A stretch of DNA of 64,000 nt from Streptomyces sp. NBC_01314. GTDB taxonomy: Bacteria > Actinomycetota > Actinomycetes > Streptomycetales > Streptomycetaceae. The position numbers were made by a program, and so were the translations under genes. Below are positions 1 through 64,000 of this stretch, one piece after another. The stretch is taken from positions 1,922,001 through 1,986,000 of the forward strand of contig NZ_CP108394.1 in the NCBI RefSeq assembly GCF_041435215.1. Reading direction: 5' to 3'. How positions within the stretch are numbered: the first letter of the stretch is position 1; each line of letters begins with the position of its first letter. The notes beneath the pieces were generated by a model, which was given only the letters and a program-made list of their open reading frames with translations, was not told the origin of the DNA and made no database searches.

Positions 1-348
1 CGCGGCGTCCAGGGCATCGCCGTCGAGGGCGGCCAGGAGCCGGGTGAAGGTGGCATGGGACGGGGCGCGGCGACGTCCGGGCAGGTGGCGGCGGATACCG
101 AGCAGCTCCAACACCGTGATGGTGGCGCGCTGTCCCCACTCGGTGATCTCGGTGATGGTCCGGGCGCCGGAGACGACTGCGCAGGCACAGATCAGCAGCA
201 GGCCGACCAGGGGATACCACCGTCCGCGACGTGAACGCGGGTCGGGTACGCGCTGGAGGTAGGCGCGCAGGCGGCCGGTGTCGTGCTGGTAGAGGGGACC
301 CAGTTTCGCCAGAACGGCAGGGACCGGGGAGGATGGAGCGGCAGGCAC
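1..348 (-). CDS. ISAs1-type transposase, N-terminal part (runs off left edge)
   Basis: Reading leftward from a GTG at 346-348 there is an open frame to the window edge (116 codons). It contains the pattern of ISAs1/H-repeat transposases: a short Pro/Ala-rich leader, a segment ending VPDPRSRRGRWYPL, a hydrophobic LLICACAVVSGA stretch, TITEITEWG, and an SHATFTRLL region before the edge. The catalytic DDE part lies outside the window, so I cannot tell whether the element is intact. An overlapping frame beginning near 392 reads the same DNA out of phase and is not the gene. The start is chosen because the conserved frame has no ATG; a different upstream start is possible. Confidence 0.7.
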   Translation of the reverse strand, partial: MPAAPSSPVPAVLAKLGPLYQHDTGRLRAYLQRVPDPRSRRGRWYPLVGLLLICACAVVSGARTITEITEWGQRATITVLELLGIRRHLPGRRRAPSHATFTRLLAALDGDALDAA

Positions 349-588
349 GGGACCTCGATGTGATCAGCTGGCGTAGACACCCTGATGATCACCGGTCTCG
401 TGCCTGTGCTGTTGCCACGTCAACTCCCGCTGGGCGCGGACGATCTACGCGATCCCGGAACTTGCAACCGCCCTGCACGACAGCCGGGTCGCGCCCGTCG
501 GCGTACCGGCCCAATCGGCGGGATTCGATTCCTCCGGTACGACCTGATTCCCTCGGTTCGTCGCCGCGGTGAGACCCATCACGGCGGT

Positions 589-626
589 GGGCGGTTGTGT
601 GCCTCGACCGGGGCACGCAACCGCCC
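589..626. other. strong hairpin, possible terminator or element end
   Basis: Arms 589-603 and 612-626 pair over 15 positions with one G/T wobble around an 8-nt loop. No T-run follows. It could be a terminator or part of an element end; the sequence does not decide. Confidence 0.4.
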
Positions 627-1001
627 TTCCCGTTCCGATCCCGACCGGCAGCGAGCAGGGACTCGGCGAGGCCCGGGGGCTGGTCGTCCCGTCGGCGAAG
701 CCACCGACCGAACCACGAACGCCCAGCGCCGAAGGCGCCGCCACCCCATGTCCATACGGGCGCGGAACAACGCGTCTGCGCGCAGGCTCTCAGGACGACG
801 CGAGAGCTGTCCGAGGCCGACGCGAAGGCCGAGCCGGTCATAATAGGTGCTCTTTCCGGCCGTCCGTCGTCACCGAGGCCCAATCGGAAACCCGCTGGCA
901 GGCCACGCTCTGCCCAGTGCCCGAGTGCGGACTTCCGGACTGTTCACGAGGCGGAGGCTGCCGGGCCGGACCTTTTGTCCCGAGGGCTCCCGTCCGACAG
1001 G

Positions 1002-1035
1002 ACGGCCCCGTCGACGGTGACGTCGACGGGGCCGT
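1002..1035 (-). terminator. terminator of the hydrolase/aminotransferase/RraA operon
   Basis: Perfect 14-bp inverted repeat, ACGGCCCCGTCGAC at 1002-1015 and its complement at 1022-1035, with a 6-nt loop. It lies about 80 nt past the stop codon of the last gene of the leftward operon. Confidence 0.65.
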
Positions 1036-1114
1036 TGCGGTTCGTGCGGGGTCGGTCCTGTGGCGGCTGGACGTCGCGGCCAGCACGGCCGACGTCGTCT
1101 CGGGGCCTGAGCCG

Positions 1115-1936
1115 TCAGGCGCCGGCGTCCGCGCGTGACACGAGGTCCGCGATACGGGCCCACATCCGCGGCGGGTTGGAGTACATCGGGAAATGGGCGC
1201 AGTGCTCGATCTCGGCGAGCTCGACGCCGCCTTCGGCTAGGGCGGGGAGGTAGGACAGCGTGCTGTTCTGCTCCCCGTACATGAACATCTTCGGCGCGGG
1301 GAGTCCGAGGAACCGGTCGAGCAGCTTGCCGTGGTCGGAGAGGTCGACCATGGACTCGAAGATGGCCCTGACCGCTGCGGCCCGGACCTTGTGGGGAAGG
1401 CTCGACGCGTACAGGGCGCCGCCGTAGAAGCGGGAGCCGCCGACGCGTTCGGCGAACCGGGCCAGGAACTCGTCGGGGTCGTCCTGGGAGTGAGTGACGA
1501 TCTGCCGGCTGAGGAAACAGTCCTCGGGTGCGACGTTGCCCTCGATGTTGGTGAAGCTCGCGACCCTGTCGGGGTCGCCGTCGGCGAGCATGAGTGCGGT
1601 CAGGCCGCCCATCGAGTGCCCGATGACATGGAACCGGTCGATCTGCCGGGCCCTCAGTACCTGTTCGGCGACGGAGACGAGGAAGGGGATGGAGACGGCG
1701 CCCAGGTTCGCGCAGCTGCTGGCGCCGCAGCCGGGCGCGTCGTAGGCCAGGACGGGCCGGTCGGCCAGCGCGGTCTGGTGGACGACATCCGCGTAGTCCT
1801 CCTTCGTCGAGCCGAAGCCGTGCAGGAAGACCAGGGGCGTGCCGGTCCCACCGCGGTGGAGGCCGGACACCTCGACGCGGGTCGCGCCGACGGTGAGGGG
1901 GAGCGTGAAGCGTTCGAGCTTCCTCACCGGGCTCAT
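1115..1936 (-). CDS. alpha/beta hydrolase
   Basis: 273-residue alpha/beta-hydrolase-fold protein without a signal peptide, so probably cytoplasmic. FLHGFG at residues 37-42 is the oxyanion-hole turn, GHSMG at 106-110 the nucleophile elbow (Ser108), and His248 in HFPMYSNP the likely catalytic base. The substrate cannot be read from the sequence; serine esterases, C-C hydrolases and haloperoxidase-like hydrolases all share this layout. Its start overlaps the stop of the aminotransferase gene by 4 nt, so it is translationally coupled as the last gene of the five-gene operon and probably acts on a product of the aldolase/aminotransferase steps. Confidence 0.85.
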   Translation of the reverse strand: MSPVRKLERFTLPLTVGATRVEVSGLHRGGTGTPLVFLHGFGSTKEDYADVVHQTALADRPVLAYDAPGCGASSCANLGAVSIPFLVSVAEQVLRARQIDRFHVIGHSMGGLTALMLADGDPDRVASFTNIEGNVAPEDCFLSRQIVTHSQDDPDEFLARFAERVGGSRFYGGALYASSLPHKVRAAAVRAIFESMVDLSDHGKLLDRFLGLPAPKMFMYGEQNSTLSYLPALAEGGVELAEIEHCAHFPMYSNPPRMWARIADLVSRADAGA

Positions 1937-3126
1937 CGGACCTCCTCCAACTGTTGCGCGGCCGTCTCATGCACCGTGGATCCGAAGGCGGTCCGCAGTC
2001 GCTCGATCGCGGTGATCAGCGTGTCGTCGTCGACGGCGAAGCACACTCGGATGCGTCCAGGCGCGTTGAACGCCTCGCCGGGTACGACCGCGAGATGGAC
2101 CGTGTCGAGGAGCCATGCGGCGAGGTCGGCGCTGCTGGTCCAGCCGCGGTCGCGGAGCAGTTCGCTGACGTCGGGGAAGGCGAACATGCCGCCGTCGGGC
2201 AGCGGGCAGTCGATGCCGTCGATCCCGTTCAGCGCCTCCACCAGCAGCGCGCGCCGGCGCCGGTAGTCGCGTGCGGCCTCGGCGGGGGTGCCGGTGTCGC
2301 CCAGCGCAGCGAGGGCGGCCCGCTGGTTGACCGTCGGGACATGGGTGATGGTGCGCGACACGTGCAGCCGCGCCGAGGCGACGATCTCCGGCGGCGCCGC
2401 GAGCCAGCCGACGCGCCAGCCGGTCATGGCGTGTTCCTTGGACACTCCGCTAACGACGACGGTACGTCCGCGCAGTTGAGGAGCCACTCGCAGGATCGAC
2501 CGGTAGGTCCCGGTGTAGTCGAACGCCCGGTAGATGTCGTCGCTGATGACCCAGATGCCGTGCTGCTGCGCCCAGTCGGCGATCTCCCGCAGCCGGGCCT
2601 CGGGGTGGACGGCGCCGGTGGGATTGCCCGGGCTGGAGAGAATCACCGCCCGTGTGCGCGGGGTACGGCAGTGGTCGAGTGTCTCGGCCGAGAGCCGGAA
2701 TGCCTCGTCGGTGGCGACCGGGACGGCGGCACCGCCGGCGGCGGTGACGACTTCGGCGTGCCCGGGCCAGCCGGGCGCGGCGACCAGAACCTCGTCACCG
2801 GCGTCGATCAGGGCCTGGGTGGCGAGGAAGAGGGCGTGCTTCGCGCCGAGGGCGATCTGTATGTCGTCCGCGCTCCAGGGGAGCCCGGTGTCACCGGCGA
2901 CGGTGGTGGCTACGAGCGCACGCAGGGCCGGGTCGCCCTGGGCCGTCCCGTAGTGGTGGGTGGCGGGGTCGCGGACCGCGGCCACGGCGGCCTCCACCAC
3001 CGCGGCGCTGCTGGCCGCCTGAGGCTCTCCGGCGGCAAGTGTGATGACGTCCGCGCCCCGGGCGCGCAGCGCTTCGGCCTGGGCGGCCACAGCGAAGATC
3101 GGGTTGTCCGTCATCGGTGTCGTCAC
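1933..3126 (-). CDS. PLP-dependent class I/II aminotransferase
   Basis: 397 residues, full length for the aspartate-aminotransferase fold type I family. Visible motifs are NPTG at 168-171, DDIY at 196-199, the PLP-lysine motif SGVSKEHAMTGWR with Lys230, and the carboxylate-binding Arg360 in GRIRV. It would convert an amino acid into a 2-oxo acid or the reverse. It lies between the RraA genes and the hydrolase and overlaps both neighbours by 4 nt, so it is co-translated with them. The pairing with HMG-aldolase-like proteins suggests that it makes the 2-oxo acid they cleave; this is inference. Confidence 0.9.
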   Translation of the reverse strand: MTTPMTDNPIFAVAAQAEALRARGADVITLAAGEPQAASSAAVVEAAVAAVRDPATHHYGTAQGDPALRALVATTVAGDTGLPWSADDIQIALGAKHALFLATQALIDAGDEVLVAAPGWPGHAEVVTAAGGAAVPVATDEAFRLSAETLDHCRTPRTRAVILSSPGNPTGAVHPEARLREIADWAQQHGIWVISDDIYRAFDYTGTYRSILRVAPQLRGRTVVVSGVSKEHAMTGWRVGWLAAPPEIVASARLHVSRTITHVPTVNQRAALAALGDTGTPAEAARDYRRRRALLVEALNGIDGIDCPLPDGGMFAFPDVSELLRDRGWTSSADLAAWLLDTVHLAVVPGEAFNAPGRIRVCFAVDDDTLITAIERLRTAFGSTVHETAAQQLEEVR

Positions 3127-3737
3127 CGCCCGGCAGCTTCGAAGTTGTTGTACAGGTCAAGGGTGCTGCGGCCCTCCCGCAACTGCTTCATCAGCTCATT
3201 CTCGTGGGCCACGCGCGCGTCGGCCCGGTCGAGGGTCCGCTCGGTGTCGGACGCCGGAAGCGCCACGACTCCGTCGACGTCGCCGACGACGAGGTCGCCG
3301 GTGTGGACCGTGACGCCACCGACCTTGACGGGTCGCCCGAGAACCCCACGGAAGTCCTTGCGGGTGCCGAGGATGGAGTTGTTGCGCGAGAAGACAGGGA
3401 AGCCGAGCGCCTCTGCCTCCGCCGCGTCGCGGACGCCGCCGTCGATGAGGAGGCCCGCGATCCCGCGCTGTTGGGCGGCCACCGTGAGGATCTCGCCCCA
3501 GTGGCCGAAGCGGGCGCCGCCGAGGTCGGCAACCAGGACCGACCCGGACGGGGCCTGCAGTACGGCGTGGTGCAGGGCGAGGTTGTCGCCGCCGGCGCCC
3601 TGCACGGTGAACGCCGGGCCGCACAGCCGGGCACCGGCCCACAGCGACCGGATCTCCGGGGACAGGGCCACGGAGAGTCCGGACGCCTCGGACAGAGTCG
3701 CGCTGGAGTGGCCGCGGGCGAGGTCGTGCGTGCTCAC
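3123..3737 (-). CDS. RraA / HMG-aldolase family protein 1
   Basis: 204 residues, the usual size for the RraA/MenG-like superfamily, which includes 4-hydroxy-4-methyl-2-oxoglutarate and 4-carboxy-4-hydroxy-2-oxoadipate aldolases. The catalytic segment LLIDGGVRDA is present, with Asp99, Arg103 and Asp104 matching the conserved D-G-x-x-R-D that binds metal and substrate in the aldolases. This favours an aldolase/decarboxylase over the RNase E inhibitor role known from E. coli RraA. It is third in the leftward operon, overlapping both neighbours by 4 nt, and is one of three consecutive paralogues. Confidence 0.85.
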   Translation of the reverse strand: MSTHDLARGHSSATLSEASGLSVALSPEIRSLWAGARLCGPAFTVQGAGGDNLALHHAVLQAPSGSVLVADLGGARFGHWGEILTVAAQQRGIAGLLIDGGVRDAAEAEALGFPVFSRNNSILGTRKDFRGVLGRPVKVGGVTVHTGDLVVGDVDGVVALPASDTERTLDRADARVAHENELMKQLREGRSTLDLYNNFEAAGR

Positions 3738-4414
3738 GAGAGGTCCTTCCGGGTCTGGTCGTTCGGGGTCTGGAGCGAGTGGTAGCCGTGCCGCGCACGC
3801 GCCTCGGCGAGCGAGGCACCACCGCGGACGGCCTCGACGATGGCGTCCTCAACGCGGTCGATACGGCGGGCGATGTCCGCGACCTCGTCCCAGCGGGCGG
3901 CCGGGACGGCCACGGCGCCGTCATCGTCGGCCACGAGGATGTCGCCGGGATGGATGAGGACACCGTCGACGGTGACGGCCGTCTGCACCGCGGCCCCCCG
4001 GACGCGGTCCTTGCCGGTGCGCATGAACCGGGAGACCGACCAGATCGGGTAGCCGGCGTCGGTCGCGATGGCGACGTCTCGGCAGGTGCCGTGGATGACG
4101 GTGCCCGCGATGCCGCGCGCGTGGGCGATCTGGCTCATGATGCCGCCCCACACCGTGCAGTCGGTGCGTCCGGCGTTGTCGATCAGGATCACCGCGCCCG
4201 CGGGGACGTCGTCGAGGAAGTCTCCCACCGTGCCGCCGGCCTCGTCGACCGGTTCGTAGGTCACGGTGAAGACCGGCCCGACCGTCCGCTGGCCCTGGCG
4301 CAGCGCGCCGATGCCGTGGAGGGATCCGGGGAGCCCGAGGGAGTCGAGGGCGTCGGAGACCGACGCGGTGGACAGGTCGGTGGCGAGGTTCGAGGTGGCG
4401 GTGGGGTCACTCAT
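3734..4414 (-). CDS. RraA / HMG-aldolase family protein 2
   Basis: 226 residues. It has the family fold signature with the helix motif SDALDSLGLPG (20-30) and the catalytic stretch VIHGTCRDV. The Arg-Asp pair (Arg112, Asp113) is kept, but the first acid of the usual D-G-x-x-R-D is His108. This copy may therefore differ in activity or act as the partner subunit of a mixed oligomer. It sits between the two other RraA-like genes and overlaps each by 4 nt. It is clearly diverged from both, so this is not a recent duplication. Confidence 0.82.
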   Translation of the reverse strand: MSDPTATSNLATDLSTASVSDALDSLGLPGSLHGIGALRQGQRTVGPVFTVTYEPVDEAGGTVGDFLDDVPAGAVILIDNAGRTDCTVWGGIMSQIAHARGIAGTVIHGTCRDVAIATDAGYPIWSVSRFMRTGKDRVRGAAVQTAVTVDGVLIHPGDILVADDDGAVAVPAARWDEVADIARRIDRVEDAIVEAVRGGASLAEARARHGYHSLQTPNDQTRKDLS

Positions 4415-5076
4415 CGGACCGACTCCTTGTCTCCGGCGAGGCGGGCGTCGTGCATAGCCCGGGAGAGGGGCACGCCCGCGCGCACCTCGTCCGCGATGGC
4501 GCGTTCCCGGGCGACGATCCCGGTGGCGATCTCGGCCACTTCCTCGGCCCGGTCCCGCGGGACGACGACGAGACCGCTCTCGTCGGCGAGGACGACGTCG
4601 CCCTGCTCGACCGTGAGCCCGGCGACGGTGACCGGCTGGCCTAGGGAGCGCTGCTGCAGCCTGCCCCGCGCCGTGGCGGGTATCGACCCCCGCGAGAAAA
4701 CGGGGAAGTCCAGTTCACGGGCCTCCGCCACGTCGCGGCACACACCGTCGGCGACGACGCCGCGCACACCACGAAGGGACGCGCCCAGGCTCAGGATGCC
4801 GCCCCAGCAGGACACGTCGGAGCGGCCCTGGTTGTCGACGACGATCACGCTCTGGTCGTCCGAGTTCTCGATGGCCGTGGTGGCGATGTGGGCTCCGGCC
4901 GGGCCTTCGGCGCGCGGTTCGAGGCCCACGGTGACGGCGAATCCCACCACTGCCGTGGGTCCCCACACCGGACGGACGCCACCGACTCCGGAGGGAAGCC
5001 CAAGCTGGTCGAGCGCGTCGCTGACCGCGGCGGAGTCGAGCGCCGCGAAGCGGTCCAGGAGAGATGAGTTGCTCAT
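4411..5076 (-). CDS. RraA / HMG-aldolase family protein 3, first gene of the operon
   Basis: 221 residues from the ATG at 5076, which has a GTGGAAG ribosome-binding sequence just upstream; a GTG at 5100 in the same frame is an alternative. VVADGVCRDV carries Asp110, Arg114 and Asp115, the complete aldolase signature. SDALDQLGLPSG (19-30) closely parallels the second RraA copy. As the promoter-proximal gene, divergent from a LysR regulator, it is probably induced by a pathway ligand. The role is presumed metal-dependent retro-aldol cleavage or decarboxylation of a 2-oxo acid; the substrate is unknown. Confidence 0.82.
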   Translation of the reverse strand: MSNSSLLDRFAALDSAAVSDALDQLGLPSGVGGVRPVWGPTAVVGFAVTVGLEPRAEGPAGAHIATTAIENSDDQSVIVVDNQGRSDVSCWGGILSLGASLRGVRGVVADGVCRDVAEARELDFPVFSRGSIPATARGRLQQRSLGQPVTVAGLTVEQGDVVLADESGLVVVPRDRAEEVAEIATGIVARERAIADEVRAGVPLSRAMHDARLAGDKESVR

Positions 5077-5100
5077 GTCTTCCACTTCAACAGCCACCAC

Positions 5101-5136
5101 TGATATTGTGAAGGTCTGATTTCATCTCTCAGTAAG
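5101..5136. promoter_or_regulatory. divergent promoter region with possible LysR operator
   Basis: The 74-nt gap between the RraA operon and the LysR gene is AT-richer than its surroundings. It contains TGAA-N8-TTCA (5109-5124), a short dyad. LysR-type regulators commonly bind such divergent gaps. The half-sites are short, so this is suggestive only. Confidence 0.35.
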
Positions 5137-5150
5137 AGGCAAAGCGAATC

Positions 5151-6056
5151 GTGGTCGAGATCCGGCAGGCCCGCTATTTCGTCGCGGTCGCCGAGGAACT
5201 CCACTTCGGCCGCGCGGCGCAGCGGCTGCAGATGTCCCAGCCTCCGCTGTCCCAGGCGATCAAGCAGCTCGAACAGCAGCTCGGCTGCGAACTGCTGCAC
5301 CGCACTCAGCGGTCGGTCGCCCTCAGTGCCGCCGGGGCCGTTTTCCTGGACCACTGCCGCGCACTGGTCCGACAGGCCGAGGAGGCGGAGATCGCCGCCC
5401 GTCAGGCCGCCACCGGACAGGGCGGGCGACTGACCCTGGGTGCGGTCACCTCGGCGTTCTCCTGGCCGTTGCCCCTTGTGTTGAAGCGGTTCCACGAGGC
5501 GCTGCCGGACGTCGAGATCCGCACCCGGGAGATCGACACCCACGAGGCAGGTCCGGGCCTCCTCGACCGGTCGCTCGACTGGGCGATCGTCCGCCAGACC
5601 GCCCCGGTGCGCGGCACCACGGCGACCTCGCTCTACGCCGACCGGTTCGTCGCCGCCCTGCCGGCCGGCCACCAGGCCGCCGACACCACTGACTCCCTCG
5701 ATCTGGCCGACCTCGGCGCCGACACCTGGGTCTGGCTGCACCGGCACATCTCGCCCGACTACCACGACGCCATGGCCACCATGTGCCGGGCCGCCGGTTT
5801 CAGCCCTGTCCCCGCCCACTGGGCACGGTCGGTGACCTCACAGATCGCCATGGTCGAGTGCGGCCTCGGCGTCACCGTCGTACCCGCCGCGGCCTCCGCG
5901 TCCCACCCCGCCGTACACTTCAGACCCCTCCGCCACACGACGACGACCATCGAACTCACCGCCATGACCCGCTCCACCCCCGGCGCCCTGGCCGAACACC
6001 TCACCGCCATCGCGACCCGGCTGACCACAGCTCAGGCACCGCCATCGCACGACTGA
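5151..6056 (+). CDS. LysR-family transcriptional regulator
   Basis: 301 residues, normal length for the family. The N-terminal winged helix-turn-helix is clear: FGRAAQRLQMSQPPLSQAIKQLE lies within about residues 20-42, followed by the linker helix and a co-inducer-binding domain. The GTG start at 5151 follows an AAGAGG ribosome-binding sequence. It is transcribed away from the RraA/aminotransferase/hydrolase operon with 74 nt between the start codons, the classic arrangement for a LysR activator of the adjacent operon that also controls itself. The 3' end is followed by an IS256 insertion. Confidence 0.92.
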   Translation: MVEIRQARYFVAVAEELHFGRAAQRLQMSQPPLSQAIKQLEQQLGCELLHRTQRSVALSAAGAVFLDHCRALVRQAEEAEIAARQAATGQGGRLTLGAVTSAFSWPLPLVLKRFHEALPDVEIRTREIDTHEAGPGLLDRSLDWAIVRQTAPVRGTTATSLYADRFVAALPAGHQAADTTDSLDLADLGADTWVWLHRHISPDYHDAMATMCRAAGFSPVPAHWARSVTSQIAMVECGLGVTVVPAAASASHPAVHFRPLRHTTTTIELTAMTRSTPGALAEHLTAIATRLTTAQAPPSHD

Positions 6057-6183
6057 TTCCGGATGGCGCCCACCCCGGCCCTGGCAGGCGTTCACACGCC
6101 GGCCCACCAGCGACCCCACCGGCACTGAACCTGAAGGTGCGACGGACGTCCACTGCGAAGGGATGGGGTCTATCAGGAATTCA

Positions 6184-6191
6184 TGACACTC
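6184..6191. repeat. 8-bp target-site duplication, left copy
   Basis: TGACACTC directly precedes the left end of the IS256 element. The identical octamer follows the right end at 7571-7578. Confidence 0.8.
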
Positions 6192-7570
6192 GGGAGTGTC
6201 TAATCAACGGCGGATCTGCTGATCAAGGAGATGCGTCTGATGACGGAGACCGTCGTGGAGAATGAGCAGGCCGAGCAGGTGGTTCAGGCACCGACGAGTG
6301 CGGTGTCGGACGAGCAGCTCGTTGCGATGCTCGTTGACCGTGCCTGAAACGAGGGGCTGCAACTGACCGGCGAGGGGGGCTGTTGCAACAGCTCACGAAG
6401 CGAGTGCTCGAGTCCGCTCTGGAGGGCGAGATCACCGACCACGTCGGCTACGAGAAGCACGATCCGGCCGGGAAGAACAACGGCAACAGCCGCAACGGGA
6501 CCCGGGCGAAGACCGTGCTGACCGATGTCGGCCCGGTGGAGGTGAGGGTGCCGCGCGATACCGCCGGCAGCTTCGAGCCGCAGATCGTCAAGAAGCGCCA
6601 ACGGCGTCTGACCGGCGTCGACGAGATGGTGCTCTCCTTGTCCGCGAAGGGCCTCACTCACGGAGAGATCTCCGCTCATCTCGCCGAGGTCTACGGAGCG
6701 GAGGTGTCCAAACAGACCATCTCCACCATCACCGATAAGGTCATGGACGGCATGGCCGAATGGCAGAACCGGCCCCTCGACCGCGTCTACCCCGTCCTGT
6801 TCGTGGACGCCATCAACGTGAAGATCAGGGAAGGAAAGGTCGCGAACCGTCCGATCTACGTGGTGATGGCGGTGACCGTGGACGGCACCCGCGACATCCT
6901 CGGCATCTGGGCCGGCGACGGCGGCGAGGGCGCGAAGTACTGGCTGCACGTGTTCACGGAGCTGAAGAACCGCGGCCTGGACGACGTGCTCATGCTCGTC
7001 TGCGACGGGCTCAAGGGCCTTCCCGATGCGGTGGAGGCCGTCTGGCCCCGCACGATTGTCCAGACGTGCGTGGTTCACCTGCTGCGCAATTCGTTCCGTT
7101 ACGCCGCCCGTCAGGACTGGGACAAGGTCGCAGGGGCGCTCAAGCCCGTCTACACCGCACCCAGCGAGGATGCGGCGACGGAGCGGTTCCTGGAGTTCCA
7201 GGAGTCCTGGGGAGGGAAGTATCCGGCGATCGTGAAGCTGTGGTCGGACGCCTGGGCCGAGTTCGTGCCCTTCCTCTCCTTCGACGTCGAGATACGCAAG
7301 GTCATCTGCAGCACGAACGCGATCGAGAGCGTTAACGCCCGCATCCGCAGGGCTGTCCGCGCCCGCGGGCACTTCCCCAACGAGGCCGCCGCTTTGAAGT
7401 GCATCTACATGGCGCTGATGAGCCTGGACCCGACCGGCAAGGGCCGCAAGCGGTGGACCATGCGCTGGAAGGCGCCCCTGAACGCCTTCCAGATCGCCTT
7501 CGAAGGCCGCCTCACCCCGAGCAACAACTGACCTTCAACAATCAAGATCAGCCGTTAAGTTGACACACCC
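6192..7570 (+). mobile_element. IS256-family insertion sequence with defined ends
   Basis: 1379-bp element. The left end (6192-6216) and the complement of the right end (7546-7570) match at 20 of 25 positions, both starting GGG and sharing GTGTC and AACGGC blocks. It is flanked by an 8-bp direct repeat TGACACTC, the duplication size expected of IS256 transposition. It carries one transposase gene, which is damaged at its 5' end. It sits between the convergent LysR and GH43 genes and splits the first arm of a hairpin (7574-7599). Confidence 0.85.
6240..7531 (+). pseudogene. IS256-family transposase, disrupted near the N-terminus
   Basis: Translation from the ATG at 6240 (after GGAG) gives a normal-looking IS256 N-terminus, but codon 36 is TGA within DRA*NEG. 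A single-base loss near 6376-6382 then shifts the frame, where GGLLQQL would be expected. From 6383 the remaining 382 residues are open and include the catalytic acids: Asp142 in LFVDAINV, Asp208 in LVCDGLKG and Glu315 in STNAIESVN. A truncated protein could start at the TTG at 6383 but would lack about the first 47 residues, part of the DNA-binding region. The element is probably immobile unless helped in trans. Confidence 0.85.
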
Positions 7571-7578
7571 TGACACTC
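7571..7578. repeat. 8-bp target-site duplication, right copy
   Basis: TGACACTC, identical to 6184-6191, directly follows the right inverted repeat of the IS256 element. Confidence 0.8.
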
Positions 7579-7599
7579 CCTCCCACCGTGACGGGAGTG
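7574..7599. terminator. hairpin at the IS insertion point, likely former bidirectional terminator
   Basis: CACTCCC (7574-7580) pairs with GGGAGTG (7593-7599). It lies just past the stop of the leftward GH43 gene and, before the insertion, would also have lain past the LysR stop. The target duplication overlaps its first arm, so the arm was restored on the GH43 side. Confidence 0.45.
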
Positions 7600-7636
7600 C
7601 GTCGACCGCACCGTGGTGCCGCGAGCGGTGAGCTTG

Positions 7637-9094
7637 CTACTCCGCGTAGTAGGTGGCGTCCTGCCGGTCGAGTGTCGTGCTGACCGGTTGGACGTAGAGC
7701 AGGTTGTTGTAGTGGCGGATGTAGCGGCCGGGAAAGTTGTACGACTCGAAGGAGATGCCGTCGGCGGAGTCGGCCAGGCCGGCGCGCTGCTGGAAGGAGG
7801 CGTCACCCGCGAAGGTGGTCGTGCCGTCGTTCTTCTCGACCCGGACCTCGAAGTTCTTGTGGCGCAGGTAGTAGCCGGGGAAGTTGGCCGACTCGAGGGA
7901 GACCGTGCCGATGCCGGCGAGGCCGGGGACGACGCGGAACTGGGAGTCGGCGAGGTTGGTGACGTTCGCCTGGGTCTTGGCCCTGAACCCTTCGTGCCGG
8001 ATGTAGCGGTTGGGGAAGTTGTACGAGGAGAAGCGGACGGGGGTGACGCCGTCGGCCACAGGGATGCCGAAGTTGGGCGTGCCGTCGGCGTTCCAGTAGA
8101 TCTTCTGGAAGCGGGTGCGGCGGTTGGGGTCGTTGAGCGGGTCGCCGGTGATGTCCTTGTAGTTGCGGTCGTGGTAGACGAGGATGTCGGACTTTCCGTC
8201 CTCGGAGACGGTGAAAGAGTTGTGGCCGGGGCCGTACTGGCCGGTGGCGTCGTTGCTCTTGAACACCGGCTCGGTGCTCTTGGTCCAGGACCCGGGATCC
8301 GTCAGGTCGGCGGTGGCGTTGGCGTTGGCGTTGGCGGTCAGCATGCCGAGGCAGTAGTTGGCGTCGGTGGCGCTGGCCGAGTAGGTGACGAAGACCTTGC
8401 CGTTCTTCTGCAGGACAGCAGGACCTTCGTTGACGTCGAACCCCTGCTTCTCCCAGGCGAACTCTGGGGTGGACAGCCGTACTTGCTCTCCGGTGATCGT
8501 CCAAGGGTTGGACATCCTCGCCAAGTAGATGCCGCCGGGGCCGGAGGGGTTGGACTGCGCCCAGACGAGGTAGCGGGTGCCGTTGTTGACGAAGGTCGTG
8601 TGGTCCAGGGACCAGGAGTCCCAGTTGGTGGTAATGCGGCCCTTCTCGGTCCAGGGGCCGGTCAGCGGGTTCGCGGCGCTGGACTCCAGCGCGTACATCC
8701 GGATCTTCCACTTGTCGCCTGCGGAGCCGGCGGAGAAGTAGACGTACCACTTGCCGTCGATGAAGTGGATCTCCGGGGCCCAGATGTGGGCGCCCATCTC
8801 ACCGCTGGCGTGCTTGGTCCAGATGGTGGTCTCGGGGGCGGTGGCAAGGCCCTGGAGGGTGGTGGCCCGGCGCATCACGATCTTGTCGTACGCCGGTACC
8901 GTGGCGGTGAAGTAGTAGAAGCCGTCGGTGTGTTTGAAGACGTGCGGATCGGCGCGCTGGAGCGCGATCGGGTTGGTGAAGTTCGCGGCCGAGGAGGCAG
9001 GCGCGGCAGCGCGGGCGGGCGCACCGGTGGTGGCGAAGACGACCAGTGCGATGGCCCCCGCGGTCAGCGCGCGGCGGCTTATGGGGCGGGTCAT
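7637..9094 (-). CDS. secreted GH43 alpha-L-arabinofuranosidase-type enzyme with AbfB (CBM42) domain
   Basis: 485 residues. The N-terminal signal (1 to about 34) has SRRALT before a hydrophobic core, so Tat export is possible. The GH43 five-bladed propeller follows with its three acids: Asp49 in RADPHV (base), Asp164 in SLDHTTF (pKa modulator) and Glu223 in NEGPA (acid). From about 350 to the end lie three repeats of the arabinose-binding AbfB type, each with a SYNFPNRYIRH-like core. It most likely removes arabinofuranose side groups or trims arabino-oligosaccharides outside the cell. It is the last of five leftward secreted-enzyme genes. GH43 also contains beta-xylosidases, so the exact substrate is inferred. 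Confidence 0.85.
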   Translation of the reverse strand: MTRPISRRALTAGAIALVVFATTGAPARAAAPASSAANFTNPIALQRADPHVFKHTDGFYYFTATVPAYDKIVMRRATTLQGLATAPETTIWTKHASGEMGAHIWAPEIHFIDGKWYVYFSAGSAGDKWKIRMYALESSAANPLTGPWTEKGRITTNWDSWSLDHTTFVNNGTRYLVWAQSNPSGPGGIYLARMSNPWTITGEQVRLSTPEFAWEKQGFDVNEGPAVLQKNGKVFVTYSASATDANYCLGMLTANANANATADLTDPGSWTKSTEPVFKSNDATGQYGPGHNSFTVSEDGKSDILVYHDRNYKDITGDPLNDPNRRTRFQKIYWNADGTPNFGIPVADGVTPVRFSSYNFPNRYIRHEGFRAKTQANVTNLADSQFRVVPGLAGIGTVSLESANFPGYYLRHKNFEVRVEKNDGTTTFAGDASFQQRAGLADSADGISFESYNFPGRYIRHYNNLLYVQPVSTTLDRQDATYYAE

Positions 9095-9142
9095 GGGGGG
9101 GCGGTTCTCCTCTGGGGGTCAGGCGTGGAAGGGGGAAGACGG

Positions 9143-9172
9143 GGCGGCTGCCAGGGGGAAGCGGCAGCCGCC
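9143..9172 (-). terminator. terminator downstream of the GH43-CBM13 gene
   Basis: Perfect 10-bp arms GGCGGCTGCC (9143-9152) and its complement (9163-9172) around a 10-nt loop, 13 nt past the stop codon of the leftward gene. Confidence 0.6.
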
Positions 9173-9184
9173 ACTCGGGATTGC

Positions 9185-10672
9185 TCAGGCGACGGGCCTG
9201 AGCTGCCACTGCTGGCAGTCGTTGTTCAGCCAGGTCCACTGGCGTACGTCGGCGCCGTCGGTGGTGGAGCAGTTGGCGACGTCGGCGACCTTGCCGGTGG
9301 CCTCGTTGACGATCCGGACGTAGTCGCCGGTGGCTGTGTACACGAGCCGGAACTTCTGGCAGTTGTTGTTCAGCCAGGACCACTGCCGGATGTCGGCGCC
9401 GTCGGCGGAGCCGCAGTTCGCGATGTCCATGACCTTGCCGGTGGCGACGTTCACCAGCCTGCTGGTGTCGTTGCCCTGGTCCTCGACGCGCCACTTCTGG
9501 TTGGCGCCCGTATGGCAGGCCCACTGCTGGATGTTGGTGCCGTCAGCGGGGCCGCTGTTAGCGACGTCCAGGCACTTGCCGCTGTGGCGGTTCACCAGTT
9601 GGTAGGAGGTCGGGGTGAGTGCCGTCTCCCCGGAGGGGCCGGGCAGGGTGGTGCCGAGGGCGACCGGGGTGCCGAAGTTCGGGGTGCCGTCGGCGTTCCA
9701 GGTGAACTTCTGGGCCCGGGTGGTGCGGCCGTTGCCGCAGCCTCCGTTGGTGGTGTTGTTGGCGTGGTAGACGATCCAGTTCTCGGTGCCGTCGGGTGAG
9801 GTGAAGAACCCGTTGTGACCGGGTCCGTAGACGCCCGCCGCGTCGTCGCGCTGGAAGACGGGGGTCTGCTTCTTCGTCCAGGAGGAGGCGAGGAGCGGGT
9901 CGCTGCCGGTGAGCTCCAGCTGGCCCAGTTTGTAGTCCGGGGTGGAGCAGAAGCTCGCGGAGAAGGTGAGGAAGGTCCGGCCGTCGTGGTAGAGGGGTTC
10001 GGGACCCTCGTTGACCGGGGTGCGCGATCTCTCCCAGCTCAGGGTGGGGCTGGAGATGATGTCGAAGGTCTGGCTGCTGAGTGTGTACGGGTTGCTCATC
10101 GGCGCGATGACCAGGCTCTGCGTACTGCCGTTGATGAAGCCGCTGCCCACCAGGTACAGCTTGTCGTCGTGCTTGAGCACGCTGGCGTCGATGAGCCAGC
10201 CACCTGTCGACAGGTTGGAGCCGGTGAGCATGTTCTTGTACGTGTACGGACCCATGGGGTCCGTACCGGCGCTTTCCAGAACATGGGTGCGCTGGGAGTC
10301 GCAACAGGCGACTCCGGCTGGGCCGGCGGAGTAGTAGAGGTACCAGTGGCCGTCGAAGAAGTGCAGCTCCGGCGCCCAGATGTTGTTGTTGCGGGCCGGG
10401 TTGGTGTCACTCCAGACCTGGACGCTGGCGGCGGTGGAGAGACCGGCCAGCGTGGGCGACTTCCGTATGTTCAGGACGCCGGTGAAGGTCGTGGTGATCA
10501 GGTAGTAGTTGCCGTTGTAGTACTCCAGCCAGGGGTCGGCGCCCTTCTGCGACTTGACCGGGTTGGTGAACGGCCGGCCGTCGGCAGCGGCGGCGGGCTG
10601 TGTGGTGACCAGTGAAGCGAACAGGGCCAGCAGGGCTGCCCCGAGTACGAACCAGTGACGGGTGCGGAACAC
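9185..10672 (-). CDS. secreted GH43 exo-arabinofuranosidase-type enzyme with ricin/CBM13 lectin domain
   Basis: 495 residues from the GTG at 10672, preceded by AAGGGGA; upstream in-frame sequence is non-coding. A signal peptide covers about residues 1-30 (hydrophobic core, TQPAAAA). The GH43 domain has Asp46 (GADPW), Asp162 (LIDASV) and Glu222 (NEGPE), so the catalytic triad is complete. Residues from about 360 to 495 form a ricin-type beta-trefoil with repeated QW motifs (CLDVANSG, VMDIANCG, VADVANCS). This GH43 plus CBM13 layout recalls Streptomyces exo-1,5-alpha-L-arabinofuranosidases, which release arabinose from arabinan. A palindrome lies 22 nt upstream of the start. Confidence 0.87.
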   Translation of the reverse strand: MFRTRHWFVLGAALLALFASLVTTQPAAAADGRPFTNPVKSQKGADPWLEYYNGNYYLITTTFTGVLNIRKSPTLAGLSTAASVQVWSDTNPARNNNIWAPELHFFDGHWYLYYSAGPAGVACCDSQRTHVLESAGTDPMGPYTYKNMLTGSNLSTGGWLIDASVLKHDDKLYLVGSGFINGSTQSLVIAPMSNPYTLSSQTFDIISSPTLSWERSRTPVNEGPEPLYHDGRTFLTFSASFCSTPDYKLGQLELTGSDPLLASSWTKKQTPVFQRDDAAGVYGPGHNGFFTSPDGTENWIVYHANNTTNGGCGNGRTTRAQKFTWNADGTPNFGTPVALGTTLPGPSGETALTPTSYQLVNRHSGKCLDVANSGPADGTNIQQWACHTGANQKWRVEDQGNDTSRLVNVATGKVMDIANCGSADGADIRQWSWLNNNCQKFRLVYTATGDYVRIVNEATGKVADVANCSTTDGADVRQWTWLNNDCQQWQLRPVA

Positions 10673-10693
10673 GGAAGGTCCCCTTCGGCAGCG

Positions 10694-10711
10694 CGTTCGA
10701 AAATTCGAACG
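10694..10711. promoter_or_regulatory. palindrome upstream of GH43-CBM13, probable operator
   Basis: CGTTCGAA AA TTCGAACG is a perfect palindrome with 8-bp arms and a 2-bp spacer, 22 nt upstream of the GTG start of the leftward GH43-CBM13 gene. Its position suits a repressor site. It shares a CGAA/TTCG core with the CGAAA-N3-TTTCG sites elsewhere in the locus but has different spacing. Confidence 0.5.
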
Positions 10712-10742
10712 TCGTGCGTAACATCGGACAGAGGTGGGCGGA

Positions 10743-10780
10743 GGGCCCGCGTACCCGGTCGACCGCGGTACGGCGGGCCC
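10743..10780 (-). terminator. terminator downstream of AbfB enzyme 2
   Basis: GGGCCCGC-GTACC (10743-10755) pairs with 10767-10780, with one bulged base, 20 nt past the stop of the leftward gene. Confidence 0.5.
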
Positions 10781-10799
10781 GCCCGGTGAGCCAGCTGAG

Positions 10800-12194
10800 T
10801 CAGTAGACGGCTTTGAAGGTGGCGTCCGCCCGGCCGGCCGCGGTCGAGATCTCGTCGAGCCGCAGCACGAAGGACGAGTGGCGGAGGTAGCGCGTCGGGA
10901 AGCGGGCCGAGCGGAACGACGACCAGGTTCCGTCGGCGAGGCCGGCGACACGGGTGAACGTGGCGTCGGTGGCGAAGCCCGACGTTCCGTCGTTGCGGAC
11001 GACCTTGATCTCGAAGCTGTCCTGTCTCAGGTAGTAGCCGGGGAAGTTGACCGACTCGAACGACACTGCGTTCGGGTCGGACAGCCCGGGCCGCAGCCGC
11101 CACTGCGCGTCCTGGTAGGGGTCGAAGGGCATCTCGCTGATGCGACCGACGAAGTTCGCGTGCCGGACGTAGTGGCCGGGGAAGTTGTAGGACTTCAGCA
11201 GGTTCCAGCTCGTGCCGCCGTACCGGGCGAGGAGCCGGTCGCGGTCGGCCGCGGTGATCGGCTGGATGGTGTTGTGCTTCGCGTTCAGCGGTGCGGTGTA
11301 GGACTGTCGGCCCACCTTGGTCCATGTTCCCGACACCAGGTCGCCCTGCCACAGGTCGAACTTCGCGTTGGGGCAGAAGGTGTCACCCCACAGCGACCAG
11401 GTGGACGAGGTGAGGGACTTCACCAGCGTGGGGGCCTCGGTGCACCGGTTCTCGGCGACGCCCTCGGTGTACTTGGTGAAGCTGCCCGGTTCCACCGACG
11501 TCGACCGTGCGCCGGCCAGTCGGCCCGTCGCATTGCTCTTGTAGTAGAGGTAGTTGGCTCCGTCGACGTCGGTGACGACGTGGGAGTCGAGGATGTCGGA
11601 GCCCGTGTCGTAGAACACCACGGGGTCGGTGGCGGTGACGAAGTCGGTCGTGTAGGCGGCGGCGATCACCGAGTGCGAGGAGCCCTGCGGGACGGTGGTG
11701 AACGTGATGCCGTAGGCGCTGCGGACCGGGTCCCAGTGGACGGCCGGGGCCCAGCTGTAGGAGTTGGCGTTGGTGGCGTTGACCTTGAGCAGCCGGTCCG
11801 CCGACCAGTTCACCAGGTCCGGCGAGGTCCAGACGTGGATGTTCGGGTTGGGCTGCGTGAAGCTGCCGCCGACGGCGATGTCGGTCGCGAGCGCGACCCA
11901 GCTGCCGTCCCGCAGCCGGTACAGGAACGGGTCGCGGATACCCTTGGTGCCCGCGGTCGGGGTGAGTATCGCGTTGTTGTCGTTGAGCGGCGTCCACTCC
12001 CGGCCGTCGTCGCTGACGGCGAGATGCAGGGCGTTGACGTTGCCCGCTCCGCTGATCGACTCCTTGAAGTAGCCCATCACGTAGGCGGAATCGGCATCCG
12101 CCGCTTCGGCCGTCTGCGCGGGTGCGACCACACCCGCGACGATCGCGATCAGGGCGACCAGGAACGCCCATCTTCGGATCAATCGTGCCAACAT
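10800..12194 (-). CDS. secreted GH43-type glycosidase with AbfB (CBM42) domain, copy 2
   Basis: 464 residues from the ATG at 12194, chosen because AGAGGGAGAG lies just before it and the signal peptide (1 to about 32, ending TAEAA) begins there. The propeller domain has Asp88 in GIRDPF, Asp203 in ILDSHV and Glu253 in CTEAPT, which fit the GH43 catalytic positions. Its blades differ strongly from the 7.6 and 9.2 kb enzymes, so it belongs to another GH43 subfamily. AbfB repeats (SYNFPGHYVRH and relatives) fill about 330-464. It presumably binds arabinofuranosyl groups through AbfB and cleaves an arabinose- or xylose-containing polymer outside the cell. Confidence 0.82.
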   Translation of the reverse strand: MLARLIRRWAFLVALIAIVAGVVAPAQTAEAADADSAYVMGYFKESISGAGNVNALHLAVSDDGREWTPLNDNNAILTPTAGTKGIRDPFLYRLRDGSWVALATDIAVGGSFTQPNPNIHVWTSPDLVNWSADRLLKVNATNANSYSWAPAVHWDPVRSAYGITFTTVPQGSSHSVIAAAYTTDFVTATDPVVFYDTGSDILDSHVVTDVDGANYLYYKSNATGRLAGARSTSVEPGSFTKYTEGVAENRCTEAPTLVKSLTSSTWSLWGDTFCPNAKFDLWQGDLVSGTWTKVGRQSYTAPLNAKHNTIQPITAADRDRLLARYGGTSWNLLKSYNFPGHYVRHANFVGRISEMPFDPYQDAQWRLRPGLSDPNAVSFESVNFPGYYLRQDSFEIKVVRNDGTSGFATDATFTRVAGLADGTWSSFRSARFPTRYLRHSSFVLRLDEISTAAGRADATFKAVY

Positions 12195-12220
12195 GCTCTC
12201 CCTCTTCCTCTCGGTGAGAG

Positions 12221-12252
12221 GCCGGGCGGGTGGCACACGCCACCCGCCCGGC
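12221..12252 (-). terminator. terminator downstream of AbfB enzyme 3
   Basis: Perfect 14-bp arms GCCGGGCGGGTGGC (12221-12234) and its complement (12239-12252) with an ACAC loop, between the stop at 12327 and the next leftward gene's start at 12194. It isolates the two genes. Confidence 0.65.
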
Positions 12253-12326
12253 TACGACGGACCTCGGTGATAAAGACGGCACCGAGGGGAACGACCTGCC
12301 GGGCCGGCGCCGACTTCCCTGTCGGG

Positions 12327-13757
12327 TCAGCTCGTGACGCGGAAGGTGGCGTCGTTGCGTGCGGTGGCGGTGGTGATGGGGTCGAGCTTCAGTTCGAAGG
12401 CGTAGTGGCGGATGTAGCGGTCGGGGTGGTTGTACGACTGGAAGGACGACCAGGAGGAGTCGGCGAGTCCGGCGACCTGCCGGAAGGTGGCGTCGGCGGC
12501 GAACTGGGTGCTGCCGTCGTTGTAGGCCAGCTGGAAGTCGAAGTTGACGTGGCGCAGGAAGTATCCGGGGAAGTTGACCGACTCGAAGGAGACGGTTCCG
12601 GACCCGGCCAGGCCGGGCCGCGGCCGGAACTGGGCGTCCTGGTTGGTGATGTTCTGGTCGATGCGCACGTCGAAGTTGGTGTGCCGCACGTAGCGGTCCT
12701 GGAAGTTGAACGACTGGAGCCGCTTGGGGGCGATATTGGCGTAGCGCGCCTGCACCCGGCTCTCCTCGGCGGCCGTCAGGGTCAGGATCTCACCGTGCCG
12801 CTTCTTCGTCCCGCCCATGCTGTAGCTTCCCGACGCCGGCAGGCGGTAACTGCTCGACGTGGACGGGTTGGTGGTCAGGACCGGCATGTAACCGCGGCTG
12901 GTGGCGTACTGGTCGAGGTAGAGGGCCCACTCGTTACGGTCACGGAACTTCATCCACATCGGGCCCTCGACCTGGGCGCCGGTGAGGCCGATGCCGGAGA
13001 GGTTACCGATGGTGGTCCAGGTCCCCAGGATCGAGTTGCTGCCCTCGAGGGTGATCTGCCCGTCGCCGGAGGCACGCACGTAGCGGTACTGACCGACGCC
13101 CGCCGGCTGCTCGATGATCTGGGTGTCGATGATGCCCTGGGTGCCGGGGCGGTCGATGAAGAGCTGCGGGGTCGTGATGGTGTGGAAGTCCGAGGTGCGG
13201 GCGTAGTAGATGCGGTGCTTCAGCACGCCGCCCAGGGTCGCGTTGGTCGCCCAGTACAGGACGTAGTCGTTGGTGTCCTCGTCCCAGATCGCTTCCGGCG
13301 CCCACGCGTTGCGCCCATCGGGGATCGCGCCGGCGACGTTCAGCAGCCAGGGCTGTGACCAGGTGACCAGGTCACTCGACTCCCACACCACGAGGTTGCG
13401 GCTGCCGTTGGACGTGGAGTCACCCCACGACTGGCCGCAGCCGATGCACAGGTCGGTCGCGATGATCCAGTACTTGCTCCCGTCGGGAGAACGGACCAGG
13501 GCGGGGTCACGCACCCCGCGCGTGCCCACCATGGAGCGCAGGACCATGCCCCCGCCGTTGAGGTCGTTCCAGTTCAGGCCGTCCGTGCTGTGCGAGAAGT
13601 AGATCTGCTGCCCCGTTGCCCCCTCCCCGATGAAGTGCGCCATCAGATAGCCCGGATCGGCGGCGGCGGCCCGCTGGGGCATGGTCAGGACCTGGGCGGT
13701 GAAGAGCAGGCAGGCGGCGACCAGTATCGCCGTCAGCCGGGCTCGAAGCGCTGACAT
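12327..13757 (-). CDS. secreted GH43-type glycosidase with AbfB (CBM42) domain, copy 3
   Basis: 476 residues from the ATG at 13757; AGGA stands 7 nt before it, while the in-frame ATG at 13763 is too close to that site. The signal peptide spans about 1-34. The propeller has Asp84 in GVRDPA, Asp211 in IIDTQI and Glu264 in VEGPMW, matching the GH43 triad. The AbfB trefoil (SFNFQDRYVRH, SVNFPGYFLRH, SYNHPDRYIRH) occupies about 345-476. It has the same architecture as the 10.8 kb enzyme but is clearly diverged from it, so the two probably attack different linkages of the same polymer. Confidence 0.82.
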   Translation of the reverse strand: MSALRARLTAILVAACLLFTAQVLTMPQRAAAADPGYLMAHFIGEGATGQQIYFSHSTDGLNWNDLNGGGMVLRSMVGTRGVRDPALVRSPDGSKYWIIATDLCIGCGQSWGDSTSNGSRNLVVWESSDLVTWSQPWLLNVAGAIPDGRNAWAPEAIWDEDTNDYVLYWATNATLGGVLKHRIYYARTSDFHTITTPQLFIDRPGTQGIIDTQIIEQPAGVGQYRYVRASGDGQITLEGSNSILGTWTTIGNLSGIGLTGAQVEGPMWMKFRDRNEWALYLDQYATSRGYMPVLTTNPSTSSSYRLPASGSYSMGGTKKRHGEILTLTAAEESRVQARYANIAPKRLQSFNFQDRYVRHTNFDVRIDQNITNQDAQFRPRPGLAGSGTVSFESVNFPGYFLRHVNFDFQLAYNDGSTQFAADATFRQVAGLADSSWSSFQSYNHPDRYIRHYAFELKLDPITTATARNDATFRVTS

Positions 13758-13930
13758 GTACATATCCTGTCTTTCTGGGGGCCACGATCAGGTGAAAGTG
13801 GAGTCGAGGGAGAAGCTCGCGGTCTCTGCGCCGCTGGAGCGATCTGTTGCCGCGCGACGCGGGACGCTGCGCTGCCGAGGAACCGCCGAACGGCCGGGTC
13901 GCCTGTGCGTGATCGGAACCGTAGACACCT

Positions 13931-13959
13931 CCGGCACGGGGAGGGGCACCCCGTGCCGG
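13931..13959 (-). terminator. terminator downstream of the sialidase-fold enzyme
   Basis: Perfect 11-bp arms CCGGCACGGGG (13931-13941) and complement (13949-13959) with a 7-nt loop, about 80 nt past the stop at 14041, within the otherwise empty 13764-14040 gap. Confidence 0.6.
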
Positions 13960-14040
13960 CCATAGGCAGGCGTCGAATCGCCGTGCCCAGGAGATGTCCT
14001 CAGGGCCGACCCGCTCGATGCGTCCGCGCGCCGGTGCTGA

Positions 14041-16227
14041 CTAGCCTCGGCTCCACTTCTGGGTGGCGTTGCCGAGAGCCGTCCACAGCTGGACCGGCGA
14101 TCCGTTGGCCTTCGCCGAGTTCTTCACATCGACCGCGAGGCCGTTGGAGCGGTTGATGACGGAGCCGTCCATGCGGAACGACCACTTCTGGCTGGACTTG
14201 CCGTTGCAGATCCAGAGGATCAGCTTGGTACCGGCGGTGGTGCCGTCGCCGGCCGCGGCCAGGCAGTTGCCCGCGACGCGGAGTTCACCCGCGGCGGTCT
14301 GCGTGATGGTCTGGTTCTGGTTCCCGGAGCAGTCCCAGATCTGTACCTGCACACCTGTCTGTCCGTTGGGCACGTCGAGGCAGCGACCCGAGTTGGCGCC
14401 CTTCAGCGTGAAGGGGTTCGCCGGTGCCGGCTCCTGGACGAGCTGCCACTCCTGTGCGTCGTCCGCCGCGGGGTCCGTGGCCGCGTTGATCGACGCCTGC
14501 AGGGTGACGGGGCCACTCTGGGCGGCGCCCGTCATGAAGAGGCTCGTGTTACGGACCGATCGGATCTTGTAGTAGCCGTCGGTCGAGGGGGCGAGGGTCC
14601 ACTGCTTGTCGGTGGCTCCGTCGTCGACCCACTGGGCCAGGCGCTGCCCTGCTGTCGCGCTGCCGGTCCAGACGGCGACTGAGCGGCCACCGGCCTTGTT
14701 GAGCAGGGAGACGTTGCCGCTCTTCTCCGTCACGTGCCAGCGCTGCGTGTCGTCCGCGGCATCCTTGTCGCGCAGGACGAGGTCGGGCGCGTTCCCGGTG
14801 AGGTTCGCGTCCTGCGTCTTTCCGGCGTCCGGGCTGAGGACCTGACCGGTCGCGCGGTTGACGAGGGTGCTGTAGGTGCCGGCGGACCGGCCGAGGTCGA
14901 CCTCGGCGTACTTCACCGGACCGACGCTGCCGCCCGCCCACGCGGCCTGGAGGATCAGGACGCGTCCCGTGCCGTCCACGTACTGGAGGTTGCGGCTGTA
15001 CCCGGCGGCGATCGGCGTCTGGTACTCCTTCCAGGTGCCGTCACTGCGGCCGGACTCGTTCACCCAGACGTTCTTGTCACCGGCGGCGTTCATCACGATC
15101 CGTCCGTCCGGCAGCGGCTGGAGCACCGGGCTGCCGCCGGTCGGCAGAGTGCGCCCACCGGCCGGCACGGGCAGCTCGCTGATCGGGTGGTCGGCGGCGG
15201 CGTAGAACTTCAGCGGATCGTCCGCGATCCTGTAGCGGACGTCCGGGCCGCCTACGAAGTACTCGTAGGTCATGAGCCACTTGCCGTCGGTGGTCGGTGC
15301 CAGCGTCGTCATGCCGGGGCGCTTGCCGCCGATCTGCGTCTTGCCGTTGCCCCGGCTGACCGTGGTACCCGCCATGTCGACGACCGGCTGGCTCCAGGAC
15401 GTGCTGCGGCCGTCCCAGGTCTTGTGCGCGAGGATCTGGCCGTCCGAGTCCGGCGCGGTGTCGTTGTCCGGGTCGAGGTCCGGTATGCCGGTGGTGGCGT
15501 CGTAGCTGAGGTAGTCGTTCTCGTCGGAGTAGTAGGCGACGAGTTTGCCGTTGCGGGCGATCAGGTACGGCTCCCAGACCGGGTCCTGTTGCGCGTTGGT
15601 GTTGGCGCTCGAGTCGGTCCCGCCCTGCCAGCTGCCGGTAGCGATGATGTTCTCGACGCTCCAGGTCGCGCCCTGGTCGGTGCTGGCGTACAGGGCGATC
15701 GCCACGTCCTTGCGGTCACCGTTACCGGTCGGCGCCCAGTTGAGGTCGGCGGCCTTCTTCTCCTTGTAGTAGTAGTCGTCCCCCGAGACCACGCTCGCGA
15801 GAAGCAAGGTGCCGGCGCGGAGGTCTCCCACGTCCTGCGGGAGCACGTAGAAGTAAGGGTTCGTCCAGTTACTGGTGTATTTGGCATATTTCGGGTCACT
15901 GGACAGTTCGGAGGGCGGCTTCACATCGGTCAGCTTCTGCCAGGTCGTGCCGTCGTCGTCGCTCTTGTAGACAGGCAGCGTCTGCCCCACCGGAGCGCCC
16001 TGGCTGTTCTCGAACGACGCCACGATCCGGCCGCCCGGCAACTGGGCCGACTTCGGGTAGAGGACACAGGGCCTCTTGTTGCACGCGGCGGAATTGTCCG
16101 CCACATAAAGATTCGACGAGCTCGGCTGATATGCCGACGCGCTCGTCGCGGAGGCAAGGGCGACTGCCATGCCGACGCAGCCGGCCGTCGCTGCCGCAAA
16201 AGCCTTCCGTACCAAGGGTCTTGTCAT
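14041..16227 (-). CDS. secreted sialidase-fold glycosidase with ricin-type lectin domains (candidate exo-arabinanase)
   Basis: 728 residues with a signal peptide (1 to about 32, ending SASA). The first about 430 residues form a sialidase-superfamily propeller with Asp-box motifs SDDDGTTW (near 90) and STDQGATW (near 185). The rest is beta-trefoil lectin: a first module with RWHV/QWTL/EWQLV segments (about 450-590) and a second with CLDVPNG, CLAAAGDG and QKWS (about 600-728). In an arabinan-type locus, GH93 exo-arabinanase is the most likely family, since it has this fold; a true sialidase is less likely. That assignment is inference. Its promoter region is shared with the LacI gene and contains a CGAAA-N3-TTTCG site. 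Confidence 0.72.
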   Translation of the reverse strand: MTRPLVRKAFAAATAGCVGMAVALASATSASAYQPSSSNLYVADNSAACNKRPCVLYPKSAQLPGGRIVASFENSQGAPVGQTLPVYKSDDDGTTWQKLTDVKPPSELSSDPKYAKYTSNWTNPYFYVLPQDVGDLRAGTLLLASVVSGDDYYYKEKKAADLNWAPTGNGDRKDVAIALYASTDQGATWSVENIIATGSWQGGTDSSANTNAQQDPVWEPYLIARNGKLVAYYSDENDYLSYDATTGIPDLDPDNDTAPDSDGQILAHKTWDGRSTSWSQPVVDMAGTTVSRGNGKTQIGGKRPGMTTLAPTTDGKWLMTYEYFVGGPDVRYRIADDPLKFYAAADHPISELPVPAGGRTLPTGGSPVLQPLPDGRIVMNAAGDKNVWVNESGRSDGTWKEYQTPIAAGYSRNLQYVDGTGRVLILQAAWAGGSVGPVKYAEVDLGRSAGTYSTLVNRATGQVLSPDAGKTQDANLTGNAPDLVLRDKDAADDTQRWHVTEKSGNVSLLNKAGGRSVAVWTGSATAGQRLAQWVDDGATDKQWTLAPSTDGYYKIRSVRNTSLFMTGAAQSGPVTLQASINAATDPAADDAQEWQLVQEPAPANPFTLKGANSGRCLDVPNGQTGVQVQIWDCSGNQNQTITQTAAGELRVAGNCLAAAGDGTTAGTKLILWICNGKSSQKWSFRMDGSVINRSNGLAVDVKNSAKANGSPVQLWTALGNATQKWSRG

Positions 16228-16528
16228 CGAAGGTCCTCTGAGCTCATGGCGGTGGCGGGTGAATAACCTGGTGCCTGTGTCATCGGAGTATCAGGAAGCG
16301 GAGCCCTGATGTCACCGGCGGGTTTCCGAAAGAGTTTCGTAGCCCGGTCCTCCGCGGGTATTGACGGCGTCGACCGGGGCCCACAGCCACGTGACCGGTG
16401 GTTTTTGTCGTCCGTGCAGTGCTCTTGCCGCCGCCTGCCGAGCCCCGTTACTTTGCAGCGGAGTTTTGGCAGATACGCGGCGCGGTCCGGCACATCGGTG
16501 TTCGGCTAACAGAACGGGCATCGAGGAA
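16228..16528. other. divergent intergenic region between sialidase-fold gene and LacI gene
   Basis: About 300 nt with no convincing gene. It contains the CGAAA-N3-TTTCG site at 16327-16339 and presumably the promoters of both flanking genes. The frame before the LacI helix-turn-helix is open from 16361, but the extra 56 residues look unlike a LacI N-terminus. Confidence 0.5.
16327..16339. promoter_or_regulatory. putative LacI-regulator operator, site 1
   Basis: CGAAAGAGTTTCG: 5-bp palindromic arms CGAAA/TTTCG with a 3-nt spacer, 100 nt upstream of the sialidase-fold start and between it and the divergent LacI gene. The same pattern recurs at 23326-23338 and 23424-23436 before the sugar-binding protein gene. 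Confidence 0.6.
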
Positions 16529-17569
16529 GTGACACATCGAGGTCGGGGCCGACAAGAAGCGCAGTACGGTTTGCTGACGAACATCGCCGCCGAAGCGGGA
16601 GTCTCGCTCAGTACCGTGTCCAAGGTGGTGCACCGACGTCGGGACGTCGGCGCGGCGACGCGCGCCAGAGTCGAGGAGCTGCTGGACCGCTACAGCTACG
16701 CCCGCCCGTGGGAGCGGGACCCCTCGACGCCCCGGCAGATCATCGCGGTGTTCCGTGACCTGTCGGGCCCGTACACCTTGGAGGTGGCGCGCGGGATCGT
16801 GGACGCGGCCGGTGAGTTGGGCATCAACGTGGTCACCGGGACCACGGGCCGCCGGTCCATTTCCGGATGGCTCGAGGAGTGCGTGGCGCTCGGTGCGGCC
16901 GGGATGGTCATCGTGATCTCGATGCTGGCCGAAGAGGATCAGCGCCGGATCGTCGAGCAGCGGATCCCCGTGGTGCTGATCGACCCGCTCAGCGCGCCGA
17001 CGCAGGACATTCCCAGCATCGGCGTGACGAACTGGAGCGGCGCCCGGGAGGCCGTGCAACACCTGCTGGACCTCGGGCACACCCGGATCGGCATGGTCGC
17101 GGGCCGCTCGCATTCTCTGGCCGGGGCGGCACGCGTGCACGGCTACCGGGCCGCCCTGGAGGAAGCCGCCCTGGCCTACGACCCCGCGATCGTCCGCTCG
17201 ACCGACTTCGACTACGACGAAGCGCTCGCCGCCAGCCTGCAGATCCTGCGGGCCGACGACCCGCCCACGGCCGTCTTCGCGGCCAGCGACGCACAGGCGC
17301 TCGGCGTGCTGGAGGCCGCACGTCAGCAGGGACTGGGCGTACCGGACGACCTGGCGGTGATGTCCTTCGACGACACCCTGGTGGCGGCCATGGCCTGCCC
17401 GCCGCTGAGCGCCGTACGGCAGCCGTTCGAGGAGCTGGGGCGCGAGGCGACGCGGATCCTCCTGGAACTCGCCCAGGGCCGGCCGCCCGCGTCCCCGCGC
17501 ATCGAGCTCGCCACGGAGCTCGTGCTGCGGACGTCGACGAGGGCTCGCACTCCGGCGGTTTCCGGGTAA
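16529..17569 (+). CDS. LacI-family transcriptional regulator of the glycan locus
   Basis: 346 residues from the GTG at 16529. The LacI helix-turn-helix is plain: LLTNIAAEAGVSLSTVSKVV lies at about residues 15-34, followed by a periplasmic-binding-protein-like ligand domain with the usual GHTRIGMVAG, VFAASDAQALG and VMSFDD segments. The start is uncertain: GAGGAA lies only 2 nt before this GTG, and the frame stays open upstream to 16361. Its place amid the arabinan genes, and the operator-like palindromes near it and near the importer, suggest that it represses the locus until an arabino-oligosaccharide binds. Confidence 0.88.
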   Translation: MTHRGRGRQEAQYGLLTNIAAEAGVSLSTVSKVVHRRRDVGAATRARVEELLDRYSYARPWERDPSTPRQIIAVFRDLSGPYTLEVARGIVDAAGELGINVVTGTTGRRSISGWLEECVALGAAGMVIVISMLAEEDQRRIVEQRIPVVLIDPLSAPTQDIPSIGVTNWSGAREAVQHLLDLGHTRIGMVAGRSHSLAGAARVHGYRAALEEAALAYDPAIVRSTDFDYDEALAASLQILRADDPPTAVFAASDAQALGVLEAARQQGLGVPDDLAVMSFDDTLVAAMACPPLSAVRQPFEELGREATRILLELAQGRPPASPRIELATELVLRTSTRARTPAVSG

Positions 17570-17577
17570 CGCGATCC

Positions 17578-17601
17578 GGCCGGCGGCGCATGCCACCGGC
17601 C
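17578..17601. terminator. bidirectional terminator between LacI and GH3 genes
   Basis: Arms GGCCGGCGGC (17578-17587) and GCCACCGGCC (17592-17601), 9 of 10 paired around a GCAT loop, between two convergent stop codons only 54 nt apart. Confidence 0.5.
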
Positions 17602-17623
17602 CCTTCGTCCGCCTCCCGCCGGC

Positions 17624-19978
17624 TCACCTCCGTTCGACGGACACGGGAACGGTGTGATGCCGCAGGACCGTCGCGTCCCGCTCCACGCCGACCAGCTGTA
17701 TGACCTCCCGCGCCGGTGTGTCCAGGCTGGAGGAGCCCGCGTGGAGCACGATCTCGCCGGGTTCGACGACGCGTCGGCCGTCCAGGCCGGTGAAGGCCAG
17801 GCGGTCGGTGTGGACGTGGAAACGGATGGTCGCCTGCTCACCGGGAGCGAGGGCGACCTTGGCGAAGCCGAGCAGGAAACACACCGGTCGAGTAACTTGC
17901 GCGACCGGGTCGATGGCGTACAGCTGTACCGTTTCGGCGCCCGCCACCGCCCCCGTGTTGCGCACCCGCGCGCTGACCGTGAACTCGCCGTCCGTGGGCA
18001 CCTGGTCACGGTCGACGGTAACCAGGTCGGTCTCGAACGTGGTGTACGACAGTCCGTGGCCGAACGGGAACGCGGGGGTGGGGTCGAGGTTGGACAGGAA
18101 GCTCTGTCGGTCGCCGAGCGGCGGGTGGAGGTAGGTGTACGGCTGCCCGCCCGGCGAGGCGGGGATCTGCACGGGGAGCTTTCCACTGAAGTTGGCCCGC
18201 CCGGAAAGGAGTTGGGCCACCGCCCGGCCGCCCTCCTCCCCCGGCAGGAAGACCTGCACCAAGGCCGCGGCGGCGGGCGCGAACCGGCCCAAGGCGTAGG
18301 GCCTGCCGCTGCTGACGACCACCACCACCGGCTTCCCGGTCTCCAGGAGCGCCTCGACCAGTGCCTCCTGGACGCCCGGCAGCCGCAGATCCTCCACGTC
18401 GCAGCCCTCCCCCGAGGTGCCGATGCCGAACATGCCCGCCTTGTCGCCGACGACGAGGACGGTGAGGTCGGCCGCCGCGCAGGCCGCGACTGCGGCCGGG
18501 ATGCCGGAGCGGTCCTCGTCGCGGATCGGGCAGCCCTGCGCGAACTCCCAATGAACGGACGGCAGTTCCTCAGCGAGGGCGGTGCGTAGGGAGACCGCCT
18601 CGACGCCGTCGCCGAGGTCGTCGCGGTCTGCGAGGACATGGTTGGGGAAGCTGTAGCAGCCGAACATGGTGCGCACGTCGTCGGCGCACGGGCCGATCAA
18701 TGCGATCCGGCCGACGGACAGGAGAGGCAGGGTCCCGTCGTTCGACAGCAGAACGGCGCTCGACTGTGCCACGGCGTAGGCAAGCCCACGGTTCTCCGGC
18801 TTGTCGAGGTCCAGTTCGCCCGCGCGCAGAGCGGGGGGCCGTGGGTCCCAGTCGGGATCCAGCAGCCCGAGTTCGATCTTCTGCCGCAGCACCCGGCGCA
18901 CGGCGCGGTCGACCAGATCTTCGTCCACCAGCCCCTGTTGTACGGCGTGGACGAGGGCGTCGCCGAAGCCGCGCTGGTCGGGCAGTTCCACGTCCATCCC
19001 GGCGCTCAGCGCGAGCGCGCCGGCGTCGCGCAGGTCGGCGGCCACCCGGTGGGCGCTCACCAGGAAGGGCAGGGACCAGTAGTCGGAGACGACGGTCCCC
19101 TCGAACCCCCACGCCTCACGCAGGACTTCGGTCAGCAGCCACCGGCTGGCGGCGGGCGCCTCGCCGTCGATCTCGGCGTACGAGTTCATCACCGAACCCA
19201 CGCCCGCGGCGACGAGCCGTTCGAAGGGCGGCAGGATGACATCGAACAGTTCGCGGCGGCCGACGTGCACGGGGGCGTGGTTGCGGCCGCCCATGGACGC
19301 GGAGTACCCGGCGAAGTGCTTGAGGGTGGCGTACACACCGGCGCTCTGCAGCCCGGTGACGTACGCCTCGGCCACCTCACCCACCAGGTACGGGTCCTCG
19401 CCGTAGGTCTCCTCGCAGCGACCCCAGCGGTAGTCGCGGATCACGTCGACGACCGGGGCGAGCCCCTGGTGGACGCCGGCCTCGGCCATGTCGGCCCCGA
19501 TGGCCTCGCCGACCCGGCGGATCAGTTCGGGGTCGAAGGTGGCGGCCATCGCCAGCGAGGTGGGGTAGATGGTGGCGCCGTAGGCGGTGAAGCCGGTCAG
19601 GCACTCGTCGTGCGCCATGGCCGGGATGCCGAACCTGCTCTGGGCCACCACCTGCCGCTGGTGCTCGGCCAGGAGGCGGGCATGCTCCAGAGCAGGGCGG
19701 GGCAGGGTCCCGTAGGGCCGGGTGAGCTGTCCCAGACCGTGCCGGGCGGTTTCGTCGAGGTCGCCGACGCGGCCGAAGTGGTTGCTGCCCGGGGCCACTT
19801 CCGGGCCGTCGGCCTCGATGTCCTCCCAGGTGCTGCTGAGCTGGGCGACCTTCTCGGGGAGGGTGAGCCGGGCGAGAAGGGCCTCGGCCCGATCGGGGGC
19901 CGGCCGGGCGAGATCGGCCCAAGGCCGGTCGTCCTGTTCCTGGGGCGTGCCGCCGTGGTCCGGCATGGTGGTCGTCAT
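17624..19978 (-). CDS. cytoplasmic GH3 beta-glycosidase
   Basis: 784 residues with no signal peptide, so intracellular. GH3 features are an N-terminal TIM barrel with KHFAGY (220-225), the nucleophile Asp299 in VVSDYW, an alpha/beta sandwich with GDKAGMFG and SSGRPYALG segments, and a C-terminal fibronectin-III-like domain with PFGHGLSYT. SDY at the nucleophile is common in GH3 beta-xylosidases and related arabinosidases. It would hydrolyse imported oligosaccharides to monosaccharides. It lies just upstream of the importer genes on the same strand (118-nt gap), which supports a role as the intracellular processing enzyme of the locus. Confidence 0.87.
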   Translation of the reverse strand: MTTTMPDHGGTPQEQDDRPWADLARPAPDRAEALLARLTLPEKVAQLSSTWEDIEADGPEVAPGSNHFGRVGDLDETARHGLGQLTRPYGTLPRPALEHARLLAEHQRQVVAQSRFGIPAMAHDECLTGFTAYGATIYPTSLAMAATFDPELIRRVGEAIGADMAEAGVHQGLAPVVDVIRDYRWGRCEETYGEDPYLVGEVAEAYVTGLQSAGVYATLKHFAGYSASMGGRNHAPVHVGRRELFDVILPPFERLVAAGVGSVMNSYAEIDGEAPAASRWLLTEVLREAWGFEGTVVSDYWSLPFLVSAHRVAADLRDAGALALSAGMDVELPDQRGFGDALVHAVQQGLVDEDLVDRAVRRVLRQKIELGLLDPDWDPRPPALRAGELDLDKPENRGLAYAVAQSSAVLLSNDGTLPLLSVGRIALIGPCADDVRTMFGCYSFPNHVLADRDDLGDGVEAVSLRTALAEELPSVHWEFAQGCPIRDEDRSGIPAAVAACAAADLTVLVVGDKAGMFGIGTSGEGCDVEDLRLPGVQEALVEALLETGKPVVVVVSSGRPYALGRFAPAAAALVQVFLPGEEGGRAVAQLLSGRANFSGKLPVQIPASPGGQPYTYLHPPLGDRQSFLSNLDPTPAFPFGHGLSYTTFETDLVTVDRDQVPTDGEFTVSARVRNTGAVAGAETVQLYAIDPVAQVTRPVCFLLGFAKVALAPGEQATIRFHVHTDRLAFTGLDGRRVVEPGEIVLHAGSSSLDTPAREVIQLVGVERDATVLRHHTVPVSVERR

Positions 19979-20097
19979 TCACGACTCCTCGGGGATGGCC
20001 GATGCGCGAGGGGGCGCGCGCGGTGTGCGTGGGCATGCCGACGGGACCGGGCGCGCTGCCCGGCCGTCGTTCGAGGCGAACTGCCCTACAAAGTGGG

Positions 20098-21033
20098 CTA
20101 CTTGGAGAAACCGGCGGTGAGGCCGGCGACGAGCTGGCGGCGGGCGAGGATGAACAGCGCGAGCATCGGCAGGGTGGAGAGCACCACCGCGGCCATCGTC
20201 GCCGGTACGTCGATGCCGAACTGGCCCCGGTAGAGGGTCAGCGCCAGTGGCAGTACGGCTTTGTCGCCGCTCTGGGTGAGGATGAGCGGGAAGAGGAAGC
20301 CGTTCCAGACCTGCAGCCCGTCGTAGACCGCGACCGTCATCAGCGCCGGGCGCGCCAGCGGCGCCGCGAGCGAGACGAGCATGCGCCAGTCACCGGCGCC
20401 GTCCACGATCATCGCCTCGAACAGGGAGCGCGGCACGTCGCGCAGGAAGCTCACCAGAATCATCACGGTGATCGGCAGCGCGAACGCCGCCGAGGGCAGA
20501 ACGATCGCGAGCAGGCTGTCGTACAGGTGCATTCTGATGATCAGCAGGTACACCGGGATGATCACCGCCTGCAGGGGGATCGCCAGGCCCAGCAGGTACA
20601 GCCGGAAGGACACGCGGGAAAGCCTGCTTCCGGCGTTGCGGACGATCGCGAACGAAGCCATGAGGGCGACGACGACAGCGACCACGGCCGTCGCCGCGGT
20701 GACGATGACGCTGTTGAGCAGGTAGGTCGTGAAGTCGCCGGCCAGGACGGTCCGGTAGTTGTCGAACGTGGGGTGGCCGGGCAGGGCCAGTGGGCTGTCG
20801 GCGGTGAAGTCGGCACGGCTGCGCAGGCTGGTGATCACCAGCCAGTACACGGGTATGACGACCACTGCCGCCCAGAAGAGCGTGGCGCTGCCTGTGAGGG
20901 CCCGCCACAGCACGCCGACGGCCATGATCCGACGGAGGGATCCGGGCCGCGGCGCCGCTACCGGGCGCTCGGCGCCACCTTCGCGGTCGTTGCCGGTACG
21001 GGGATCGCGGGTCTTGGTGACGGTGGTGCTCAC
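20098..21033 (-). CDS. carbohydrate ABC transporter permease (MalG type)
   Basis: 311 residues with a positively charged N-terminus, about six membrane segments, and the MalG-type cytoplasmic coupling segment DGAGDWRMLVSLAAPLARPAL (about 225-245). It is an inner-membrane permease of the CUT1 sugar importer family. Its start overlaps the stop of the MalF-type permease by 4 nt, so the two subunits are coupled. No ATPase gene is adjacent; in streptomycetes many CUT1 importers share the MsiK ATPase encoded elsewhere, which probably applies here. Confidence 0.88.
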   Translation of the reverse strand: MSTTVTKTRDPRTGNDREGGAERPVAAPRPGSLRRIMAVGVLWRALTGSATLFWAAVVVIPVYWLVITSLRSRADFTADSPLALPGHPTFDNYRTVLAGDFTTYLLNSVIVTAATAVVAVVVALMASFAIVRNAGSRLSRVSFRLYLLGLAIPLQAVIIPVYLLIIRMHLYDSLLAIVLPSAAFALPITVMILVSFLRDVPRSLFEAMIVDGAGDWRMLVSLAAPLARPALMTVAVYDGLQVWNGFLFPLILTQSGDKAVLPLALTLYRGQFGIDVPATMAAVVLSTLPMLALFILARRQLVAGLTAGFSK

Positions 21034-21938
21034 ATGCCCTCCTGCTGGCTGTCCATCCGGGTGAAGCCGGACAAACGGGTGGTCAGCAGCGACAGACCGA
21101 GGCCGAAGACCACCAGGAGGGCGGCGACGGCGCTGGCCCGGCCCATGTCATGGGCCTGGAAGCCGGTGATGTACATGGAAAGAGGAAGGACGCGGGTGGC
21201 GGTGCCCGGGCCGCCGGTGCCGCCGGACAGGACGAAGATCAGGTCGAAGTAGGTCAGCGAGCCGACGAGCATGAGCGTGCTGGACGTGACCATCGTGTAC
21301 TTCAACTGCGGAAGCGTGATCCGCCGGAAACGGGTCGCCGGCCCGGCGCCGTCAAGGGCGGCGGCCTCGTACAGGACGGTCGGGATCTGCCGTATGCCGG
21401 CCTGATAGAGCAGGGCGTGGAACGGCACGAACTGCCACGCGATCACGAAGATCACGGTGTACAGGGCCAGGTCCGGGGAGCCCAGCAGCGGCTTCGCCAG
21501 CCAGTGCAGTCCGGGTGTGGCGCCGATGCCGAAGGACGGGTCGAGCAGAGCCTGCCAGGTCAGGCCGATCGCCACGGCGGACAGCAGCAGCGGGAGGAAG
21601 AACAGTACGGCGAACAGGGCGCGCAGCCTCCCGCGGGGCGCCTGGAAGATGCCGAGCGCCAGGGCGACGGGCGTCTGGACCAGCCAGCTGATCACCATCA
21701 CCTTGACGGTGAGCCACAGCGCCTGCCAGGTGGCACCGTCGGTCAGGACAGCGCTCCAGTTGGCGACGCCCGCCCAGCCGACGGAGCCCAGGCCGTCCCA
21801 GCGGGCAAGACTGAGCACCACCACGCCCACGAGCGGGACGAGGCCGAACAGTCCGAAGAGGAGCAGGGCGGGGGCGGCCATGAGGAGGCCGCTGGAGCGG
21901 CGACCCCCTGCACGGCCGACTCGAACAGCGGTGGTCAC
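21030..21938 (-). CDS. carbohydrate ABC transporter permease (MalF type)
   Basis: 302 residues from the GTG at 21938, whose GTGA overlaps the stop of the binding-protein gene; upstream in-frame sequence lies inside that gene and is not used. It has about six membrane segments and the coupling motif EAAALDGAGPATRFRRITLP near residues 210-230. As the second gene of the binding protein/MalF/MalG operon it forms the heterodimeric membrane channel with the downstream permease and presumably imports arabino- or xylo-oligosaccharides released by the secreted enzymes. Confidence 0.9.
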   Translation of the reverse strand: MTTAVRVGRAGGRRSSGLLMAAPALLLFGLFGLVPLVGVVVLSLARWDGLGSVGWAGVANWSAVLTDGATWQALWLTVKVMVISWLVQTPVALALGIFQAPRGRLRALFAVLFFLPLLLSAVAIGLTWQALLDPSFGIGATPGLHWLAKPLLGSPDLALYTVIFVIAWQFVPFHALLYQAGIRQIPTVLYEAAALDGAGPATRFRRITLPQLKYTMVTSSTLMLVGSLTYFDLIFVLSGGTGGPGTATRVLPLSMYITGFQAHDMGRASAVAALLVVFGLGLSLLTTRLSGFTRMDSQQEGM

Positions 21939-23260
21939 GATGTCGCCTTGCTCATGTTCGTGCCGAACTCGGCGGGCGAGATCTGGCGCAGGAACGATTT
22001 GTCGGTGTTGGTCAGCAGCGGGTCGGCCTGGTCGGACGGCAGTGCCTGGTCCCAGGAGAGCTGGAAGCTCGGCGCGTTCTGCACCAGGCCGTAGACGAAC
22101 GTGAGCCACGCCTTGTCGGACGACGACTTCACCGTCGCCAGCTTCGACTCCAGGCCATTGACCGGCGGCACACTGCCGGCGGCGAGGTAGGCGTCGACCT
22201 GGGAGTCGTTCAGAACGTAATCGTTGAAGTACGTCAGCGCGGCCGACTTGTTCTTGGTGCCCGAGTTCAGCGACAGGAAGTTCGAGGGGTTGCCCACGAT
22301 GCTGTCCGCCTTGCCGGCACCGCCGGGCAGCGTCGGGAAGGCGGTGTAACCCAGGTCGCCCTTGGCCAGGAAATCGGGCGCGGCCTTGGCGATGTTGGCG
22401 TACTCCCAGGTGCCCATCACCTCCATCGCCGCCTTGCCCGTGTAAAGCAGGGCCGCGGAGGCACCCTGGTCGTAGCTGACGGAGGAAGCGTTGTCGCCGA
22501 AGGCGCCGGCCTTCGACAGGTCCTGCAGGTACTGGTTGGCCTGGGTGACCGAGGGGTCTTTCCAGGCCGAGGCGTCACCGGAGGCGATCTTCGTGAAGAC
22601 GTCGGAGCCGCCCTGGCGGTCGAGCAGGTACTCCAGGTACATCAGCGTCGGCCACTTGGAGTTCGCCGCGAGCGACATCGGCACGACGTCCTTCGCCTTC
22701 AACTTCTTCACGGCCGCCAGCAGATCGGCGTACGTCTTCGGCGGCTCGACGCCCGCGTCAGCCAGCACCTTCTTGTTGTAGTAGAGGACGACCGGGGCGA
22801 GACCGTTGGCGGGCACACCGTAGACCTTGCCGCCGAAGGTGGCACTCTGCATCACACTGGGGGTGAACCGGTCGGCCTTCAGGTCCGACGCCCTCAGCGT
22901 GTCGACCTTGCCCGCCTTGACGTAGTCGTTCAGCGCGCCGCCACCCCAGCTGAAGAAGATGTCCGGAGCCTGGTTCGCACCGAAGGCGACGCGCAGCTTC
23001 TGCTTGTAGTCGTCGTTGGCGAACAGCCTCAGGGTGATCTTCTCGTCCGGGTGGTCCTTGTTGTAGGCGTCGACGGACTCTTTCAGGATCGTCTGGTCGT
23101 TGAGCGCCCACATCGTCAGGCCCTTCGCAGACGAGGTCGTGGACGGCCCCGACGTCCCGCACGCAGCGAGGCCCAGGGCCGCCGACGCGGTCACCGCAAA
23201 CGCAACGACGCCTCGAATTCTGGGAGTTCCGAGAATTCCGCTGACAGGGATTCCCCGCAT
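21935..23260 (-). CDS. extracellular sugar-binding lipoprotein of the ABC importer
   Basis: 441 residues from the ATG at 23260, 6 nt after GAGG; the frame is open far upstream but without a signal. The N-terminus is a lipoprotein signal with lipobox GLAAC (Cys34) followed by a Ser/Thr-rich tether. The mature part is a CUT1-type solute-binding protein (LTMWALNDQ, DIFFSWGGG, VLYYNKKVL, WEYANIA). It captures oligosaccharides at the cell surface for the two permeases encoded next. Two CGAAA-N3-TTTCG palindromes lie 66 and 164 nt upstream, suggesting control by the LacI protein at 16.5 kb. Confidence 0.92.
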   Translation of the reverse strand: MRGIPVSGILGTPRIRGVVAFAVTASAALGLAACGTSGPSTTSSAKGLTMWALNDQTILKESVDAYNKDHPDEKITLRLFANDDYKQKLRVAFGANQAPDIFFSWGGGALNDYVKAGKVDTLRASDLKADRFTPSVMQSATFGGKVYGVPANGLAPVVLYYNKKVLADAGVEPPKTYADLLAAVKKLKAKDVVPMSLAANSKWPTLMYLEYLLDRQGGSDVFTKIASGDASAWKDPSVTQANQYLQDLSKAGAFGDNASSVSYDQGASAALLYTGKAAMEVMGTWEYANIAKAAPDFLAKGDLGYTAFPTLPGGAGKADSIVGNPSNFLSLNSGTKNKSAALTYFNDYVLNDSQVDAYLAAGSVPPVNGLESKLATVKSSSDKAWLTFVYGLVQNAPSFQLSWDQALPSDQADPLLTNTDKSFLRQISPAEFGTNMSKATS

Positions 23261-23325
23261 GGTGTGCCTCTCTTCTCTCGGCATGCCATTGGCATCGGTG
23301 ATGCAGGCGAACCGGAAACCGCCAC

Positions 23326-23338
23326 GAAAAGGTTTCGG
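23326..23338. promoter_or_regulatory. putative LacI-regulator operator, site 2
   Basis: CGAAAAGGTTTCG, arms CGAAA/TTTCG with a 3-nt spacer, 66 nt upstream of the binding-protein start codon. Confidence 0.6.
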
Positions 23339-23423
23339 ATGCCCCACCGCGGGTGGCCTGCCTGCTGACCGGGACCCTGACACGACATTCACACCGGGGA
23401 CAAGGACGGGAATTCCTCGGTTA

Positions 23424-23436
23424 CGAAACACTTTCG
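23424..23436. promoter_or_regulatory. putative LacI-regulator operator, site 3
   Basis: CGAAACACTTTCG, the same pattern as sites 1 and 2, 98 nt centre to centre from site 2. Paired sites at this distance could allow DNA looping by a tetrameric regulator. Confidence 0.6.
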
Positions 23437-23887
23437 CGCACCGCGCGGAAATGTCGCGAAGGACGACCGCCTGCCAGTGAGCGGAGCCCACAAGGGGGCA
23501 CCGTCCGGCGGGACGTGCGGACGTATTCCGCCGTCTTGCCACGTGCGCCAACCTGCTCAGCTTGGAAGGCGGCGCTGCCGTCGAGTTCGGCCGGGCGACG
23601 TCGCTGGCTCGGGGTGCGGGGATGCCGACGTCAATGACGGTAGGGCCGGGCTTGGCATGCTCCGGCGCGACGAGACCGGGCACGTCCGTGGTGACGACGC
23701 CGCACGGCGTGCACCGCCACGCATGTCATGACCCTGACCGATTTGGGGACAGGCCGGAGCCTCCCCCGATCCCGGAGCGGTTCAGCGCAGCTTCTCGATC
23801 ACCGACTCCTGACAACCCGACGAGTTCTTCGCCTGCAGGATCACCGGCCCGGTCGTGCCGGCACGCGTCGGAAGGATCTGATGCGCA

Positions 23888-24160
23888 TCAGATGCCGTCG
23901 ATGCCGCAGTCCTGCGCGCCGTCGACGATGCCGTCCGTGATCTCGTCGTTGCCCAGGCCCCAGTCCTTGTACGGGGGGTAGCGCGCGGTGAGCGCCTTCT
24001 CGTAGGCGTCGCCGTCGTCGCCGAGCAGTTCACGGCCCCGCCGCAGGCCAGTCGGCGTGGGCCGCCCCTGGCCCGTCGGAGCGTCGTACTGGCCGTCACG
24101 GCAACTCTGCGCCTCCAACTTGCCGACCAGGTCCCACGCCGCCAGGACCCTGAGCACCAC
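23888..24160 (-). CDS. unrecognised small protein or gene remnant divergent from the MFS exporter
   Basis: A 90-residue frame from the GTG at 24160 (a TTG at 24181 is an alternative) with codon third positions almost all G/C. It is acidic at the C-terminus (DEITDGIVDGAQDC) and has no domain I know. It starts at the edge of the large inverted repeat that precedes the MFS gene, where a MarR- or TetR-type regulator would be expected, but no helix-turn-helix is visible. Downstream minus-strand DNA stays codon-biased in another frame, so this could be part of a frameshifted or fused relic. Confidence 0.35.
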   Translation of the reverse strand: MVLRVLAAWDLVGKLEAQSCRDGQYDAPTGQGRPTPTGLRRGRELLGDDGDAYEKALTARYPPYKDWGLGNDEITDGIVDGAQDCGIDGI

Positions 24161-24161
24161 A

Positions 24162-24212
24162 AAGTTGCTTGACTTAGGCAAGAGAAGTCTGATTGCCTAA
24201 GTCAAGCAACTT
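24162..24212. promoter_or_regulatory. 20-bp-arm inverted repeat, operator of the MFS exporter
   Basis: AAGTTGCTTGACTTAGGCAA (24162-24181) is repeated as its exact complement at 24193-24212 with an 11-nt spacer. It ends 18 nt before the MFS start. Each arm contains TTGACTTAGGCAA; nested TTGCCTAA/TTAGGCAA half-sites resemble MarR-type operators. A perfect 20+20 repeat in this position points to tight control by a dimeric repressor. Confidence 0.65.
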
Positions 24213-24230
24213 AACGCGCCGGAGGCTTCC

Positions 24231-25715
24231 ATGTCCCACCCATTCACCCGCCACGCGAAGACCGGATCACCCGCTCCGCCCAGATCGAACGCCGTGGTCG
24301 GGGTGCTGGCCCTCGCCGGGATCGTCGTCTCGCTGATGCAGACCCTGGTCATCCCGATCGTCCCCGAGCTGCCGAAGTATCTGGACGCCTCGCCGTCGAA
24401 CGCCGCCTGGGCGATCACCGCCACCCTGCTCGCCGCCGCCGTCGCCACCCCGGTCGTCGGACGCCTCGGCGACATGTTCGGCAAGCGCCGCATACTCCTG
24501 GTCAGCATCGTGCTGCTGGTATCCGGCTCGGTCGTCTGCGCCCTGAGCGACTCGCTCGTCCCGATGATCGTCGGCCGGACGCTCCAGGGCCTGGCGGCGG
24601 CCGTCGTCCCGCTCGGCATCAGCATCATGCGGGACGTCCTGCCCGCCGAGCGGCTTGCCGGCTCCACCGCCCTGATGAGCGCCTCCCTGGGCGTCGGCGG
24701 CGCCCTCGGTCTGCCCGCGGCCGCCTTCATCGCCGACCGCTACGACTGGCACATGCTGTTCTGGATCTCCGCCGCGCTCGGTGTCGTCGCCCTGGCGCTC
24801 CTGGTGCTGATCGTGCCCGAGTCGAAGGTCCGCACCGGCGGCAGCTTCGACCTGCTCGGCTCCCTCGGCCTGTCCGCCGCGCTGGTGTCCCTGCTGCTGG
24901 CCATCTCCAAGGGCGGCGACTGGGGCTGGACCAGCGGCACGACCCTGGGGCTGTTCGCCGCCGCTGTCGCGATCTTCATGGTGTGGGGACGGTACGAGCT
25001 GCGCACCGCCCAGCCGCTGGTGGACCTGCGCACCACCGCCCGCCGTCAGGTGCTGTTCACCAACCTCGCCTCGGTCGCACTCGGCTTCTCGATGTTCGCC
25101 ATGTCGCTCGTCCTGCCGCAGGTCCTCCAGCTGCCCGAGCAGACCGGCTACGGGCTGGGCAAGTCCATGCTGGCAGTCGGCCTGATCCTGGCCCCGCAGG
25201 GGCTGGTGATGATGGCCATGTCCGCCGTGTCCGCCGCCCTCACCAAGGCGAAGGGCCCCAAGGTCACCCTGATGATCGGCGCGGTCGTCGTGGCCGCCGG
25301 GTACGGACTGAGCATCGCGTTGATGTCCGAGGTCTGGCACATCGTCCTGGTCGCCTGTGTCATCGGCTGCGGCGTCGGCTTCGCCTACGGGGCCATGCCC
25401 GCCCTGATCATGGGCGCGGTGCCCGCCTCCGAGACGGCCGCGGCCAACAGCCTCAACACTCTGATGCGCTCCATGGGCACGTCGTTCGCCAGCGCCCTCG
25501 CCGGCGTCATCCTGGCGCAGCTGACCACCGACTTCGGCGGCCACGCCCTGCCCTCCGAGAACGGCTTCAAGACGGTCATGGCCCTCGGTGCCGGCGCGGC
25601 CCTCCTGGCCTTCTTCCTCGCCTCGTTCCTCCCACGCCGGCAGGCCGCCGCCGCACCGGCCGAGCCGGCCGATGCCCCCGCCGAACCGGCGGAGATCTCC
25701 GGAGCGCGCTCGTAG
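24231..25715 (+). CDS. MFS drug exporter, DHA2 (14-TM) type
   Basis: 494 residues with 13-14 predicted hydrophobic segments. Motif A appears as GRLGDMFGKRR (about 77-87) after the second helix, and helix 5 carries the antiporter-type SLGVGGALGLPAAAF (about 150-164). It is therefore a proton-coupled exporter of the EmrB/QacA group in the cytoplasmic membrane. The C-terminus is a Pro/Ala/Glu-rich tail. Expression is probably governed by the 20-bp-arm inverted repeat directly upstream. No substrate can be read; the P450 operon begins 0.7 kb downstream and its product is one candidate. Confidence 0.9.
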   Translation: MSHPFTRHAKTGSPAPPRSNAVVGVLALAGIVVSLMQTLVIPIVPELPKYLDASPSNAAWAITATLLAAAVATPVVGRLGDMFGKRRILLVSIVLLVSGSVVCALSDSLVPMIVGRTLQGLAAAVVPLGISIMRDVLPAERLAGSTALMSASLGVGGALGLPAAAFIADRYDWHMLFWISAALGVVALALLVLIVPESKVRTGGSFDLLGSLGLSAALVSLLLAISKGGDWGWTSGTTLGLFAAAVAIFMVWGRYELRTAQPLVDLRTTARRQVLFTNLASVALGFSMFAMSLVLPQVLQLPEQTGYGLGKSMLAVGLILAPQGLVMMAMSAVSAALTKAKGPKVTLMIGAVVVAAGYGLSIALMSEVWHIVLVACVIGCGVGFAYGAMPALIMGAVPASETAAANSLNTLMRSMGTSFASALAGVILAQLTTDFGGHALPSENGFKTVMALGAGAALLAFFLASFLPRRQAAAAPAEPADAPAEPAEISGARS

Positions 25716-25883
25716 TGGGCACCAGCTCAGGCGCCGCCCCCCGGACGGCCGTGGTGTAGCAGGCTGCACCCCCGGTTCGGGAGCGCGCTCCCTCGTCGCG
25801 GCACGCGGCGGACGGGATCGTGGTGAGCGGGTCGGTAAGCGAACCCACCCCCTCCCCCGCACTTCACCTCGAGAGGTACCTCC

Positions 25884-26261
25884 ATGTCTGCGCTCCTCGC
25901 CACTGTCAAGTCGTTCGTCGCCAACCTGCTGCTCTGGAGCTTCTTCACCGCCGGTCTCGCCACCGCGATGGGCTCCGGTGTCGTTCTCGACGGCACCCAG
26001 AAGGACGTGGCCACCATCGCGGGGTCCGCCGTCGCACTCGTCACCGGTGTGCGCCTCGCGAAGAAGCCGAAGATCAAGGGCTTCCTGTCCAAGCCGGGCA
26101 CGCTGTGGTTCCTGTTCCTGTTCAACGGCGGTGCTGCCGTGGCGATGTACTTCGCCCTGGACGGCGTGAAGGGAATCGCCGCCGCTGCCGCCATGGGGCT
26201 GGTCTCGCTCGGCGCGGCCGGCGGGATCGTCGCCAACTTTCGGAACGCGACCCACGCCTGA
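25884..26261 (+). CDS. small integral membrane protein, function unknown
   Basis: 125 residues with four hydrophobic stretches (about 10-30, 40-58, 72-92, 95-118) separated by the basic loop RLAKKPKIKGFLSK. The codon bias is that of a real gene, and a GAGAGG ribosome-binding sequence precedes the ATG. It belongs to no family I recognise. It stands alone between the MFS exporter and the P450 operon, on the same strand as both. Confidence 0.7.
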   Translation: MSALLATVKSFVANLLLWSFFTAGLATAMGSGVVLDGTQKDVATIAGSAVALVTGVRLAKKPKIKGFLSKPGTLWFLFLFNGGAAVAMYFALDGVKGIAAAAAMGLVSLGAAGGIVANFRNATHA

Positions 26262-26283
26262 GACAGCGCGACCTGCTGGCGGG

Positions 26284-26335
26284 TGACGTGAGTCACGTCA
26301 GCTTGAGATGAGGGAGCTGACCGCAAGCTGTCAGC
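26284..26335. promoter_or_regulatory. operator-like palindromes before the P450 operon
   Basis: TGACGTGAGTCACGTCA (26284-26300) is a perfect palindrome with 8-bp arms about one central base. It is followed by GCTGAC-N8-GTCAGC (26316-26335). They lie 68-119 nt upstream of the P450 start in a 140-nt intergenic gap, a suitable place for regulator binding. Confidence 0.5.
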
Positions 26336-26402
26336 CCGCTCCGCTTCCATACCGGTGCCCGAACCCTTCCCTTCCCCCACCCCACATCACTGAGGAGACG
26401 TC

Positions 26403-27644
26403 ATGTCCGATGCCCTGTCCTGCCCCGTCACCGGCGCCACCGGCCCGTTGCCCGATTACCCACTGCCGCGGGCGGCGGAGTGCCCGCTGGCTCCCGCCCC
26501 AGTCGCACAGGAGCTGCGGGACGAGAGGCCGATCACGAAGGTGCGGATCTGGAACGGCGCCACGCCCTGGCTGGTCACCCGTCACGCCGACCAGCGCGCC
26601 CTGCTGCCCGACTCCCGCGTCAGCGACGACGACCTCGACCCCGGTTTCCCGTACGTCAACGCCCACCGGGCGTCGATCGCGCCGCTCTCACCGCGGCTGA
26701 TCACGAACACGGACGCCCCGGAGCACACGCGGCTGCGGCGGACCGTCAACGGGCCGTTCGTGGTCAAGCGGATCGAGAAGATGCGGGAGCGGGTCCAGAA
26801 GATCGTCGACGACCTGATCGACCAGATGCTCGCCGGCCCCAACCCGGCCGATCTGCTCGATGCGTTCGCGCTGCCGGTGCCGTCGCTGGTGATCGCCGAA
26901 CTGCTCGGAGTGCCGTACACGGACCACGACTTCTTCCAGCGCAGCAGCAGCCTGGTGCTGGACGGTTCGGTGTCGGCGGAGGAGGCCAGGAGGGTCAGCG
27001 GTGAGCTGGCCGCTTATCTGGACAACCTGATCACCCAGAAGACGGTCGCCCCGCAGGACGACGTGCTCTCGGAGATGGCCGGCCGGGTCCAGGCCGGTGA
27101 GATGACGCACGCCGAGGCCGTCTCCATGGGCGTCGCGATGCTGATCGCCGGTCACGAGACCACCGCGACGATGATCAGTCTCGGCACCCTCGCCCTGCTG
27201 CAGCACCCCGACCAGCTCGCCCTGCTGCGCGAGACCGACGACCCGAAGGTCGTCGCCAACGCGGTGGACGAGGTGCTGCGCTACCTGTCCATCGTCCAGA
27301 CCGGTGTGCGCAGGGTCGCCAAGGACGACATCGAGATCGGGGAGGTCGTCATCCGCAAGGGCGACGGCATCATCTTCGACCTGCATGCCGCGAACTGGGA
27401 CCCGGAGGTCTTCCCCGAGGCCGAACGGCTCGACATCACCCGCCCGGCCCGTATCCACCAGGCGTTCGGCTACGGCCCCCACCAGTGTCTGGGCCAGAAT
27501 CTGGCCCGGCTGGAACTCCAGGTCGTCTACGGCACCCTCTACCGACGCATCCCCACCCTGCGGCTCGCGGTTCCTGTCGAGGAGCTGGAGTTCGACCACA
27601 CCGGGACCACCTACGGCGTGCACGGCCTGCCGGTGGCCTGGTGA
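26403..27644 (+). CDS. cytochrome P450 (class I, soluble)
   Basis: 413 residues, typical of soluble actinobacterial P450s. Oxygen-activation helix motif AGHETT at 249-254, ExxR as EVLR at 290-293, and haem-binding FGYGPHQCLG with the axial Cys362. It inserts one oxygen atom into an unknown substrate using electrons from the ferredoxin and reductase encoded directly downstream, so the full electron chain is in one operon. A downstream SDR could oxidise the resulting alcohol. The ATG follows a GAGGAG ribosome-binding sequence. Confidence 0.95.
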   Translation: MSDALSCPVTGATGPLPDYPLPRAAECPLAPAPVAQELRDERPITKVRIWNGATPWLVTRHADQRALLPDSRVSDDDLDPGFPYVNAHRASIAPLSPRLITNTDAPEHTRLRRTVNGPFVVKRIEKMRERVQKIVDDLIDQMLAGPNPADLLDAFALPVPSLVIAELLGVPYTDHDFFQRSSSLVLDGSVSAEEARRVSGELAAYLDNLITQKTVAPQDDVLSEMAGRVQAGEMTHAEAVSMGVAMLIAGHETTATMISLGTLALLQHPDQLALLRETDDPKVVANAVDEVLRYLSIVQTGVRRVAKDDIEIGEVVIRKGDGIIFDLHAANWDPEVFPEAERLDITRPARIHQAFGYGPHQCLGQNLARLELQVVYGTLYRRIPTLRLAVPVEELEFDHTGTTYGVHGLPVAW

Positions 27645-27685
27645 CCCCTCCCACCCCCACTGATCCCCCCACCGAGAGAACCGGG

Positions 27686-27892
27686 ATGACAAGCATGCGT
27701 GTGGAACTGGACGTACCGAAGTGCGTGGCGTCGGGCCAGTGCGTGATGGCCGCCCCCGACGTCTTCGACCAGCGCGACGACGACGGCGTCGCGATCCTGC
27801 TGGAGGAGAGGCCGGGCGAGGACCTGCTCGACGATGTGCGCGAGGCCGTGGCCGTCTGCCCGGCCGCGGCGATCCGGCTGGTGGAGCGGTGA
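27686..27892 (+). CDS. [3Fe-4S] ferredoxin
   Basis: 68 residues. Cys13, Cys19 and Cys58 (KCVASGQC ... CPAAA) leave the middle cluster position without Cys, the pattern of the [3Fe-4S] ferredoxins that serve actinobacterial P450s. It starts at the ATG at 27686; the ATG at 27695 is a possible alternative. It overlaps the start of the reductase gene (GTGA) and lies 41 nt after the P450, so it is the dedicated electron carrier between the two. Confidence 0.92.
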   Translation: MTSMRVELDVPKCVASGQCVMAAPDVFDQRDDDGVAILLEERPGEDLLDDVREAVAVCPAAAIRLVER

Positions 27893-29076
27893 GGCGCGTC
27901 GTGGTCGTCGGCGCGTCGGCCGCGGGGCTCGCGGCGGCCGAGACGCTCCGCCGGACGGGCTTCGACGGCACACTGACCCTGGTCGGCGACGAACCGCACG
28001 CCCCCTACGACCGGCCCCCGCTGTCCAAGCAGATCCTCTCCGGCGCATGGACCACCGGGCAGCTCCCGTTGCGCCCGCAGGCCGACCTCGACGCACTCGG
28101 CCTCGACCTGCGGCTCGGAACGGCGGCGACGGGCCTCGACCTGACGAACCGTACGGTGCGGCTGGCCGACGGCTCGCACCTGCGCTACAACGGGCTGATC
28201 GTGGCCACGGGCGTCCGGCCCCGGCGGCTGCCCGGTGACCGGGGCGCGCACGTGCTGCGCACCCTGGACGACGCCCTCGCGCTGCGCGAGCGACTGAAGC
28301 CGGGCTGCCGGCTGGTCGTGGTGGGCGCCGGGTTCCTCGGCGCCGAGGCCGCCGCGGTGGCCTGGGGTCTTGGCGCCCGGGTGACCCTGCTGGAACCGGC
28401 TCCCGTGCCGCTGGCGCACGCCGTCGGCACCGAGGTGGGAAAGGTTCTCTCGCAGGCCCACGTCGACCACGGCGTCGAGCTGCGCACCGGCGTCACCGTG
28501 ACCGGGGTGACCGACGAGGGCGTACGGCTCGCGGACGGCGAACTGGTCGAGGCCGACGAGGTCCTGGTCGCCATCGGCTCGCTGCCCAACACCGAGTGGC
28601 TGGCGGACAGCGAACTTCCCGTCGGCGACGGTGTGCTCTGCGACGCGTACTGCGCAGCCGCGCCGGGCGTGTACGCGGCCGGTGACGTGGCCCGCTGGGA
28701 CAACCCGCTGTTCGGGACGTCGATGCGGATCGAGCACCGTACGAACGCCGCCGAGCAGGGCATGGCGGCCGCCCGCAATCTGCTCGCCGCGCCGGACGCG
28801 CGCAGGCCGTTCGCGCCGGTGCCGTACTTCTGGTCCGACCAGTACGACATGAAGATCCAGGCGTACGGCTATCTGCGCGGGCACGACGAAGTCGCCGTGG
28901 TGGACGGGGACCTGGCCGAGCGCAGGTTCGTAGTCGCCTATCGCACGGGCGAGCGGCTGACCGGCGCACTGGCGATCGGCATGCCGCCCAAGGCCGTCCG
29001 CATCTGGCGGCAGGCCATCGCGGGCGGGACGGCCTGGAGTGACGCCGTTCCGGCCGCCGGCACCGAGGCGGCCTGA
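27889..29076 (+). CDS. FAD-dependent ferredoxin reductase
   Basis: 395 residues from the GTG at 27889 that overlaps the ferredoxin stop. Two Rossmann motifs are visible: VVVGASAAGLAAAE (FAD, about 5-18) and VVVGAGFLGAEAAA (NAD(P)H, about 140-153). The second FAD motif is VYAAGDVARW (about 260-269). This is the oxygenase-coupled reductase type related to putidaredoxin reductase. It takes electrons from NAD(P)H and passes them through the neighbouring ferredoxin to the P450. Confidence 0.93.
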   Translation: MRRVVVVGASAAGLAAAETLRRTGFDGTLTLVGDEPHAPYDRPPLSKQILSGAWTTGQLPLRPQADLDALGLDLRLGTAATGLDLTNRTVRLADGSHLRYNGLIVATGVRPRRLPGDRGAHVLRTLDDALALRERLKPGCRLVVVGAGFLGAEAAAVAWGLGARVTLLEPAPVPLAHAVGTEVGKVLSQAHVDHGVELRTGVTVTGVTDEGVRLADGELVEADEVLVAIGSLPNTEWLADSELPVGDGVLCDAYCAAAPGVYAAGDVARWDNPLFGTSMRIEHRTNAAEQGMAAARNLLAAPDARRPFAPVPYFWSDQYDMKIQAYGYLRGHDEVAVVDGDLAERRFVVAYRTGERLTGALAIGMPPKAVRIWRQAIAGGTAWSDAVPAAGTEAA

Positions 29077-29171
29077 CCCCGCCTGACCTCGTCTGGCCCC
29101 GAGAACACACCCCGCCCCCGGGCGGGGGCGGACCTGTGCTGCTCCCGCCCTTTTCGACAAGGAGATCGCAG

Positions 29172-30014
29172 ATGCACAACCGTACGGACGACCCGCGCGA
29201 CGTGGTCGTCGTCACCGGAGCGGGCGGTATGGGAACGGCGGTCGCGCGCCGCCTGGGCAGCGGGCGGACGCTGATCCTCGCCGACTACTCGCGCGAACGA
29301 CTCGATCAGGTCGTGGCAGAGCTGAGCGCCGAGGGATACACGGCGCAGGGCGTGCCGACCGACGTCTCCGACCGTGCCGCGGTCGAGGAACTCGCCCGGA
29401 TCGCGGCGGAGCAGGGGCGGATCACCGCGGTGGTGCACACCGCCGGAGTCGCCGCCGCGACGGCCTCTGTCCGCAGAATCCTCGACGTGGACCTGCTCGG
29501 CACGGTGTACGTGATCGAGGCGTTCGAGAAAGTGGCCGTCAGAGGCACCTCGCTGGTCTGTATCGCCAGCCTAGCCGGGCACATGGCCTCGATCAGCGCT
29601 GAGGACGAGGCCGCCCTGGCGACGGCTCCCGCCGAGGAGTTGCTCGGTCTCGAGGCGGTCCCGGCCCTCGGTGACGATCCGACCGCCGCCTACATCCTCG
29701 CCAAACGCGCCAACCACATACGGGTGCAGGCGGCCGCCCTCGCCTGGAATCGGATCGGTGCCCGCATCAACACCATCAGCCCCGGTGTCATCGCCACCGC
29801 CATGGCGAAGGCGGAGGCCGACTCGGACGCGGACGGGCACATGCTCAAGATGCTCGACGCCTGCGGCGCGGGCCGGCCGGGCACGCCCGGCGAGATCGCC
29901 GACGCCGTGGCCTTCCTCACCGGCCCCGAGGCGCGCTACATCACCGGCACCGATCTGCTCGTCGACGGCGGACAGGCGGCCTGGATCCGCCAGCACATGC
30001 GGCGCCCCGGATGA
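29172..30014 (+). CDS. short-chain dehydrogenase/reductase
   Basis: 280 residues from the ATG at 29172, after AAGGAG. The Rossmann motif VTGAGGMG (14-21) is slightly unlike the usual TGxxxGIG. The catalytic pair is Tyr174 and Lys178 (YILAK), preceded by a serine in CIASLAGH. The C-terminus has FLTGPEARYITGTDLLVDGG. It probably oxidises the alcohol made by the P450, or reduces a ketone. It is joined to the histidine kinase gene by a 4-nt overlap, which links metabolic and signalling genes in one transcript. Confidence 0.9.
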   Translation: MHNRTDDPRDVVVVTGAGGMGTAVARRLGSGRTLILADYSRERLDQVVAELSAEGYTAQGVPTDVSDRAAVEELARIAAEQGRITAVVHTAGVAAATASVRRILDVDLLGTVYVIEAFEKVAVRGTSLVCIASLAGHMASISAEDEAALATAPAEELLGLEAVPALGDDPTAAYILAKRANHIRVQAAALAWNRIGARINTISPGVIATAMAKAEADSDADGHMLKMLDACGAGRPGTPGEIADAVAFLTGPEARYITGTDLLVDGGQAAWIRQHMRRPG

Positions 30015-31213
30015 CGGTGGCCGAACTGGCCCGTCCGGCCACCCGCCCGGCCGGCCTGGGCAAGGCGCTGTGGCAGGCCGGGCGGGCCACCATCCATCTG
30101 CTCGTCGCCGCGGCGCTGGCGTTCGGCCTGTACCTGTTCGTCACGGTGCTGCTGATCACGGCGATCGCCACGGTCTCCGTCGTGGGCGCGTGGCTGCTGC
30201 CCGAGACGGTGCTGCTGATCCGCCGGATCACTGGGGCGAAGCGCACCCTAGTGGCTGCCTGGACGGGCCGGGAGATCCCCGAGGCGTACGAGCCGATTGC
30301 CGGCCCGCTGCGGGAGCGGCTGCGGATCGCGGTCCGGGACCCCGGCACCCTGACCGACCTGCGCTGGATGGCTGCCTCATACGTCTACGGGGCGCTGTTC
30401 TTTCTGGCGTTGCCCCTGTGGCCGCTGGGGCTGGTCGTCGACGGCGTGTGGTGCGGGCTGTCGCGCCGTGAGGCGCTCGTCCTGCCGTTGATCACCCGCC
30501 TCGCCGATGTGGAGGCCGGCTGGTCGGAGACCCTGCTCAAGCCCTCGCCCAAGGCACGGCTGGCCGCCCGTGTCGAGGAGCTGGCGGCCACCCGGACGGA
30601 CGCGATCGCGGCGCACGGGGCCGAACTGCGCCGCATCGAGCGGGATCTGCACGACGGGGCGCAGGCCCGGCTGGTGGCGCTGTCCATGCGGATCGGACTG
30701 GCGGTACGCGCCTACGACCGCGACCCGCAGGCCGCGCACCGGCTGCTGGCCGACGCGCAGAACCAGGCAGAGGAGGCGCTGACCGAGCTGCGGCACGTGG
30801 TCCGCGGCATCCATCCGCCGATCCTCACCGACCGAGGTCTGGTCGGTGCAGTGCGGGCGCTGGCCGCGGTCAGTGGACTCGAGGTGACCGTGCGGGTGGA
30901 CGGGCTGGAGGGCGAGGGGGTCCGGGCCCCGGCGGCAGTCGAGGCGGCCACCTACTTCGCCGTGGCGGAGGCGCTCACCAACGCCGCCAAGTACAGCAGC
31001 GCCGACCGGGCGTCGGTCGTCCTGGAACGCCTGCGCACCGGCCTGCGGGCCGTCGTCCGGGACGAGGGCGTAGGCGGCGCTGACGAGTCCGGTGACGGCT
31101 CAGGGCTGCTGGGCATCTGCCGCCGCGTCGCCGCCCTGGACGGGACCGTGACCGTGACCAGCCCCGTCGGGGGCCCGACCGTGATCGAAGTGGAGCTGCC
31201 GTGCGTGTGGTGA
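30011..31213 (+). CDS. sensor histidine kinase (NarL/LuxR-partner type)
   Basis: 400 residues. Two pairs of hydrophobic segments (about 28-70 and 120-150) form a membrane sensor domain like the 'putative sensor' module of streptomycete kinases. The HisKA_3 phosphoacceptor segment ELRRIERDLHDGAQARL has its His near 214, and the ATPase domain has NAAKYSSA and GGSGLLGI-like glycine loops (DGSGLLGI). It is the last but one gene of the P450 operon and overlaps the response-regulator gene by 13 nt, so both are made together. Confidence 0.9.
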   Translation: MTVAELARPATRPAGLGKALWQAGRATIHLLVAAALAFGLYLFVTVLLITAIATVSVVGAWLLPETVLLIRRITGAKRTLVAAWTGREIPEAYEPIAGPLRERLRIAVRDPGTLTDLRWMAASYVYGALFFLALPLWPLGLVVDGVWCGLSRREALVLPLITRLADVEAGWSETLLKPSPKARLAARVEELAATRTDAIAAHGAELRRIERDLHDGAQARLVALSMRIGLAVRAYDRDPQAAHRLLADAQNQAEEALTELRHVVRGIHPPILTDRGLVGAVRALAAVSGLEVTVRVDGLEGEGVRAPAAVEAATYFAVAEALTNAAKYSSADRASVVLERLRTGLRAVVRDEGVGGADESGDGSGLLGICRRVAALDGTVTVTSPVGGPTVIEVELPCVW

Positions 31214-31845
31214 TCGCCGAGGACAACGCCCTGCTCAGAGAAGGGCTCGTGCTGTTGCTGACCTCGGCCGGGCACGAGGTGGCGGCCGTCGCCTCCACCG
31301 GCCCCGAGATCCTCCCGACGCTGCTGGAGCACCGCCCGGACGCGGCCGTGCTCGACGTCCGGATGCCGCCGGGCTTCCGGGACGAGGGCCTGCGCGCCGC
31401 GCTGGAGGCCCGCGCGAGGGTTCCCGGGCTGCCCGTGCTGGTGCTCTCGCAGTACGTGGAGGAGTCCTACGCGGCCGAGTTGCTGGGCGGCGGGGCGAGC
31501 GGGGTCGGCTATCTGCTCAAGGACCGGGTGGGCCGGGTGGACGAGTTCCTGGAGGCGCTGGACCGGGTCGCGGGCGGGGGTACGGCTCTGGACCCGGAGG
31601 TGGTCACCGAGTTGCTCACCCGGCGCCGCGACTCGCCCCTGGACTCGCTGACGCCGCGCGAGCGCGAGGTGCTGAAGCTGATGGCCGAGGGGCACGACAA
31701 CACCACCATCGCGCAGAGCCTCGTCGTCACCGAACGCGCCGTCAGCAAGCACATCGGCAACGTCTTCCTGAAGCTCGGCCTCCCGCCCAGCGACAGCGGC
31801 CACCGCAGGGTCCTGGCCGTGCTGGCCTATCTGAACGGCCGGTGA
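31201..31845 (+). CDS. LuxR/NarL-type response regulator
   Basis: 214 residues from the GTG at 31201. Receiver domain with the acidic pair near 7-8 (IAEDN), phosphoacceptor Asp52 in AVLDVRMP and Lys in LLKD. The C-terminal LuxR helix-turn-helix LTPREREVLKLMAEGHDNTTIAQSL lies within about 148-173. It is the partner of the overlapping kinase gene and may control the P450 operon, for instance through the palindromes at 26.3 kb. It is followed immediately by a decayed xdhC fragment. Confidence 0.92.
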   Translation: MRVVIAEDNALLREGLVLLLTSAGHEVAAVASTGPEILPTLLEHRPDAAVLDVRMPPGFRDEGLRAALEARARVPGLPVLVLSQYVEESYAAELLGGGASGVGYLLKDRVGRVDEFLEALDRVAGGGTALDPEVVTELLTRRRDSPLDSLTPREREVLKLMAEGHDNTTIAQSLVVTERAVSKHIGNVFLKLGLPPSDSGHRRVLAVLAYLNGR

Positions 31846-31867
31846 CCGGGGCGCCGCTCCGCCCTGC

Positions 31868-32411
31868 ACGCTGATCTTCGGCGCCGTCGACTTCGCCGCC
31901 GCTCTGAGCCAGGCCGGGACCTTCCTCGCCTACCGCGTCACCGTCTGCGACGCCCGCCCCGTCTTTGCAACCGCTGCCCGCTTCCCCGCACGCCGACGAG
32001 GTCGTCGTCGACTGGCCCCACCGCTACCTGGCCGCCACCGAGGTGGACGCCCGCACCGCCGTCTGCGTCCTCACCCACGACGCCGAATTCGACATCCCCC
32101 TCCTCGCCCTGGCCCTGAGTCTCCCCGTCGCCTACGTCGGCGCGATGGGCTCCCGCCGCACCCCCGAGGACCGCAACCAGCGGCTGCGCGAGGCAGAAGT
32201 CACGACGGGACAACTCACCCGCCTCAGCTCCCCCATCGGCCTCGACCTCGGCGCCCACACCCCCGAGGAAACAGCCATCGCCATGACCGCGGAGATCATC
32301 GCCCACAGCAACCGGGCCACCGGCCTGCCCCTGTCCCACGGCACCGGCCCCATCCACCGTTCCAGCCCTACGAGCCCACTCCCCCCACATACGGCTCGAA
32401 CCGCCGCGTGA
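31868..32411 (+). pseudogene. xdhC-like remnant (XdhC C-terminal Rossmann domain), frameshifted
   Basis: From about 31868 the DNA encodes LIFGAVDFAAALSQAGTFL and VTVCDARPVFATAARFP, the Rossmann half of XdhC/CoxI-type molybdenum-enzyme maturation proteins. An extra C near 31980-31985 shifts the frame, and HADEVVVDWPHRYL onward continues in another frame to 32411, with AYVGAMGSRRT typical of the family. The N-terminal XdhC domain is missing. Both truncation and frameshift indicate a dead gene. Its 3' end overlaps the facing pyruvate-oxidase remnant. Confidence 0.75.
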
Positions 32412-32794
32412 ACCGCTCTCCGTCAACACCCTCCGCCCCTTCGGCGTCGTTGTCGACTTCCTGGAAGTAGTCGGTGCCGAGTTCGGCGAGCGGTACCTGG
32501 CCGGCGATCGCCAGGACGGGGGCTCTTGGCCGCGTCGTACAGCCCGTTGAGCAGATGGACGGAACCAGGTCCGACCGTGCCCATGCAGACGCCGAGGGTG
32601 CCGGAGAGCTGCGACTGGGCGCTCGCGGCGAACGCCGCCGCCTCCTCGTGCCGACAGCCCACCCGCTCCACGCCCTCGGTGGTGCGGTTGGCGTCCGTCA
32701 GGGGATTGAGCGCGTCTCCCCCAACGCCGAGCACCTGGCGCACGCCGAGTTCGCTCAGTGCGTCCACGATGACGCGGGCGACGGTACGGGCCAC
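32368..32794 (-). pseudogene. pyruvate-oxidase-like (TPP enzyme) N-terminal remnant, frameshifted
   Basis: From the ATG at 32794 the first about 90 residues match TPP-dependent pyruvate oxidase/decarboxylase N-termini: VDALSELGVRQVLGV, HEEAAAFAASAQSQL with the TPP-activating Glu, and TVGPGSVHLLNGLYDAAKS. At about 32518 two bases are missing, and the expected VLAIAGQVPLAELGTDYF continues in another frame before unrelated sequence ends at 32368. A full enzyme has about 570-600 residues, so more than three quarters is gone. It lay downstream of the glutamate-synthase-like gene (14-nt gap) and was probably its operon partner. Confidence 0.75.
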
Positions 32795-32808
32795 TTGAGT
32801 CCTCCAGG

Positions 32809-34350
32809 TCAGACGGTGAAGCGGTCGGGGTCGGCGGCCTGCCAGTCGGCTGCCCAGGCGGCAGGCGGCTCGGCGAGCAACTGGCTGGGTTCAAGCCAGT
32901 CGTACAGCTCCTCGTAGGAGCACTCGGTGTGCGGGGCGATGCGCCGGCGGAGCATGTGCGGGCGCAGCTCGGCGGGGTCGGTGACGCCCATGGACGCCAT
33001 GATCTGCAGGGCGCTGGCCACGGTCGCTTCCTGGAAGCGCTGGACGCGTGGCGTCTTGTCACGGACGTCGAGGGCACGGGCGCGTCGGGGGTCCTGTGTG
33101 GTCACGCCGGTGAGGCAGGTGTTCGTGTGGCACCGCTGTACCTGGATGCAGCCGACGGCGAACATCATCGCCCGCGCCGCGTTGCCGTAGTCGGCACCCT
33201 GCAGCAGGCGTTTGACGAGATCGGTACCTGTGGCGATCTTGCCGCTCGCCCCGATCCTGATGCGATCGCGCAGGCCCGCGCCGACGAGGGCGTTGTGCAC
33301 GGTGAGCAGGCCCTCGGTCAGCGGTGTTCCCACGTGGTCGGCGAATTCCAGCGGCGCGGCTCCGATGCCGCCTTCGCCTCCGTCCACCACGATGAAGTCC
33401 GGGGCCGTGCCCTCCGCCAGCATGGCCTTGCACACGGCGAGGAACTGTCGGCGCGACCCCACGCACAGCTTGAATCCGGTCGGCTTGCCACCGGACAGCT
33501 CTCGCATCCGGGCGATGAAGCGGACGAGTTCGCGCCGGGTGGAGAACACCTTGTGGTACAGCGGCGAGATGACCGTCTGCCCCTCGGGCACATCTCGTAC
33601 TTTCGCTATCTCGGCGTTGACCTTCGCACCCGGCAGGACACCGCCGATGCCCGACTTGGCGCCCTGCGAGAGCTTCAGGGACACGCACTTGACGTGATCG
33701 TGCGCGGCCTTGTCGGCGAACTCAGCGGCGTCGAAGTCGCCGTCCCGGGTACGGCAGCCGAAGTATCCGGTGCCTACTTCCCAGATCAGGTCCCCTCTGG
33801 GCCTCAGGTGGTACTCCGACAGGCCGCCTTCACCGGTGTCGTGGGCGAAGCCCCCGGCCGCCGCTCCCCCGTTGAGCGCGAGGATCGCGTTGGCCGACAG
33901 AGAGCCGAAGCTCATCGCCGACACGTTGAGCAGCGCCATGTCGTAAGGACGGCTGCAGTCGGGGCCACCGACCCGCACCCGCGGAGGCGTCTTCGGTACC
34001 GGGCACGGGGCCATCGATGGCACCAGGAACTCGTAGCCCGGCTGGTACACGTCCCGTTCGGTGCCGTACGGCTGCTCGGTGTCCGTGCCTTTCGCCCGCT
34101 CGTAGACAATGCTGCGGACATCCCGGTCGAAGGGCCGACCGTCGAAGTTCCGCTCGATGAAGTACTGCTGCAACTCCCGGCGGATCCGCTCCAGAAGAAA
34201 ACGGGCGTGCCCCAGAACAGGATAGTTGCGCAACATCGAATGCCGGCGCTGCAGTAGGTCCGCCGCACCCAGCAGACCCAGCAGGATGAGCGGCACGGCG
34301 GCCAAGCACCACCAGGGCGAGAGGCCTACCGCTGCAACGGCCGCCACCAT
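32809..34350 (-). CDS. FMN-binding glutamate-synthase-like protein, membrane-anchored
   Basis: 513 residues. One or two hydrophobic segments at the N-terminus (about 1-28) suggest membrane attachment. The rest is the FMN barrel of the glutamate synthase large subunit family: SAMSFGSLSANAI, GAKSGIGGVLPGAKV, IVVDGGEGGIGAAP, IGASGKIATG and a Cys-rich GCIQVQRCHTNTC near 405. The amidotransferase and FAD/NADPH parts of true glutamate synthase are absent, so it is not a complete GltB; the physiological reaction of this stand-alone group is not established. The gene directly downstream is a truncated pyruvate-oxidase pseudogene. Confidence 0.85.
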   Translation of the reverse strand: MVAAVAAVGLSPWWCLAAVPLILLGLLGAADLLQRRHSMLRNYPVLGHARFLLERIRRELQQYFIERNFDGRPFDRDVRSIVYERAKGTDTEQPYGTERDVYQPGYEFLVPSMAPCPVPKTPPRVRVGGPDCSRPYDMALLNVSAMSFGSLSANAILALNGGAAAGGFAHDTGEGGLSEYHLRPRGDLIWEVGTGYFGCRTRDGDFDAAEFADKAAHDHVKCVSLKLSQGAKSGIGGVLPGAKVNAEIAKVRDVPEGQTVISPLYHKVFSTRRELVRFIARMRELSGGKPTGFKLCVGSRRQFLAVCKAMLAEGTAPDFIVVDGGEGGIGAAPLEFADHVGTPLTEGLLTVHNALVGAGLRDRIRIGASGKIATGTDLVKRLLQGADYGNAARAMMFAVGCIQVQRCHTNTCLTGVTTQDPRRARALDVRDKTPRVQRFQEATVASALQIMASMGVTDPAELRPHMLRRRIAPHTECSYEELYDWLEPSQLLAEPPAAWAADWQAADPDRFTV

Positions 34351-35135
34351 GCCGGCGGTCAGAGTCAGGCGACGATTGTCATACGAGTCACCCCTCGCTC
34401 ATTGCCCCAGGTCGGCATCCCAGTCCCGCGCTTCCGTCAACAAACCTGCAAGGTTCGGCGAGCGGCACGCGGACGAGCCTGGGCAGTGCCCGAAGCGCTG
34501 TGCCGGGAAACGGCCCACCGACAGCAGACGCGGCCGGAGGCACCGATCGAGCTCTGGGCCATCGTGAGCCATGGTGCGGAACCGGCCCCGCCACCTACGA
34601 CGAACCGATCCGCCAGGCAGACGCGCCGGCACGGTCAGCGATGCCGGGCCGCCGCGTTACTCACGCCGACGCCACCTGTCACGTGCCCGCACGGAGCCGA
34701 ACTTCGCGCCCTCACGGCTCGTGGTTCTACCTGCGCGGGACTTGAATTTGCACAAACAAACACTAGACCTGGTTGGTCGCGAAGAGTTCCTGAGTCGCAT
34801 GCTGCGCATCGGGCGTAAGGCGCGTGTCGTCGCCGCGTCCTTGCTCCGGGTGCTTCGAGATAGGACAACCGACGGCGACAGTGCCCACGCTGGACGCTGC
34901 AACCCCACCAGCCCAGGAGCCCCGCCGGGCCGCATGCGGGGCTTCCTCAGCGAACGCCGGTCTCACACACCTATCACCGACTCCACCGACTCCCCCGGAC
35001 CAGAAGCCTCTGACCTGGCCTTACGCGCCCGTGTCGGACTGGTTCGGACGCCCATGGACGGCATTTACAACCTGTGCCATGTGGTGCCGTTGCAGCCCAA
35101 ACCGGAGGGCAGCCCCGACAGGCTTCGCTGCGACC
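34351..35135. other. gene-free stretch beside the integrase
   Basis: No recognisable gene or tRNA. It is somewhat less GC-rich around 34735-34800. One hairpin at 34918-34943 is listed separately. Attachment sites of the integrase may lie here, but I could not identify one. Confidence 0.45.
34918..34943. terminator. hairpin downstream of the integrase gene
   Basis: AGCCCCGC (34918-34925) pairs with GCGGGGCT (34936-34943). It lies about 190 nt past the integrase stop and may terminate it; no T-run follows. Confidence 0.35.
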
Positions 35136-36272
35136 TCAGGCCGCGTCCCACAGGCCGGCACCCAAAACCCGCGCCGCCTTGGCGATGCTCCCCGGCATCA
35201 GGTGCCGGTAGGTGCGATACGTCTCCTCGATCGACTTGTGGCCCATCCATTCCGCCACGTCGGTGATCGGTATCCCGTTCCCGAGGGCGTTCGAGGCGAA
35301 GTAGTGCCGGAAGCCGTACATGCCGACACCGTCCTCTGCGGGCAGGGCCTTGAAGAGCCTCTGCACACGGCGGCGTTCCATCGGTTCCGTATAGTAGCCG
35401 CTCGGGCCGCGCAGCAGATAGCCCTCCTTCGTGGTGCCGTGCTTCTCCTCGTATCGCTCCATCGCTTCGCGCACCGAGCGTGGCAGGGGAACCTCCCGGA
35501 AATCCCCCGCCTTGCGATGCTTCAGCTTCGCCGGCCGGTGCGTGTTGGAGTGGATCTGCTCGTGCACCCGGTAGACATCGCCCGCCACGACATTGTTGAT
35601 GTTCACCGCCCGGGCTTCCCCGTTGCGCAAGCCGCAGCCCACCATCATGACGATCTCAAGCGCAAGGAACTCGTCAGCGGCTGTCAGCGCCTTCTTCACG
35701 TAGGCGAGGGAGGGGATGACCACCTTTTCGCGGACGTATTCCGGTTCCTGGACGCCCTTCACAGGGTCGTCCACCATGGCACCCTTTCCATATGCGTCTC
35801 GGAGGATCGCCTTGAGGACGCGGAAGATGTTCACCTGGTTTCCGCGCCCGACCCCGTCCGTCTCCAATTCGTCCAAGAAGCGCTCGACCACCATGGGCGT
35901 AACCGAGTTCAGTTTCCGCGACCCGAGACGAGGAACGATGTGCACGTTGATGGAGCTGTCCACGTGCCATCCCGTCGAGTACTCCGTCATCTTGCGCTGA
36001 CGAGGCCGCCACTGCTTCGCGTATTCCGCGATCGTCTGCTGACCGAGTTCTCGGCGCACCTCGGCGACGGATGGTGCCGTTGTCTTCTTCTCCGTGTAGA
36101 TCTGCGTGAGGCGCTCGATCGCATCGTCCTGCGTGTCGTAGCCGGCTTCTTCACGTTGCTTGCCGAGAGCGTCCCGGAACCGAATCGTGTACGGGTGCGG
36201 GCAACGGGTCGGCCTGGAACAACCGCACTCCTTGAAGAACGACCCCATCCCACGAGCAAGCTGTCGAGCCAC
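35136..36272 (-). CDS. tyrosine-family site-specific integrase
   Basis: 378 residues from the GTG at 36272; an ATG at 36248 is an alternative start. An N-terminal Cys/His cluster (Cys16, Cys18, Cys24, His26) precedes the SAM-like core-binding domain. The catalytic domain shows Arg216 (GLRNGEAR), YGFRHYF with Arg322, His345 (WMGH) and the nucleophile Tyr355. The usual H-x-x-R reads Y-x-x-R here. Codon use is less GC-biased than in neighbours, in keeping with acquired DNA. No excisionase, replication or transfer gene is adjacent, so it is a solitary relic of an integrated element or prophage. Confidence 0.85.
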   Translation of the reverse strand: MARQLARGMGSFFKECGCSRPTRCPHPYTIRFRDALGKQREEAGYDTQDDAIERLTQIYTEKKTTAPSVAEVRRELGQQTIAEYAKQWRPRQRKMTEYSTGWHVDSSINVHIVPRLGSRKLNSVTPMVVERFLDELETDGVGRGNQVNIFRVLKAILRDAYGKGAMVDDPVKGVQEPEYVREKVVIPSLAYVKKALTAADEFLALEIVMMVGCGLRNGEARAVNINNVVAGDVYRVHEQIHSNTHRPAKLKHRKAGDFREVPLPRSVREAMERYEEKHGTTKEGYLLRGPSGYYTEPMERRRVQRLFKALPAEDGVGMYGFRHYFASNALGNGIPITDVAEWMGHKSIEETYRTYRHLMPGSIAKAARVLGAGLWDAA

Positions 36273-36882
36273 GCATCAAGCCTTCCGAGCAGGGCGATGA
36301 GCGGCGCAGGAGGCCCCTGCCATAGGCGCAGATCAGCATGCCGGACACCGCCCGACCCGATGCTGACCTTTTGCTGACCTGGAGTCGGCAATCAAGGCTC
36401 TGACCTGCGGAAACACCCAACCGCTAGATCTTGGACTTGAACATGGTGCGCAGCATCGTGAACTCCTGGAAGACGGCTCCCTGCCTGCTTTCTGCAGGTC
36501 AAGGGCGTTCGTCACTGTACAACGGCACGCGTTGCACTCGAAGAAGTGAGGAACGTCGGTTCAGGCCGGCGAGAAGGATCCCTGCCTGTGATTGCGCGCG
36601 AAGCAGGCTGTTGTGACGCCGCCGACCGGGCGCCTGTTCGGACAGCCGTCTGGCGAGCTGTCGACCCACGAAACGAACCCTCCGAGCCCTTGCTGACCGT
36701 TTGCCGGTCCGATCGACCTGATCATGCCCTGGCCTGCACACATACCCAGATGCCAGCTATTTCGAGTCCCCGCCAGATCGTGCTCCCCTTTCACTGGCAC
36801 ACAACCCGCTTTCACTAGCACACAATCCGCAACCGCCGACCGCCCGTCGCCGCCCCTGGCCCACGGCTCGCCGGCTCCCTTC
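36273..36882. other. gene-poor stretch upstream of the integrase
   Basis: About 610 nt of lower-GC DNA without a convincing gene; a candidate excisionase was looked for and not seen. It holds repeated GCTGACC words near 36362-36380 and a tandem repeat at 36788-36829. Confidence 0.45.
36788..36829. repeat. tandem repeat, 2 x 21 bp
   Basis: Two adjacent 21-bp units starting CTTTCACTGGCACACAACCC and CTTTCACTAGCACACAATCC, differing at two positions. They lie between the integrase and the end of the NDP-sugar dehydrogenase gene and could be recombinase arm-type sites or simple repeats. Confidence 0.6.
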
Positions 36883-38139
36883 TCAGAGCTGATGGACGTG
36901 GGGGCCCCGCAGCCGACCCCGGGTGTCCAGTAACAGCGGGGAGTACTCGGGCAGCCGGTCAAATGGAACGGCGTCGTGATCCTGCACCAGAATCGTAAGG
37001 TCGGCGTCCGCGGCGGCATCCAATGCGTCGGCAGTCCGCTCCACCGGTTCGCCGTCCGGCGCCCAGTCGTCGACGAGAGGATCGTGATAGGTGACGTCAG
37101 TGCCGGCCTGCCGCAGCAGTCGGACGAGCGTGGCGGCCGGGGTGGCCCGCAGGTCCGTACTGTTGCGCTTGTACGTCACTCCGACAATCAGCACCCGGGC
37201 GTTCCCCAGGGTTTTTCCTCGCTGTCGCAGCAGCTGCTCGGCGCGCCGCACGACATGCGCCGGCATCGCGGCGTTGACCTCTTGCGAGAGTTCGACCAGC
37301 CTCAGCGGGGCTCCGGAAGCGCGCGCCCAGTGCGTGAGATAGACGGGGTCGACCGGAATGCAGTGCCCACCGATACCCGGACCGGGGCGGAACGCCTGGA
37401 AGCCGAAGGGTTTGGTGCGTGCGCAGTCGAGAGCGTTCCACACATCGACCCCCAGCGTGCCGGCGACGACGGCGAGTTCATTGACCAGGGCGATGTTCAC
37501 ACTTCGGTACGTGTTTTCCAGGAGCTTCGCCAGTTCGGCCTCGCGTGCGGAGCCCGCTTCCACGACCTGGTCACACAGGTGCCGGAAGAATTCGGCCGCG
37601 GCCGCCGTGCACCGTGGGGTGTAACCACCCACGACGCGCGGTGTGTTCCGGACACTGAAGGTGTCGTTCCCCGGGTCGATGCGCTCCGGGGAGAAGGCCA
37701 GGGCGAAATCTCTTCCGGCGCTGAGTCCGGAGGCCCGCTCCACAATGCTTCGCACGACGTCGTCCGTGGTCCCGGGAAAGGACGTGGATTCCAGGACGAC
37801 GAGGGTGCCGGGCTTCAGGCGATCCCCCAGGCCGCCGGCGGCGCATCGCACGTGGGAGAGGTCGGGGCTGCCCGTGTCGTCCAGTGGTGTGGGGACGCAG
37901 ATCACCGCCACTGAGGCCTCGGCCAGCAGGTTCTCGTCGGCTGACGCTCGGAAACCGGCGTCCAGCATGGCCGCCAGGTCGGCATCGGTGACATCGGGGA
38001 CGTGCGAGTGGCCCGAGTTCAGAGATGCGGTCACGGAAGGGTTGTCGTCGATCCCCATGACGCGCATGCCGGCGCGGCACGCCTCCCGTGCCAGCGGGAG
38101 ACCGGTGTAGCCAAGTCCGATGACAGCGACGCTGTACAT
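36883..38139 (-). CDS. nucleotide-sugar dehydrogenase (UDP-glucose/UDP-HexNAc 6-dehydrogenase family)
   Basis: 418 residues from the ATG at 38139, after AGGAG. NAD-binding VAVIGLGYTGLPLA (4-17), Lys205 in AELAKLLENTYR, and catalytic Cys260 in GIGGHCIPVDP are all present. It oxidises C6 of a UDP-hexose or UDP-HexNAc in two steps to the uronic acid. IPVDP after the Cys and the VNIALVNELA helix resemble the WecC/WbpA/VipA (HexNAc) group more than UDP-glucose dehydrogenase. It is the promoter-distal gene at the left end of the cluster, with 465 nt separating it from the ANL gene. Confidence 0.88.
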   Translation of the reverse strand: MYSVAVIGLGYTGLPLAREACRAGMRVMGIDDNPSVTASLNSGHSHVPDVTDADLAAMLDAGFRASADENLLAEASVAVICVPTPLDDTGSPDLSHVRCAAGGLGDRLKPGTLVVLESTSFPGTTDDVVRSIVERASGLSAGRDFALAFSPERIDPGNDTFSVRNTPRVVGGYTPRCTAAAAEFFRHLCDQVVEAGSAREAELAKLLENTYRSVNIALVNELAVVAGTLGVDVWNALDCARTKPFGFQAFRPGPGIGGHCIPVDPVYLTHWARASGAPLRLVELSQEVNAAMPAHVVRRAEQLLRQRGKTLGNARVLIVGVTYKRNSTDLRATPAATLVRLLRQAGTDVTYHDPLVDDWAPDGEPVERTADALDAAADADLTILVQDHDAVPFDRLPEYSPLLLDTRGRLRGPHVHQL

Positions 38140-38604
38140 ATCGTCTCCTGGATGCAGGGTGTTGGTGAGGAGGGGGTGGGGCTCTCCGCGCAGGGGCAGC
38201 GCTTCGGACGCCTGCGGACCGGGGCTTTGGGCGGGGTGTGGCTCGTCGAATCCGGCTGGGTAGGACGGCGGTCCGAGGACCGCCGCCGTTCTTTCCTTGC
38301 CGCACGCGTTCGGAGGCGATGGTCCGACCATCGAGGCCTTTCTCCCGGCAGCCCGTCCAGGAACCGGGCCTCGACACCCGTGCGCAGCCCCGAGTGGTAG
38401 CGCCGTTCGCATGGGCCGACGGCCTCATCCGTATGACGCGTCACCCACGGCACCACGTCACCTCGCGCCCAGAAGCAGATGGCTGTCATCCGGCGTCCTG
38501 GTGTCCCCGTAGCCCTGCGAAAGGCGCTCGTAGTCACTGCGAAGGACAGCGACGCGTTCACCGGTCGCACTTGTCATCTCGGGGGCCCCTCGTGTGGTGG
38601 ACCA
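38140..38604. other. intergenic gap between dehydrogenase and ANL genes
   Basis: No gene seen. It contains the hairpin at 38266-38285 and presumably a promoter for the NDP-sugar dehydrogenase. Confidence 0.4.
38266..38285. terminator. hairpin between ANL and NDP-sugar dehydrogenase genes
   Basis: CGGCGGTCC (38266-38274) pairs with GGACCGCCG (38277-38285). A T-rich run follows on the plus strand (38289-38299), but both neighbouring genes run leftward. It may separate the acyl-activation operon from the dehydrogenase gene. Confidence 0.4.
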
Positions 38605-40251
38605 TCAACGGACGCCGGATGTCTCGCGGGCAGCGAGCCGGGCGAGGGTGCTGCGGCAGATCTTTCCGGTGGGGCCGAGCGGCATGTCGTCGACCCGCAA
38701 CAGCAGTTCGGGGAGTTTCCGTCGTTCGAGGCCGCGCTGGGACTCCAGGAACACCGTGAGCTCCGGCAGGTCCGGTGGGCGCGCGCCCGGCGTCTCGCGG
38801 ATGCATGCGCACAGGCGCTCCCCCAGTTCCGGGTCGGGCACACCGACGCAGGCCACCTCGGCCACGGCGGAATGGGCGCTGAGTTCGCGTTCCACCTCGG
38901 CCGGGCTGATGTTGTAGCCACCTCGTACGACGATCTGCTGGAGACGGCCCAGTACATGGAGCCGGCCGTGTTCGTCCAGAAACCCGCGGTCGCCGGTACG
39001 GACCCAGCCGGTGGGAGTGCGGTACCGGGCGTCCAGGTCGGGGGCCGCCACGTAGCACAGCGGTGTCATCGGGCCTCTGGCACGGATCTCGCCGGGGTGT
39101 CCGGCCGGCACGGGGACACCGACGTCGTCGGTGACGCGGATGCGTGCCACGGCAGGGTCGGGGAGCCCGGTGCCCGTGTCGGGGAAGGCTCCTGCGCCGG
39201 CCGTGTGGCAGTTCACGCCGTCGGATGATCCGTAGACGGTGATGACGCGGCGCCCGAACCGGTCGCGGCACGCGTCGGCGGTGGCGTCCGGCAGGGCCGC
39301 GCCGCTGGACACCAGGGCCTGCAAGCCGGTGAAATCCTCCCGGGCTGTGGGTGGTTGGTCGGCGATACGGCGCAGCATCGTGGGCACGCCGAAGACGTGC
39401 GTGGGACGGTGTTCGACCATCACGCGGAGCGCCGCGGCCGGGTCGAAGGTCTCCTGCACCAGCAGGACGCCGCCGAGGGCGGCGAGCGTGACGGAGGTTC
39501 CGCAGGAGCCGAAGGAGGAGGCCAGCGGGACGAGCACGAGGTTGCGCATCACGCGGTCACCGTCGTGCAGGGCGCGTACGTAGGTGGCCCGGCCGCCGGC
39601 CATCGCGTTGTGGGAGTAGGCGACCATCTTGGGCTCCGCCTCCGAGCCGGAGGTGACCAGGATCCGGGCAGGTGCCTCGGGGTCGACCGCACGGGGCACG
39701 AAGGGCTGCCGCGCGGGCGCAGTGAGTGACTGCGCGGTGGAATGGCTTTCCCCGACGGTGAAGACCGCCTCAAGGTGGGGAAGGTGTGTGCGTGCCACCG
39801 CGTCGGAGGGATCCGTGACGATGGCCGCGCGGGCTCGGGACCGGCCCAGCAGGCTCACCGGGCCCCTGCTGCCGTGCCCCGGCGGATAGGGCAGCGCGAC
39901 GGCGCCGATGGCCGCGACCGCGAGTTCCGCGGCCACCGCCTCGCGCCCGTTCGGCAGCCGTACGGCGACGATGTCCCGTTCGCCCAGGCCGCGTTCGGCG
40001 AGCCGTGCGGCGATGTGCCGTACCCGTGCGTCGAGCCCCGCGTAGTCCACCGCACCCGCGGAGTCGATGACGGCCGTCCGGCCGGGGTGACGTTTCACGT
40101 GTCCGGAGAAGAGCGTGTACAGATCACGGTCGGGGCAGTGGCCCTGTTCGACCCAGGCGCGACGCAATGGGGCCGGTACCAGGTCACGGATTGCGACACC
40201 GGCGTTCGATGTCCATCCGGTACCGAAGTTCGATGTCCCTCCGGTTGTCAT
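38605..40251 (-). CDS. ANL-superfamily acyl-CoA synthetase / AMP-ligase (1)
   Basis: 548 residues. Adenylation motifs in order: TSGSEAEPKMV (A3, about 206-216, with Glu in place of the usual Thr), VYGSSDG (A5), TGDRGFLDEHGRLHVLGR (A7/A8) and GPTGKICR with the A10 lysine near the end. It activates a carboxylic acid as acyl-AMP and probably transfers it to CoA or a carrier. Its ATG overlaps the stop of the CoA-transferase gene by 4 nt. With a second ANL gene and the CoA transferase in the same operon, it probably loads an acyl building block. Confidence 0.88.
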   Translation of the reverse strand: MTTGGTSNFGTGWTSNAGVAIRDLVPAPLRRAWVEQGHCPDRDLYTLFSGHVKRHPGRTAVIDSAGAVDYAGLDARVRHIAARLAERGLGERDIVAVRLPNGREAVAAELAVAAIGAVALPYPPGHGSRGPVSLLGRSRARAAIVTDPSDAVARTHLPHLEAVFTVGESHSTAQSLTAPARQPFVPRAVDPEAPARILVTSGSEAEPKMVAYSHNAMAGGRATYVRALHDGDRVMRNLVLVPLASSFGSCGTSVTLAALGGVLLVQETFDPAAALRVMVEHRPTHVFGVPTMLRRIADQPPTAREDFTGLQALVSSGAALPDATADACRDRFGRRVITVYGSSDGVNCHTAGAGAFPDTGTGLPDPAVARIRVTDDVGVPVPAGHPGEIRARGPMTPLCYVAAPDLDARYRTPTGWVRTGDRGFLDEHGRLHVLGRLQQIVVRGGYNISPAEVERELSAHSAVAEVACVGVPDPELGERLCACIRETPGARPPDLPELTVFLESQRGLERRKLPELLLRVDDMPLGPTGKICRSTLARLAARETSGVR

Positions 40252-42032
40252 GAGAACTCCCAGGGCGCGAGGGGGGCCGCATACTCCCCGACGGCCAGCG
40301 CCGGGGCGAACCGCGGGTCACGCGCCAGGTCCGCGAGACTGGTGCACACCGGCGTGACGGCCAGGCCCGCCGCCGCCAGTCGGGGCAGCCAGGCCGCGGT
40401 GGCCCGCGTCCGGGCCCGGGAGACGATCTCGGCCATGCCCGCCGAGGCGCCCAGTTCGAGCGCGCGCGCGAGGCGGTCCGGCCGCTCGCGGGCCTCCGGT
40501 CCGAGCGAGAGGTACCCGTCCCGCGTACGCAGCGGACGGTCCGTCCATCCGGCCCACCGGCGCCGACGGGGAACGAGCGCGGCGGCGGAGAACAAGGAGG
40601 AGTCCACGCGTTGGCCGTCTCCGGTGCGCCGCCGCGCCAGCAGCCCGGCCAGTACGCCTTGCGCGCTGACCAGTCCGCCGAGGACATCGGTGAGCGTCAA
40701 CAGGGAGGGAGCGGGGGGCTCGTGCGCGGGGCGCACCGCGGCGGCGAGCCCGCTGTGTGCCTGGACCAGGTAGTCGGTCCCCACCGGCGGTGCCGGCCCC
40801 AGGGCATCGCCCCACCCGGACGCCCACGCGTACACCAACCCGGGGCGAACGGAGCTCAGGTCCTCGTGGTCCAGCCCCAGCTCGGCTGCCTTGCCCGGCG
40901 CCCAGTTGTGCAGGAAGACATCGGCCTCGGACACCAGCTCACGCACCTCCTGCCGTCCCTTCGCGGAGGTGAAGTCGATCTCCGTGACGGCTTTTCCGGC
41001 GTTGAGGGCGCTGAAGCGGGCCGAGCAGGTGCCTGCGAGGGGCGGTATACCGCGCATCGGGTCACCGCCCGGCGGCTCGACGCGTACGACGTCGGCGCCC
41101 AGGAGCCGCAGGACATGCCCGGCCAGGGGCCCCTGGACACGTCGTGTCGACTCGACGACCCGCAGGCCCGCAAGGGGTGCCCCCGCCGTCGGGCCCGCTC
41201 TGCGGGAGGCGCCGCCCGTACGGGGCCGGCCGATCGCGGCGCCGGCGGGTCCGGGGCACGGCGTGAGGGTCCACGGCCGCGTCACCGTCGGCGGGAGAGG
41301 GTCCTCCCGTACCGGCAGCACGGCGACTCCCGCTCGGTCCGCCGCCGCCCGGACGACGGCGTACGAGGCACGCTGCACGGTCTCCGGCAGCGCCTCGGGC
41401 AGGGAGCAGGTGGCGGTGGCGAACCGCTGCTGGAACGGCCGCCACCCACGTCCGGTCTCACGGCGGTCCACGCCGAGCCGCTGCCAGAAGTCCAGCCATC
41501 GATGGGCGTCGAGGGTTTCGAGTTCGAAGCGCACGCCGTCGGCGGAGACGAACGGGCACCCGCCGGGCGCGAGGTACGCCTCCCCTTCGACCCGGGGGTC
41601 GCTGCTTGCCGTGCCCCGCTCATGGCCGTCCTCCGCGTCGTCGCCGTCGGCGGTCGCGGCCGCGAGGTACTGGGCGAGGGCGAGCAGCGCGGCTTGGCTC
41701 ACCGAGGTCCGTACACGCGTGACATCGGCGCCCGCGGCCCGCGCGACGAGTGCCGCGCAGACTCCCTGGGCGGTGAGGACCCCCGCCACTGTGGAGGCGT
41801 AGTCGGCGGCGAGCGGGGTCGGCCGCCCGGCCGCCCGGCCGTGAACGTGCATGATCCCGCAGGCCGCCTGGACGGCGCGCTCGTCGGGCAGGGAGACAGG
41901 AAGCGGGCCCTGCCAGTCGATGTCCCACCCGACGGTGGCGGTGGCCGGATCGTCCACCAGGGCGAGCACGTGTGCCGCGACCTGGGCGGCCGCCGAGGCC
42001 GGGCCGCCGGCGCGCGGCATGTGGCGCGTCAC
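40248..42032 (-). CDS. CaiB/BaiF-type CoA transferase with an extra N-terminal CaiB-like half
   Basis: 594 residues from the GTG at 42032, whose GTGA overlaps the methyltransferase stop. The C-terminal about 370 residues are a full class III CoA transferase: LRVVESTRRVQGPLAGHVL, NWAPGKAAELGL and VGTDYLVQAHSGL, which holds the catalytic Asp. The N-terminal about 210 residues resemble the second half of another CaiB protein (ACGIMHVHGR, GVLTAQGVCAALVAR), so the protein is 150-200 residues longer than standard enzymes. The extra half may replace the second subunit of the usual interlocked dimer. It moves CoA between acids, or has been adapted to lyase/racemase chemistry. Confidence 0.82.
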   Translation of the reverse strand: MTRHMPRAGGPASAAAQVAAHVLALVDDPATATVGWDIDWQGPLPVSLPDERAVQAACGIMHVHGRAAGRPTPLAADYASTVAGVLTAQGVCAALVARAAGADVTRVRTSVSQAALLALAQYLAAATADGDDAEDGHERGTASSDPRVEGEAYLAPGGCPFVSADGVRFELETLDAHRWLDFWQRLGVDRRETGRGWRPFQQRFATATCSLPEALPETVQRASYAVVRAAADRAGVAVLPVREDPLPPTVTRPWTLTPCPGPAGAAIGRPRTGGASRRAGPTAGAPLAGLRVVESTRRVQGPLAGHVLRLLGADVVRVEPPGGDPMRGIPPLAGTCSARFSALNAGKAVTEIDFTSAKGRQEVRELVSEADVFLHNWAPGKAAELGLDHEDLSSVRPGLVYAWASGWGDALGPAPPVGTDYLVQAHSGLAAAVRPAHEPPAPSLLTLTDVLGGLVSAQGVLAGLLARRRTGDGQRVDSSLFSAAALVPRRRRWAGWTDRPLRTRDGYLSLGPEARERPDRLARALELGASAGMAEIVSRARTRATAAWLPRLAAAGLAVTPVCTSLADLARDPRFAPALAVGEYAAPLAPWEFS

Positions 42033-42880
42033 CGGGTCTCCTCCGCGCGCGGCCGCCAAGCGCCTTTCCCTTCTTCGGCCCGCGGTCGGCGACCGTGTAC
42101 CGAGTAGATGACGCTGGACGTGGCGCAGAACGACGGATCCCGCATCAGCGCGCGTACGTTCCTCAGCTGCGCCTCGGTCATGCCCGCGGCGATGAGCTTG
42201 TCCTGCAGGTGGTAAGTGTGGTTGAGCTGCAACCGCAGGCCGGGCGATCCTGCGGTACGCAGTTCGATGCGGGGCCGTGGGTCGATGTCGACGAGCCCCG
42301 CGGCACGCATGGCGGTCGGCGCGCGCCGGCCCCACTGGGGGTCTCCGCCACCGGCCCGCATGACGGCGCACTTGGTGTCGAGGAAGGCCGCGTAGAGCCG
42401 CGCGGACACCTCGTCGGGGGTGAGCAGGGGCGGTTCGTAGGAGGTGTCGAACTCCTCGATGTGGAGCCACCCGCCGGGCTTGAGGGCGCACACCAACTTG
42501 TCGAGAACGGCGAGGCGTTCGGGCAGGTGCTGGAGTACGAGACGGGCGACGACGAGGTCGAAGGACGCCTCCGGGAGGGGATCGGTCACCACGTCGTGCT
42601 CGACCGCGGTCAGGCACGGCCGTCGCGGGATGTGGTGCGGTTTGACGTCGGTGGCCATGACCTCGCCGGTGGGAGCGACGCGTTCGGCGAGCCACTGGGC
42701 CACACTCCCGCTTCCGGAACCGATCTCCAGGCACCGCCATCCGCTGGTGACACCGGTCTCGGCGAGCCGTGCGAAGGTCATGGCGTCGTAGGCCTCGGTG
42801 AGGCAGCGGTGCAGTTCGTAGCTGTGCACGTTGTCGTTGTCGAAGACGTAACCGGGGTCCTCGGCCAGGAACTGACGCAT
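42029..42880 (-). CDS. SAM-dependent methyltransferase (class I)
   Basis: 283 residues from the ATG at 42880, preceded by GGGGAGAG; an upstream ATG at 42913 overlaps the preceding gene and has no such site. SAM-binding motif I CLEIGSGSGSVAQWL at about 50-64, acidic residue in VMATDVKPHHI, and post-motif FDLVVARLVLQHLPE and LKPGGWLHIEEFD. The C-terminal region is not informative about the acceptor. Embedded between ANL and CoA-transferase genes, it probably O- or N-methylates the acyl or aromatic intermediate. Confidence 0.88.
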   Translation of the reverse strand: MRQFLAEDPGYVFDNDNVHSYELHRCLTEAYDAMTFARLAETGVTSGWRCLEIGSGSGSVAQWLAERVAPTGEVMATDVKPHHIPRRPCLTAVEHDVVTDPLPEASFDLVVARLVLQHLPERLAVLDKLVCALKPGGWLHIEEFDTSYEPPLLTPDEVSARLYAAFLDTKCAVMRAGGGDPQWGRRAPTAMRAAGLVDIDPRPRIELRTAGSPGLRLQLNHTYHLQDKLIAAGMTEAQLRNVRALMRDPSFCATSSVIYSVHGRRPRAEEGKGAWRPRAEETR

Positions 42881-42903
42881 GTTCTCTCCCCCTTTTTCCC
42901 GTC

Positions 42904-44496
42904 TCAGGTCCATCGGCCGGAGCCGTAGGTGTCCGTACGTCCGGTGAGGCGGTGCAGCAGTTCCCTGCGCCGGACCTTTCCGGTGCCGGTGCGTGGCACT
43001 TCGTCCCAGGTGAGGGCGACCGGTTCACGCAGGGGCGGCAGACCACGCACTGCTTCCTTCCAACCGGCCTGGTCCAGAAGGCCGTCGGCGGTGACCACGA
43101 CCGGCAGCGGATCCTGGTCCGGATCGGCGAGGACGACACACTCCAGGGCCTGCGGCAACCGGGCTTCCAGGACGTCCTCGGTACGCAGACAGCTGAGCTG
43201 CGGCGTGCGGTCGACCTCGCGGTCGAGCAGTTCGATACTTCCGTCGCGGTTGCGGGCGCCGATGTCGCCTGTGTTCCACCACATGCCGTGCCGCTTGGCC
43301 GACCAGCGGTCTTCCTCGCCGATGTAGCCCAGGGCGCAGGCGGCGGTCCTGGCCAGTACCAGACCCGCCTCCCCCCGGGGCAGGGGCCGGAAGGTGTCGG
43401 GATCGACCACCCGCAGCCGCGTCTTCAGCGGCACCGGACGTCCCAGATTGCGGCTGCCGGCCCCACCCGACGCCTTGTGTGCCGACTGGCGGGTGTGGAA
43501 ACGGAAGGTCAGCGGGCCCGTCTCGGTCTGCCCCCACCCCTCCACCCACACCGGACGGGGGTGCCTGCTCGCCGTGAGGTAGGCGCGGACCGTGGGGGGA
43601 TGCATGGCGTCGTACGTACTGATGACCGTGCGGACGCGACGGAAGGGGTTGTCCAGCCCTTCGGTCAGCGGCAGGAAGCGGACGAACGAGGCGGGCAGTG
43701 CCTCGAGGACGGTCGGCGGATGGGCGCGCAGCACCGGGTCCGCGAGGTACGGGTCCTGTGTGGTGATGATCGAGATCTCGGCGGGGGCCATGCACAGGGT
43801 GCTCGCGGTCCAGCAGAACGTCCTGCCGTGGGAGAACGCGCTGGCGTTGACCAGGGTGTCGCTGCGTCGCAGGCCGATGCGCGGCAACCGCACGCTCTCG
43901 AACCGCGCCAACTTGCCGATGATCGTGCGCGTCGAGTGCGTCACCAGCTTGGGAACGCCGGTGGTGCCCGAGGTGTGGTTGATCACCAGGGGCTCGTCGT
44001 CGTGCCTGCGGTGCGGCCCGGGGGCGGTGTGCCCGCGTACCTCGTCCATGCCCAACGTCCCGGGCGCGGCGCCGTCCAGAACCAGGGTCACGCGTGCGGC
44101 CGCGGCAAGGTCGGTGCCCTCCTTCCTGCCGCGCTCCAGCACATCGGCCGTCGTGACGAGCAGAGCGGGACCGAGCCGGGCCAGCAGTGTTCCCAGCGCC
44201 TCGCCCGACAGGTGCGCGGACAGCTGCGCGGGAACGGCGCCGACGCGCACGGCCGCGCAGGCCAGCAGGTCGTAGTCCCAGTGATTGTCCTTGACGATCG
44301 CCACCCGGTCGCCCGGCGCCGCCCCGGCGGCGGCCAGCCAGCCCGCTGCCTCCTGTACGAGCGCGGCGAGTTGGGGGATCGTGTAGTGGGTCCGGGCGCC
44401 CCCGTCGATGTCGAAGGGCCGGTCCAGGTACACCCGGGTGCCGATCCGGTGTTCGGCACACTCGTCGAACAGGACGCCCATGTCATGCGGTTTCAC
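42904..44496 (-). CDS. ANL-superfamily acyl-activating enzyme (2)
   Basis: 530 residues from the GTG at 44496, which has GGAGG 6 nt upstream. HTSGTTGVPKLV (A3, near 180), GWGQTETG (A5), NTGDIGARNRDGSIELLDR (A7/A8) and PRTGTGKVRRREL with the A10 lysine are all intact. It is diverged from the 38.6 kb ligase and has a canonical core, so the two probably activate different acids or act at different stages. It is the first gene of the leftward ANL/methyltransferase/CoA-transferase/ANL operon, with 250 nt separating it from the flavoprotein gene. Confidence 0.88.
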   Translation of the reverse strand: MKPHDMGVLFDECAEHRIGTRVYLDRPFDIDGGARTHYTIPQLAALVQEAAGWLAAAGAAPGDRVAIVKDNHWDYDLLACAAVRVGAVPAQLSAHLSGEALGTLLARLGPALLVTTADVLERGRKEGTDLAAAARVTLVLDGAAPGTLGMDEVRGHTAPGPHRRHDDEPLVINHTSGTTGVPKLVTHSTRTIIGKLARFESVRLPRIGLRRSDTLVNASAFSHGRTFCWTASTLCMAPAEISIITTQDPYLADPVLRAHPPTVLEALPASFVRFLPLTEGLDNPFRRVRTVISTYDAMHPPTVRAYLTASRHPRPVWVEGWGQTETGPLTFRFHTRQSAHKASGGAGSRNLGRPVPLKTRLRVVDPDTFRPLPRGEAGLVLARTAACALGYIGEEDRWSAKRHGMWWNTGDIGARNRDGSIELLDREVDRTPQLSCLRTEDVLEARLPQALECVVLADPDQDPLPVVVTADGLLDQAGWKEAVRGLPPLREPVALTWDEVPRTGTGKVRRRELLHRLTGRTDTYGSGRWT

Positions 44497-44717
44497 CTGA
44501 GGCCTCCGAGGATGCCTGGGCGAAAGACCGCCCAAGCGGTCGGGTGAGCTGACCGCCGTGCATTGCGAGAACCAAGCGCGTACGCCGTGCTGAGCGAGAA
44601 CCAGGACAGCACATGCACCTCCAAGCTTTGCCGTATCGAACCGGGCTGGTTTCAACCCGGCTGGTGTTGACCGTGGAAGACCTGTCGGGTCGCTGACCCG
44701 CAGGCAGCGTGAGCCAG

Positions 44718-44748
44718 GAATCCCCCTGCTTCAGCTGGGGGAGGATTC
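44718..44748. repeat. IS200/IS605-end-like hairpin, copy 1
   Basis: GAATCCCCCTGCT ... AGCTGGGGGAGGATTC forms a stem with one bulge and one mismatch around a TC loop. This GAATCC-C-rich stem-CTTCAGC style hairpin is what I know from the ends of IS200/IS605-group elements next to tnpB genes in actinobacteria; none is present here. It overlaps the stop codon of the flavoprotein gene and may now serve as its terminator. A similar hairpin occurs at 58414-58439. Confidence 0.5.
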
Positions 44749-46126
44749 AAGAGACGTTCTCCTCTGCGGAGAGCGGGGCGAGGTGGGGCCGTCCGACCGA
44801 CCGGGGCGGCCGCAGCCGGCTCAGGACACGTGACGCGGCGAGCGCGCCCGAACGCACGGCGCCTTCGCTGGCCGGCCGCAGCATCACCCAGTCACCGGCG
44901 TACTCCACCGGCCGTGCCTCCCGCGCCATGAACCGCGCGCGGTGGCGCAGCGCCCGGGGGGTGGCCTCGGGCAGACCGTGGGTGAAGGCGTGCACGAAGC
45001 GGCGACCACCTGCCCCCTCCAGACCGGGGACGTAGCGCGTGGCGGCCCGTACGAGCCGGTCGGCGGTCTGCTGCTCCGGCTCCTTCATCAGTTCGGGGAT
45101 GCGGCGGGCATCGGCCATGAGGGTCAGCAGTCCCTTGCCCGGGGGCACCCTGTCCGGGTGCTTGGCGTGGTCCACGATGATCGCGGAGAGCACGTCGTCC
45201 TCCGCGTCCGGCGTCAGCAGGACGTACAGGGGCTTGCGGGACGCGGGCGCGAGCGGCCGGTCCAGCAGGCAGCTGACCTTGAGCGTCGGCGTGAACGTAC
45301 ACGCCGTCAGGAACGGCAGCTCGTCGGCCGGGGCGTTGGCGTGCAGCCGCGCCGCGACCGGAGCGGGCGCGCAGAGAACCACCGAGCGCGCCGTGACGAC
45401 GTCACCGCCCACGCGCAGCCGCACGCAGCCTTGCTCGGTGACGACCTCGTGCACCGCGCTGCCGGTGGCCACGTCGAGTCCTTCGGCCAGCCGACGTGCG
45501 AGCAGATCCATGCCGTCGCGGTACGTCCGCCAGCGGGCGGACGGTCCCACCGACAGCAGCAGGCTGACCATCGGTGCCGCTGCGGAGCGCGTCGTGTCCC
45601 AGCCGAAGAAGCTGCCGGCGACCGGCTGGAACAGATAGTCGTGAACGTCCCTGTGGTATCGCCGCGCGAACTCGCTGACCGTCGAAGCCCCCACCGGGGT
45701 CCTTTCGGGGTGGTCGTCGTCGAACTCCCGGCGGTGCGCACCCGTCCAGGCCAGGAACCGGGCCAGGTCGAACCGGGCGCGGGGCGGGAGCCCCGCACCG
45801 GTGAGCACCGCGAAGGTGTCCGCCACGCCGGGGTGGGCCCGCCCGCCGCGCCACACCCCGATCGACTTGCCGATGCGCGGTACGTCGTGCTGCGGCACGC
45901 CCAACCGCGAGAGCAGTTCCCATGTCGCGCGGTACCCCTGGTCCGAGACCTGTTCGGCGCCCTCGTCAATGGTGTAGCCGTCGTGCCTGAAGCTGTGCAT
46001 CCGGCCGCCGACGTGCTCCTGCTCCTCGAACACCCGCACCTCGAGACCGGCGCGCCGCAGTTCGTGTGCGGCGGTCAGCCCGGCCATGCCGGCGCCGACC
46101 ACTGCGACGTCGAGATCAGGGCTCAT
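44747..46126 (-). CDS. FAD-dependent amine-oxidase-type oxidoreductase (protoporphyrinogen-oxidase/phytoene-desaturase-like)
   Basis: 459 residues from the ATG at 46126, whose ATGA overlaps the UbiA stop. The dinucleotide-binding motif is VAVVGAGMAGLTAAHEL (about 7-23), followed by VFEEQEHVGGRMHSFR, the signature of flavin amine oxidases, protoporphyrinogen oxidases and phytoene desaturases. No membrane segment is apparent. Coupling to a UbiA prenyltransferase suggests that it oxidises, desaturates or cyclises the prenylated product. Its stop codon lies within an IS605-like hairpin. Confidence 0.85.
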   Translation of the reverse strand: MSPDLDVAVVGAGMAGLTAAHELRRAGLEVRVFEEQEHVGGRMHSFRHDGYTIDEGAEQVSDQGYRATWELLSRLGVPQHDVPRIGKSIGVWRGGRAHPGVADTFAVLTGAGLPPRARFDLARFLAWTGAHRREFDDDHPERTPVGASTVSEFARRYHRDVHDYLFQPVAGSFFGWDTTRSAAAPMVSLLLSVGPSARWRTYRDGMDLLARRLAEGLDVATGSAVHEVVTEQGCVRLRVGGDVVTARSVVLCAPAPVAARLHANAPADELPFLTACTFTPTLKVSCLLDRPLAPASRKPLYVLLTPDAEDDVLSAIIVDHAKHPDRVPPGKGLLTLMADARRIPELMKEPEQQTADRLVRAATRYVPGLEGAGGRRFVHAFTHGLPEATPRALRHRARFMAREARPVEYAGDWVMLRPASEGAVRSGALAASRVLSRLRPPRSVGRPHLAPLSAEENVS

Positions 46127-47100
46127 ACCGAGGCCCCCGCGCCGACGATCAGATTCGCGGTGATCAGCAGCACCGTGCTGACCCGGTGCGCCGGGAACCC
46201 GAGCCTGCGGGCGCGCATGATGTCCCCCTGCCGGAAGCCGGTGAGGTACTGCCTCGCGCGCAGCGCGGTGACGGGCAACATCAGGAGCACGAACCACCAC
46301 GGGGCGATCCCGACGGCGGAGGAGACCGCGCCGATCAGGAATTCCGCCACGGACAGCGAACCGATGAAGACGGCGTTGCCCTTCGGCGAGACCAGGCACG
46401 CCACGGTCAGACGCCCGACGGCGCGGTCCCCGGGGATGTCGTTGGTGTTGGAGTACACGCCGAACAGCAGCGGCCCGAAACCGAACAGCACCCCCTGGAC
46501 GAACAGAAATCCGGAGAAGTGGCCGGCCGCCAGCCCGTACGCCCCCATCACCAGCCCCGCGCCCAGCCCCGCGAGAAAGATCTCCTGGAAACCGTGATAG
46601 CTGATCTTCAGCCCGTAGGAGTACTGGATCGAGACCGTGAACAGGGCCACGACCAGCACCACCGTCCAGGTGGGCAGGTGCGGAGCGGTCGCCATGGCGG
46701 CGGCCCACAGCACGGCACCGATGACGGCGGTGGTCCAGCCGAAGCCGAGCGCTTCGCGCAGCGTCAGGGTCCCCGCGACCAGTGGCTTGCGGAGTTTGTT
46801 GCGCAGCGGGTTGTCCGGGCCGTAGTTCGCGGCGTCACTGCCGTCGCGGTATCCGGTCACGTCGTCGAGGGCGACCATGGCGACGATCACGAAGACCGCG
46901 CCGAAGAGGAACAGGGCGAGGGTCACGAGGGTCGTGGGCGGCAGGCCGGCGACGGGCAGCAGCACCGCGGACAGTGCCACGGCGATGCTCGGGTAGTAGT
47001 CGTAGACATCGAGTTTGCCCAGCCGCGCGTAGCTGCGGACCTTGCTCTCCGGGCGTACGTGGCCGGCCGTGAACGGTCCGGCCTCGGTGCGGCTCGTCAT
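46123..47100 (-). CDS. UbiA-family membrane prenyltransferase
   Basis: 325 residues with eight or nine hydrophobic helices. The two Asp-rich prenyl-diphosphate motifs are ALDDVTGYRDG (Asp79, Asp80, Asp87) and YSNTNDIPGDRAVG (Asp220, Asp224), so it is a functional-looking UbiA enzyme. The family attaches a prenyl chain to an aromatic or other acceptor at the membrane. It is too diverged for me to assign to ubiquinone, menaquinone or DPPR-synthase groups, and a secondary-metabolite role is more likely in this setting. Three 9-bp repeats lie directly upstream of its ribosome-binding region. Confidence 0.9.
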   Translation of the reverse strand: MTSRTEAGPFTAGHVRPESKVRSYARLGKLDVYDYYPSIAVALSAVLLPVAGLPPTTLVTLALFLFGAVFVIVAMVALDDVTGYRDGSDAANYGPDNPLRNKLRKPLVAGTLTLREALGFGWTTAVIGAVLWAAAMATAPHLPTWTVVLVVALFTVSIQYSYGLKISYHGFQEIFLAGLGAGLVMGAYGLAAGHFSGFLFVQGVLFGFGPLLFGVYSNTNDIPGDRAVGRLTVACLVSPKGNAVFIGSLSVAEFLIGAVSSAVGIAPWWFVLLMLPVTALRARQYLTGFRQGDIMRARRLGFPAHRVSTVLLITANLIVGAGASV

Positions 47101-47118
47101 CTGCTCCGCTCCTTCGAC

Positions 47119-47145
47119 TTTCTTCGGTTTCTTCGGTTTCTTCGG
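47119..47145. repeat. three 9-bp tandem repeats upstream of ubiA-like gene
   Basis: TTTCTTCGG occurs three times in perfect tandem (47119-47127, 47128-47136, 47137-47145), which is CCGAAGAAA on the coding strand of the UbiA gene. It ends 19 nt upstream of the ATG, just before the AAGGAG site, and may influence translation or be a regulator site. Confidence 0.65.
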
Positions 47146-47234
47146 ATCGACCGGGGCGCCCTATGGGGCGTCCGGTGAGGGGCCTGCCACAGCTGGTGAG
47201 AGGCTTGCTACGGCTGGTGCCGCCGCGTCACCGG

Positions 47235-48359
47235 TCATCGGGCTTTGCTCAGGTCGGCGTAGCCGCAGACGGTGTCCGCGATGTGTTCCACCTGGGCGTC
47301 GGTGAGGCGCGGGTGGACGGGGATGGCCAGTTGGCGCCGGGCGGCGCTCTCCGCGTGCGGCCAGCTGCGGTCCGCGGGGGCGAACCGGGTGAACGCGGGC
47401 TGGTGCGGCAGCGGCAGGGGGTAGTACACATGGCTCTCGACGCCACGGGCGGCCAGGTATTCCTTCAGCTCGTCCCGCTCCTCGGCGAGGAGGGAGTACA
47501 CGTAGAAGCAGCGGCCGTCGCGGCCCGGTGGAGGGGGCAGCACTCCGCGCTCGCGCAGTGGCGTGAAGCGTTTGGTGTAGTAGTCGGCGATGCGGGCCCG
47601 GCGCTCCAGCAGACCGGGGAAACCGGGGAGCCGGTGGAGTTGGAAGGCCGCGAGCACTTCGTCGAACCGGCTGTTGTAGCCGGTGCGCCGGTAGACGAAC
47701 CGCTCAGTCTGCCCGTGGTTGCGCAACAACCTGACGTCACGCCCGAGTTCGGGGTCCATGGTGACGACGGCGCCGCCCTCGCCGGCGGTTCCGAAGGTCT
47801 TGACCTGGACGAAGGAGAACACTCCGGCCTCCCCCCAGGTGCCGGCGGGGCGGCCGTCGAGGGTGCCGCCCTGGGCGACCGCCGAGTCCTCGATCAGGCG
47901 CACGCCGTGGCGCTGGGCGATCTCCCGCATGCGAGGCATGTCCGCCATCACGGAGAACATGTGCGCGGGCATGATCGCCCTGGTCCGGCCGGTGATCGCT
48001 TGTTCCATACGGTCCGGGTCGGCCACCATCGTCCACGGGTCGATGTCCGCGAACACCGGCGTCGCCTTCAGTCCCACCACGGTGTTGGCCAGCGGGGCGC
48101 AGCCGTAGGCCGGTACGACCACCTCGTCGCCGGGTCCGATACCCATGGCGTGCAGGATGAGGGTCAGTGCGGAGGTGCCGCTGGAGCTGGCCACGACGTC
48201 GGCGGCGCCCAGCGAGATGCGCAGGGCCTCTTCGAAGCGGGCGGTGTGCTCGCCGAGGAGGAACCTCTGTTCCGGGGCGGTGCCGATCTCGTGGACGAGG
48301 TCCAGCAGCGTCTGCCGGTCGTCCTCGAAGAGGTCCGGGGGGAAGAAGGGAATCGTCAC
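47235..48359 (-). CDS. DegT/DnrJ/EryC1 sugar aminotransferase (2)
   Basis: 374 residues from the GTG at 48359 that overlaps the preceding aminotransferase stop. PLP fold-type-I features are SSSGTSALTLIL (58-69, phosphate cup), DSAVAQGG (158-165) and SFVQVKTFGTAGEGGAV with Lys187. The family transaminates keto sugars on nucleotides, or keto cyclitols, using Glu or Gln as donor. It is not a close duplicate of its neighbour, so the pair probably installs two amino groups or acts at different positions. Its substrate could come from the Gfo/Idh dehydrogenases encoded 4-9 kb away. Confidence 0.9.
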   Translation of the reverse strand: MTIPFFPPDLFEDDRQTLLDLVHEIGTAPEQRFLLGEHTARFEEALRISLGAADVVASSSGTSALTLILHAMGIGPGDEVVVPAYGCAPLANTVVGLKATPVFADIDPWTMVADPDRMEQAITGRTRAIMPAHMFSVMADMPRMREIAQRHGVRLIEDSAVAQGGTLDGRPAGTWGEAGVFSFVQVKTFGTAGEGGAVVTMDPELGRDVRLLRNHGQTERFVYRRTGYNSRFDEVLAAFQLHRLPGFPGLLERRARIADYYTKRFTPLRERGVLPPPPGRDGRCFYVYSLLAEERDELKEYLAARGVESHVYYPLPLPHQPAFTRFAPADRSWPHAESAARRQLAIPVHPRLTDAQVEHIADTVCGYADLSKAR

Positions 48360-49591
48360 GCCGGCCTCCTGGACATCCTGGTCGGGAAACGGCGGACGAG
48401 GTCGCACACCGTGTCGACGTCGTCGATGCTCAGGTCGGGGTACAGCGGGAGGGCGATCGTGCGTTCGCAGGCCGTCTCGGCATGCGGGAAGTCTCCGCGG
48501 CGGTATCCCAGGTCGGCGAAGCACTCCTGCAGGTGCAGCGGGGTCGGGTAGTACGTCTCGGTGCCCACACCGTGTTCGGCCAGGTACCCGGCGAGTTCGT
48601 CGCGCCGCTCGACCTCGATCAGGTAGACGTAGAAGACCGGCTGGGTCCGCGCGGTGTGTGGCACCACGGTGGGCAGCCGCAGTACGCCGGGCGCGTCGGC
48701 CAGTCGTTCGGTGTAGGCGGCTGCGAGTCGGGCCCGACGGGCGATGTCCTCGTGCAACCGGGCCAGCTTGGCGAGGAGGACAGCCGCCTGGATGTCGTCC
48801 ATCTTGCTGTTGACGCCGTTGACGGTGGTCTCGTTGTTGATGCCGGGGAAGTGGGCCAGCGTCCTGCCGTAGCGCCCGTGATGACGCAACGCCGCCGCGG
48901 TTTGCGCGAGTTTCCGGTCGTCGGTGAGGATCGCCCCGGCATCGCCGATGGCCCCGAGCGTCTTGGTGGGGAAGAACGAGAGCACCCCGCCGGCCCCCAG
49001 CAGCCCGGCGTGCACCCCGCCCCACCGCATGCCGATGGCCTCGGCGCTGTCCTCCACCACGGTGAGCCCGTGGTGGTGCGCGACGCCGAGCAGCCCGTCC
49101 ATGTCGGCCATCTGGCAGAACAGGTGGACCGGCATGATCATGCGGGTGCGCGGGGTGACCGCGTCGGCCGCGGATTTGGGATCCATCGCATAACTGACAG
49201 GGTCGATGTCGGCGAAGACCGGTCGGCCGCCGGCCAGCACGACGGAGGAGGCCGAGGCCACGAAGGTGAAGGCCGGGACGATGACTTCGTCGCCAGGCCC
49301 CAGGCCGCAGGCGCGCAGCAGCAGCAGCAGCGCGTCGGTGCCGCTGTTGACCCCCACCGCGTAGCGGGCGCCGGTCCACCGGGCCAGGGCCTCCTCGAAC
49401 CGGGCGACCTGCCGGCCGTGCGAGAACTTGCCGTCGTCGAGGACTTCGGTCAGCCGGGACCGGATGTCCGGCCAGAGAGCTTCGAACGTGAGGGCCTGAG
49501 TGAAGAAGGGCACCTTCCTCGAGGCGCCGCCCGCTGTGCCGCTCGCTGTGCCGAGCCTGCCGTTCCTCTGGACGAACGATGCGTCGCGCAT
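48356..49591 (-). CDS. DegT/DnrJ/EryC1 sugar aminotransferase (1)
   Basis: 411 residues from the ATG at 49591 after GAGAGGA. VNSGTDALLLLLRA (81-94), EDSAEAIG (180-187) and FFPTKTLGAIGDAGAI with the PLP Lys210 are intact. The FFPxKxLGxxGDAG form is typical of aminotransferases acting on 3- or 4-keto nucleotide sugars such as WbpE, DesV and FdtB relatives. An N-terminal Gly/Ser/Arg extension of about 25 residues is unusual. It is the first gene of a two-aminotransferase operon whose coding regions overlap by 4 nt. Confidence 0.9.
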   Translation of the reverse strand: MRDASFVQRNGRLGTASGTAGGASRKVPFFTQALTFEALWPDIRSRLTEVLDDGKFSHGRQVARFEEALARWTGARYAVGVNSGTDALLLLLRACGLGPGDEVIVPAFTFVASASSVVLAGGRPVFADIDPVSYAMDPKSAADAVTPRTRMIMPVHLFCQMADMDGLLGVAHHHGLTVVEDSAEAIGMRWGGVHAGLLGAGGVLSFFPTKTLGAIGDAGAILTDDRKLAQTAAALRHHGRYGRTLAHFPGINNETTVNGVNSKMDDIQAAVLLAKLARLHEDIARRARLAAAYTERLADAPGVLRLPTVVPHTARTQPVFYVYLIEVERRDELAGYLAEHGVGTETYYPTPLHLQECFADLGYRRGDFPHAETACERTIALPLYPDLSIDDVDTVCDLVRRFPTRMSRRPA

Positions 49592-49711
49592 GTTTCCTCT
49601 CGTGACGGTGGGGCGAAGCAGGGCGATGTGGTGCAGGCCCCGCCGGGGCAGGCGGCCTGAGCGCAGGGCGGCTTCGGGGACCGGGGCCGAGCGGTCGAAA
49701 GGAGGGCAACG

Positions 49712-49746
49712 TCCGGCGCTCCCACGGTGTGCCGGGGAGCGCCGGA
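49712..49746 (-). terminator. terminator of the EF-hand 1 gene
   Basis: Perfect 12-bp arms TCCGGCGCTCCC (49712-49723) and complement (49735-49746), 15 nt past the stop of the leftward gene. Confidence 0.65.
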
Positions 49747-49760
49747 CGCGGGACCGCGGG

Positions 49761-50291
49761 TCAGAGCAGCGAGAACTCCAGCTCACCGGAGTGGTAGCGG
49801 TGCACCGCCTGGATCAGCTCCTCGACCGACAGCTGACCGTCACTGTCCGCGTCGATCTGCTGGAATGCCGCGTCCGCCGTGGAGTTGTCGCCGCCGATGG
49901 CACGGATCCAGTGCCGGAACTCCTGCGGGCTGACCTGACCGTCGCCGTCGGTGTCGCACAGGTCGGCGATCGCCTTGATCGTCGGGCGCAGCACTTGGTC
50001 GAAGCCGACTTGCCCGCGGTCGAGCACCTGCTTCTCCGCCACGCCCTGGAACAGTTCGAGGCTCAGCGCGCCGTCGTTCCCGACTCCGGCCTGGCCTGCC
50101 AGGTATTCCCACATCCCCAGGTACGCCTTGGTGAGAGCCTGCCCCTTCGTGGAACTCTCGGATTCCCCGAACGAGTCCAGAATGCGCTTGGCCTCGCCTG
50201 CCCAGTCACTACGGTCGATGGTGCCGTCGCCATTCTGGTCCCACATTTCGAAGCGGCGACGCAGTCGCTGTTCCTGTACGGAAGTAGTCAC
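49761..50291 (-). CDS. EF-hand calcium-binding protein, calerythrin-like (1)
   Basis: 176 residues from the GTG at 50291 (AAGGGA before it), the length of calerythrin from Saccharopolyspora. Canonical 12-residue loops occur at 18-29 (DQNGDGTIDRSD), 113-124 (DTDGDGQVSPQE) and 147-158 (DADSDGQLSVEE). The second hand (around GNDGALSLELF) is degenerate, as in calerythrin and sarcoplasmic calcium-binding proteins. It is cytoplasmic, with no signal peptide. It is a calcium buffer or sensor; its role in this cluster is unknown. A second EF-hand paralogue lies 0.8 kb away with a membrane-protein gene between them. Confidence 0.92.
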   Translation of the reverse strand: MTTSVQEQRLRRRFEMWDQNGDGTIDRSDWAGEAKRILDSFGESESSTKGQALTKAYLGMWEYLAGQAGVGNDGALSLELFQGVAEKQVLDRGQVGFDQVLRPTIKAIADLCDTDGDGQVSPQEFRHWIRAIGGDNSTADAAFQQIDADSDGQLSVEELIQAVHRYHSGELEFSLL

Positions 50292-50518
50292 ACTTTCCCT
50301 TTCGCAGGAATTCCTCGGGATTTCTGTTCGCAGCCAGACTCGCGGCCTGGTGCGTCTTCGGAAAGATACCCACAAGAAAGGGTGCCACTAACTCACTCTC
50401 AAGAGTGATAAACCATCGCGTCAGAAATGTTTTTGGGCACACAGAAGCGCACTACTGAATCGCGCTACTGAAACAACCGGCGAAGATCCATTTCAACCGT
50501 GCAAGACGGCCGTGAATT

Positions 50519-50965
50519 TCATTCTTTCTTTTCAAATACTCCGATGCGCCGACTCAGCAGGAGGACCATTACCGACAGAGCGATCGGGGCCACCTGAGAA
50601 ATGAGTTGCGCGACCACATCCGCGGTGTCGAAGCGACCCAGATGTGCAACATGGAATACCAGGTGGGGAACCGTGAAGGCGAGGCAGCCGAAGGTCGCGG
50701 CGTGCACCAGGTGCCGCTCCAAGGAGACAGCAGCCAACGCCAACACCGCTGTCAGGGCGAGCGACAGGGCGCCGAGGTCGCGCACCAGGTGTTCGTTGTA
50801 CGGCGGGAATTTCGCCAGCCACCCATTACCCGGGAGAGGGAACCCGTCGTGGAAGGATCGTGGCGCGAAGAGAGCCCACACTCCTGGCAGTCCCTGCCCC
50901 AGGGACAGCAGCACCAGTGCGGCACGTACCGGGAGCAGTCCGGTCACCGGCACCGGCCCTACCAT
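50519..50965 (-). CDS. small four-helix membrane protein between the EF-hand genes
   Basis: About 148 residues from the ATG at 50965; the start is uncertain because no strong ribosome-binding sequence is visible and GTG codons at 50971/50974 are alternatives. Four hydrophobic segments (about 10-30, 55-77, 82-102, 113-136) and short charged loops indicate an integral membrane protein of unknown function. The leftward orientation and its position between two calcium-binding protein genes suggest that it works with them, but no motif supports a specific activity. Confidence 0.65.
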   Translation of the reverse strand: MVGPVPVTGLLPVRAALVLLSLGQGLPGVWALFAPRSFHDGFPLPGNGWLAKFPPYNEHLVRDLGALSLALTAVLALAAVSLERHLVHAATFGCLAFTVPHLVFHVAHLGRFDTADVVAQLISQVAPIALSVMVLLLSRRIGVFEKKE

Positions 50966-51059
50966 GCCGACCACATCGGTTCGTTGACCGATTTCACAGG
51001 ACTTGGCGGGCGTGGATCCCTTGTCCGGACCCGTAAGGCTCTGCTGGATCCGCGGGTGA

Positions 51060-51096
51060 GGGGCCGCTCCGAGCGTCTTGCGCTCGGAGCGGCCCC
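51060..51096 (-). terminator. terminator of the EF-hand 2 gene
   Basis: Perfect 16-bp inverted repeat, GGGGCCGCTCCGAGCG at 51060-51075 and complement at 51081-51096, with a TCTTG loop, 17 nt past the stop codon. Confidence 0.75.
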
Positions 51097-51113
51097 TGCC
51101 GCCGGCGTGCGGC

Positions 51114-51653
51114 TCAGACACCCAGAAGAGGGGCGTCGAGTTCGCCCGCGTGGTACTGACCCACCGCGGCCACGAGTTCCTCGACGGACAGTTGCCCGTT
51201 ACCGTCCGCGTCCACCTTGCGGAACGCCTCGTCCGCGTCGATCCGGTTGTCACCGATGGCACCGAGCCACGTCCGGAACTCTTGCGGATTGACCTGCCCG
51301 TCGCCGTCGACGTCGCACAGGTCGACCATCGCGCGGATGCTCGGGCGGAGCATGGTGCCGAAGCCGGCCGCGCCGGCGCTCAGCATCTGGGTGTCGGCGA
51401 TCTCGATGAACTGTTCCAACGACAGGGTCTGATCGGCGGCGATGCCGGCCTCTCGCGTCATGTGGTCCCACATGTGCGGGTACTCGTGCAGCAACGCCCG
51501 GGCCTTGGGAGAGTCCTCCGACTCGCCGAAAGCGCGGACGATACGCCGGGCCTCCTCCTCCAGGTCATGGCGCCCGATACGTCCGTCCTCGTCGGTGTCG
51601 TAGAGCTCGAAACGCTGCCGGAGACGCTCGACCTGCGCTGTCTTGTTGGACAT
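51114..51653 (-). CDS. EF-hand calcium-binding protein, calerythrin-like (2)
   Basis: 179 residues from the ATG at 51653 after GAGGAG. Loops at 19-30 (DTDEDGRIGRHD), 114-125 (DVDGDGQVNPQE) and 148-159 (DADGNGQLSVEE) are canonical; the second hand is degenerate. It is a clear paralogue of the 49.8 kb protein, with the same hand pattern throughout and the shared C-terminal YHAGEL/YHSGEL. Duplication of a calcium-binding gene around a membrane-protein gene is unusual. It diverges from the Gfo/Idh operon with a 0.6-kb control region between them. Confidence 0.92.
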   Translation of the reverse strand: MSNKTAQVERLRQRFELYDTDEDGRIGRHDLEEEARRIVRAFGESEDSPKARALLHEYPHMWDHMTREAGIAADQTLSLEQFIEIADTQMLSAGAAGFGTMLRPSIRAMVDLCDVDGDGQVNPQEFRTWLGAIGDNRIDADEAFRKVDADGNGQLSVEELVAAVGQYHAGELDAPLLGV

Positions 51654-52269
51654 CTCACTCCTCGTTCTCGAAAGGGCTGCGGAGAAAACCGGCCGCCTCG
51701 CGCCGAAACCTTGGAGATCGAAGGATCTCCTTTCCAGAATTCCAGAGGAATCAAAAATCCCGAGGGGATGACCAAGTAATCGACCGCACCATGCAGGGCA
51801 AAACCGCATGCCCTGTGCAAGATACATGAGTACTAGCAATCTTCGCCGCCTGTCAACGGGGGTACGTAACCGGCAGGCCGCAGAAACATTTCCTCGGATT
51901 CTCGACCAACTCTTGATGGCCGATTGTCTTCGCCCGCAGGTTCGACCGAGTGGACGGGTGGGGCTCATGAGAGTCTGCCCACCGAGCCGGACGGACCGCA
52001 CAGTCACCGTGGACGTGATTTTCGAGCCATCTCCTCACCAGTCGGCGAGTGCGGTGAATAAATACGTGGAAGGTCGCCAATAGATACGGTGCGACGAACC
52101 CGCGCTCATGCAACCGACGCCTCGCTCGAAAAAATTCCGCGAAGTGCGTCGTGCGCGTTTCAGGGGAAGAAGAGATGGGCATGCCGAACATTTTCATACT
52201 AATTCGCCGACCTGCTCCCGGAAAAACTCGAGCCGACGCTACGAACCAGTCGAAGAGGTGGGTCGAGGA
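51654..52269. promoter_or_regulatory. divergent control region between EF-hand 2 and the rightward sugar operon
   Basis: About 615 nt, AT-richer than its neighbours and without a convincing gene. GGAGATC (51713-51719) and GATCTCC (51724-51730) form a small GAAG-loop hairpin in the EF-hand 2 leader. The region presumably contains promoters for both directions. Confidence 0.45.
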
Positions 52270-53316
52270 GTGCTGCGTACGTTGATCGTCGGCCTGGGCC
52301 GCGCGGGCCTGGGACTGCATGTGCCGGTGCTGAGGCGTACGCGTGCCACAGCCGTGGACACGTTCGCCGATCACCCGATCGTGGGGGTGGACCCCGAACA
52401 TTCCTCGCTTGACCGGCAGCGGGAAGACCTCCTGATCGTCGATTCCCTGCGTCGAGCACGCGAACTCCTCGACCCGGCGCATACGGTCGTCCACCTGTGC
52501 ACCCCGCCCGCCGTACGCGCCGAGGTGCTCCGCGAGGTCGCCGAGCTCGGCTTCCGGCGGATCCTCCTGGAGAAACCGCTGGCCGGTGACCGGGGCGCGC
52601 TCCAGACCGTCCTGCATCTCGCGCGGGCGCACGAGCTGCGACTGTCAGTGGTGGCACCCTGGCTGCACAGCGCGCTGACGCAGTGTCTCGTCCAGATCGT
52701 GGCCGACGGGAGCCTCGGCGCGGTCCGCTCCGTGTCCGTCACCCAGCACAAGCCCCGGTTCCGGCGCTCTCTCGGCAGCAGCAGCCACACCTCCGCCTTC
52801 GACGTGGAGGCACCGCATGCGGTGGGCGTCCTCCTGCGCCTCCTGGGGGACGCCCAGGTATGCGGCGCCGCCTGCGCCGACCTGCAGGTGGCGGAGGTGA
52901 CAGTGCCCCGCATGGGCGGTATGCGCCTGGAACTGCTGCACGACGGCGGGGCCCGGAGCGAGGTGGTGTCCGACCTGTCCTCGCCGGTACGTCAGCGGCG
53001 AATCGTGCTCGACATGGCGGGCGGCAGTGTCGTCGGACACTACGCGGTCGGCCAGAACGACGACTTCGCTCAGCTGGAGATCACCCGCGATGGCAGCACC
53101 GTGCGTGAGGTCCTTCGTGACGACTCCCTCACCTCCTGTCTGACCCGTGCCTACCGCCGCTTCGTCGATGACGCCGACACCGACGACCTCGACCTGCACG
53201 TACGGACGGTCCAGTTGCTCGACGAAGCGAAGCGGCTGGCGGCAGACGGGCACGAGGTCGTGCCGCCGCACGACGGCCGGACGGCTCGCAAGGAGGCGAC
53301 CATCCATGGGAGTTGA
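52270..53316 (+). CDS. Gfo/Idh/MocA-family oxidoreductase (1)
   Basis: 348 residues from the GTG at 52270. NAD(P)-binding VGLGRAGLGLH (7-17) is followed by VHLCTPPAV and ILLEKPLAGD, whose Glu-Lys-Pro carries the catalytic lysine of the family. The C-terminal alpha/beta domain is present (QHKPRFRRSL, DVEAPHAVGVLLRLLG). Enzymes of this family oxidise or reduce a ring hydroxyl/ketone of sugars, nucleotide sugars or inositols. It is the first gene of the rightward six-gene operon and overlaps the isomerase-like gene by 11 nt. Confidence 0.87.
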   Translation: MLRTLIVGLGRAGLGLHVPVLRRTRATAVDTFADHPIVGVDPEHSSLDRQREDLLIVDSLRRARELLDPAHTVVHLCTPPAVRAEVLREVAELGFRRILLEKPLAGDRGALQTVLHLARAHELRLSVVAPWLHSALTQCLVQIVADGSLGAVRSVSVTQHKPRFRRSLGSSSHTSAFDVEAPHAVGVLLRLLGDAQVCGAACADLQVAEVTVPRMGGMRLELLHDGGARSEVVSDLSSPVRQRRIVLDMAGGSVVGHYAVGQNDDFAQLEITRDGSTVREVLRDDSLTSCLTRAYRRFVDDADTDDLDLHVRTVQLLDEAKRLAADGHEVVPPHDGRTARKEATIHGS

Positions 53317-54271
53317 CTCCCCCTTCGGATCAGACCCTCTGCACCCCCCGTACGGCGTGCCCGAGGACGACCCCGTCGGGCGGGCGGCTCCCGGCGTCCG
53401 TTTCGCGGGAATCGGGGACGAGGCCGCGGTGGATCTCGCCGGGCAACTGGATGCCCTGCATCAACTCCGCTGGAAAACAATCGAGTTGCGTAACGTCGAC
53501 GGCGTCGCGGTCGCCGACCTGGACGACCGGGCCTTCGCCGCCCTGACCGAGCGGATCGCGGCAGCGTGCCTCGATGTCGTCTGCGTCGATTCCCGGATCG
53601 CCAACTGGAGCCGCCCGATCACCGGCCGCTTCGAGGACGACGTGGCGGAGCTACGGGTGCTGGCCTCGCGTTGCGCCACCCTGGGCACTCGGTATGTCCG
53701 GGTGATGTCCTACCCCAACGCCGGCCTGGACGAGGAGAAGTGGGGCAGGCAGGTGCTGGACCGGATGGCTCTCCTGGTCCGCCAGGCCGAGCAGTACGGG
53801 CTGGTGCTGCTGCACGAGAACTGCAGCGGCTGGGCCGGAACCCGGGCCGACCGGATGTTGGACCTCCTCGACCGCGCCGACAGCCCCGCGCTGCGGCTGC
53901 TGTTCGACATCGGCAACGGCGTCCCCCACGGCTACGACACCCGCGCGCTGCTGGGCACCGTCATCGACCATGTCGCTCACGTACACGTCAAGGACGCCCG
54001 CACCGGACCGGACGGCCATGTCACCTACACGCTGCCCGGGGAGGGGCAGTCCGAGGTGTCCGCCTGCCTGCGGGCCCTCCTCGACCACGGCTACACCGGG
54101 GCCCTGTCGATCGAACCGCACACCCACCTGCGGCCGCACCAGGATCACGACACCACGGGTACCGACAGTGTGGCGGCGTTCGTCAGTTACGGCCGGTCCC
54201 TGGAGCGCCTCGTGCGGCAGGAAATCGTGGCTGCCCGCACCTCCGCCGCCGGTGGGGTGCCGCATGCCTGA
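53306..54271 (+). CDS. sugar phosphate isomerase/epimerase-like TIM-barrel protein
   Basis: 321 residues from the ATG at 53306, 9 nt after AGGAGG. AP-endonuclease-2-type TIM barrel: metal-binding Glu in LLHENCSGW, Asp/His in LFDIGNG and VHVKDA, and Glu in ALSIEPHTH. This family includes xylose-isomerase-like epimerases, inosose dehydratase IolE and 3-keto-glycoside lyases. Between two Gfo/Idh dehydrogenase genes, the keto-sugar or inosose substrates of IolE-like enzymes are the most plausible. The start lies inside the preceding gene; the end overlaps the M20 hydrolase start by 8 nt. Confidence 0.85.
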   Translation: MGVDSPFGSDPLHPPYGVPEDDPVGRAAPGVRFAGIGDEAAVDLAGQLDALHQLRWKTIELRNVDGVAVADLDDRAFAALTERIAAACLDVVCVDSRIANWSRPITGRFEDDVAELRVLASRCATLGTRYVRVMSYPNAGLDEEKWGRQVLDRMALLVRQAEQYGLVLLHENCSGWAGTRADRMLDLLDRADSPALRLLFDIGNGVPHGYDTRALLGTVIDHVAHVHVKDARTGPDGHVTYTLPGEGQSEVSACLRALLDHGYTGALSIEPHTHLRPHQDHDTTGTDSVAAFVSYGRSLERLVRQEIVAARTSAAGGVPHA

Positions 54272-55706
54272 CCTCCCGACCCGGCTGCCTCCCCCACCCG
54301 ACTCCGCTGCCGCTCCCCTGCTGCGTCCCGCACGGCTGACGCCAGCCGACCACGACCTGCTGCTCGACCTCCTCGACACCCCCACAGCCGGTCCGCTGGA
54401 GTCGGACGGTGACGGCCCCACCGCTCGCCTGTGGGAGGCCGGACGGACCTATGCCACGGCTGCCGCGGCGGTCGGTCTGAGGGTGCTGCGTCACGCCCCG
54501 GCGAAACCAGAGGTGCTGCGCCGGGACGACGTACCCCTGATGGTTCGGGAGGCGGCGAAGGACGAGACGTTCCTGGCCCGGCAGCCCAACCTGGTGCTGC
54601 GCCTCGGGCCGGAACTCCCGCGGCAGGACACGGTGATGTTCAACGTCCACCTGGACACGGTGGCCGGGTGGTGGCCGGCCCGTTTCGACGGACGGCGCTT
54701 CACCGGGCGCGGGGCGATCGACGCCAAGGGCCCCGCCGTCGCATTGCTCGCCGGCATTCGGGCAGCCCGCGCGGCCGAACCGGCCCTGGGCAGCCGGATC
54801 GGCGTGCTCATCCAGGCGGTCGCGGGCGAGGAAGGCGGCGCCATGGGTACGTTCGGTACCCGGCCGCTGGTGGAGGAGGGGTTCACGGGCGGGCTGAACC
54901 TGTTCTGTGAGCCCACCGGGCACCGGTTCCTGCCCCGTTCCACGGCGTCCATGACTGCCTGCGTAAGCGTTCGGGGTGAGGACGCGGTGGACGACCGCCC
55001 CGAGGCCGGGCACAACGCGACCGTGCTGCTGGGGCACATCGGCCACTACCTGGCCCGCGCCCTGCCACCGCGAATCGGCGACGGCAAAGTGTGCGTGGCA
55101 GGCCTGCACACCGGCGAACGGCACAACCGGGTCTACGGCACCGGCCGACTGCTGCTCAACGTCTCCTACGGCTCCCGGCAGACCGGCCGAGCCGCCGAAC
55201 GCGTGCTGGGGCAGGCGTTGCGTAAGGCGCTCGCCGACTTCTCCGCCGGGGCCGCCGGCACCCGTGACCTGGCCAGGACGGCCGCTGACGCGACACGGAT
55301 CACGTCTTTGCACTGGTACAAGCGGGGCCTGCCCGCACTGGACGGCCGGGGTCGCGCGCCGTGGGCCGAGGAACTGCTGGAACGACGCGCGGGCCTGGTG
55401 CGCTGGCCCGACGAAGAGCCGGCCTTCACCTGCGACGCCATCTGGATGGACGGCGTCCCCGACAGCTACACCGCGGTCTTCGGCCCCGGCGACCTGCACA
55501 CCAACCACGCGCACGCCGACGGCGAATACGCCGACCTGGACGACTTGGACCGGTACGCCGACGACATCGCCCGCGTACTCGTCGCACGCGTCCGCCACCC
55601 GCCGCACGACGGCGAAGCCACCCACGACGACGGCGCCGCCGAAGCACCTCACGCTCACTCAGCGGTCGCGCCCGGCGCGGCCACGGACAGGATCTCTCCC
55701 CGATGA
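54264..55706 (+). CDS. M20-family metallohydrolase (ArgE/DapE-like)
   Basis: 480 residues from the ATG at 54264. Zinc ligands are in order: NVHLDTVAGWW (His129, catalytic Asp131), GAIDAKGPAV (bridging Asp near 153), VAGEEGGAMGT (catalytic Glu and ligand Glu near 190), an Asp/Glu-rich CEPTG segment, and a C-terminal HTNHAHADGEY. It cleaves an amide: N-acyl removal from an amino acid or amino sugar is the usual chemistry. In an operon with aminotransferases nearby it may remove an N-acyl protecting group late in biosynthesis. The C-terminal His/Asp-rich tail is unusual. Confidence 0.85.
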   Translation: MPDLPTRLPPPPDSAAAPLLRPARLTPADHDLLLDLLDTPTAGPLESDGDGPTARLWEAGRTYATAAAAVGLRVLRHAPAKPEVLRRDDVPLMVREAAKDETFLARQPNLVLRLGPELPRQDTVMFNVHLDTVAGWWPARFDGRRFTGRGAIDAKGPAVALLAGIRAARAAEPALGSRIGVLIQAVAGEEGGAMGTFGTRPLVEEGFTGGLNLFCEPTGHRFLPRSTASMTACVSVRGEDAVDDRPEAGHNATVLLGHIGHYLARALPPRIGDGKVCVAGLHTGERHNRVYGTGRLLLNVSYGSRQTGRAAERVLGQALRKALADFSAGAAGTRDLARTAADATRITSLHWYKRGLPALDGRGRAPWAEELLERRAGLVRWPDEEPAFTCDAIWMDGVPDSYTAVFGPGDLHTNHAHADGEYADLDDLDRYADDIARVLVARVRHPPHDGEATHDDGAAEAPHAHSAVAPGAATDRISPR

Positions 55707-56920
55707 CCTCGCCGACTTCCCCGACAACTGCAACTGCAACTACCACTGCCACGAGGGCTGTGCCGATCCTTTCCGACCCATGCCTCGTACCACCCCGGCC
55801 CCCCGGCAACTCCGGGGTGCGGGTGCCGTACCGGGAACTCGTCGCCTTCGTGGCCGATGTCTTCGGTGCCAGGGGCATCCCGGAGGAGCGCGCAGGAGCG
55901 GCTGCCGAGGCGCTGTGCCACGGCGACCTGACGGGTTTCACCAGTCACGGCATCACCAATCTCACCCGCCTCTACCTGCCGCTGCTCGACACGGGCCGGT
56001 GCGACCCGCGGGCCGAGCCGCGGATCGTCGCCGACCACGGGGCCTCGGTTCTTCTCGACGCTCGCCGGGCGCTCGGGCTGTGGGCGGCCGCCGAGGCGAT
56101 GGACCTCGCGGTCGAGCGCGCCCGCCGGTACGGGGTCGGTATGGTCTCGGTGCGTGGCGCCACACACTTCGGCTGCGCGGGTCACCACGCCCTGCGCGCG
56201 GTCCAGCACCACATGGTGGGCCTGGTCACCGCCAACTGCGGCCGACAGCAGATCGTCCGCCCCGTCGGCGGACGGGCCCCCATGCTCGGCACCAACCCCC
56301 TCGCGCTGGCCGCCCCGGCCGGTGATCGGCCGCCCTTCGTCCTGGACATGGCCACCACCGTGGCCCCCACCGGCAGAGTCCGGGCCGCGGCACGCGCAGG
56401 GCAGAGCGTGCCCGCGGGCTGGCTGCGGGACGACGACGGCACGCCGGTCACCGACCCGGCGGCCTTCGACCGCGGCCAGGCGCACCTGAGCTGGCTCGGC
56501 GGTGACCCCGACGCCGGTGTCTACAAGGGCTATGGCCTGGGCCTGCTGGTGGAGGTGCTGTCCGCACTCGTCCCCGGAGCCGGACTCGGCCCGCACGAGA
56601 AGACGGCTGAGCCCGTCGGCCCCGACGACGACATCGGCTGCCTCATGCTGGCCATCGCCCCTGGGCGGCTCCGGCCCGAGGCGGAGTTCCTCACCGATGC
56701 GGCCGGCCTGTTCGGCGCCCTCCTCGGCTGCCCGCCGATCCGGGCGGACGAGCCGGTGTGTTACCCCGGCTGGCCCGAGGACGCCCGCTGTCGCGACCGA
56801 CGCGCCCACGGCGTGCCGCTCGCGGCGGCCCTGCACCAGGAGATGCTCGACCTGGCCCGGAACAGCAGCCTCCGCTTCCCGGCACCGGCGGAACCCACCG
56901 AGGAGGGAAGCCCGGCATGA
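55703..56920 (+). CDS. Ldh_2-family (malate/L-lactate dehydrogenase-type) oxidoreductase
   Basis: 405 residues from the ATG at 55703, ATGA-overlapped with the M20 gene. After a Thr/Ala-rich N-terminal extension of about 40 residues, the YlbC/ComC-type fold shows HGDLTGFTSHGITNL with the catalytic His, GATHFGCAGHHAL and NPLALAAPAG. The family is unrelated to classical LDH/MDH and includes NAD(P)-dependent 2-oxo-acid, ureidoglycolate, diketogulonate and imine (delta1-piperideine-2-carboxylate) reductases. Here it may reduce an oxo acid or cyclic imine formed from the M20 product. The substrate is unknown. Confidence 0.85.
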   Translation: MTSPTSPTTATATTTATRAVPILSDPCLVPPRPPGNSGVRVPYRELVAFVADVFGARGIPEERAGAAAEALCHGDLTGFTSHGITNLTRLYLPLLDTGRCDPRAEPRIVADHGASVLLDARRALGLWAAAEAMDLAVERARRYGVGMVSVRGATHFGCAGHHALRAVQHHMVGLVTANCGRQQIVRPVGGRAPMLGTNPLALAAPAGDRPPFVLDMATTVAPTGRVRAAARAGQSVPAGWLRDDDGTPVTDPAAFDRGQAHLSWLGGDPDAGVYKGYGLGLLVEVLSALVPGAGLGPHEKTAEPVGPDDDIGCLMLAIAPGRLRPEAEFLTDAAGLFGALLGCPPIRADEPVCYPGWPEDARCRDRRAHGVPLAAALHQEMLDLARNSSLRFPAPAEPTEEGSPA

Positions 56921-57864
56921 CCGTCCCCCGCGTCGGCCTCATCGGCCTCGGCGTCATCTCCCGCTTCTACCTGGCCGCGTTCGAACGCGAGGCGTGCGCG
57001 CGGCTGGTGGCCGTATGCGACCCCGACGAGGACCGGCTCGCCACCGCACCACCGCAGGTGTCGCGCTACCGCGACCACCGCGAGCTGCTGCGGGCGGCGA
57101 ACCTGGACGCTGTGGTGGTCAACGTGCCCAACGACCTGCACTACCCGGTGTGCAGGGATGCGCTGGAGGCCGGACGCGCGGTGTGCGTGGAGAAGCCGCT
57201 CGCCACGAAGCCGTCCGATGCCCACCACCTCCTGCGACTCGCCCAGCACAGCGGCACCATGCTGTTCACCTCTTTTCACCGCCGCTACAACAGGGAGGTG
57301 AACGCCCTCCGCGACCGCATCGCCTCCGCCGCGCCGATCACTTCGCTGACAGTGCGCTACGAGGAGACGATCGAGGAACACGCCGGACAGGACCGCTGGT
57401 ATCTCGACCCGGAACGCTGTGGAGGCGGCTGTGTCGCCGACAACGGGCCCAACGCGTTCGATCTGGTCCGCCTGTTCCTCGGCGACGTCCAGGTGGCCGA
57501 CGCCGCCGTGCACCGCGATGCGCACGGCGTCGACCGGCAGGCGCAGGTGCTGCTGGATGCCCCGTCCGGCGCGGCGGCAGGGGTCGTGCTCGACTGGTCC
57601 TGTCCCGGTGAGCGCAAAACGGTTGAGGTGCGACTCGCCGACGGGACCGTGGACCGTGCCGACATGCTCGCGGGCCATCCGGAGTTCAAAGGGTCCCTCT
57701 GGCACGAGTACGTGGGCGTGCTGCGGGACTTCACCGACATCCTGGCCGGCCGCCGCCCGAACGATCCCGGCGGCCTGGCCGCCCTGGAGCTGGTGACCGC
57801 CACGTACGCGCGTGAACGCGCCGACCGACCCCGTCGTCCCCGACAGGAGGCCCCCCGGACATGA
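56917..57864 (+). CDS. Gfo/Idh/MocA-family oxidoreductase (2)
   Basis: 315 residues from the ATG at 56917, overlapping the Ldh_2 stop by 4 nt. VGLIGLGVISRFYL (6-19) is the NAD(P) motif; VNVPNDLHYPV and CVEKPLATKP follow, with the catalytic Lys. FHRRYNREV and DNGPNAFDLVRLFLGDV belong to the substrate domain. It is clearly distinct from the first copy, so the operon has two ring-dehydrogenation/reduction activities, a pattern seen where a hydroxyl is oxidised, modified or aminated, and another position is then reduced. Confidence 0.88.
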   Translation: MTVPRVGLIGLGVISRFYLAAFEREACARLVAVCDPDEDRLATAPPQVSRYRDHRELLRAANLDAVVVNVPNDLHYPVCRDALEAGRAVCVEKPLATKPSDAHHLLRLAQHSGTMLFTSFHRRYNREVNALRDRIASAAPITSLTVRYEETIEEHAGQDRWYLDPERCGGGCVADNGPNAFDLVRLFLGDVQVADAAVHRDAHGVDRQAQVLLDAPSGAAAGVVLDWSCPGERKTVEVRLADGTVDRADMLAGHPEFKGSLWHEYVGVLRDFTDILAGRRPNDPGGLAALELVTATYARERADRPRRPRQEAPRT

Positions 57865-58361
57865 CACCAGGAGAGGACGGGGCCAAACGCGCCGTACACG
57901 GGCAGTTGGTGAAGGTGCTCACCCACCGGCGTGATGACCGGGGCATGGCGCTGGAGGAGTTCGCGAGCCGGTGTGTCCGCCGTGGTGAGGTGCATGAGCT
58001 GGTGACCACCGACCAGACGGAGACCACTGCCGGCGCCCGGATCGACCGGGTCGGCTTTCTGGGTTTCGTGGAGATCGGATGCGCCGGGGTGATCGACCGA
58101 GGCGATGCGGTCTGGACGAACGGCGACCGGGTGGGGACGGTTCTGGGATTCGACGCCTGTCACTTCCCGAACCACTACAACATCCTCATCTCGGTGCCCG
58201 AACCGCTCACCGGCCCGCAGCTCGGTCTCGCACCCGAGATGGAGGTTCGGTTCGAGCAGCGGGCGGGAGTGCCACGTCCGCCCCGCGGCCCTGGTCCACC
58301 GTCCACTGACGACCGACAGCCCGATGCCCGATGCCCGATCACCAGGAGCGCCCGCCCATGA
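57861..58361 (+). CDS. uncharacterised protein, last gene of the rightward operon
   Basis: 166 residues from the ATG at 57861, overlapping the previous stop by 4 nt. It contains no catalytic motif I can name. Segments that look structured and conserved are KRAVHGQLVKVL, EEFASRCVRRGEVHELVTTD, GARIDRVGFLGFVE and GTVLGFDACHFPNHYNILI. The Pro-rich last 35 residues look disordered. A beta-rich fold with Cys and His near FDACHFPNHY could bind a ligand or metal, but this is a guess. Tight coupling to the Gfo/Idh gene argues for a role in the same pathway. Confidence 0.75.
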   Translation: MTPGEDGAKRAVHGQLVKVLTHRRDDRGMALEEFASRCVRRGEVHELVTTDQTETTAGARIDRVGFLGFVEIGCAGVIDRGDAVWTNGDRVGTVLGFDACHFPNHYNILISVPEPLTGPQLGLAPEMEVRFEQRAGVPRPPRGPGPPSTDDRQPDARCPITRSARP

Positions 58362-58690
58362 ATCCTCGTCTCAACTGTGCCGCGTAGCGGCACAGCAACG
58401 GACGGGAAGGCCAGAATCCTCGGGCTTCAGCCCGAGGAGCAAGTCAAAGCCCGTCTCGGCCACAGCCGATGCCTGGACGGTCTGTCCGAGGTGACTCTCA
58501 CCGCTCCATCACGCGCGGCGTCGCGATCTCGCTGCTCGGGCCCGTCGGGCAGCTGGTCGATCTCCCCGCGAGCGTGCCTGATCTCCTGTAGGCGTGTGGT
58601 TCGTTCGATCCGCGCCGCCTCGTACTGGTTCGCGTCCGCTCGGGGGCGTTCGCATACGCGGCCGGACAGCGAGCCGGAGCCACGGGGGTG
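58362..58690. other. intergenic gap after the sugar operon
   Basis: Contains the IS605-like hairpin (58414-58439). Beyond 58445 I see no gene of known family, only frames without recognisable motifs. Confidence 0.45.
58414..58439. repeat. IS200/IS605-end-like hairpin, copy 2
   Basis: GAATCCTCGGGCT-TC-AGCCCGAGGAGC: a perfect 9-bp stem (58418-58426 with 58429-58437) in the same GAATCC...CTTCAGC...GGAG frame as copy 1 at 44718. It lies 50 nt past the stop of the rightward operon and can act as its terminator. No transposase is near. Confidence 0.5.
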
Positions 58691-59761
58691 TCAGGGCAGG
58701 AGGATCACTTTGCCGGTCTGTCGATGGCTTTCCAGGTAGGTGTGGGCCTCGGCCGCCTCTGCCAGGGGGTAGGCCCGGTCGATGATCGGGTTGATCTTTC
58801 CGTCTGCCAGCAGTTCGAGGCACATTTGCTGGTCGCGCAGGGTCGCGCCGCGCACGCTGGCGATCCTCACCTGTCCGCCGATGAGCGCGAGCGCGTCCAG
58901 TTCGAGGCGGGATCCCTGGTCGGTCGGTGTGCCCAGGACGATGACCGTGCCGCCGAGCCGTATGCAGGAAAGGGAGAGCTGGAAGAAGTCGTTGCCGCCG
59001 ACACAGTCCCAGACGGCGTCGGCGCCCAGACCGTGCGTCAGCTCCCTGACCTGTCCCGGCAGTCGGGGATCGGTGGAGTGCAGGATGTGGTCGTAGCCGA
59101 GCTTCCTGAGCGCTTCGTCGCGGTCCGGCTTGGTGGTGGTGCCGATGACGGTGGCTCCGCTCAGCTTCGCCAGTTGTGCGCAGGCGATCGCCATCCCGCC
59201 GCTGGCGCCGGTGATGACCACCGTGTCGCCGGGACCGACGGGTGCTTGCCGCGCACAGTTGAGCGGGGTGGTGTAGGTCCACATGGTGGCTGCGGCCGTC
59301 TCGAAGTCGACGCCGTCGGGGATGGGCAGGATCGCGTCCTGGCGACGCACGACGTACTGGGCGTATCCGCCGAAGACCTGGTGCCCGGGGTAGGCGGTGG
59401 CGATGCACAGGTTTTCGAGCCCGCGTACGCACAGGGCGCAGTTACGGCACGGCGGGTGCGGAAGCTGCACCGCCCTGTCGCCGGGCTGCCACCTGGTGAC
59501 GTTCTCGCCGGTGGCGACGACTTCACCGGCCGCGTCCCGGCCGAGCTGGAACGGCAGAGGCCACGCGGGCCGTCCCGGGAGAGGCTGCGGCAGGTTGCCC
59601 GAGCGGTACCGGAGATCCCAGCTGTTGACGGCCGTGGCGTGCACGCGCATCAAGACGTCGTCGGGGCCGACCTCGGGAATCGGCGCTTCGATGTACTTGA
59701 GCACCTCGGGCCCGCCATGTTCGAACAGGCGGACCGCCATCATGGTCTGTTCCACTTTCAC
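58691..59761 (-). CDS. zinc-containing MDR-family alcohol dehydrogenase / quinone oxidoreductase-like
   Basis: 356 residues from the GTG at 59761; the ATG at 59743 is an alternative with a better-placed GTGGA site. GroES-like N-terminus with GRDAAGEV, structural zinc Cys cluster PPCRNCALCVRGLENLC, and cofactor motif VVITGASGGMAIACAQL (about 177-193). The cofactor is probably NADP. The presence of the structural-zinc loop separates it from simple quinone reductases. It is isolated, leftward, with no obvious operon partner, and may be a general detoxification or tailoring dehydrogenase. Confidence 0.87.
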   Translation of the reverse strand: MKVEQTMMAVRLFEHGGPEVLKYIEAPIPEVGPDDVLMRVHATAVNSWDLRYRSGNLPQPLPGRPAWPLPFQLGRDAAGEVVATGENVTRWQPGDRAVQLPHPPCRNCALCVRGLENLCIATAYPGHQVFGGYAQYVVRRQDAILPIPDGVDFETAAATMWTYTTPLNCARQAPVGPGDTVVITGASGGMAIACAQLAKLSGATVIGTTTKPDRDEALRKLGYDHILHSTDPRLPGQVRELTHGLGADAVWDCVGGNDFFQLSLSCIRLGGTVIVLGTPTDQGSRLELDALALIGGQVRIASVRGATLRDQQMCLELLADGKINPIIDRAYPLAEAAEAHTYLESHRQTGKVILLP

Positions 59762-60476
59762 GTTCCTTCAGATCGTTACGCGGTTCATCGGAGGCTCCAT
59801 ACAGCCGCCTGCACCTCACCCGCCCCGGCGAGAACGTGTGCGAGCGGACCTCGACCTGGCGGCTCACCAGGGGTGACCCAGGAAGCCGAACAGTCCGACG
59901 ATCGGCCGCTCGGTCTCGGGGCGGGTGAGCGTCAGCTCGGAGATCCGCTCGGCCGTGTCCGGGTCGGAGGACGGCGTCGGGTTCGCGAGCAGGTCCCGAC
60001 TGAGCACGAGTCCGGCGCACCCGACGCTCGACGCAGCCGGGGCGGCCACGCCGGCGGCCTGCAGTCGGATGCGGAGCAGACCGGCGAGCAACCTCGCCGC
60101 CGCCGCTGCCCCTGCCGCCGCACAGGCCTTGAACAGGCCGTGAACAGGCCGACGGAACCGGACAGTGCGGTGTGAACCGCTGTAGTCAGGTGCCGCACAC
60201 CATGGTGATCAACCGCGGCCGATGGCGGGACGAGGGAAGCCTGCATGACCGCCAGGCAACAGCCGCCTCATAAAACACGTACCACTCGGCGTATGAAGCT
60301 TCCATGAAGGCGGGTTCTCCACGCCTGCGCCCACTTCTCGTCGACGGGGCCGGCCGCTTCCTAGCCCGGGGTGACGGGGAAGACAGCGAGTGTGAAAGCT
60401 GCAGCCAGCCGCAACGGACGCTGGGCCGAACACGCGCACTGAGAGCACTGCTCGGCGTCCAGCGGGAGAGACGGAG
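59762..60476. other. gap between MDR gene and histidine kinase gene
   Basis: No known gene. On the minus strand 59864-60091 is a 75-codon frame starting TTG with strong G/C third positions and no recognisable motif; it could be a small gene or a remnant. GAACAGGCC is repeated at about 60130-60150. Confidence 0.4.
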
Positions 60477-61607
60477 TCAGCGGGAGACCGGTGGCATGCC
60501 GCTTCGGGGGGCGGGTTCCTGCGGTAGGTGCAAGGTGAACGTCGCTCCCTTGCCCAGGCCGGCGGATTCCGCGGTGATGTCTCCGCCGTGGGCTCGGGCG
60601 ATGCCCCGGGCGATGGCCAGGCCGATGCCGCTGCCGCCGGCGGCAGCGGGTCGGCCGGGACGCTCAAGGCGTTCGAAGCGGTGGAAGATGCGCTCCAGGT
60701 TGTGTTCGGCGATGCCGATGCCGTCGTCCACGATGCGGACGATCACATGGTGCACGGGAGACGGTTCAGCGTGCACGGACAGCGCCACATGCCCGTACCG
60801 GTCGGATGCGGCCAGTGCGTTGCCGAGCAGGTTCACCAGGACCTGGGTGATCCGGTCCGGGTCGCAGAAAGCGCCGACGGATGTGCCTGCGTCCACGACG
60901 AGGGTCACCGTCTGGTCGTCGTACTGGGGGCGCAGTCGCTCGGCTGTGGTCCGAGCCACCATGGCCACGTCGGTGAGTTTGCTGTGAAGAACGAAGGCGC
61001 CCTCCTCCGACCGGGACAGACTGGAGAGGTCGCCCGTTAAGCGCTGCAGCCGGTCCAGGTCGTCGGCGAGGGAAGCGAACATCGCCTCGTCGGGGACGAA
61101 GATTCCGTCGGCCACGCCCTCGATCTGGGCGCGTAGCAGGGTGATGGGGGTTCGCATCTCGTGGGCGACCTCGGAGATCAGCCGGGCGCGGCGGCGTTCG
61201 GTGTCGGCGAGGGCTGCCGCCAGCGTGTTGACGTCTTCGACCAGCGCTGCCAGGCCCGGTTCGCTGGGGAGTTCGAGGACGTCGTCGTAGTGTCCCTCGG
61301 CGAGCCGGCGCGTGGTGGCGCGCACCCTGTCGAGCGGACGCAGCAGAAACCGGGACAGGGCGACGGACGCCGGGAAGGCCGCGGCCAATCCGAACAAAAG
61401 GCCGACCTGCAGGACCACGTCACCTTCGATGTCGGCAAAACCGAGCCAGACCTCGATCAGCGCGCTGATCGCCGCCATGGCCAGCAGTGCCAGGAGGAGC
61501 ACCATGACGTGCGAGAGCACCAGCCGGTTGCGGAGCGACAGACGCTCCTGGATTCGGCGCAGCCGCGCACGACACCTGTGGTAAGCCGGGAAGCGGGCGG
61601 GCGACAT
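60477..61607 (-). CDS. EnvZ-type sensor histidine kinase
   Basis: 376 residues from the ATG at 61607. Two membrane helices (about 30-56 and 65-90) with only a very short outside loop, then a HAMP domain (FLLRPLDRVRATTRRLAEGHYD), HisKA with EVAHEMRTPI (His149), and an ATPase domain with LLGNALAASDRYGHV, VDDGIGI and GGSGIGLAIARGIARAHGG. The tiny extracytoplasmic part suggests that it senses within the membrane or cytoplasm. It is encoded 22 nt downstream of its response regulator on the same strand. Confidence 0.92.
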   Translation of the reverse strand: MSPARFPAYHRCRARLRRIQERLSLRNRLVLSHVMVLLLALLAMAAISALIEVWLGFADIEGDVVLQVGLLFGLAAAFPASVALSRFLLRPLDRVRATTRRLAEGHYDDVLELPSEPGLAALVEDVNTLAAALADTERRRARLISEVAHEMRTPITLLRAQIEGVADGIFVPDEAMFASLADDLDRLQRLTGDLSSLSRSEEGAFVLHSKLTDVAMVARTTAERLRPQYDDQTVTLVVDAGTSVGAFCDPDRITQVLVNLLGNALAASDRYGHVALSVHAEPSPVHHVIVRIVDDGIGIAEHNLERIFHRFERLERPGRPAAAGGSGIGLAIARGIARAHGGDITAESAGLGKGATFTLHLPQEPAPRSGMPPVSR

Positions 61608-61629
61608 GGGTGGGTGTCCTTCCTGGCCG

Positions 61630-62334
61630 CTAGGCGGGGCGCCCGATGAAGCGGTAGCCGATGGTGCGGACAGTGCCCACGAACCGGGGTGCGCCCGCGT
61701 CGTCGCCCAGCGCGCGCCGCAATGTGCGGATGTGCACGTCCACGACGCGCTCGTCACCGAAGAAGTCCTCGCCCCACACCTGGGCCAGCAGGCCGCGCCG
61801 GGTGAAGACCCGTCCGGGGGCCCGGGCCATCGCGAACAGCAGATCGAAGTCGAGAGCGGACAGCTCCACCGCCCGGTCGGCATCGACCAGCACGGTCCGC
61901 GTCACGCTGTCGACAGTCAGCCCGTCGAAGCGCAGGACACCGTCCTCGTCGGCCGCCTCGGACCGGCTGTCCGTGCGCCGCAGGATGGCGCGCACCCGTA
62001 GGGCCAGTTCGCGGGGGCTGAACGGCTTGGTGACGTAGTCGTCGCTGCCGGTGGTGAAGCCGATCAACCGGTCGACCTCCTCGTCGCGGGCGGTGAGCAT
62101 GATCACCGGGATCTGGCTCGCCTCCCGGATGCGGCGCAGGACCTGGAATCCGTCCAGCCCCGGGAGCATCACATCGAGCACCACGAGGTCCGGCAGGTCA
62201 CGGGTGACCGCCTGCAGGGCGGACGGTCCGTCCGCGGCTTCGACGACGTGGAACCCGTCCGCCTCCAGGTAGCCGCGCACGGTCATGCGGATCTTGGGCT
62301 CGTCATCGACGACCAGAACGCGCTGCGTACTCAT
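61630..62334 (-). CDS. OmpR/PhoB-type response regulator
   Basis: 234 residues from the ATG at 62334. The receiver has VLVVDDEPKIR (6-16), phosphoacceptor Asp54 in VVLDVMLPG and a Lys in YVTKPFSP. The C-terminal winged helix ends VVDVHIRTLRRALGDD and RTIGYRFIG, typical of OmpR-family DNA binding. It forms a two-component pair with the downstream kinase. The start overlaps the 3' end of a decayed glycosyltransferase frame, which suggests that it has its own promoter inside that remnant. Confidence 0.93.
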   Translation of the reverse strand: MSTQRVLVVDDEPKIRMTVRGYLEADGFHVVEAADGPSALQAVTRDLPDLVVLDVMLPGLDGFQVLRRIREASQIPVIMLTARDEEVDRLIGFTTGSDDYVTKPFSPRELALRVRAILRRTDSRSEAADEDGVLRFDGLTVDSVTRTVLVDADRAVELSALDFDLLFAMARAPGRVFTRRGLLAQVWGEDFFGDERVVDVHIRTLRRALGDDAGAPRFVGTVRTIGYRFIGRPA

Positions 62335-62785
62335 CGTGCTCGCTTTCCATCGCCGGGTGGGAGGAGGGAAGGGAAGAGGGACGGGGAGGGTCGCCATGGC
62401 CGCGGGGTGACACGGCTGCGTGGAGGCAGAGGGCCTCGAATGCGGCCAGCGTACGGTGCATGTCGGGGTCGGCGACGATCTGTTGGGCCGGCCTCGCCCA
62501 TCCGGCGCCGGGCCGCCGGGTCGCCGAGCGGCCCATGAGGCGGTCAGCGAGGGCGCCCACGACACCGGGCCGGAAGAGGTAGCTGTCGCGGCCGGGGTGG
62601 ACCATGTGTGGCAGCGCCGTCGCGTCGGCCGCGACGACGGGCTTGCCCGCGGCCATGGCCTCCAAGGTGACCAGGCTCTGCAGCTCCGCGGTGTTCGGGC
62701 ACCAGGAAGGTGTCGCAGCGGACGTAGGCGTCAGAACCTCTTGGTCGGTGGCGAGGCCGTGGAAGGTGATCCGGTCCCGGTGCAC
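62303..62785 (-). pseudogene. group 1 (GT4) glycosyltransferase C-terminal remnant
   Basis: The frame from the GTG at 62785 begins ITFHGLATDQEVLT and continues with ELQSLVTLEAMAAGKPVVAADATALPHMV and GRDSYLFRPG, the nucleotide-sugar-binding half of GT-B glycosyltransferases. Between them about 11 residues are out of phase: reading the neighbouring frame gives AYVRCDTFLVP, so one base was lost near 62730 and one gained near 62699. The N-terminal domain (about 200 residues) is missing and the C-terminus runs into the response-regulator gene. I call it a decayed gene. Confidence 0.7.
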
Positions 62786-62845
62786 AGAGCGCCGCCCGTG
62801 CCCCTCGGCGGGACGCGGGCGGCGGCCTTGGCGTGCGGTCGCGGC

Positions 62846-63997
62846 TCAGCGCGAGCCGGCGCGGCGTATACGCGCCTTCAGTTTCGGGAACTGGCCGAGG
62901 GCGTTGTCCCGCTCGAGGGCGATCCGCTCGCGCCGGCTGTAGATCTCGTCGACGGTCGGTTCGGGGTCGCCCGTCTTGAGAATCGGCAGGCTGCCCTTGA
63001 GGAAGGGCATCGTCTCGACGTTGTCGGCCGCATAGAGGTGGCGGGTCGCCGGCCAGTCGCTGCCGAACATGATGTGGTCGGCGGGCACGAGGGACGACAG
63101 CGGCTGCAACTGCGCCGCGGTAAACGCCTGTGCGTTGTCGAAGAACAGCCGCTTCATGTACTTGAGGGGGCCTTCGGGCAGCACCTCGTTGAAGGGCGGG
63201 AAGGCCGAGTGCCGTGTCGCGAGCCGGTAGGCCAGGAAGGGCAGTGCCCCGCCGGAGTGCGTGAAGTGCCAGCGGATGTTCGGGTAGTCCCGCAGGACAC
63301 CGTTGTAGATAAGGCTGGTCATCGCGCGGGTCGCATCGAACGTGTACTCGAAGACGTTGTTCCCGGCCGGGATGTCCGGGCCGAAGCAGAGCTTCGGAGC
63401 CGGGTTCGCCTCCGGACCCGTCGGGTGGACATAGACGTAGGCATGGCGGTCATTGAGGATCTCGTACAGAGGTGCGAACGAAGGATCCCCGAGGTAGGTG
63501 CCCTTGTAGTTGGTGAGCAGGCAGATGCCGTCGAGATCCAGTTCGCCGAGCGCACGGTCCACCTCGGCGACCGCGCCGTCGATGTCGGGCATCGGAGTGA
63601 CCGCGAAGATCCCGAACCGGTCACCCCGGGTCCGCACGAGGTTGTGGGCGTAGTCGTTGACCGCGCGGGCGGTGGCGCGCCGGTCGTCGACCGGGCCGAC
63701 GGTGACCTGGAGGTCGCCGAACGACAGGACGCTGGCCTGGATCCGGTACTGGTCCATGAAGGCGACGTGCCGCTCGACCGACCACGGACCGTACGCCCCG
63801 GTAATGGCGCCGAGGAGGCCGTAGCGCTTCAGGTAGTCGTTGTACACGTCGGGCGAGTAGTGGGCGTGGGTGTCGATACGCCAGTTGCCCTTCGGCAGCC
63901 CCGAGCCGGACGATGCCGTCTCCGGACTGGCCATGGCAGCAGGCACCGTGGCCGCCGCCGCCGTGACAAGCGCCGCGGCCGATGCCCCTTCGATCAT
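62846..63997 (-). CDS. ACMSD-type amidohydrolase / decarboxylase, exported (5' end probably beyond the window)
   Basis: At least 383 residues. The visible N-terminus is a signal-like stretch (IEGASAAALVTAAAATVPAAMA) that resembles the hydrophobic core of a Tat signal, so the true start with its twin Arg is probably just outside the right edge. The TIM-barrel metal site follows: DTHAHYSP (HxH), YVHPTGP, WHFTHSGGALPF and FGSDWP. This is the amidohydrolase_2 group that includes ACMSD and gamma-resorcylate/6-methylsalicylate decarboxylases. The reaction would be non-oxidative decarboxylation or hydrolysis; the substrate is unknown. Confidence 0.85.
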   Translation of the reverse strand: MIEGASAAALVTAAAATVPAAMASPETASSGSGLPKGNWRIDTHAHYSPDVYNDYLKRYGLLGAITGAYGPWSVERHVAFMDQYRIQASVLSFGDLQVTVGPVDDRRATARAVNDYAHNLVRTRGDRFGIFAVTPMPDIDGAVAEVDRALGELDLDGICLLTNYKGTYLGDPSFAPLYEILNDRHAYVYVHPTGPEANPAPKLCFGPDIPAGNNVFEYTFDATRAMTSLIYNGVLRDYPNIRWHFTHSGGALPFLAYRLATRHSAFPPFNEVLPEGPLKYMKRLFFDNAQAFTAAQLQPLSSLVPADHIMFGSDWPATRHLYAADNVETMPFLKGSLPILKTGDPEPTVDEIYSRRERIALERDNALGQFPKLKARIRRAGSR

Positions 63998-64000
63998 CCT

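Follow-up and report, generated by a model that had tools for sequence, protein, structure and literature searches.

We describe a gene cluster that has relatives among numerous soil bacteria and whose leftward and rightward arms form one system. It combines amino-sugar-acid enzymes with enzymes that attach terpenes, and its product is therefore probably an undescribed hybrid natural product. We see an even chance that this is one specialised-metabolite cluster, built from two near-obligate but separately evolving cassettes, with an amino-uronic-acid meroterpenoid as its product; judged from gene content, this product class is the most likely one, and the substrates, step order, joining bond and prenyl acceptor set out below are those that we infer. 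No published description of the cluster or its product was found in the literature, in agreement with the earlier note on this DNA, which knew of no product for this gene set.

The cluster occupies 36883-58361 of the window, the whole 64,000-nucleotide stretch of Streptomyces sp. NBC_01314 DNA that was analysed (Table 1). Pfam and NCBIfam matches together with open reading frames (ORFs) gave 18 genes. Roughly twenty had been claimed previously; the families named then were recovered by Pfam/NCBIfam at the places claimed for them, and the number was too high. Unnamed at that time were the Ldh2 dehydrogenase, DUF6917, two EF-hand proteins and a small membrane protein, homologues of which lie between EF-hand genes in L018, L019, L021 and L026 and adjoin the DegT genes in L022. 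The true start of UGD is probably near 38150, because the Rossmann domain begins only at residue 95 of the ORF. A similar local order of the same gene set was found again in other genera, where genes in the fetched loci were called with an in-house GC-frame script rather than a published gene finder, and this recurrence points to more than chance. Ketosynthase, condensation and glycosyltransferase Pfam families had no match in 30 mechanical ORFs from 32.8 to 64 kb (E<=1e-3), a scan that small genes can escape; this agrees with the claim that PKS, NRPS and classical glycosyltransferase genes are absent, and rule-based finders may therefore overlook such clusters. The adjoining tyrosine integrase is a possible mark of an island, and in L032 an integrase 84% identical to that of the window likewise adjoins the cluster.

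Table 1. Features of the cluster and its borders (positions in the window)
Feature	Position	Strand	Remarks
Tyrosine integrase	35136..36272	-	adjoins cluster, outside pathway
UGD, NDP-sugar 6-dehydrogenase (UDPG_MGDP_dh)	36883..38412	-	S; TIGR03026, E 1.6e-114
ANL1, acyl-adenylate/CoA ligase (AMP-binding)	38605..40251	-	conserved motifs; optional sub-cassette with CaiB
CaiB, double class III CoA-transferase	40248..42032	-	CoA_transf_3, two stretches
MT, class I SAM methyltransferase	42029..42913	-	P
ANL2, adenylate-forming enzyme (AMP-binding)	42904..44655	-	P; start uncertain
FAD, Amino_oxidase/CrtI/HpnE-like flavoprotein	44747..46126	-	P; start is first Met before FAD motif
UbiA-superfamily prenyltransferase	46123..47100	-	P; both Asp-rich motifs conserved
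DegT2, aminotransferase	47235..48359	-	S; PLP lysine conserved
DegT1, aminotransferase	48356..49591	-	S; PLP lysine conserved
EF-hand protein a	49761..50291	-	start GTG 50291
Small hydrophobic (membrane) protein	50519..50965	-	no Pfam match
EF-hand protein b	51114..51653	-	
Divergent intergenic region, leftward versus rightward transcripts	51654..52107	.	read directly; promoter putative
Gfo1, Gfo/Idh/MocA oxidoreductase	52108..53316	+	S; EKP motif; start uncertain
AP2, xylose-isomerase/IolE-like TIM barrel (AP_endonuc_2)	53396..54271	+	S; E/D/H/E metal-ligand pattern; start approximate
M20, metallo-amidohydrolase	54309..55706	+	S; start approximate
Ldh2 family dehydrogenase/imine reductase fold	55811..56920	+	S; start approximate
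Gfo2, Gfo/Idh/MocA oxidoreductase	56917..57864	+	S; EKP motif
DUF6917, beta-barrel protein	57861..58361	+	put in S by gene order and fusions

By tblastn, in which DegT1 and DegT2 as well as ANL1 and ANL2 can cross-hit, DegT1 is carried by 74 of 78 UbiA-anchored actinobacterial loci. The genomes of the remaining four hold DegT1 (63-70% identical) beyond the fetched flanks, and M20 was found in three of them. The possibility that the arms never co-occur is rejected on these figures, which uphold the earlier proposal of a conserved cluster mixing sugar, acyl-activation and prenylation genes. Within the genus, all 26 genomes with a DUF6917 match of at least 179 bits fall among the 27 with a UbiA match of at least 200 bits (n=295; hypergeometric p 2e-36), both cuts having been set after the lists had been seen. 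With a looser E<=1e-3, DUF6917 occurs in 33 and UbiA in 36 of the 295 genomes; the UbiA cut drops nine of the 36, none with DUF6917 above its cut, and the DUF6917 cut drops seven of the 33, none with UbiA above its cut. The two 295-genome draws were treated as the same set because their handles coincide. DUF6917 and UbiA are linked within 20 kb in 22 of the 26 genomes. The partly separate inheritance of the cassettes, and the four of 26 genomes in which they are unlinked, could be taken to mean that two unrelated clusters happen to be neighbours; these four genomes nevertheless hold both, and we regard this already disfavoured explanation as very improbable indeed. Two copies occur in some strains, and one cluster sits on a plasmid, flanked by AfsA-type, SARP and P450 genes.

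Distance correlations place the true boundary between DegT2 and UbiA. All ten core genes were present in 41 of 79 gene sets, those of 40 loci and of the window, and the comparison was made on these; DUF6917, Gfo2 and UGD are left out of it. Among all 210 possible 4/6 splits of the pairwise distances, the best sets UbiA, FAD, ANL2 and MT (cassette P) against DegT1, DegT2, Gfo1, AP2, M20 and Ldh2 (cassette S), with a mean r of 0.90 within and 0.74 between the cassettes; the strand split differs from it by only 0.03. A boundary at the putative divergent promoter is disfavoured by these correlations, and the two strands are not the two functional units, which revises the earlier picture of two diverging arms: DegT1 and DegT2 evolve together with the genes on the rightward strand. 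Mosaic loci occur in both directions: relative to the window, S genes are 64-84% and UbiA, FAD and ANL2 54-57% identical in L069 and L090, and L023 shows the opposite (S 42-71%, P 71-74%). The distances of DUF6917 agree with S and, when a narrower set is taken, also with CaiB/ANL1; it grouped with the latter in a clustering that gave absent pairs a distance of 1, a step that the ten-gene comparison avoids. Fusions join it to Gfo2 in L141 and to DXS in L136 and an NBC_00490 plasmid gene. When the window is counted with the 78 loci, ANL1 is present in 41 of the 79 gene sets, and UGD was detected by tblastn in 41 of 78 loci, the 10-kb flanks cutting many off.

The closest solved relatives of UGD are an annotated UDP-ManNAc (ManNAcA) dehydrogenase and Cap5O, followed by CalS8, which we take to be of the NDP-glucose type; the motif GGHCiPvDP, kept in 18 sequences, is presumably common to UDP-HexNAc-type and NDP-glucose-type 6-dehydrogenases. 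The nearest solved structures to both DegT1 and DegT2 include 2oga (presumably DesV), 7b0d, QdtB and WbpE, with NtdA also for DegT1. 2oga scores 251 bits against DegT1 and 215 against DegT2, second place goes in both cases to 7b0d, whose deposited name is glutamine--scyllo-inositol transaminase, and 2-deoxy-scyllo-inosose aminotransferases score below 2oga (138-150 and 126-138 bits, respectively). It is from these nearest relatives alone that we infer a C3 specificity for the two enzymes.

WbpA, WbpB and WbpE belong to the route to UDP-2,3-diamino-uronic acids of the Pseudomonas O antigen, to which the earlier note had likened the cluster. The analogy is plausible for sequence class: the 6-dehydrogenase appears to be of HexNAc-like class, the Gfo/Idh enzymes keep EKP and the DegT enzymes lie near 3-keto-sugar aminotransferases including WbpE; the match of Gfo2 to WbpB is weak (3o9z, 3.5e-9). 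It fails for the acetyltransferase and 2-epimerase, as no Pfam family of the WbpD or WbpI type occurs in the 30 ORFs (32.8-64 kb); the cluster further adds M20, Ldh2, AP2, DUF6917 and a second Gfo/DegT pair, and is without polysaccharide genes. Aminocyclitol pathways (streptidine, spectinomycin) use paired dehydrogenases with DegT enzymes, a logic shared here, but the cluster has an NDP-sugar 6-dehydrogenase, and its DegT relatives are mostly sugar-type and less inosose-type. Relatives of the AP2 fold include IolE, AsbF, mannonate dehydratase and 2-hydroxy-3-keto-glucal hydratase, and DgpA is among the solved relatives of Gfo2 (DgpB is not among the matches listed for DUF6917). The hydratase and DgpA would fit a catabolic use in which Gfo/Idh and AP2 cleave 3-keto-glycosides like DgpA/DgpBC, with transport and degradation; such a use is highly unlikely in view of the biosynthetic character of two aminotransferases, an NDP-sugar dehydrogenase, UbiA and ligases, and of conserved families that include no transporter.

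On the prenyl side, the Asp-rich motifs of UbiA (DD.TG.rDGSD and NtnD..GD) are kept in 78 sequences, and ANL2 conserves both the P-loop and C-terminal PRTgTGKVRR (adenylation and C-terminal lysine motifs). In our reading of the alignment, CaiB appears to keep GTD in its second half, with E at the matching place in the first. In xiamenmycin biosynthesis, the ANL-type XimA makes an amide after UbiA-type prenylation, and the five genes XimA-E include a chorismate lyase and an epoxidase and none for sugars (PMC4053376). Our cluster shares a UbiA-type prenyltransferase with intact Asp-rich motifs and an ANL-family enzyme, amide formation by ANL2 being a proposal, and differs in its sugar genes, with the epoxidase and lyase as further features of xim. 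No chorismate lyase Pfam match was found in the ORFs scanned (32.8-64 kb), a negative limited by XimC itself having matched only an un-annotated ORF. The ebo operon, whose authors propose an isoprenoid-cyclitol product, shares a UbiA-superfamily enzyme and a xylose-isomerase-like barrel; of the six ebo proteins, one is a sugar phosphate cyclase and another a phosphate hydrolase, and none is an aminotransferase, Gfo/Idh or ligase (PMC5133447). Neither the family of the cyclase EboD nor that of the phosphodiesterase-type hydrolase EboF is among the 30 ORFs (32.8-64 kb). The zig (zigralone) cluster for a Pyr4-type meroterpenoid shares a UbiA-like prenyltransferase, methyltransferases and an aminotransferase, and has a polyprenyl synthase and Pyr4-type chemistry; it differs in its tryptophan start, TPP enzyme and P450s, and its published gene list names no NDP-sugar gene (PMC13307353). 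L171, a P-cassette relative, has a Pyr4-type terpene cyclase between its ANL2 and FAD homologues, the sole such case.

The UbiA superfamily also includes the lipid-forming DGGGP and DPPR synthases (PMC5133447). Along with the wide spread over genera and a best NCBIfam match of the window UbiA to PRK12884, a prenyltransferase model whose cut-off it misses by far, this would suit a pathway to primary lipids or to a glycolipid of the cell envelope instead of a specialised metabolite. We consider that unlikely, given the patchy occurrence of DUF6917 (33 of 295 genus genomes and, of 396 drawn across the phylum, the window's own alone), the mosaic cassettes, the double copies and the plasmid cluster amid AfsA-type, SARP and P450 genes.

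For an amino-uronic-acid meroterpenoid, we propose that cassette S (UGD, Gfo1, DegT1, DegT2, AP2, M20, Ldh2, Gfo2 and DUF6917) would start from a nucleotide sugar and deliver a building block of the amino-uronic acid type. UGD would oxidise C6, one Gfo/Idh-DegT pair would oxidise and then aminate C3 after the manner of WbpB/WbpE, AP2 may isomerise or dehydrate, the other pair could perform a second round of oxidation and amination, Ldh2 might reduce an imine or 2-oxo-acid, and M20 would remove an N-acyl group. Cassette P (UbiA, FAD, MT and ANL2, here with ANL1 and CaiB) would prenylate, oxidise and methylate an acceptor and activate a carboxylate as adenylate; ANL2 would then join the two parts, most simply via an amide, with XimA as model. 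We count as support the catalytic motifs conserved across S and P enzymes, the genes for isoprenoid supply that related loci carry (DXS, IspG, polyprenyl synthase and the DUF6917-DXS fusion), the Pyr4-type cyclase of L171 and, for amide chemistry, the ATP-grasp LAL_C2 near distant S genes in L157/L158.

Related loci vary in their partners. The more distant P loci associate with DXS, IspG and polyprenyl synthases, distant S loci without UbiA have tryptophan genes or amino-acid ligases as partners, and in each of the four genomes L099, L100, L137 and L142 a BenE benzoate-type transporter adjoins UbiA and/or MT. Loci with DXS, IspG or BenE mostly have a UbiA just ~41-48% identical to that of the window, and the fetched flanks of close relatives contain none of the three, save one BenE match in L020; in G727, a UbiA 43% identical lies near IspG without the S cassette. 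No gene clearly supplying a prenyl acceptor was recognised in the cluster, which would be explained if S itself made the acceptor: the amino-uronic sugar would become a pyranone-, pyridone- or cyclitol-type ring for UbiA to prenylate, and neither shikimate nor polyketide metabolism would have to provide an aromatic acid. The near-obligate S/P pairing, which exceeds expectation for an optional decoration, the dehydratases of the AP2 fold family (IolE, AsbF, mannonate dehydratase) and the DUF6917-DXS fusions point the same way. We nevertheless hold an S-made acceptor to be doubtful: the ligase and tryptophan partners of distant S cassettes are as for a condensation building block, BenE beside UbiA and/or MT hints at an aromatic acid, and we know of no enzyme of this gene set that aromatises a sugar ring.

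Roughly one genome in ten of the genus carries the UbiA/DUF6917 pair (26-27 of 295), yet no described product was found; the well-studied Saccharopolyspora erythraea NRRL 2338 likewise has homologues of UbiA (P0160) and DUF6917 (P0111) in the same genome. We tentatively suggest an undescribed actinobacterial meroterpenoid class in which a nucleotide sugar, in place of shikimate or polyketide metabolism, might be the source of the polar head and perhaps of the prenyl acceptor as well, with a portable S cassette paired elsewhere with tryptophan or peptide-ligase chemistry. The cassette definition predicts one S building block common to product families with differing partners (P, tryptophan genes, amino-acid ligases). 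With this prediction, few genes suffice for a test of the S product, and DUF6917 could more readily be given a function.

The cluster in the window is real and conserved, and no described compound was found for its product. The two diverging arms proposed in the earlier note stand, and its count of about twenty genes becomes 18; they lie in an 11.35-Mb genome, bounded by an integrase and an alcohol dehydrogenase (Table). No tRNA genes were found in the window. In S. ureilyticus (L032; L handles denote compared loci), an integrase 84% identical to the window's also adjoins the cluster, despite which most cluster genes are just ~55-68% identical. Two EF-hand proteins with conserved C-terminal tails, which we take to be calerythrin-like, enclose a small membrane protein; all three are kept along with the cluster, and an enzymatic role for this trio is not obvious.

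Table. Layout of the cluster in window coordinates. Start codons of UGD, ANL2, Gfo1, AP2, M20 and Ldh2 are approximate. UGD, NDP-sugar 6-dehydrogenase; ANL, adenylate-forming enzyme; CaiB, double class III CoA-transferase; MT, methyltransferase; FAD, flavoprotein; Gfo, Gfo/Idh protein; AP2, TIM barrel.
Feature	Coordinates
Tyrosine integrase, one cluster border	35136-36272
Leftward run, in order: UGD, ANL1, CaiB, MT, ANL2, FAD, UbiA, DegT2, DegT1, EF-hand a, small membrane protein, EF-hand b	
EF-hand/membrane protein trio	49761-51653
Rightward run, in order: Gfo1, AP2, M20, Ldh2, Gfo2, DUF6917	
DUF6917	57861-58361
Alcohol dehydrogenase, other cluster border	58691-59761

The UbiA protein was scanned against GTDB genomes, and the best 80 matches were taken, giving 78 distinct loci from Streptomyces, Saccharopolyspora, Actinokineospora, Streptomonospora, Streptosporangium and others. 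The nearest UbiA matches come from Streptomyces, the probable genus of the window's genome. Gene presence was scored by tblastn at 50 bits. FAD and ANL2 were each found at 77 of the 78 loci, MT at 75, DegT1 and DegT2 at 74 each, Gfo1 at 70, AP2 at 67, M20 at 66, Ldh2 at 60, Gfo2 at 48, DUF6917 at 44 and UGD at 41. An EF-hand gene occurred at 48 loci, ANL1 at 46 and CaiB at 43. In these counts the 10-kb flanks lose distal genes. When the genes called in these loci and the window (79 sets) were clustered into families, the cluster's own families recurred in 40 to 79 sets and any other in at most 10, marking a sharp border and bearing out the conservation across actinobacteria for which the earlier note had suggested a search. 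DegT1 is missing from four loci (L042, L054, L074, L075), two of them contigs shorter than 5 kb; their genomes carry it outside the fetched flanks (63-70% identity), and three of the four also hold M20. L069 and L090, which are second copies from S. violens and S. ochraceiscleroticus, lack CaiB/ANL1 and carry another FAD enzyme (Pfam-tested in L090), as do seven of the Actinokineospora loci.

From the DUF6917 side, homologues were found in 33 of 295 same-genus genomes (G handles) and, among 396 phylum-wide genomes, in the window's own genome only; UbiA was matched at E ≤ 1e-3 in 36 of the 295. With cuts set afterwards (UbiA at least 200 bits, 27 genomes; DUF6917 at least 179 bits, 26 genomes), all 26 DUF6917 genomes fell within the 27 UbiA genomes (hypergeometric p 2e-36). 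The two genes lie at most 20 kb apart on one contig in 22 of the 26, and are separated or on different contigs in G003, G012, G047 and G623. In the exception, G727, the UbiA is 43% identical and lies close to IspG and to an NDP-hexose 2,3-dehydratase; M20 gave no match there, and DegT only a weak one. DUF6917 itself is predicted to form a beta barrel with weak likeness to EF-Tu domain II, and R37, C38, E43, H45, H101 and H105, with others, are invariant in 57 aligned homologues. Outside Actinobacteria, a Thermomicrobium roseum plasmid (L168) has a 40% identical homologue with a proline racemase on one side and a TPP-binding protein on the other.

The core genes fall into two cassettes. Pairwise-distance correlations were calculated over the 820 pairs formed by the 41 gene sets in which every one of the ten core genes is present, and they include a share due to common descent. 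They were 0.85-0.95 within {UbiA, FAD, ANL2, MT}, 0.80-0.93 within {DegT1, DegT2, Gfo1, AP2, M20, Ldh2} and 0.58-0.84 across the groups; this division ranked top of the 210 possible 4/6 splits, and splitting by strand was hardly better than no split. UGD tracks the second, sugar cassette where comparable (r 0.91-0.93; 19 sets), and CaiB and ANL1 correlate most strongly with each other (0.94). Compared with the window, L069 and L090 are 78-84% identical in DegT, Ldh2, Gfo2 and DUF6917 and 54-57% in UbiA, FAD and ANL2, and L023 is 42-71% identical in the sugar cassette and 71-74% in the first, prenyl cassette. Judged by these identities, such mosaic loci indicate cassette exchange.

Isoprenoid-supply genes are recruited by more distant loci (UbiA ~41-48% identical): DXS in six genomes (L136, L139, L144, L162, L163 and the NBC_00490 plasmid), IspG in L136, L144, L162 and L102, and polyprenyl synthases in L099, L136, L140, L144 and others, as well as neighbouring six Actinokineospora loci. 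L136 has a DUF6917-DXS fusion. On the NBC_00490 plasmid, the DUF6917 match falls within a gene that is annotated as dxs and lies 24-30 kb away from a run of DegT1, DegT2, MT, UbiA, ANL2 and UGD. A transmembrane terpene cyclase of the Pyr4 type is flanked by ANL2 and FAD homologues in G012. Since supply genes are absent from the flanks of close relatives of the window's type, extending an isoprenoid role to its prenyl cassette rests on UbiA homology. As for the acceptor, four genomes (L099, L100, L137, L142) have BenE benzoate-type transporters next to UbiA, MT or both, with one further match in L020; they hint at an aromatic acid, and so speak against the alternative that the amino-uronic sugar is turned into the ring that UbiA prenylates.

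Other neighbours were also observed. The Actinokineospora loci L073, L077, L082, L086, L087 and L093 carry Family 2 encapsulin shell genes with a polyprenyl synthase a few kb from the cluster (SrpI-like with a cNMP domain; Pfam-tested in L077), and in L068/L070 such a shell lies beside a gene for a terpene synthase (tested in L068); part of PMC8346489 describes such encapsulin cargo types. L096 has a UbiA/ANL2/FAD trio with no sugar-cassette genes close; a protein of the lantibiotic-dehydratase-N type and a PALP enzyme are found nearby. In that genome the sugar cassette lies on a separate contig (L135).

In the sugar cassette, the PLP lysine (both DegT), EKP (both Gfo/Idh), the E/D/H/E pattern (AP2), the M20 metal-ligand motifs and the UGD cysteine region are conserved catalytic signatures. 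Both DegT proteins are closest to 3-keto NDP-sugar aminotransferases, with an entry named scyllo-inositol transaminase in second rank. AP2 is modelled as a xylose-isomerase-type barrel (pLDDT 95), whose structural relatives are isomerases, epimerases and dehydratases of similar Z. Gfo2-DUF6917 (L141) and AP2-M20 (L156) fusions occur within the module. We infer that the cassette may be a route to an amino-uronic acid building block meant for condensation.

ANL2, which retains its ATP-binding loop as well as the lysine motif at the C terminus and has no near solved relative (closest match 8ztz, 4e-23), might form an amide bond linking a prenylated acid to the amino-uronic acid. XimA, an ANL-family enzyme from a UbiA cluster, forms an amide in vitro (PMC4053376); by this analogy an amide would be our first choice of joining bond. 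The nearest published relatives in logic that we found, from partial accounts, are the ebo operon and the zig cluster. Among the titles and abstract beginnings of the open-licence PMC full-text matches listed, we found no description of the cluster or of a product for this gene set, agreeing with the earlier note; the term "DUF6917" does not occur in open-licence PMC papers, and homologue names, where given, are generic (best 120 of 569 for UbiA, best 120 of 756 for DUF6917).

Distant sugar cassettes (32-54% identity) lie among TrpC, TrpB, TrpA, TrpE, GATase and Glycos_transf_3 (TrpD-type) genes in L154 and L169 (Pfam-tested), and L155 has the same order plus a TrpE-like gene; UGD accompanies all three, which may make an undescribed indole or anthranilate compound. 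Another distant cassette has an MFS exporter (L156), and a further one, in L158, is accompanied by an L-amino-acid ligase of the ATP-grasp type, by MFS and by a FemAB-like protein slightly under its cut-off. In L157, DUF6917 (43%), the only gene of the cassette there, adjoins an ATP-grasp ligase, an FAA hydrolase and MFS. L156, L157 and L158, as minimal or distant loci of the sugar-cassette type, are small targets well suited to finding the product of that cassette.
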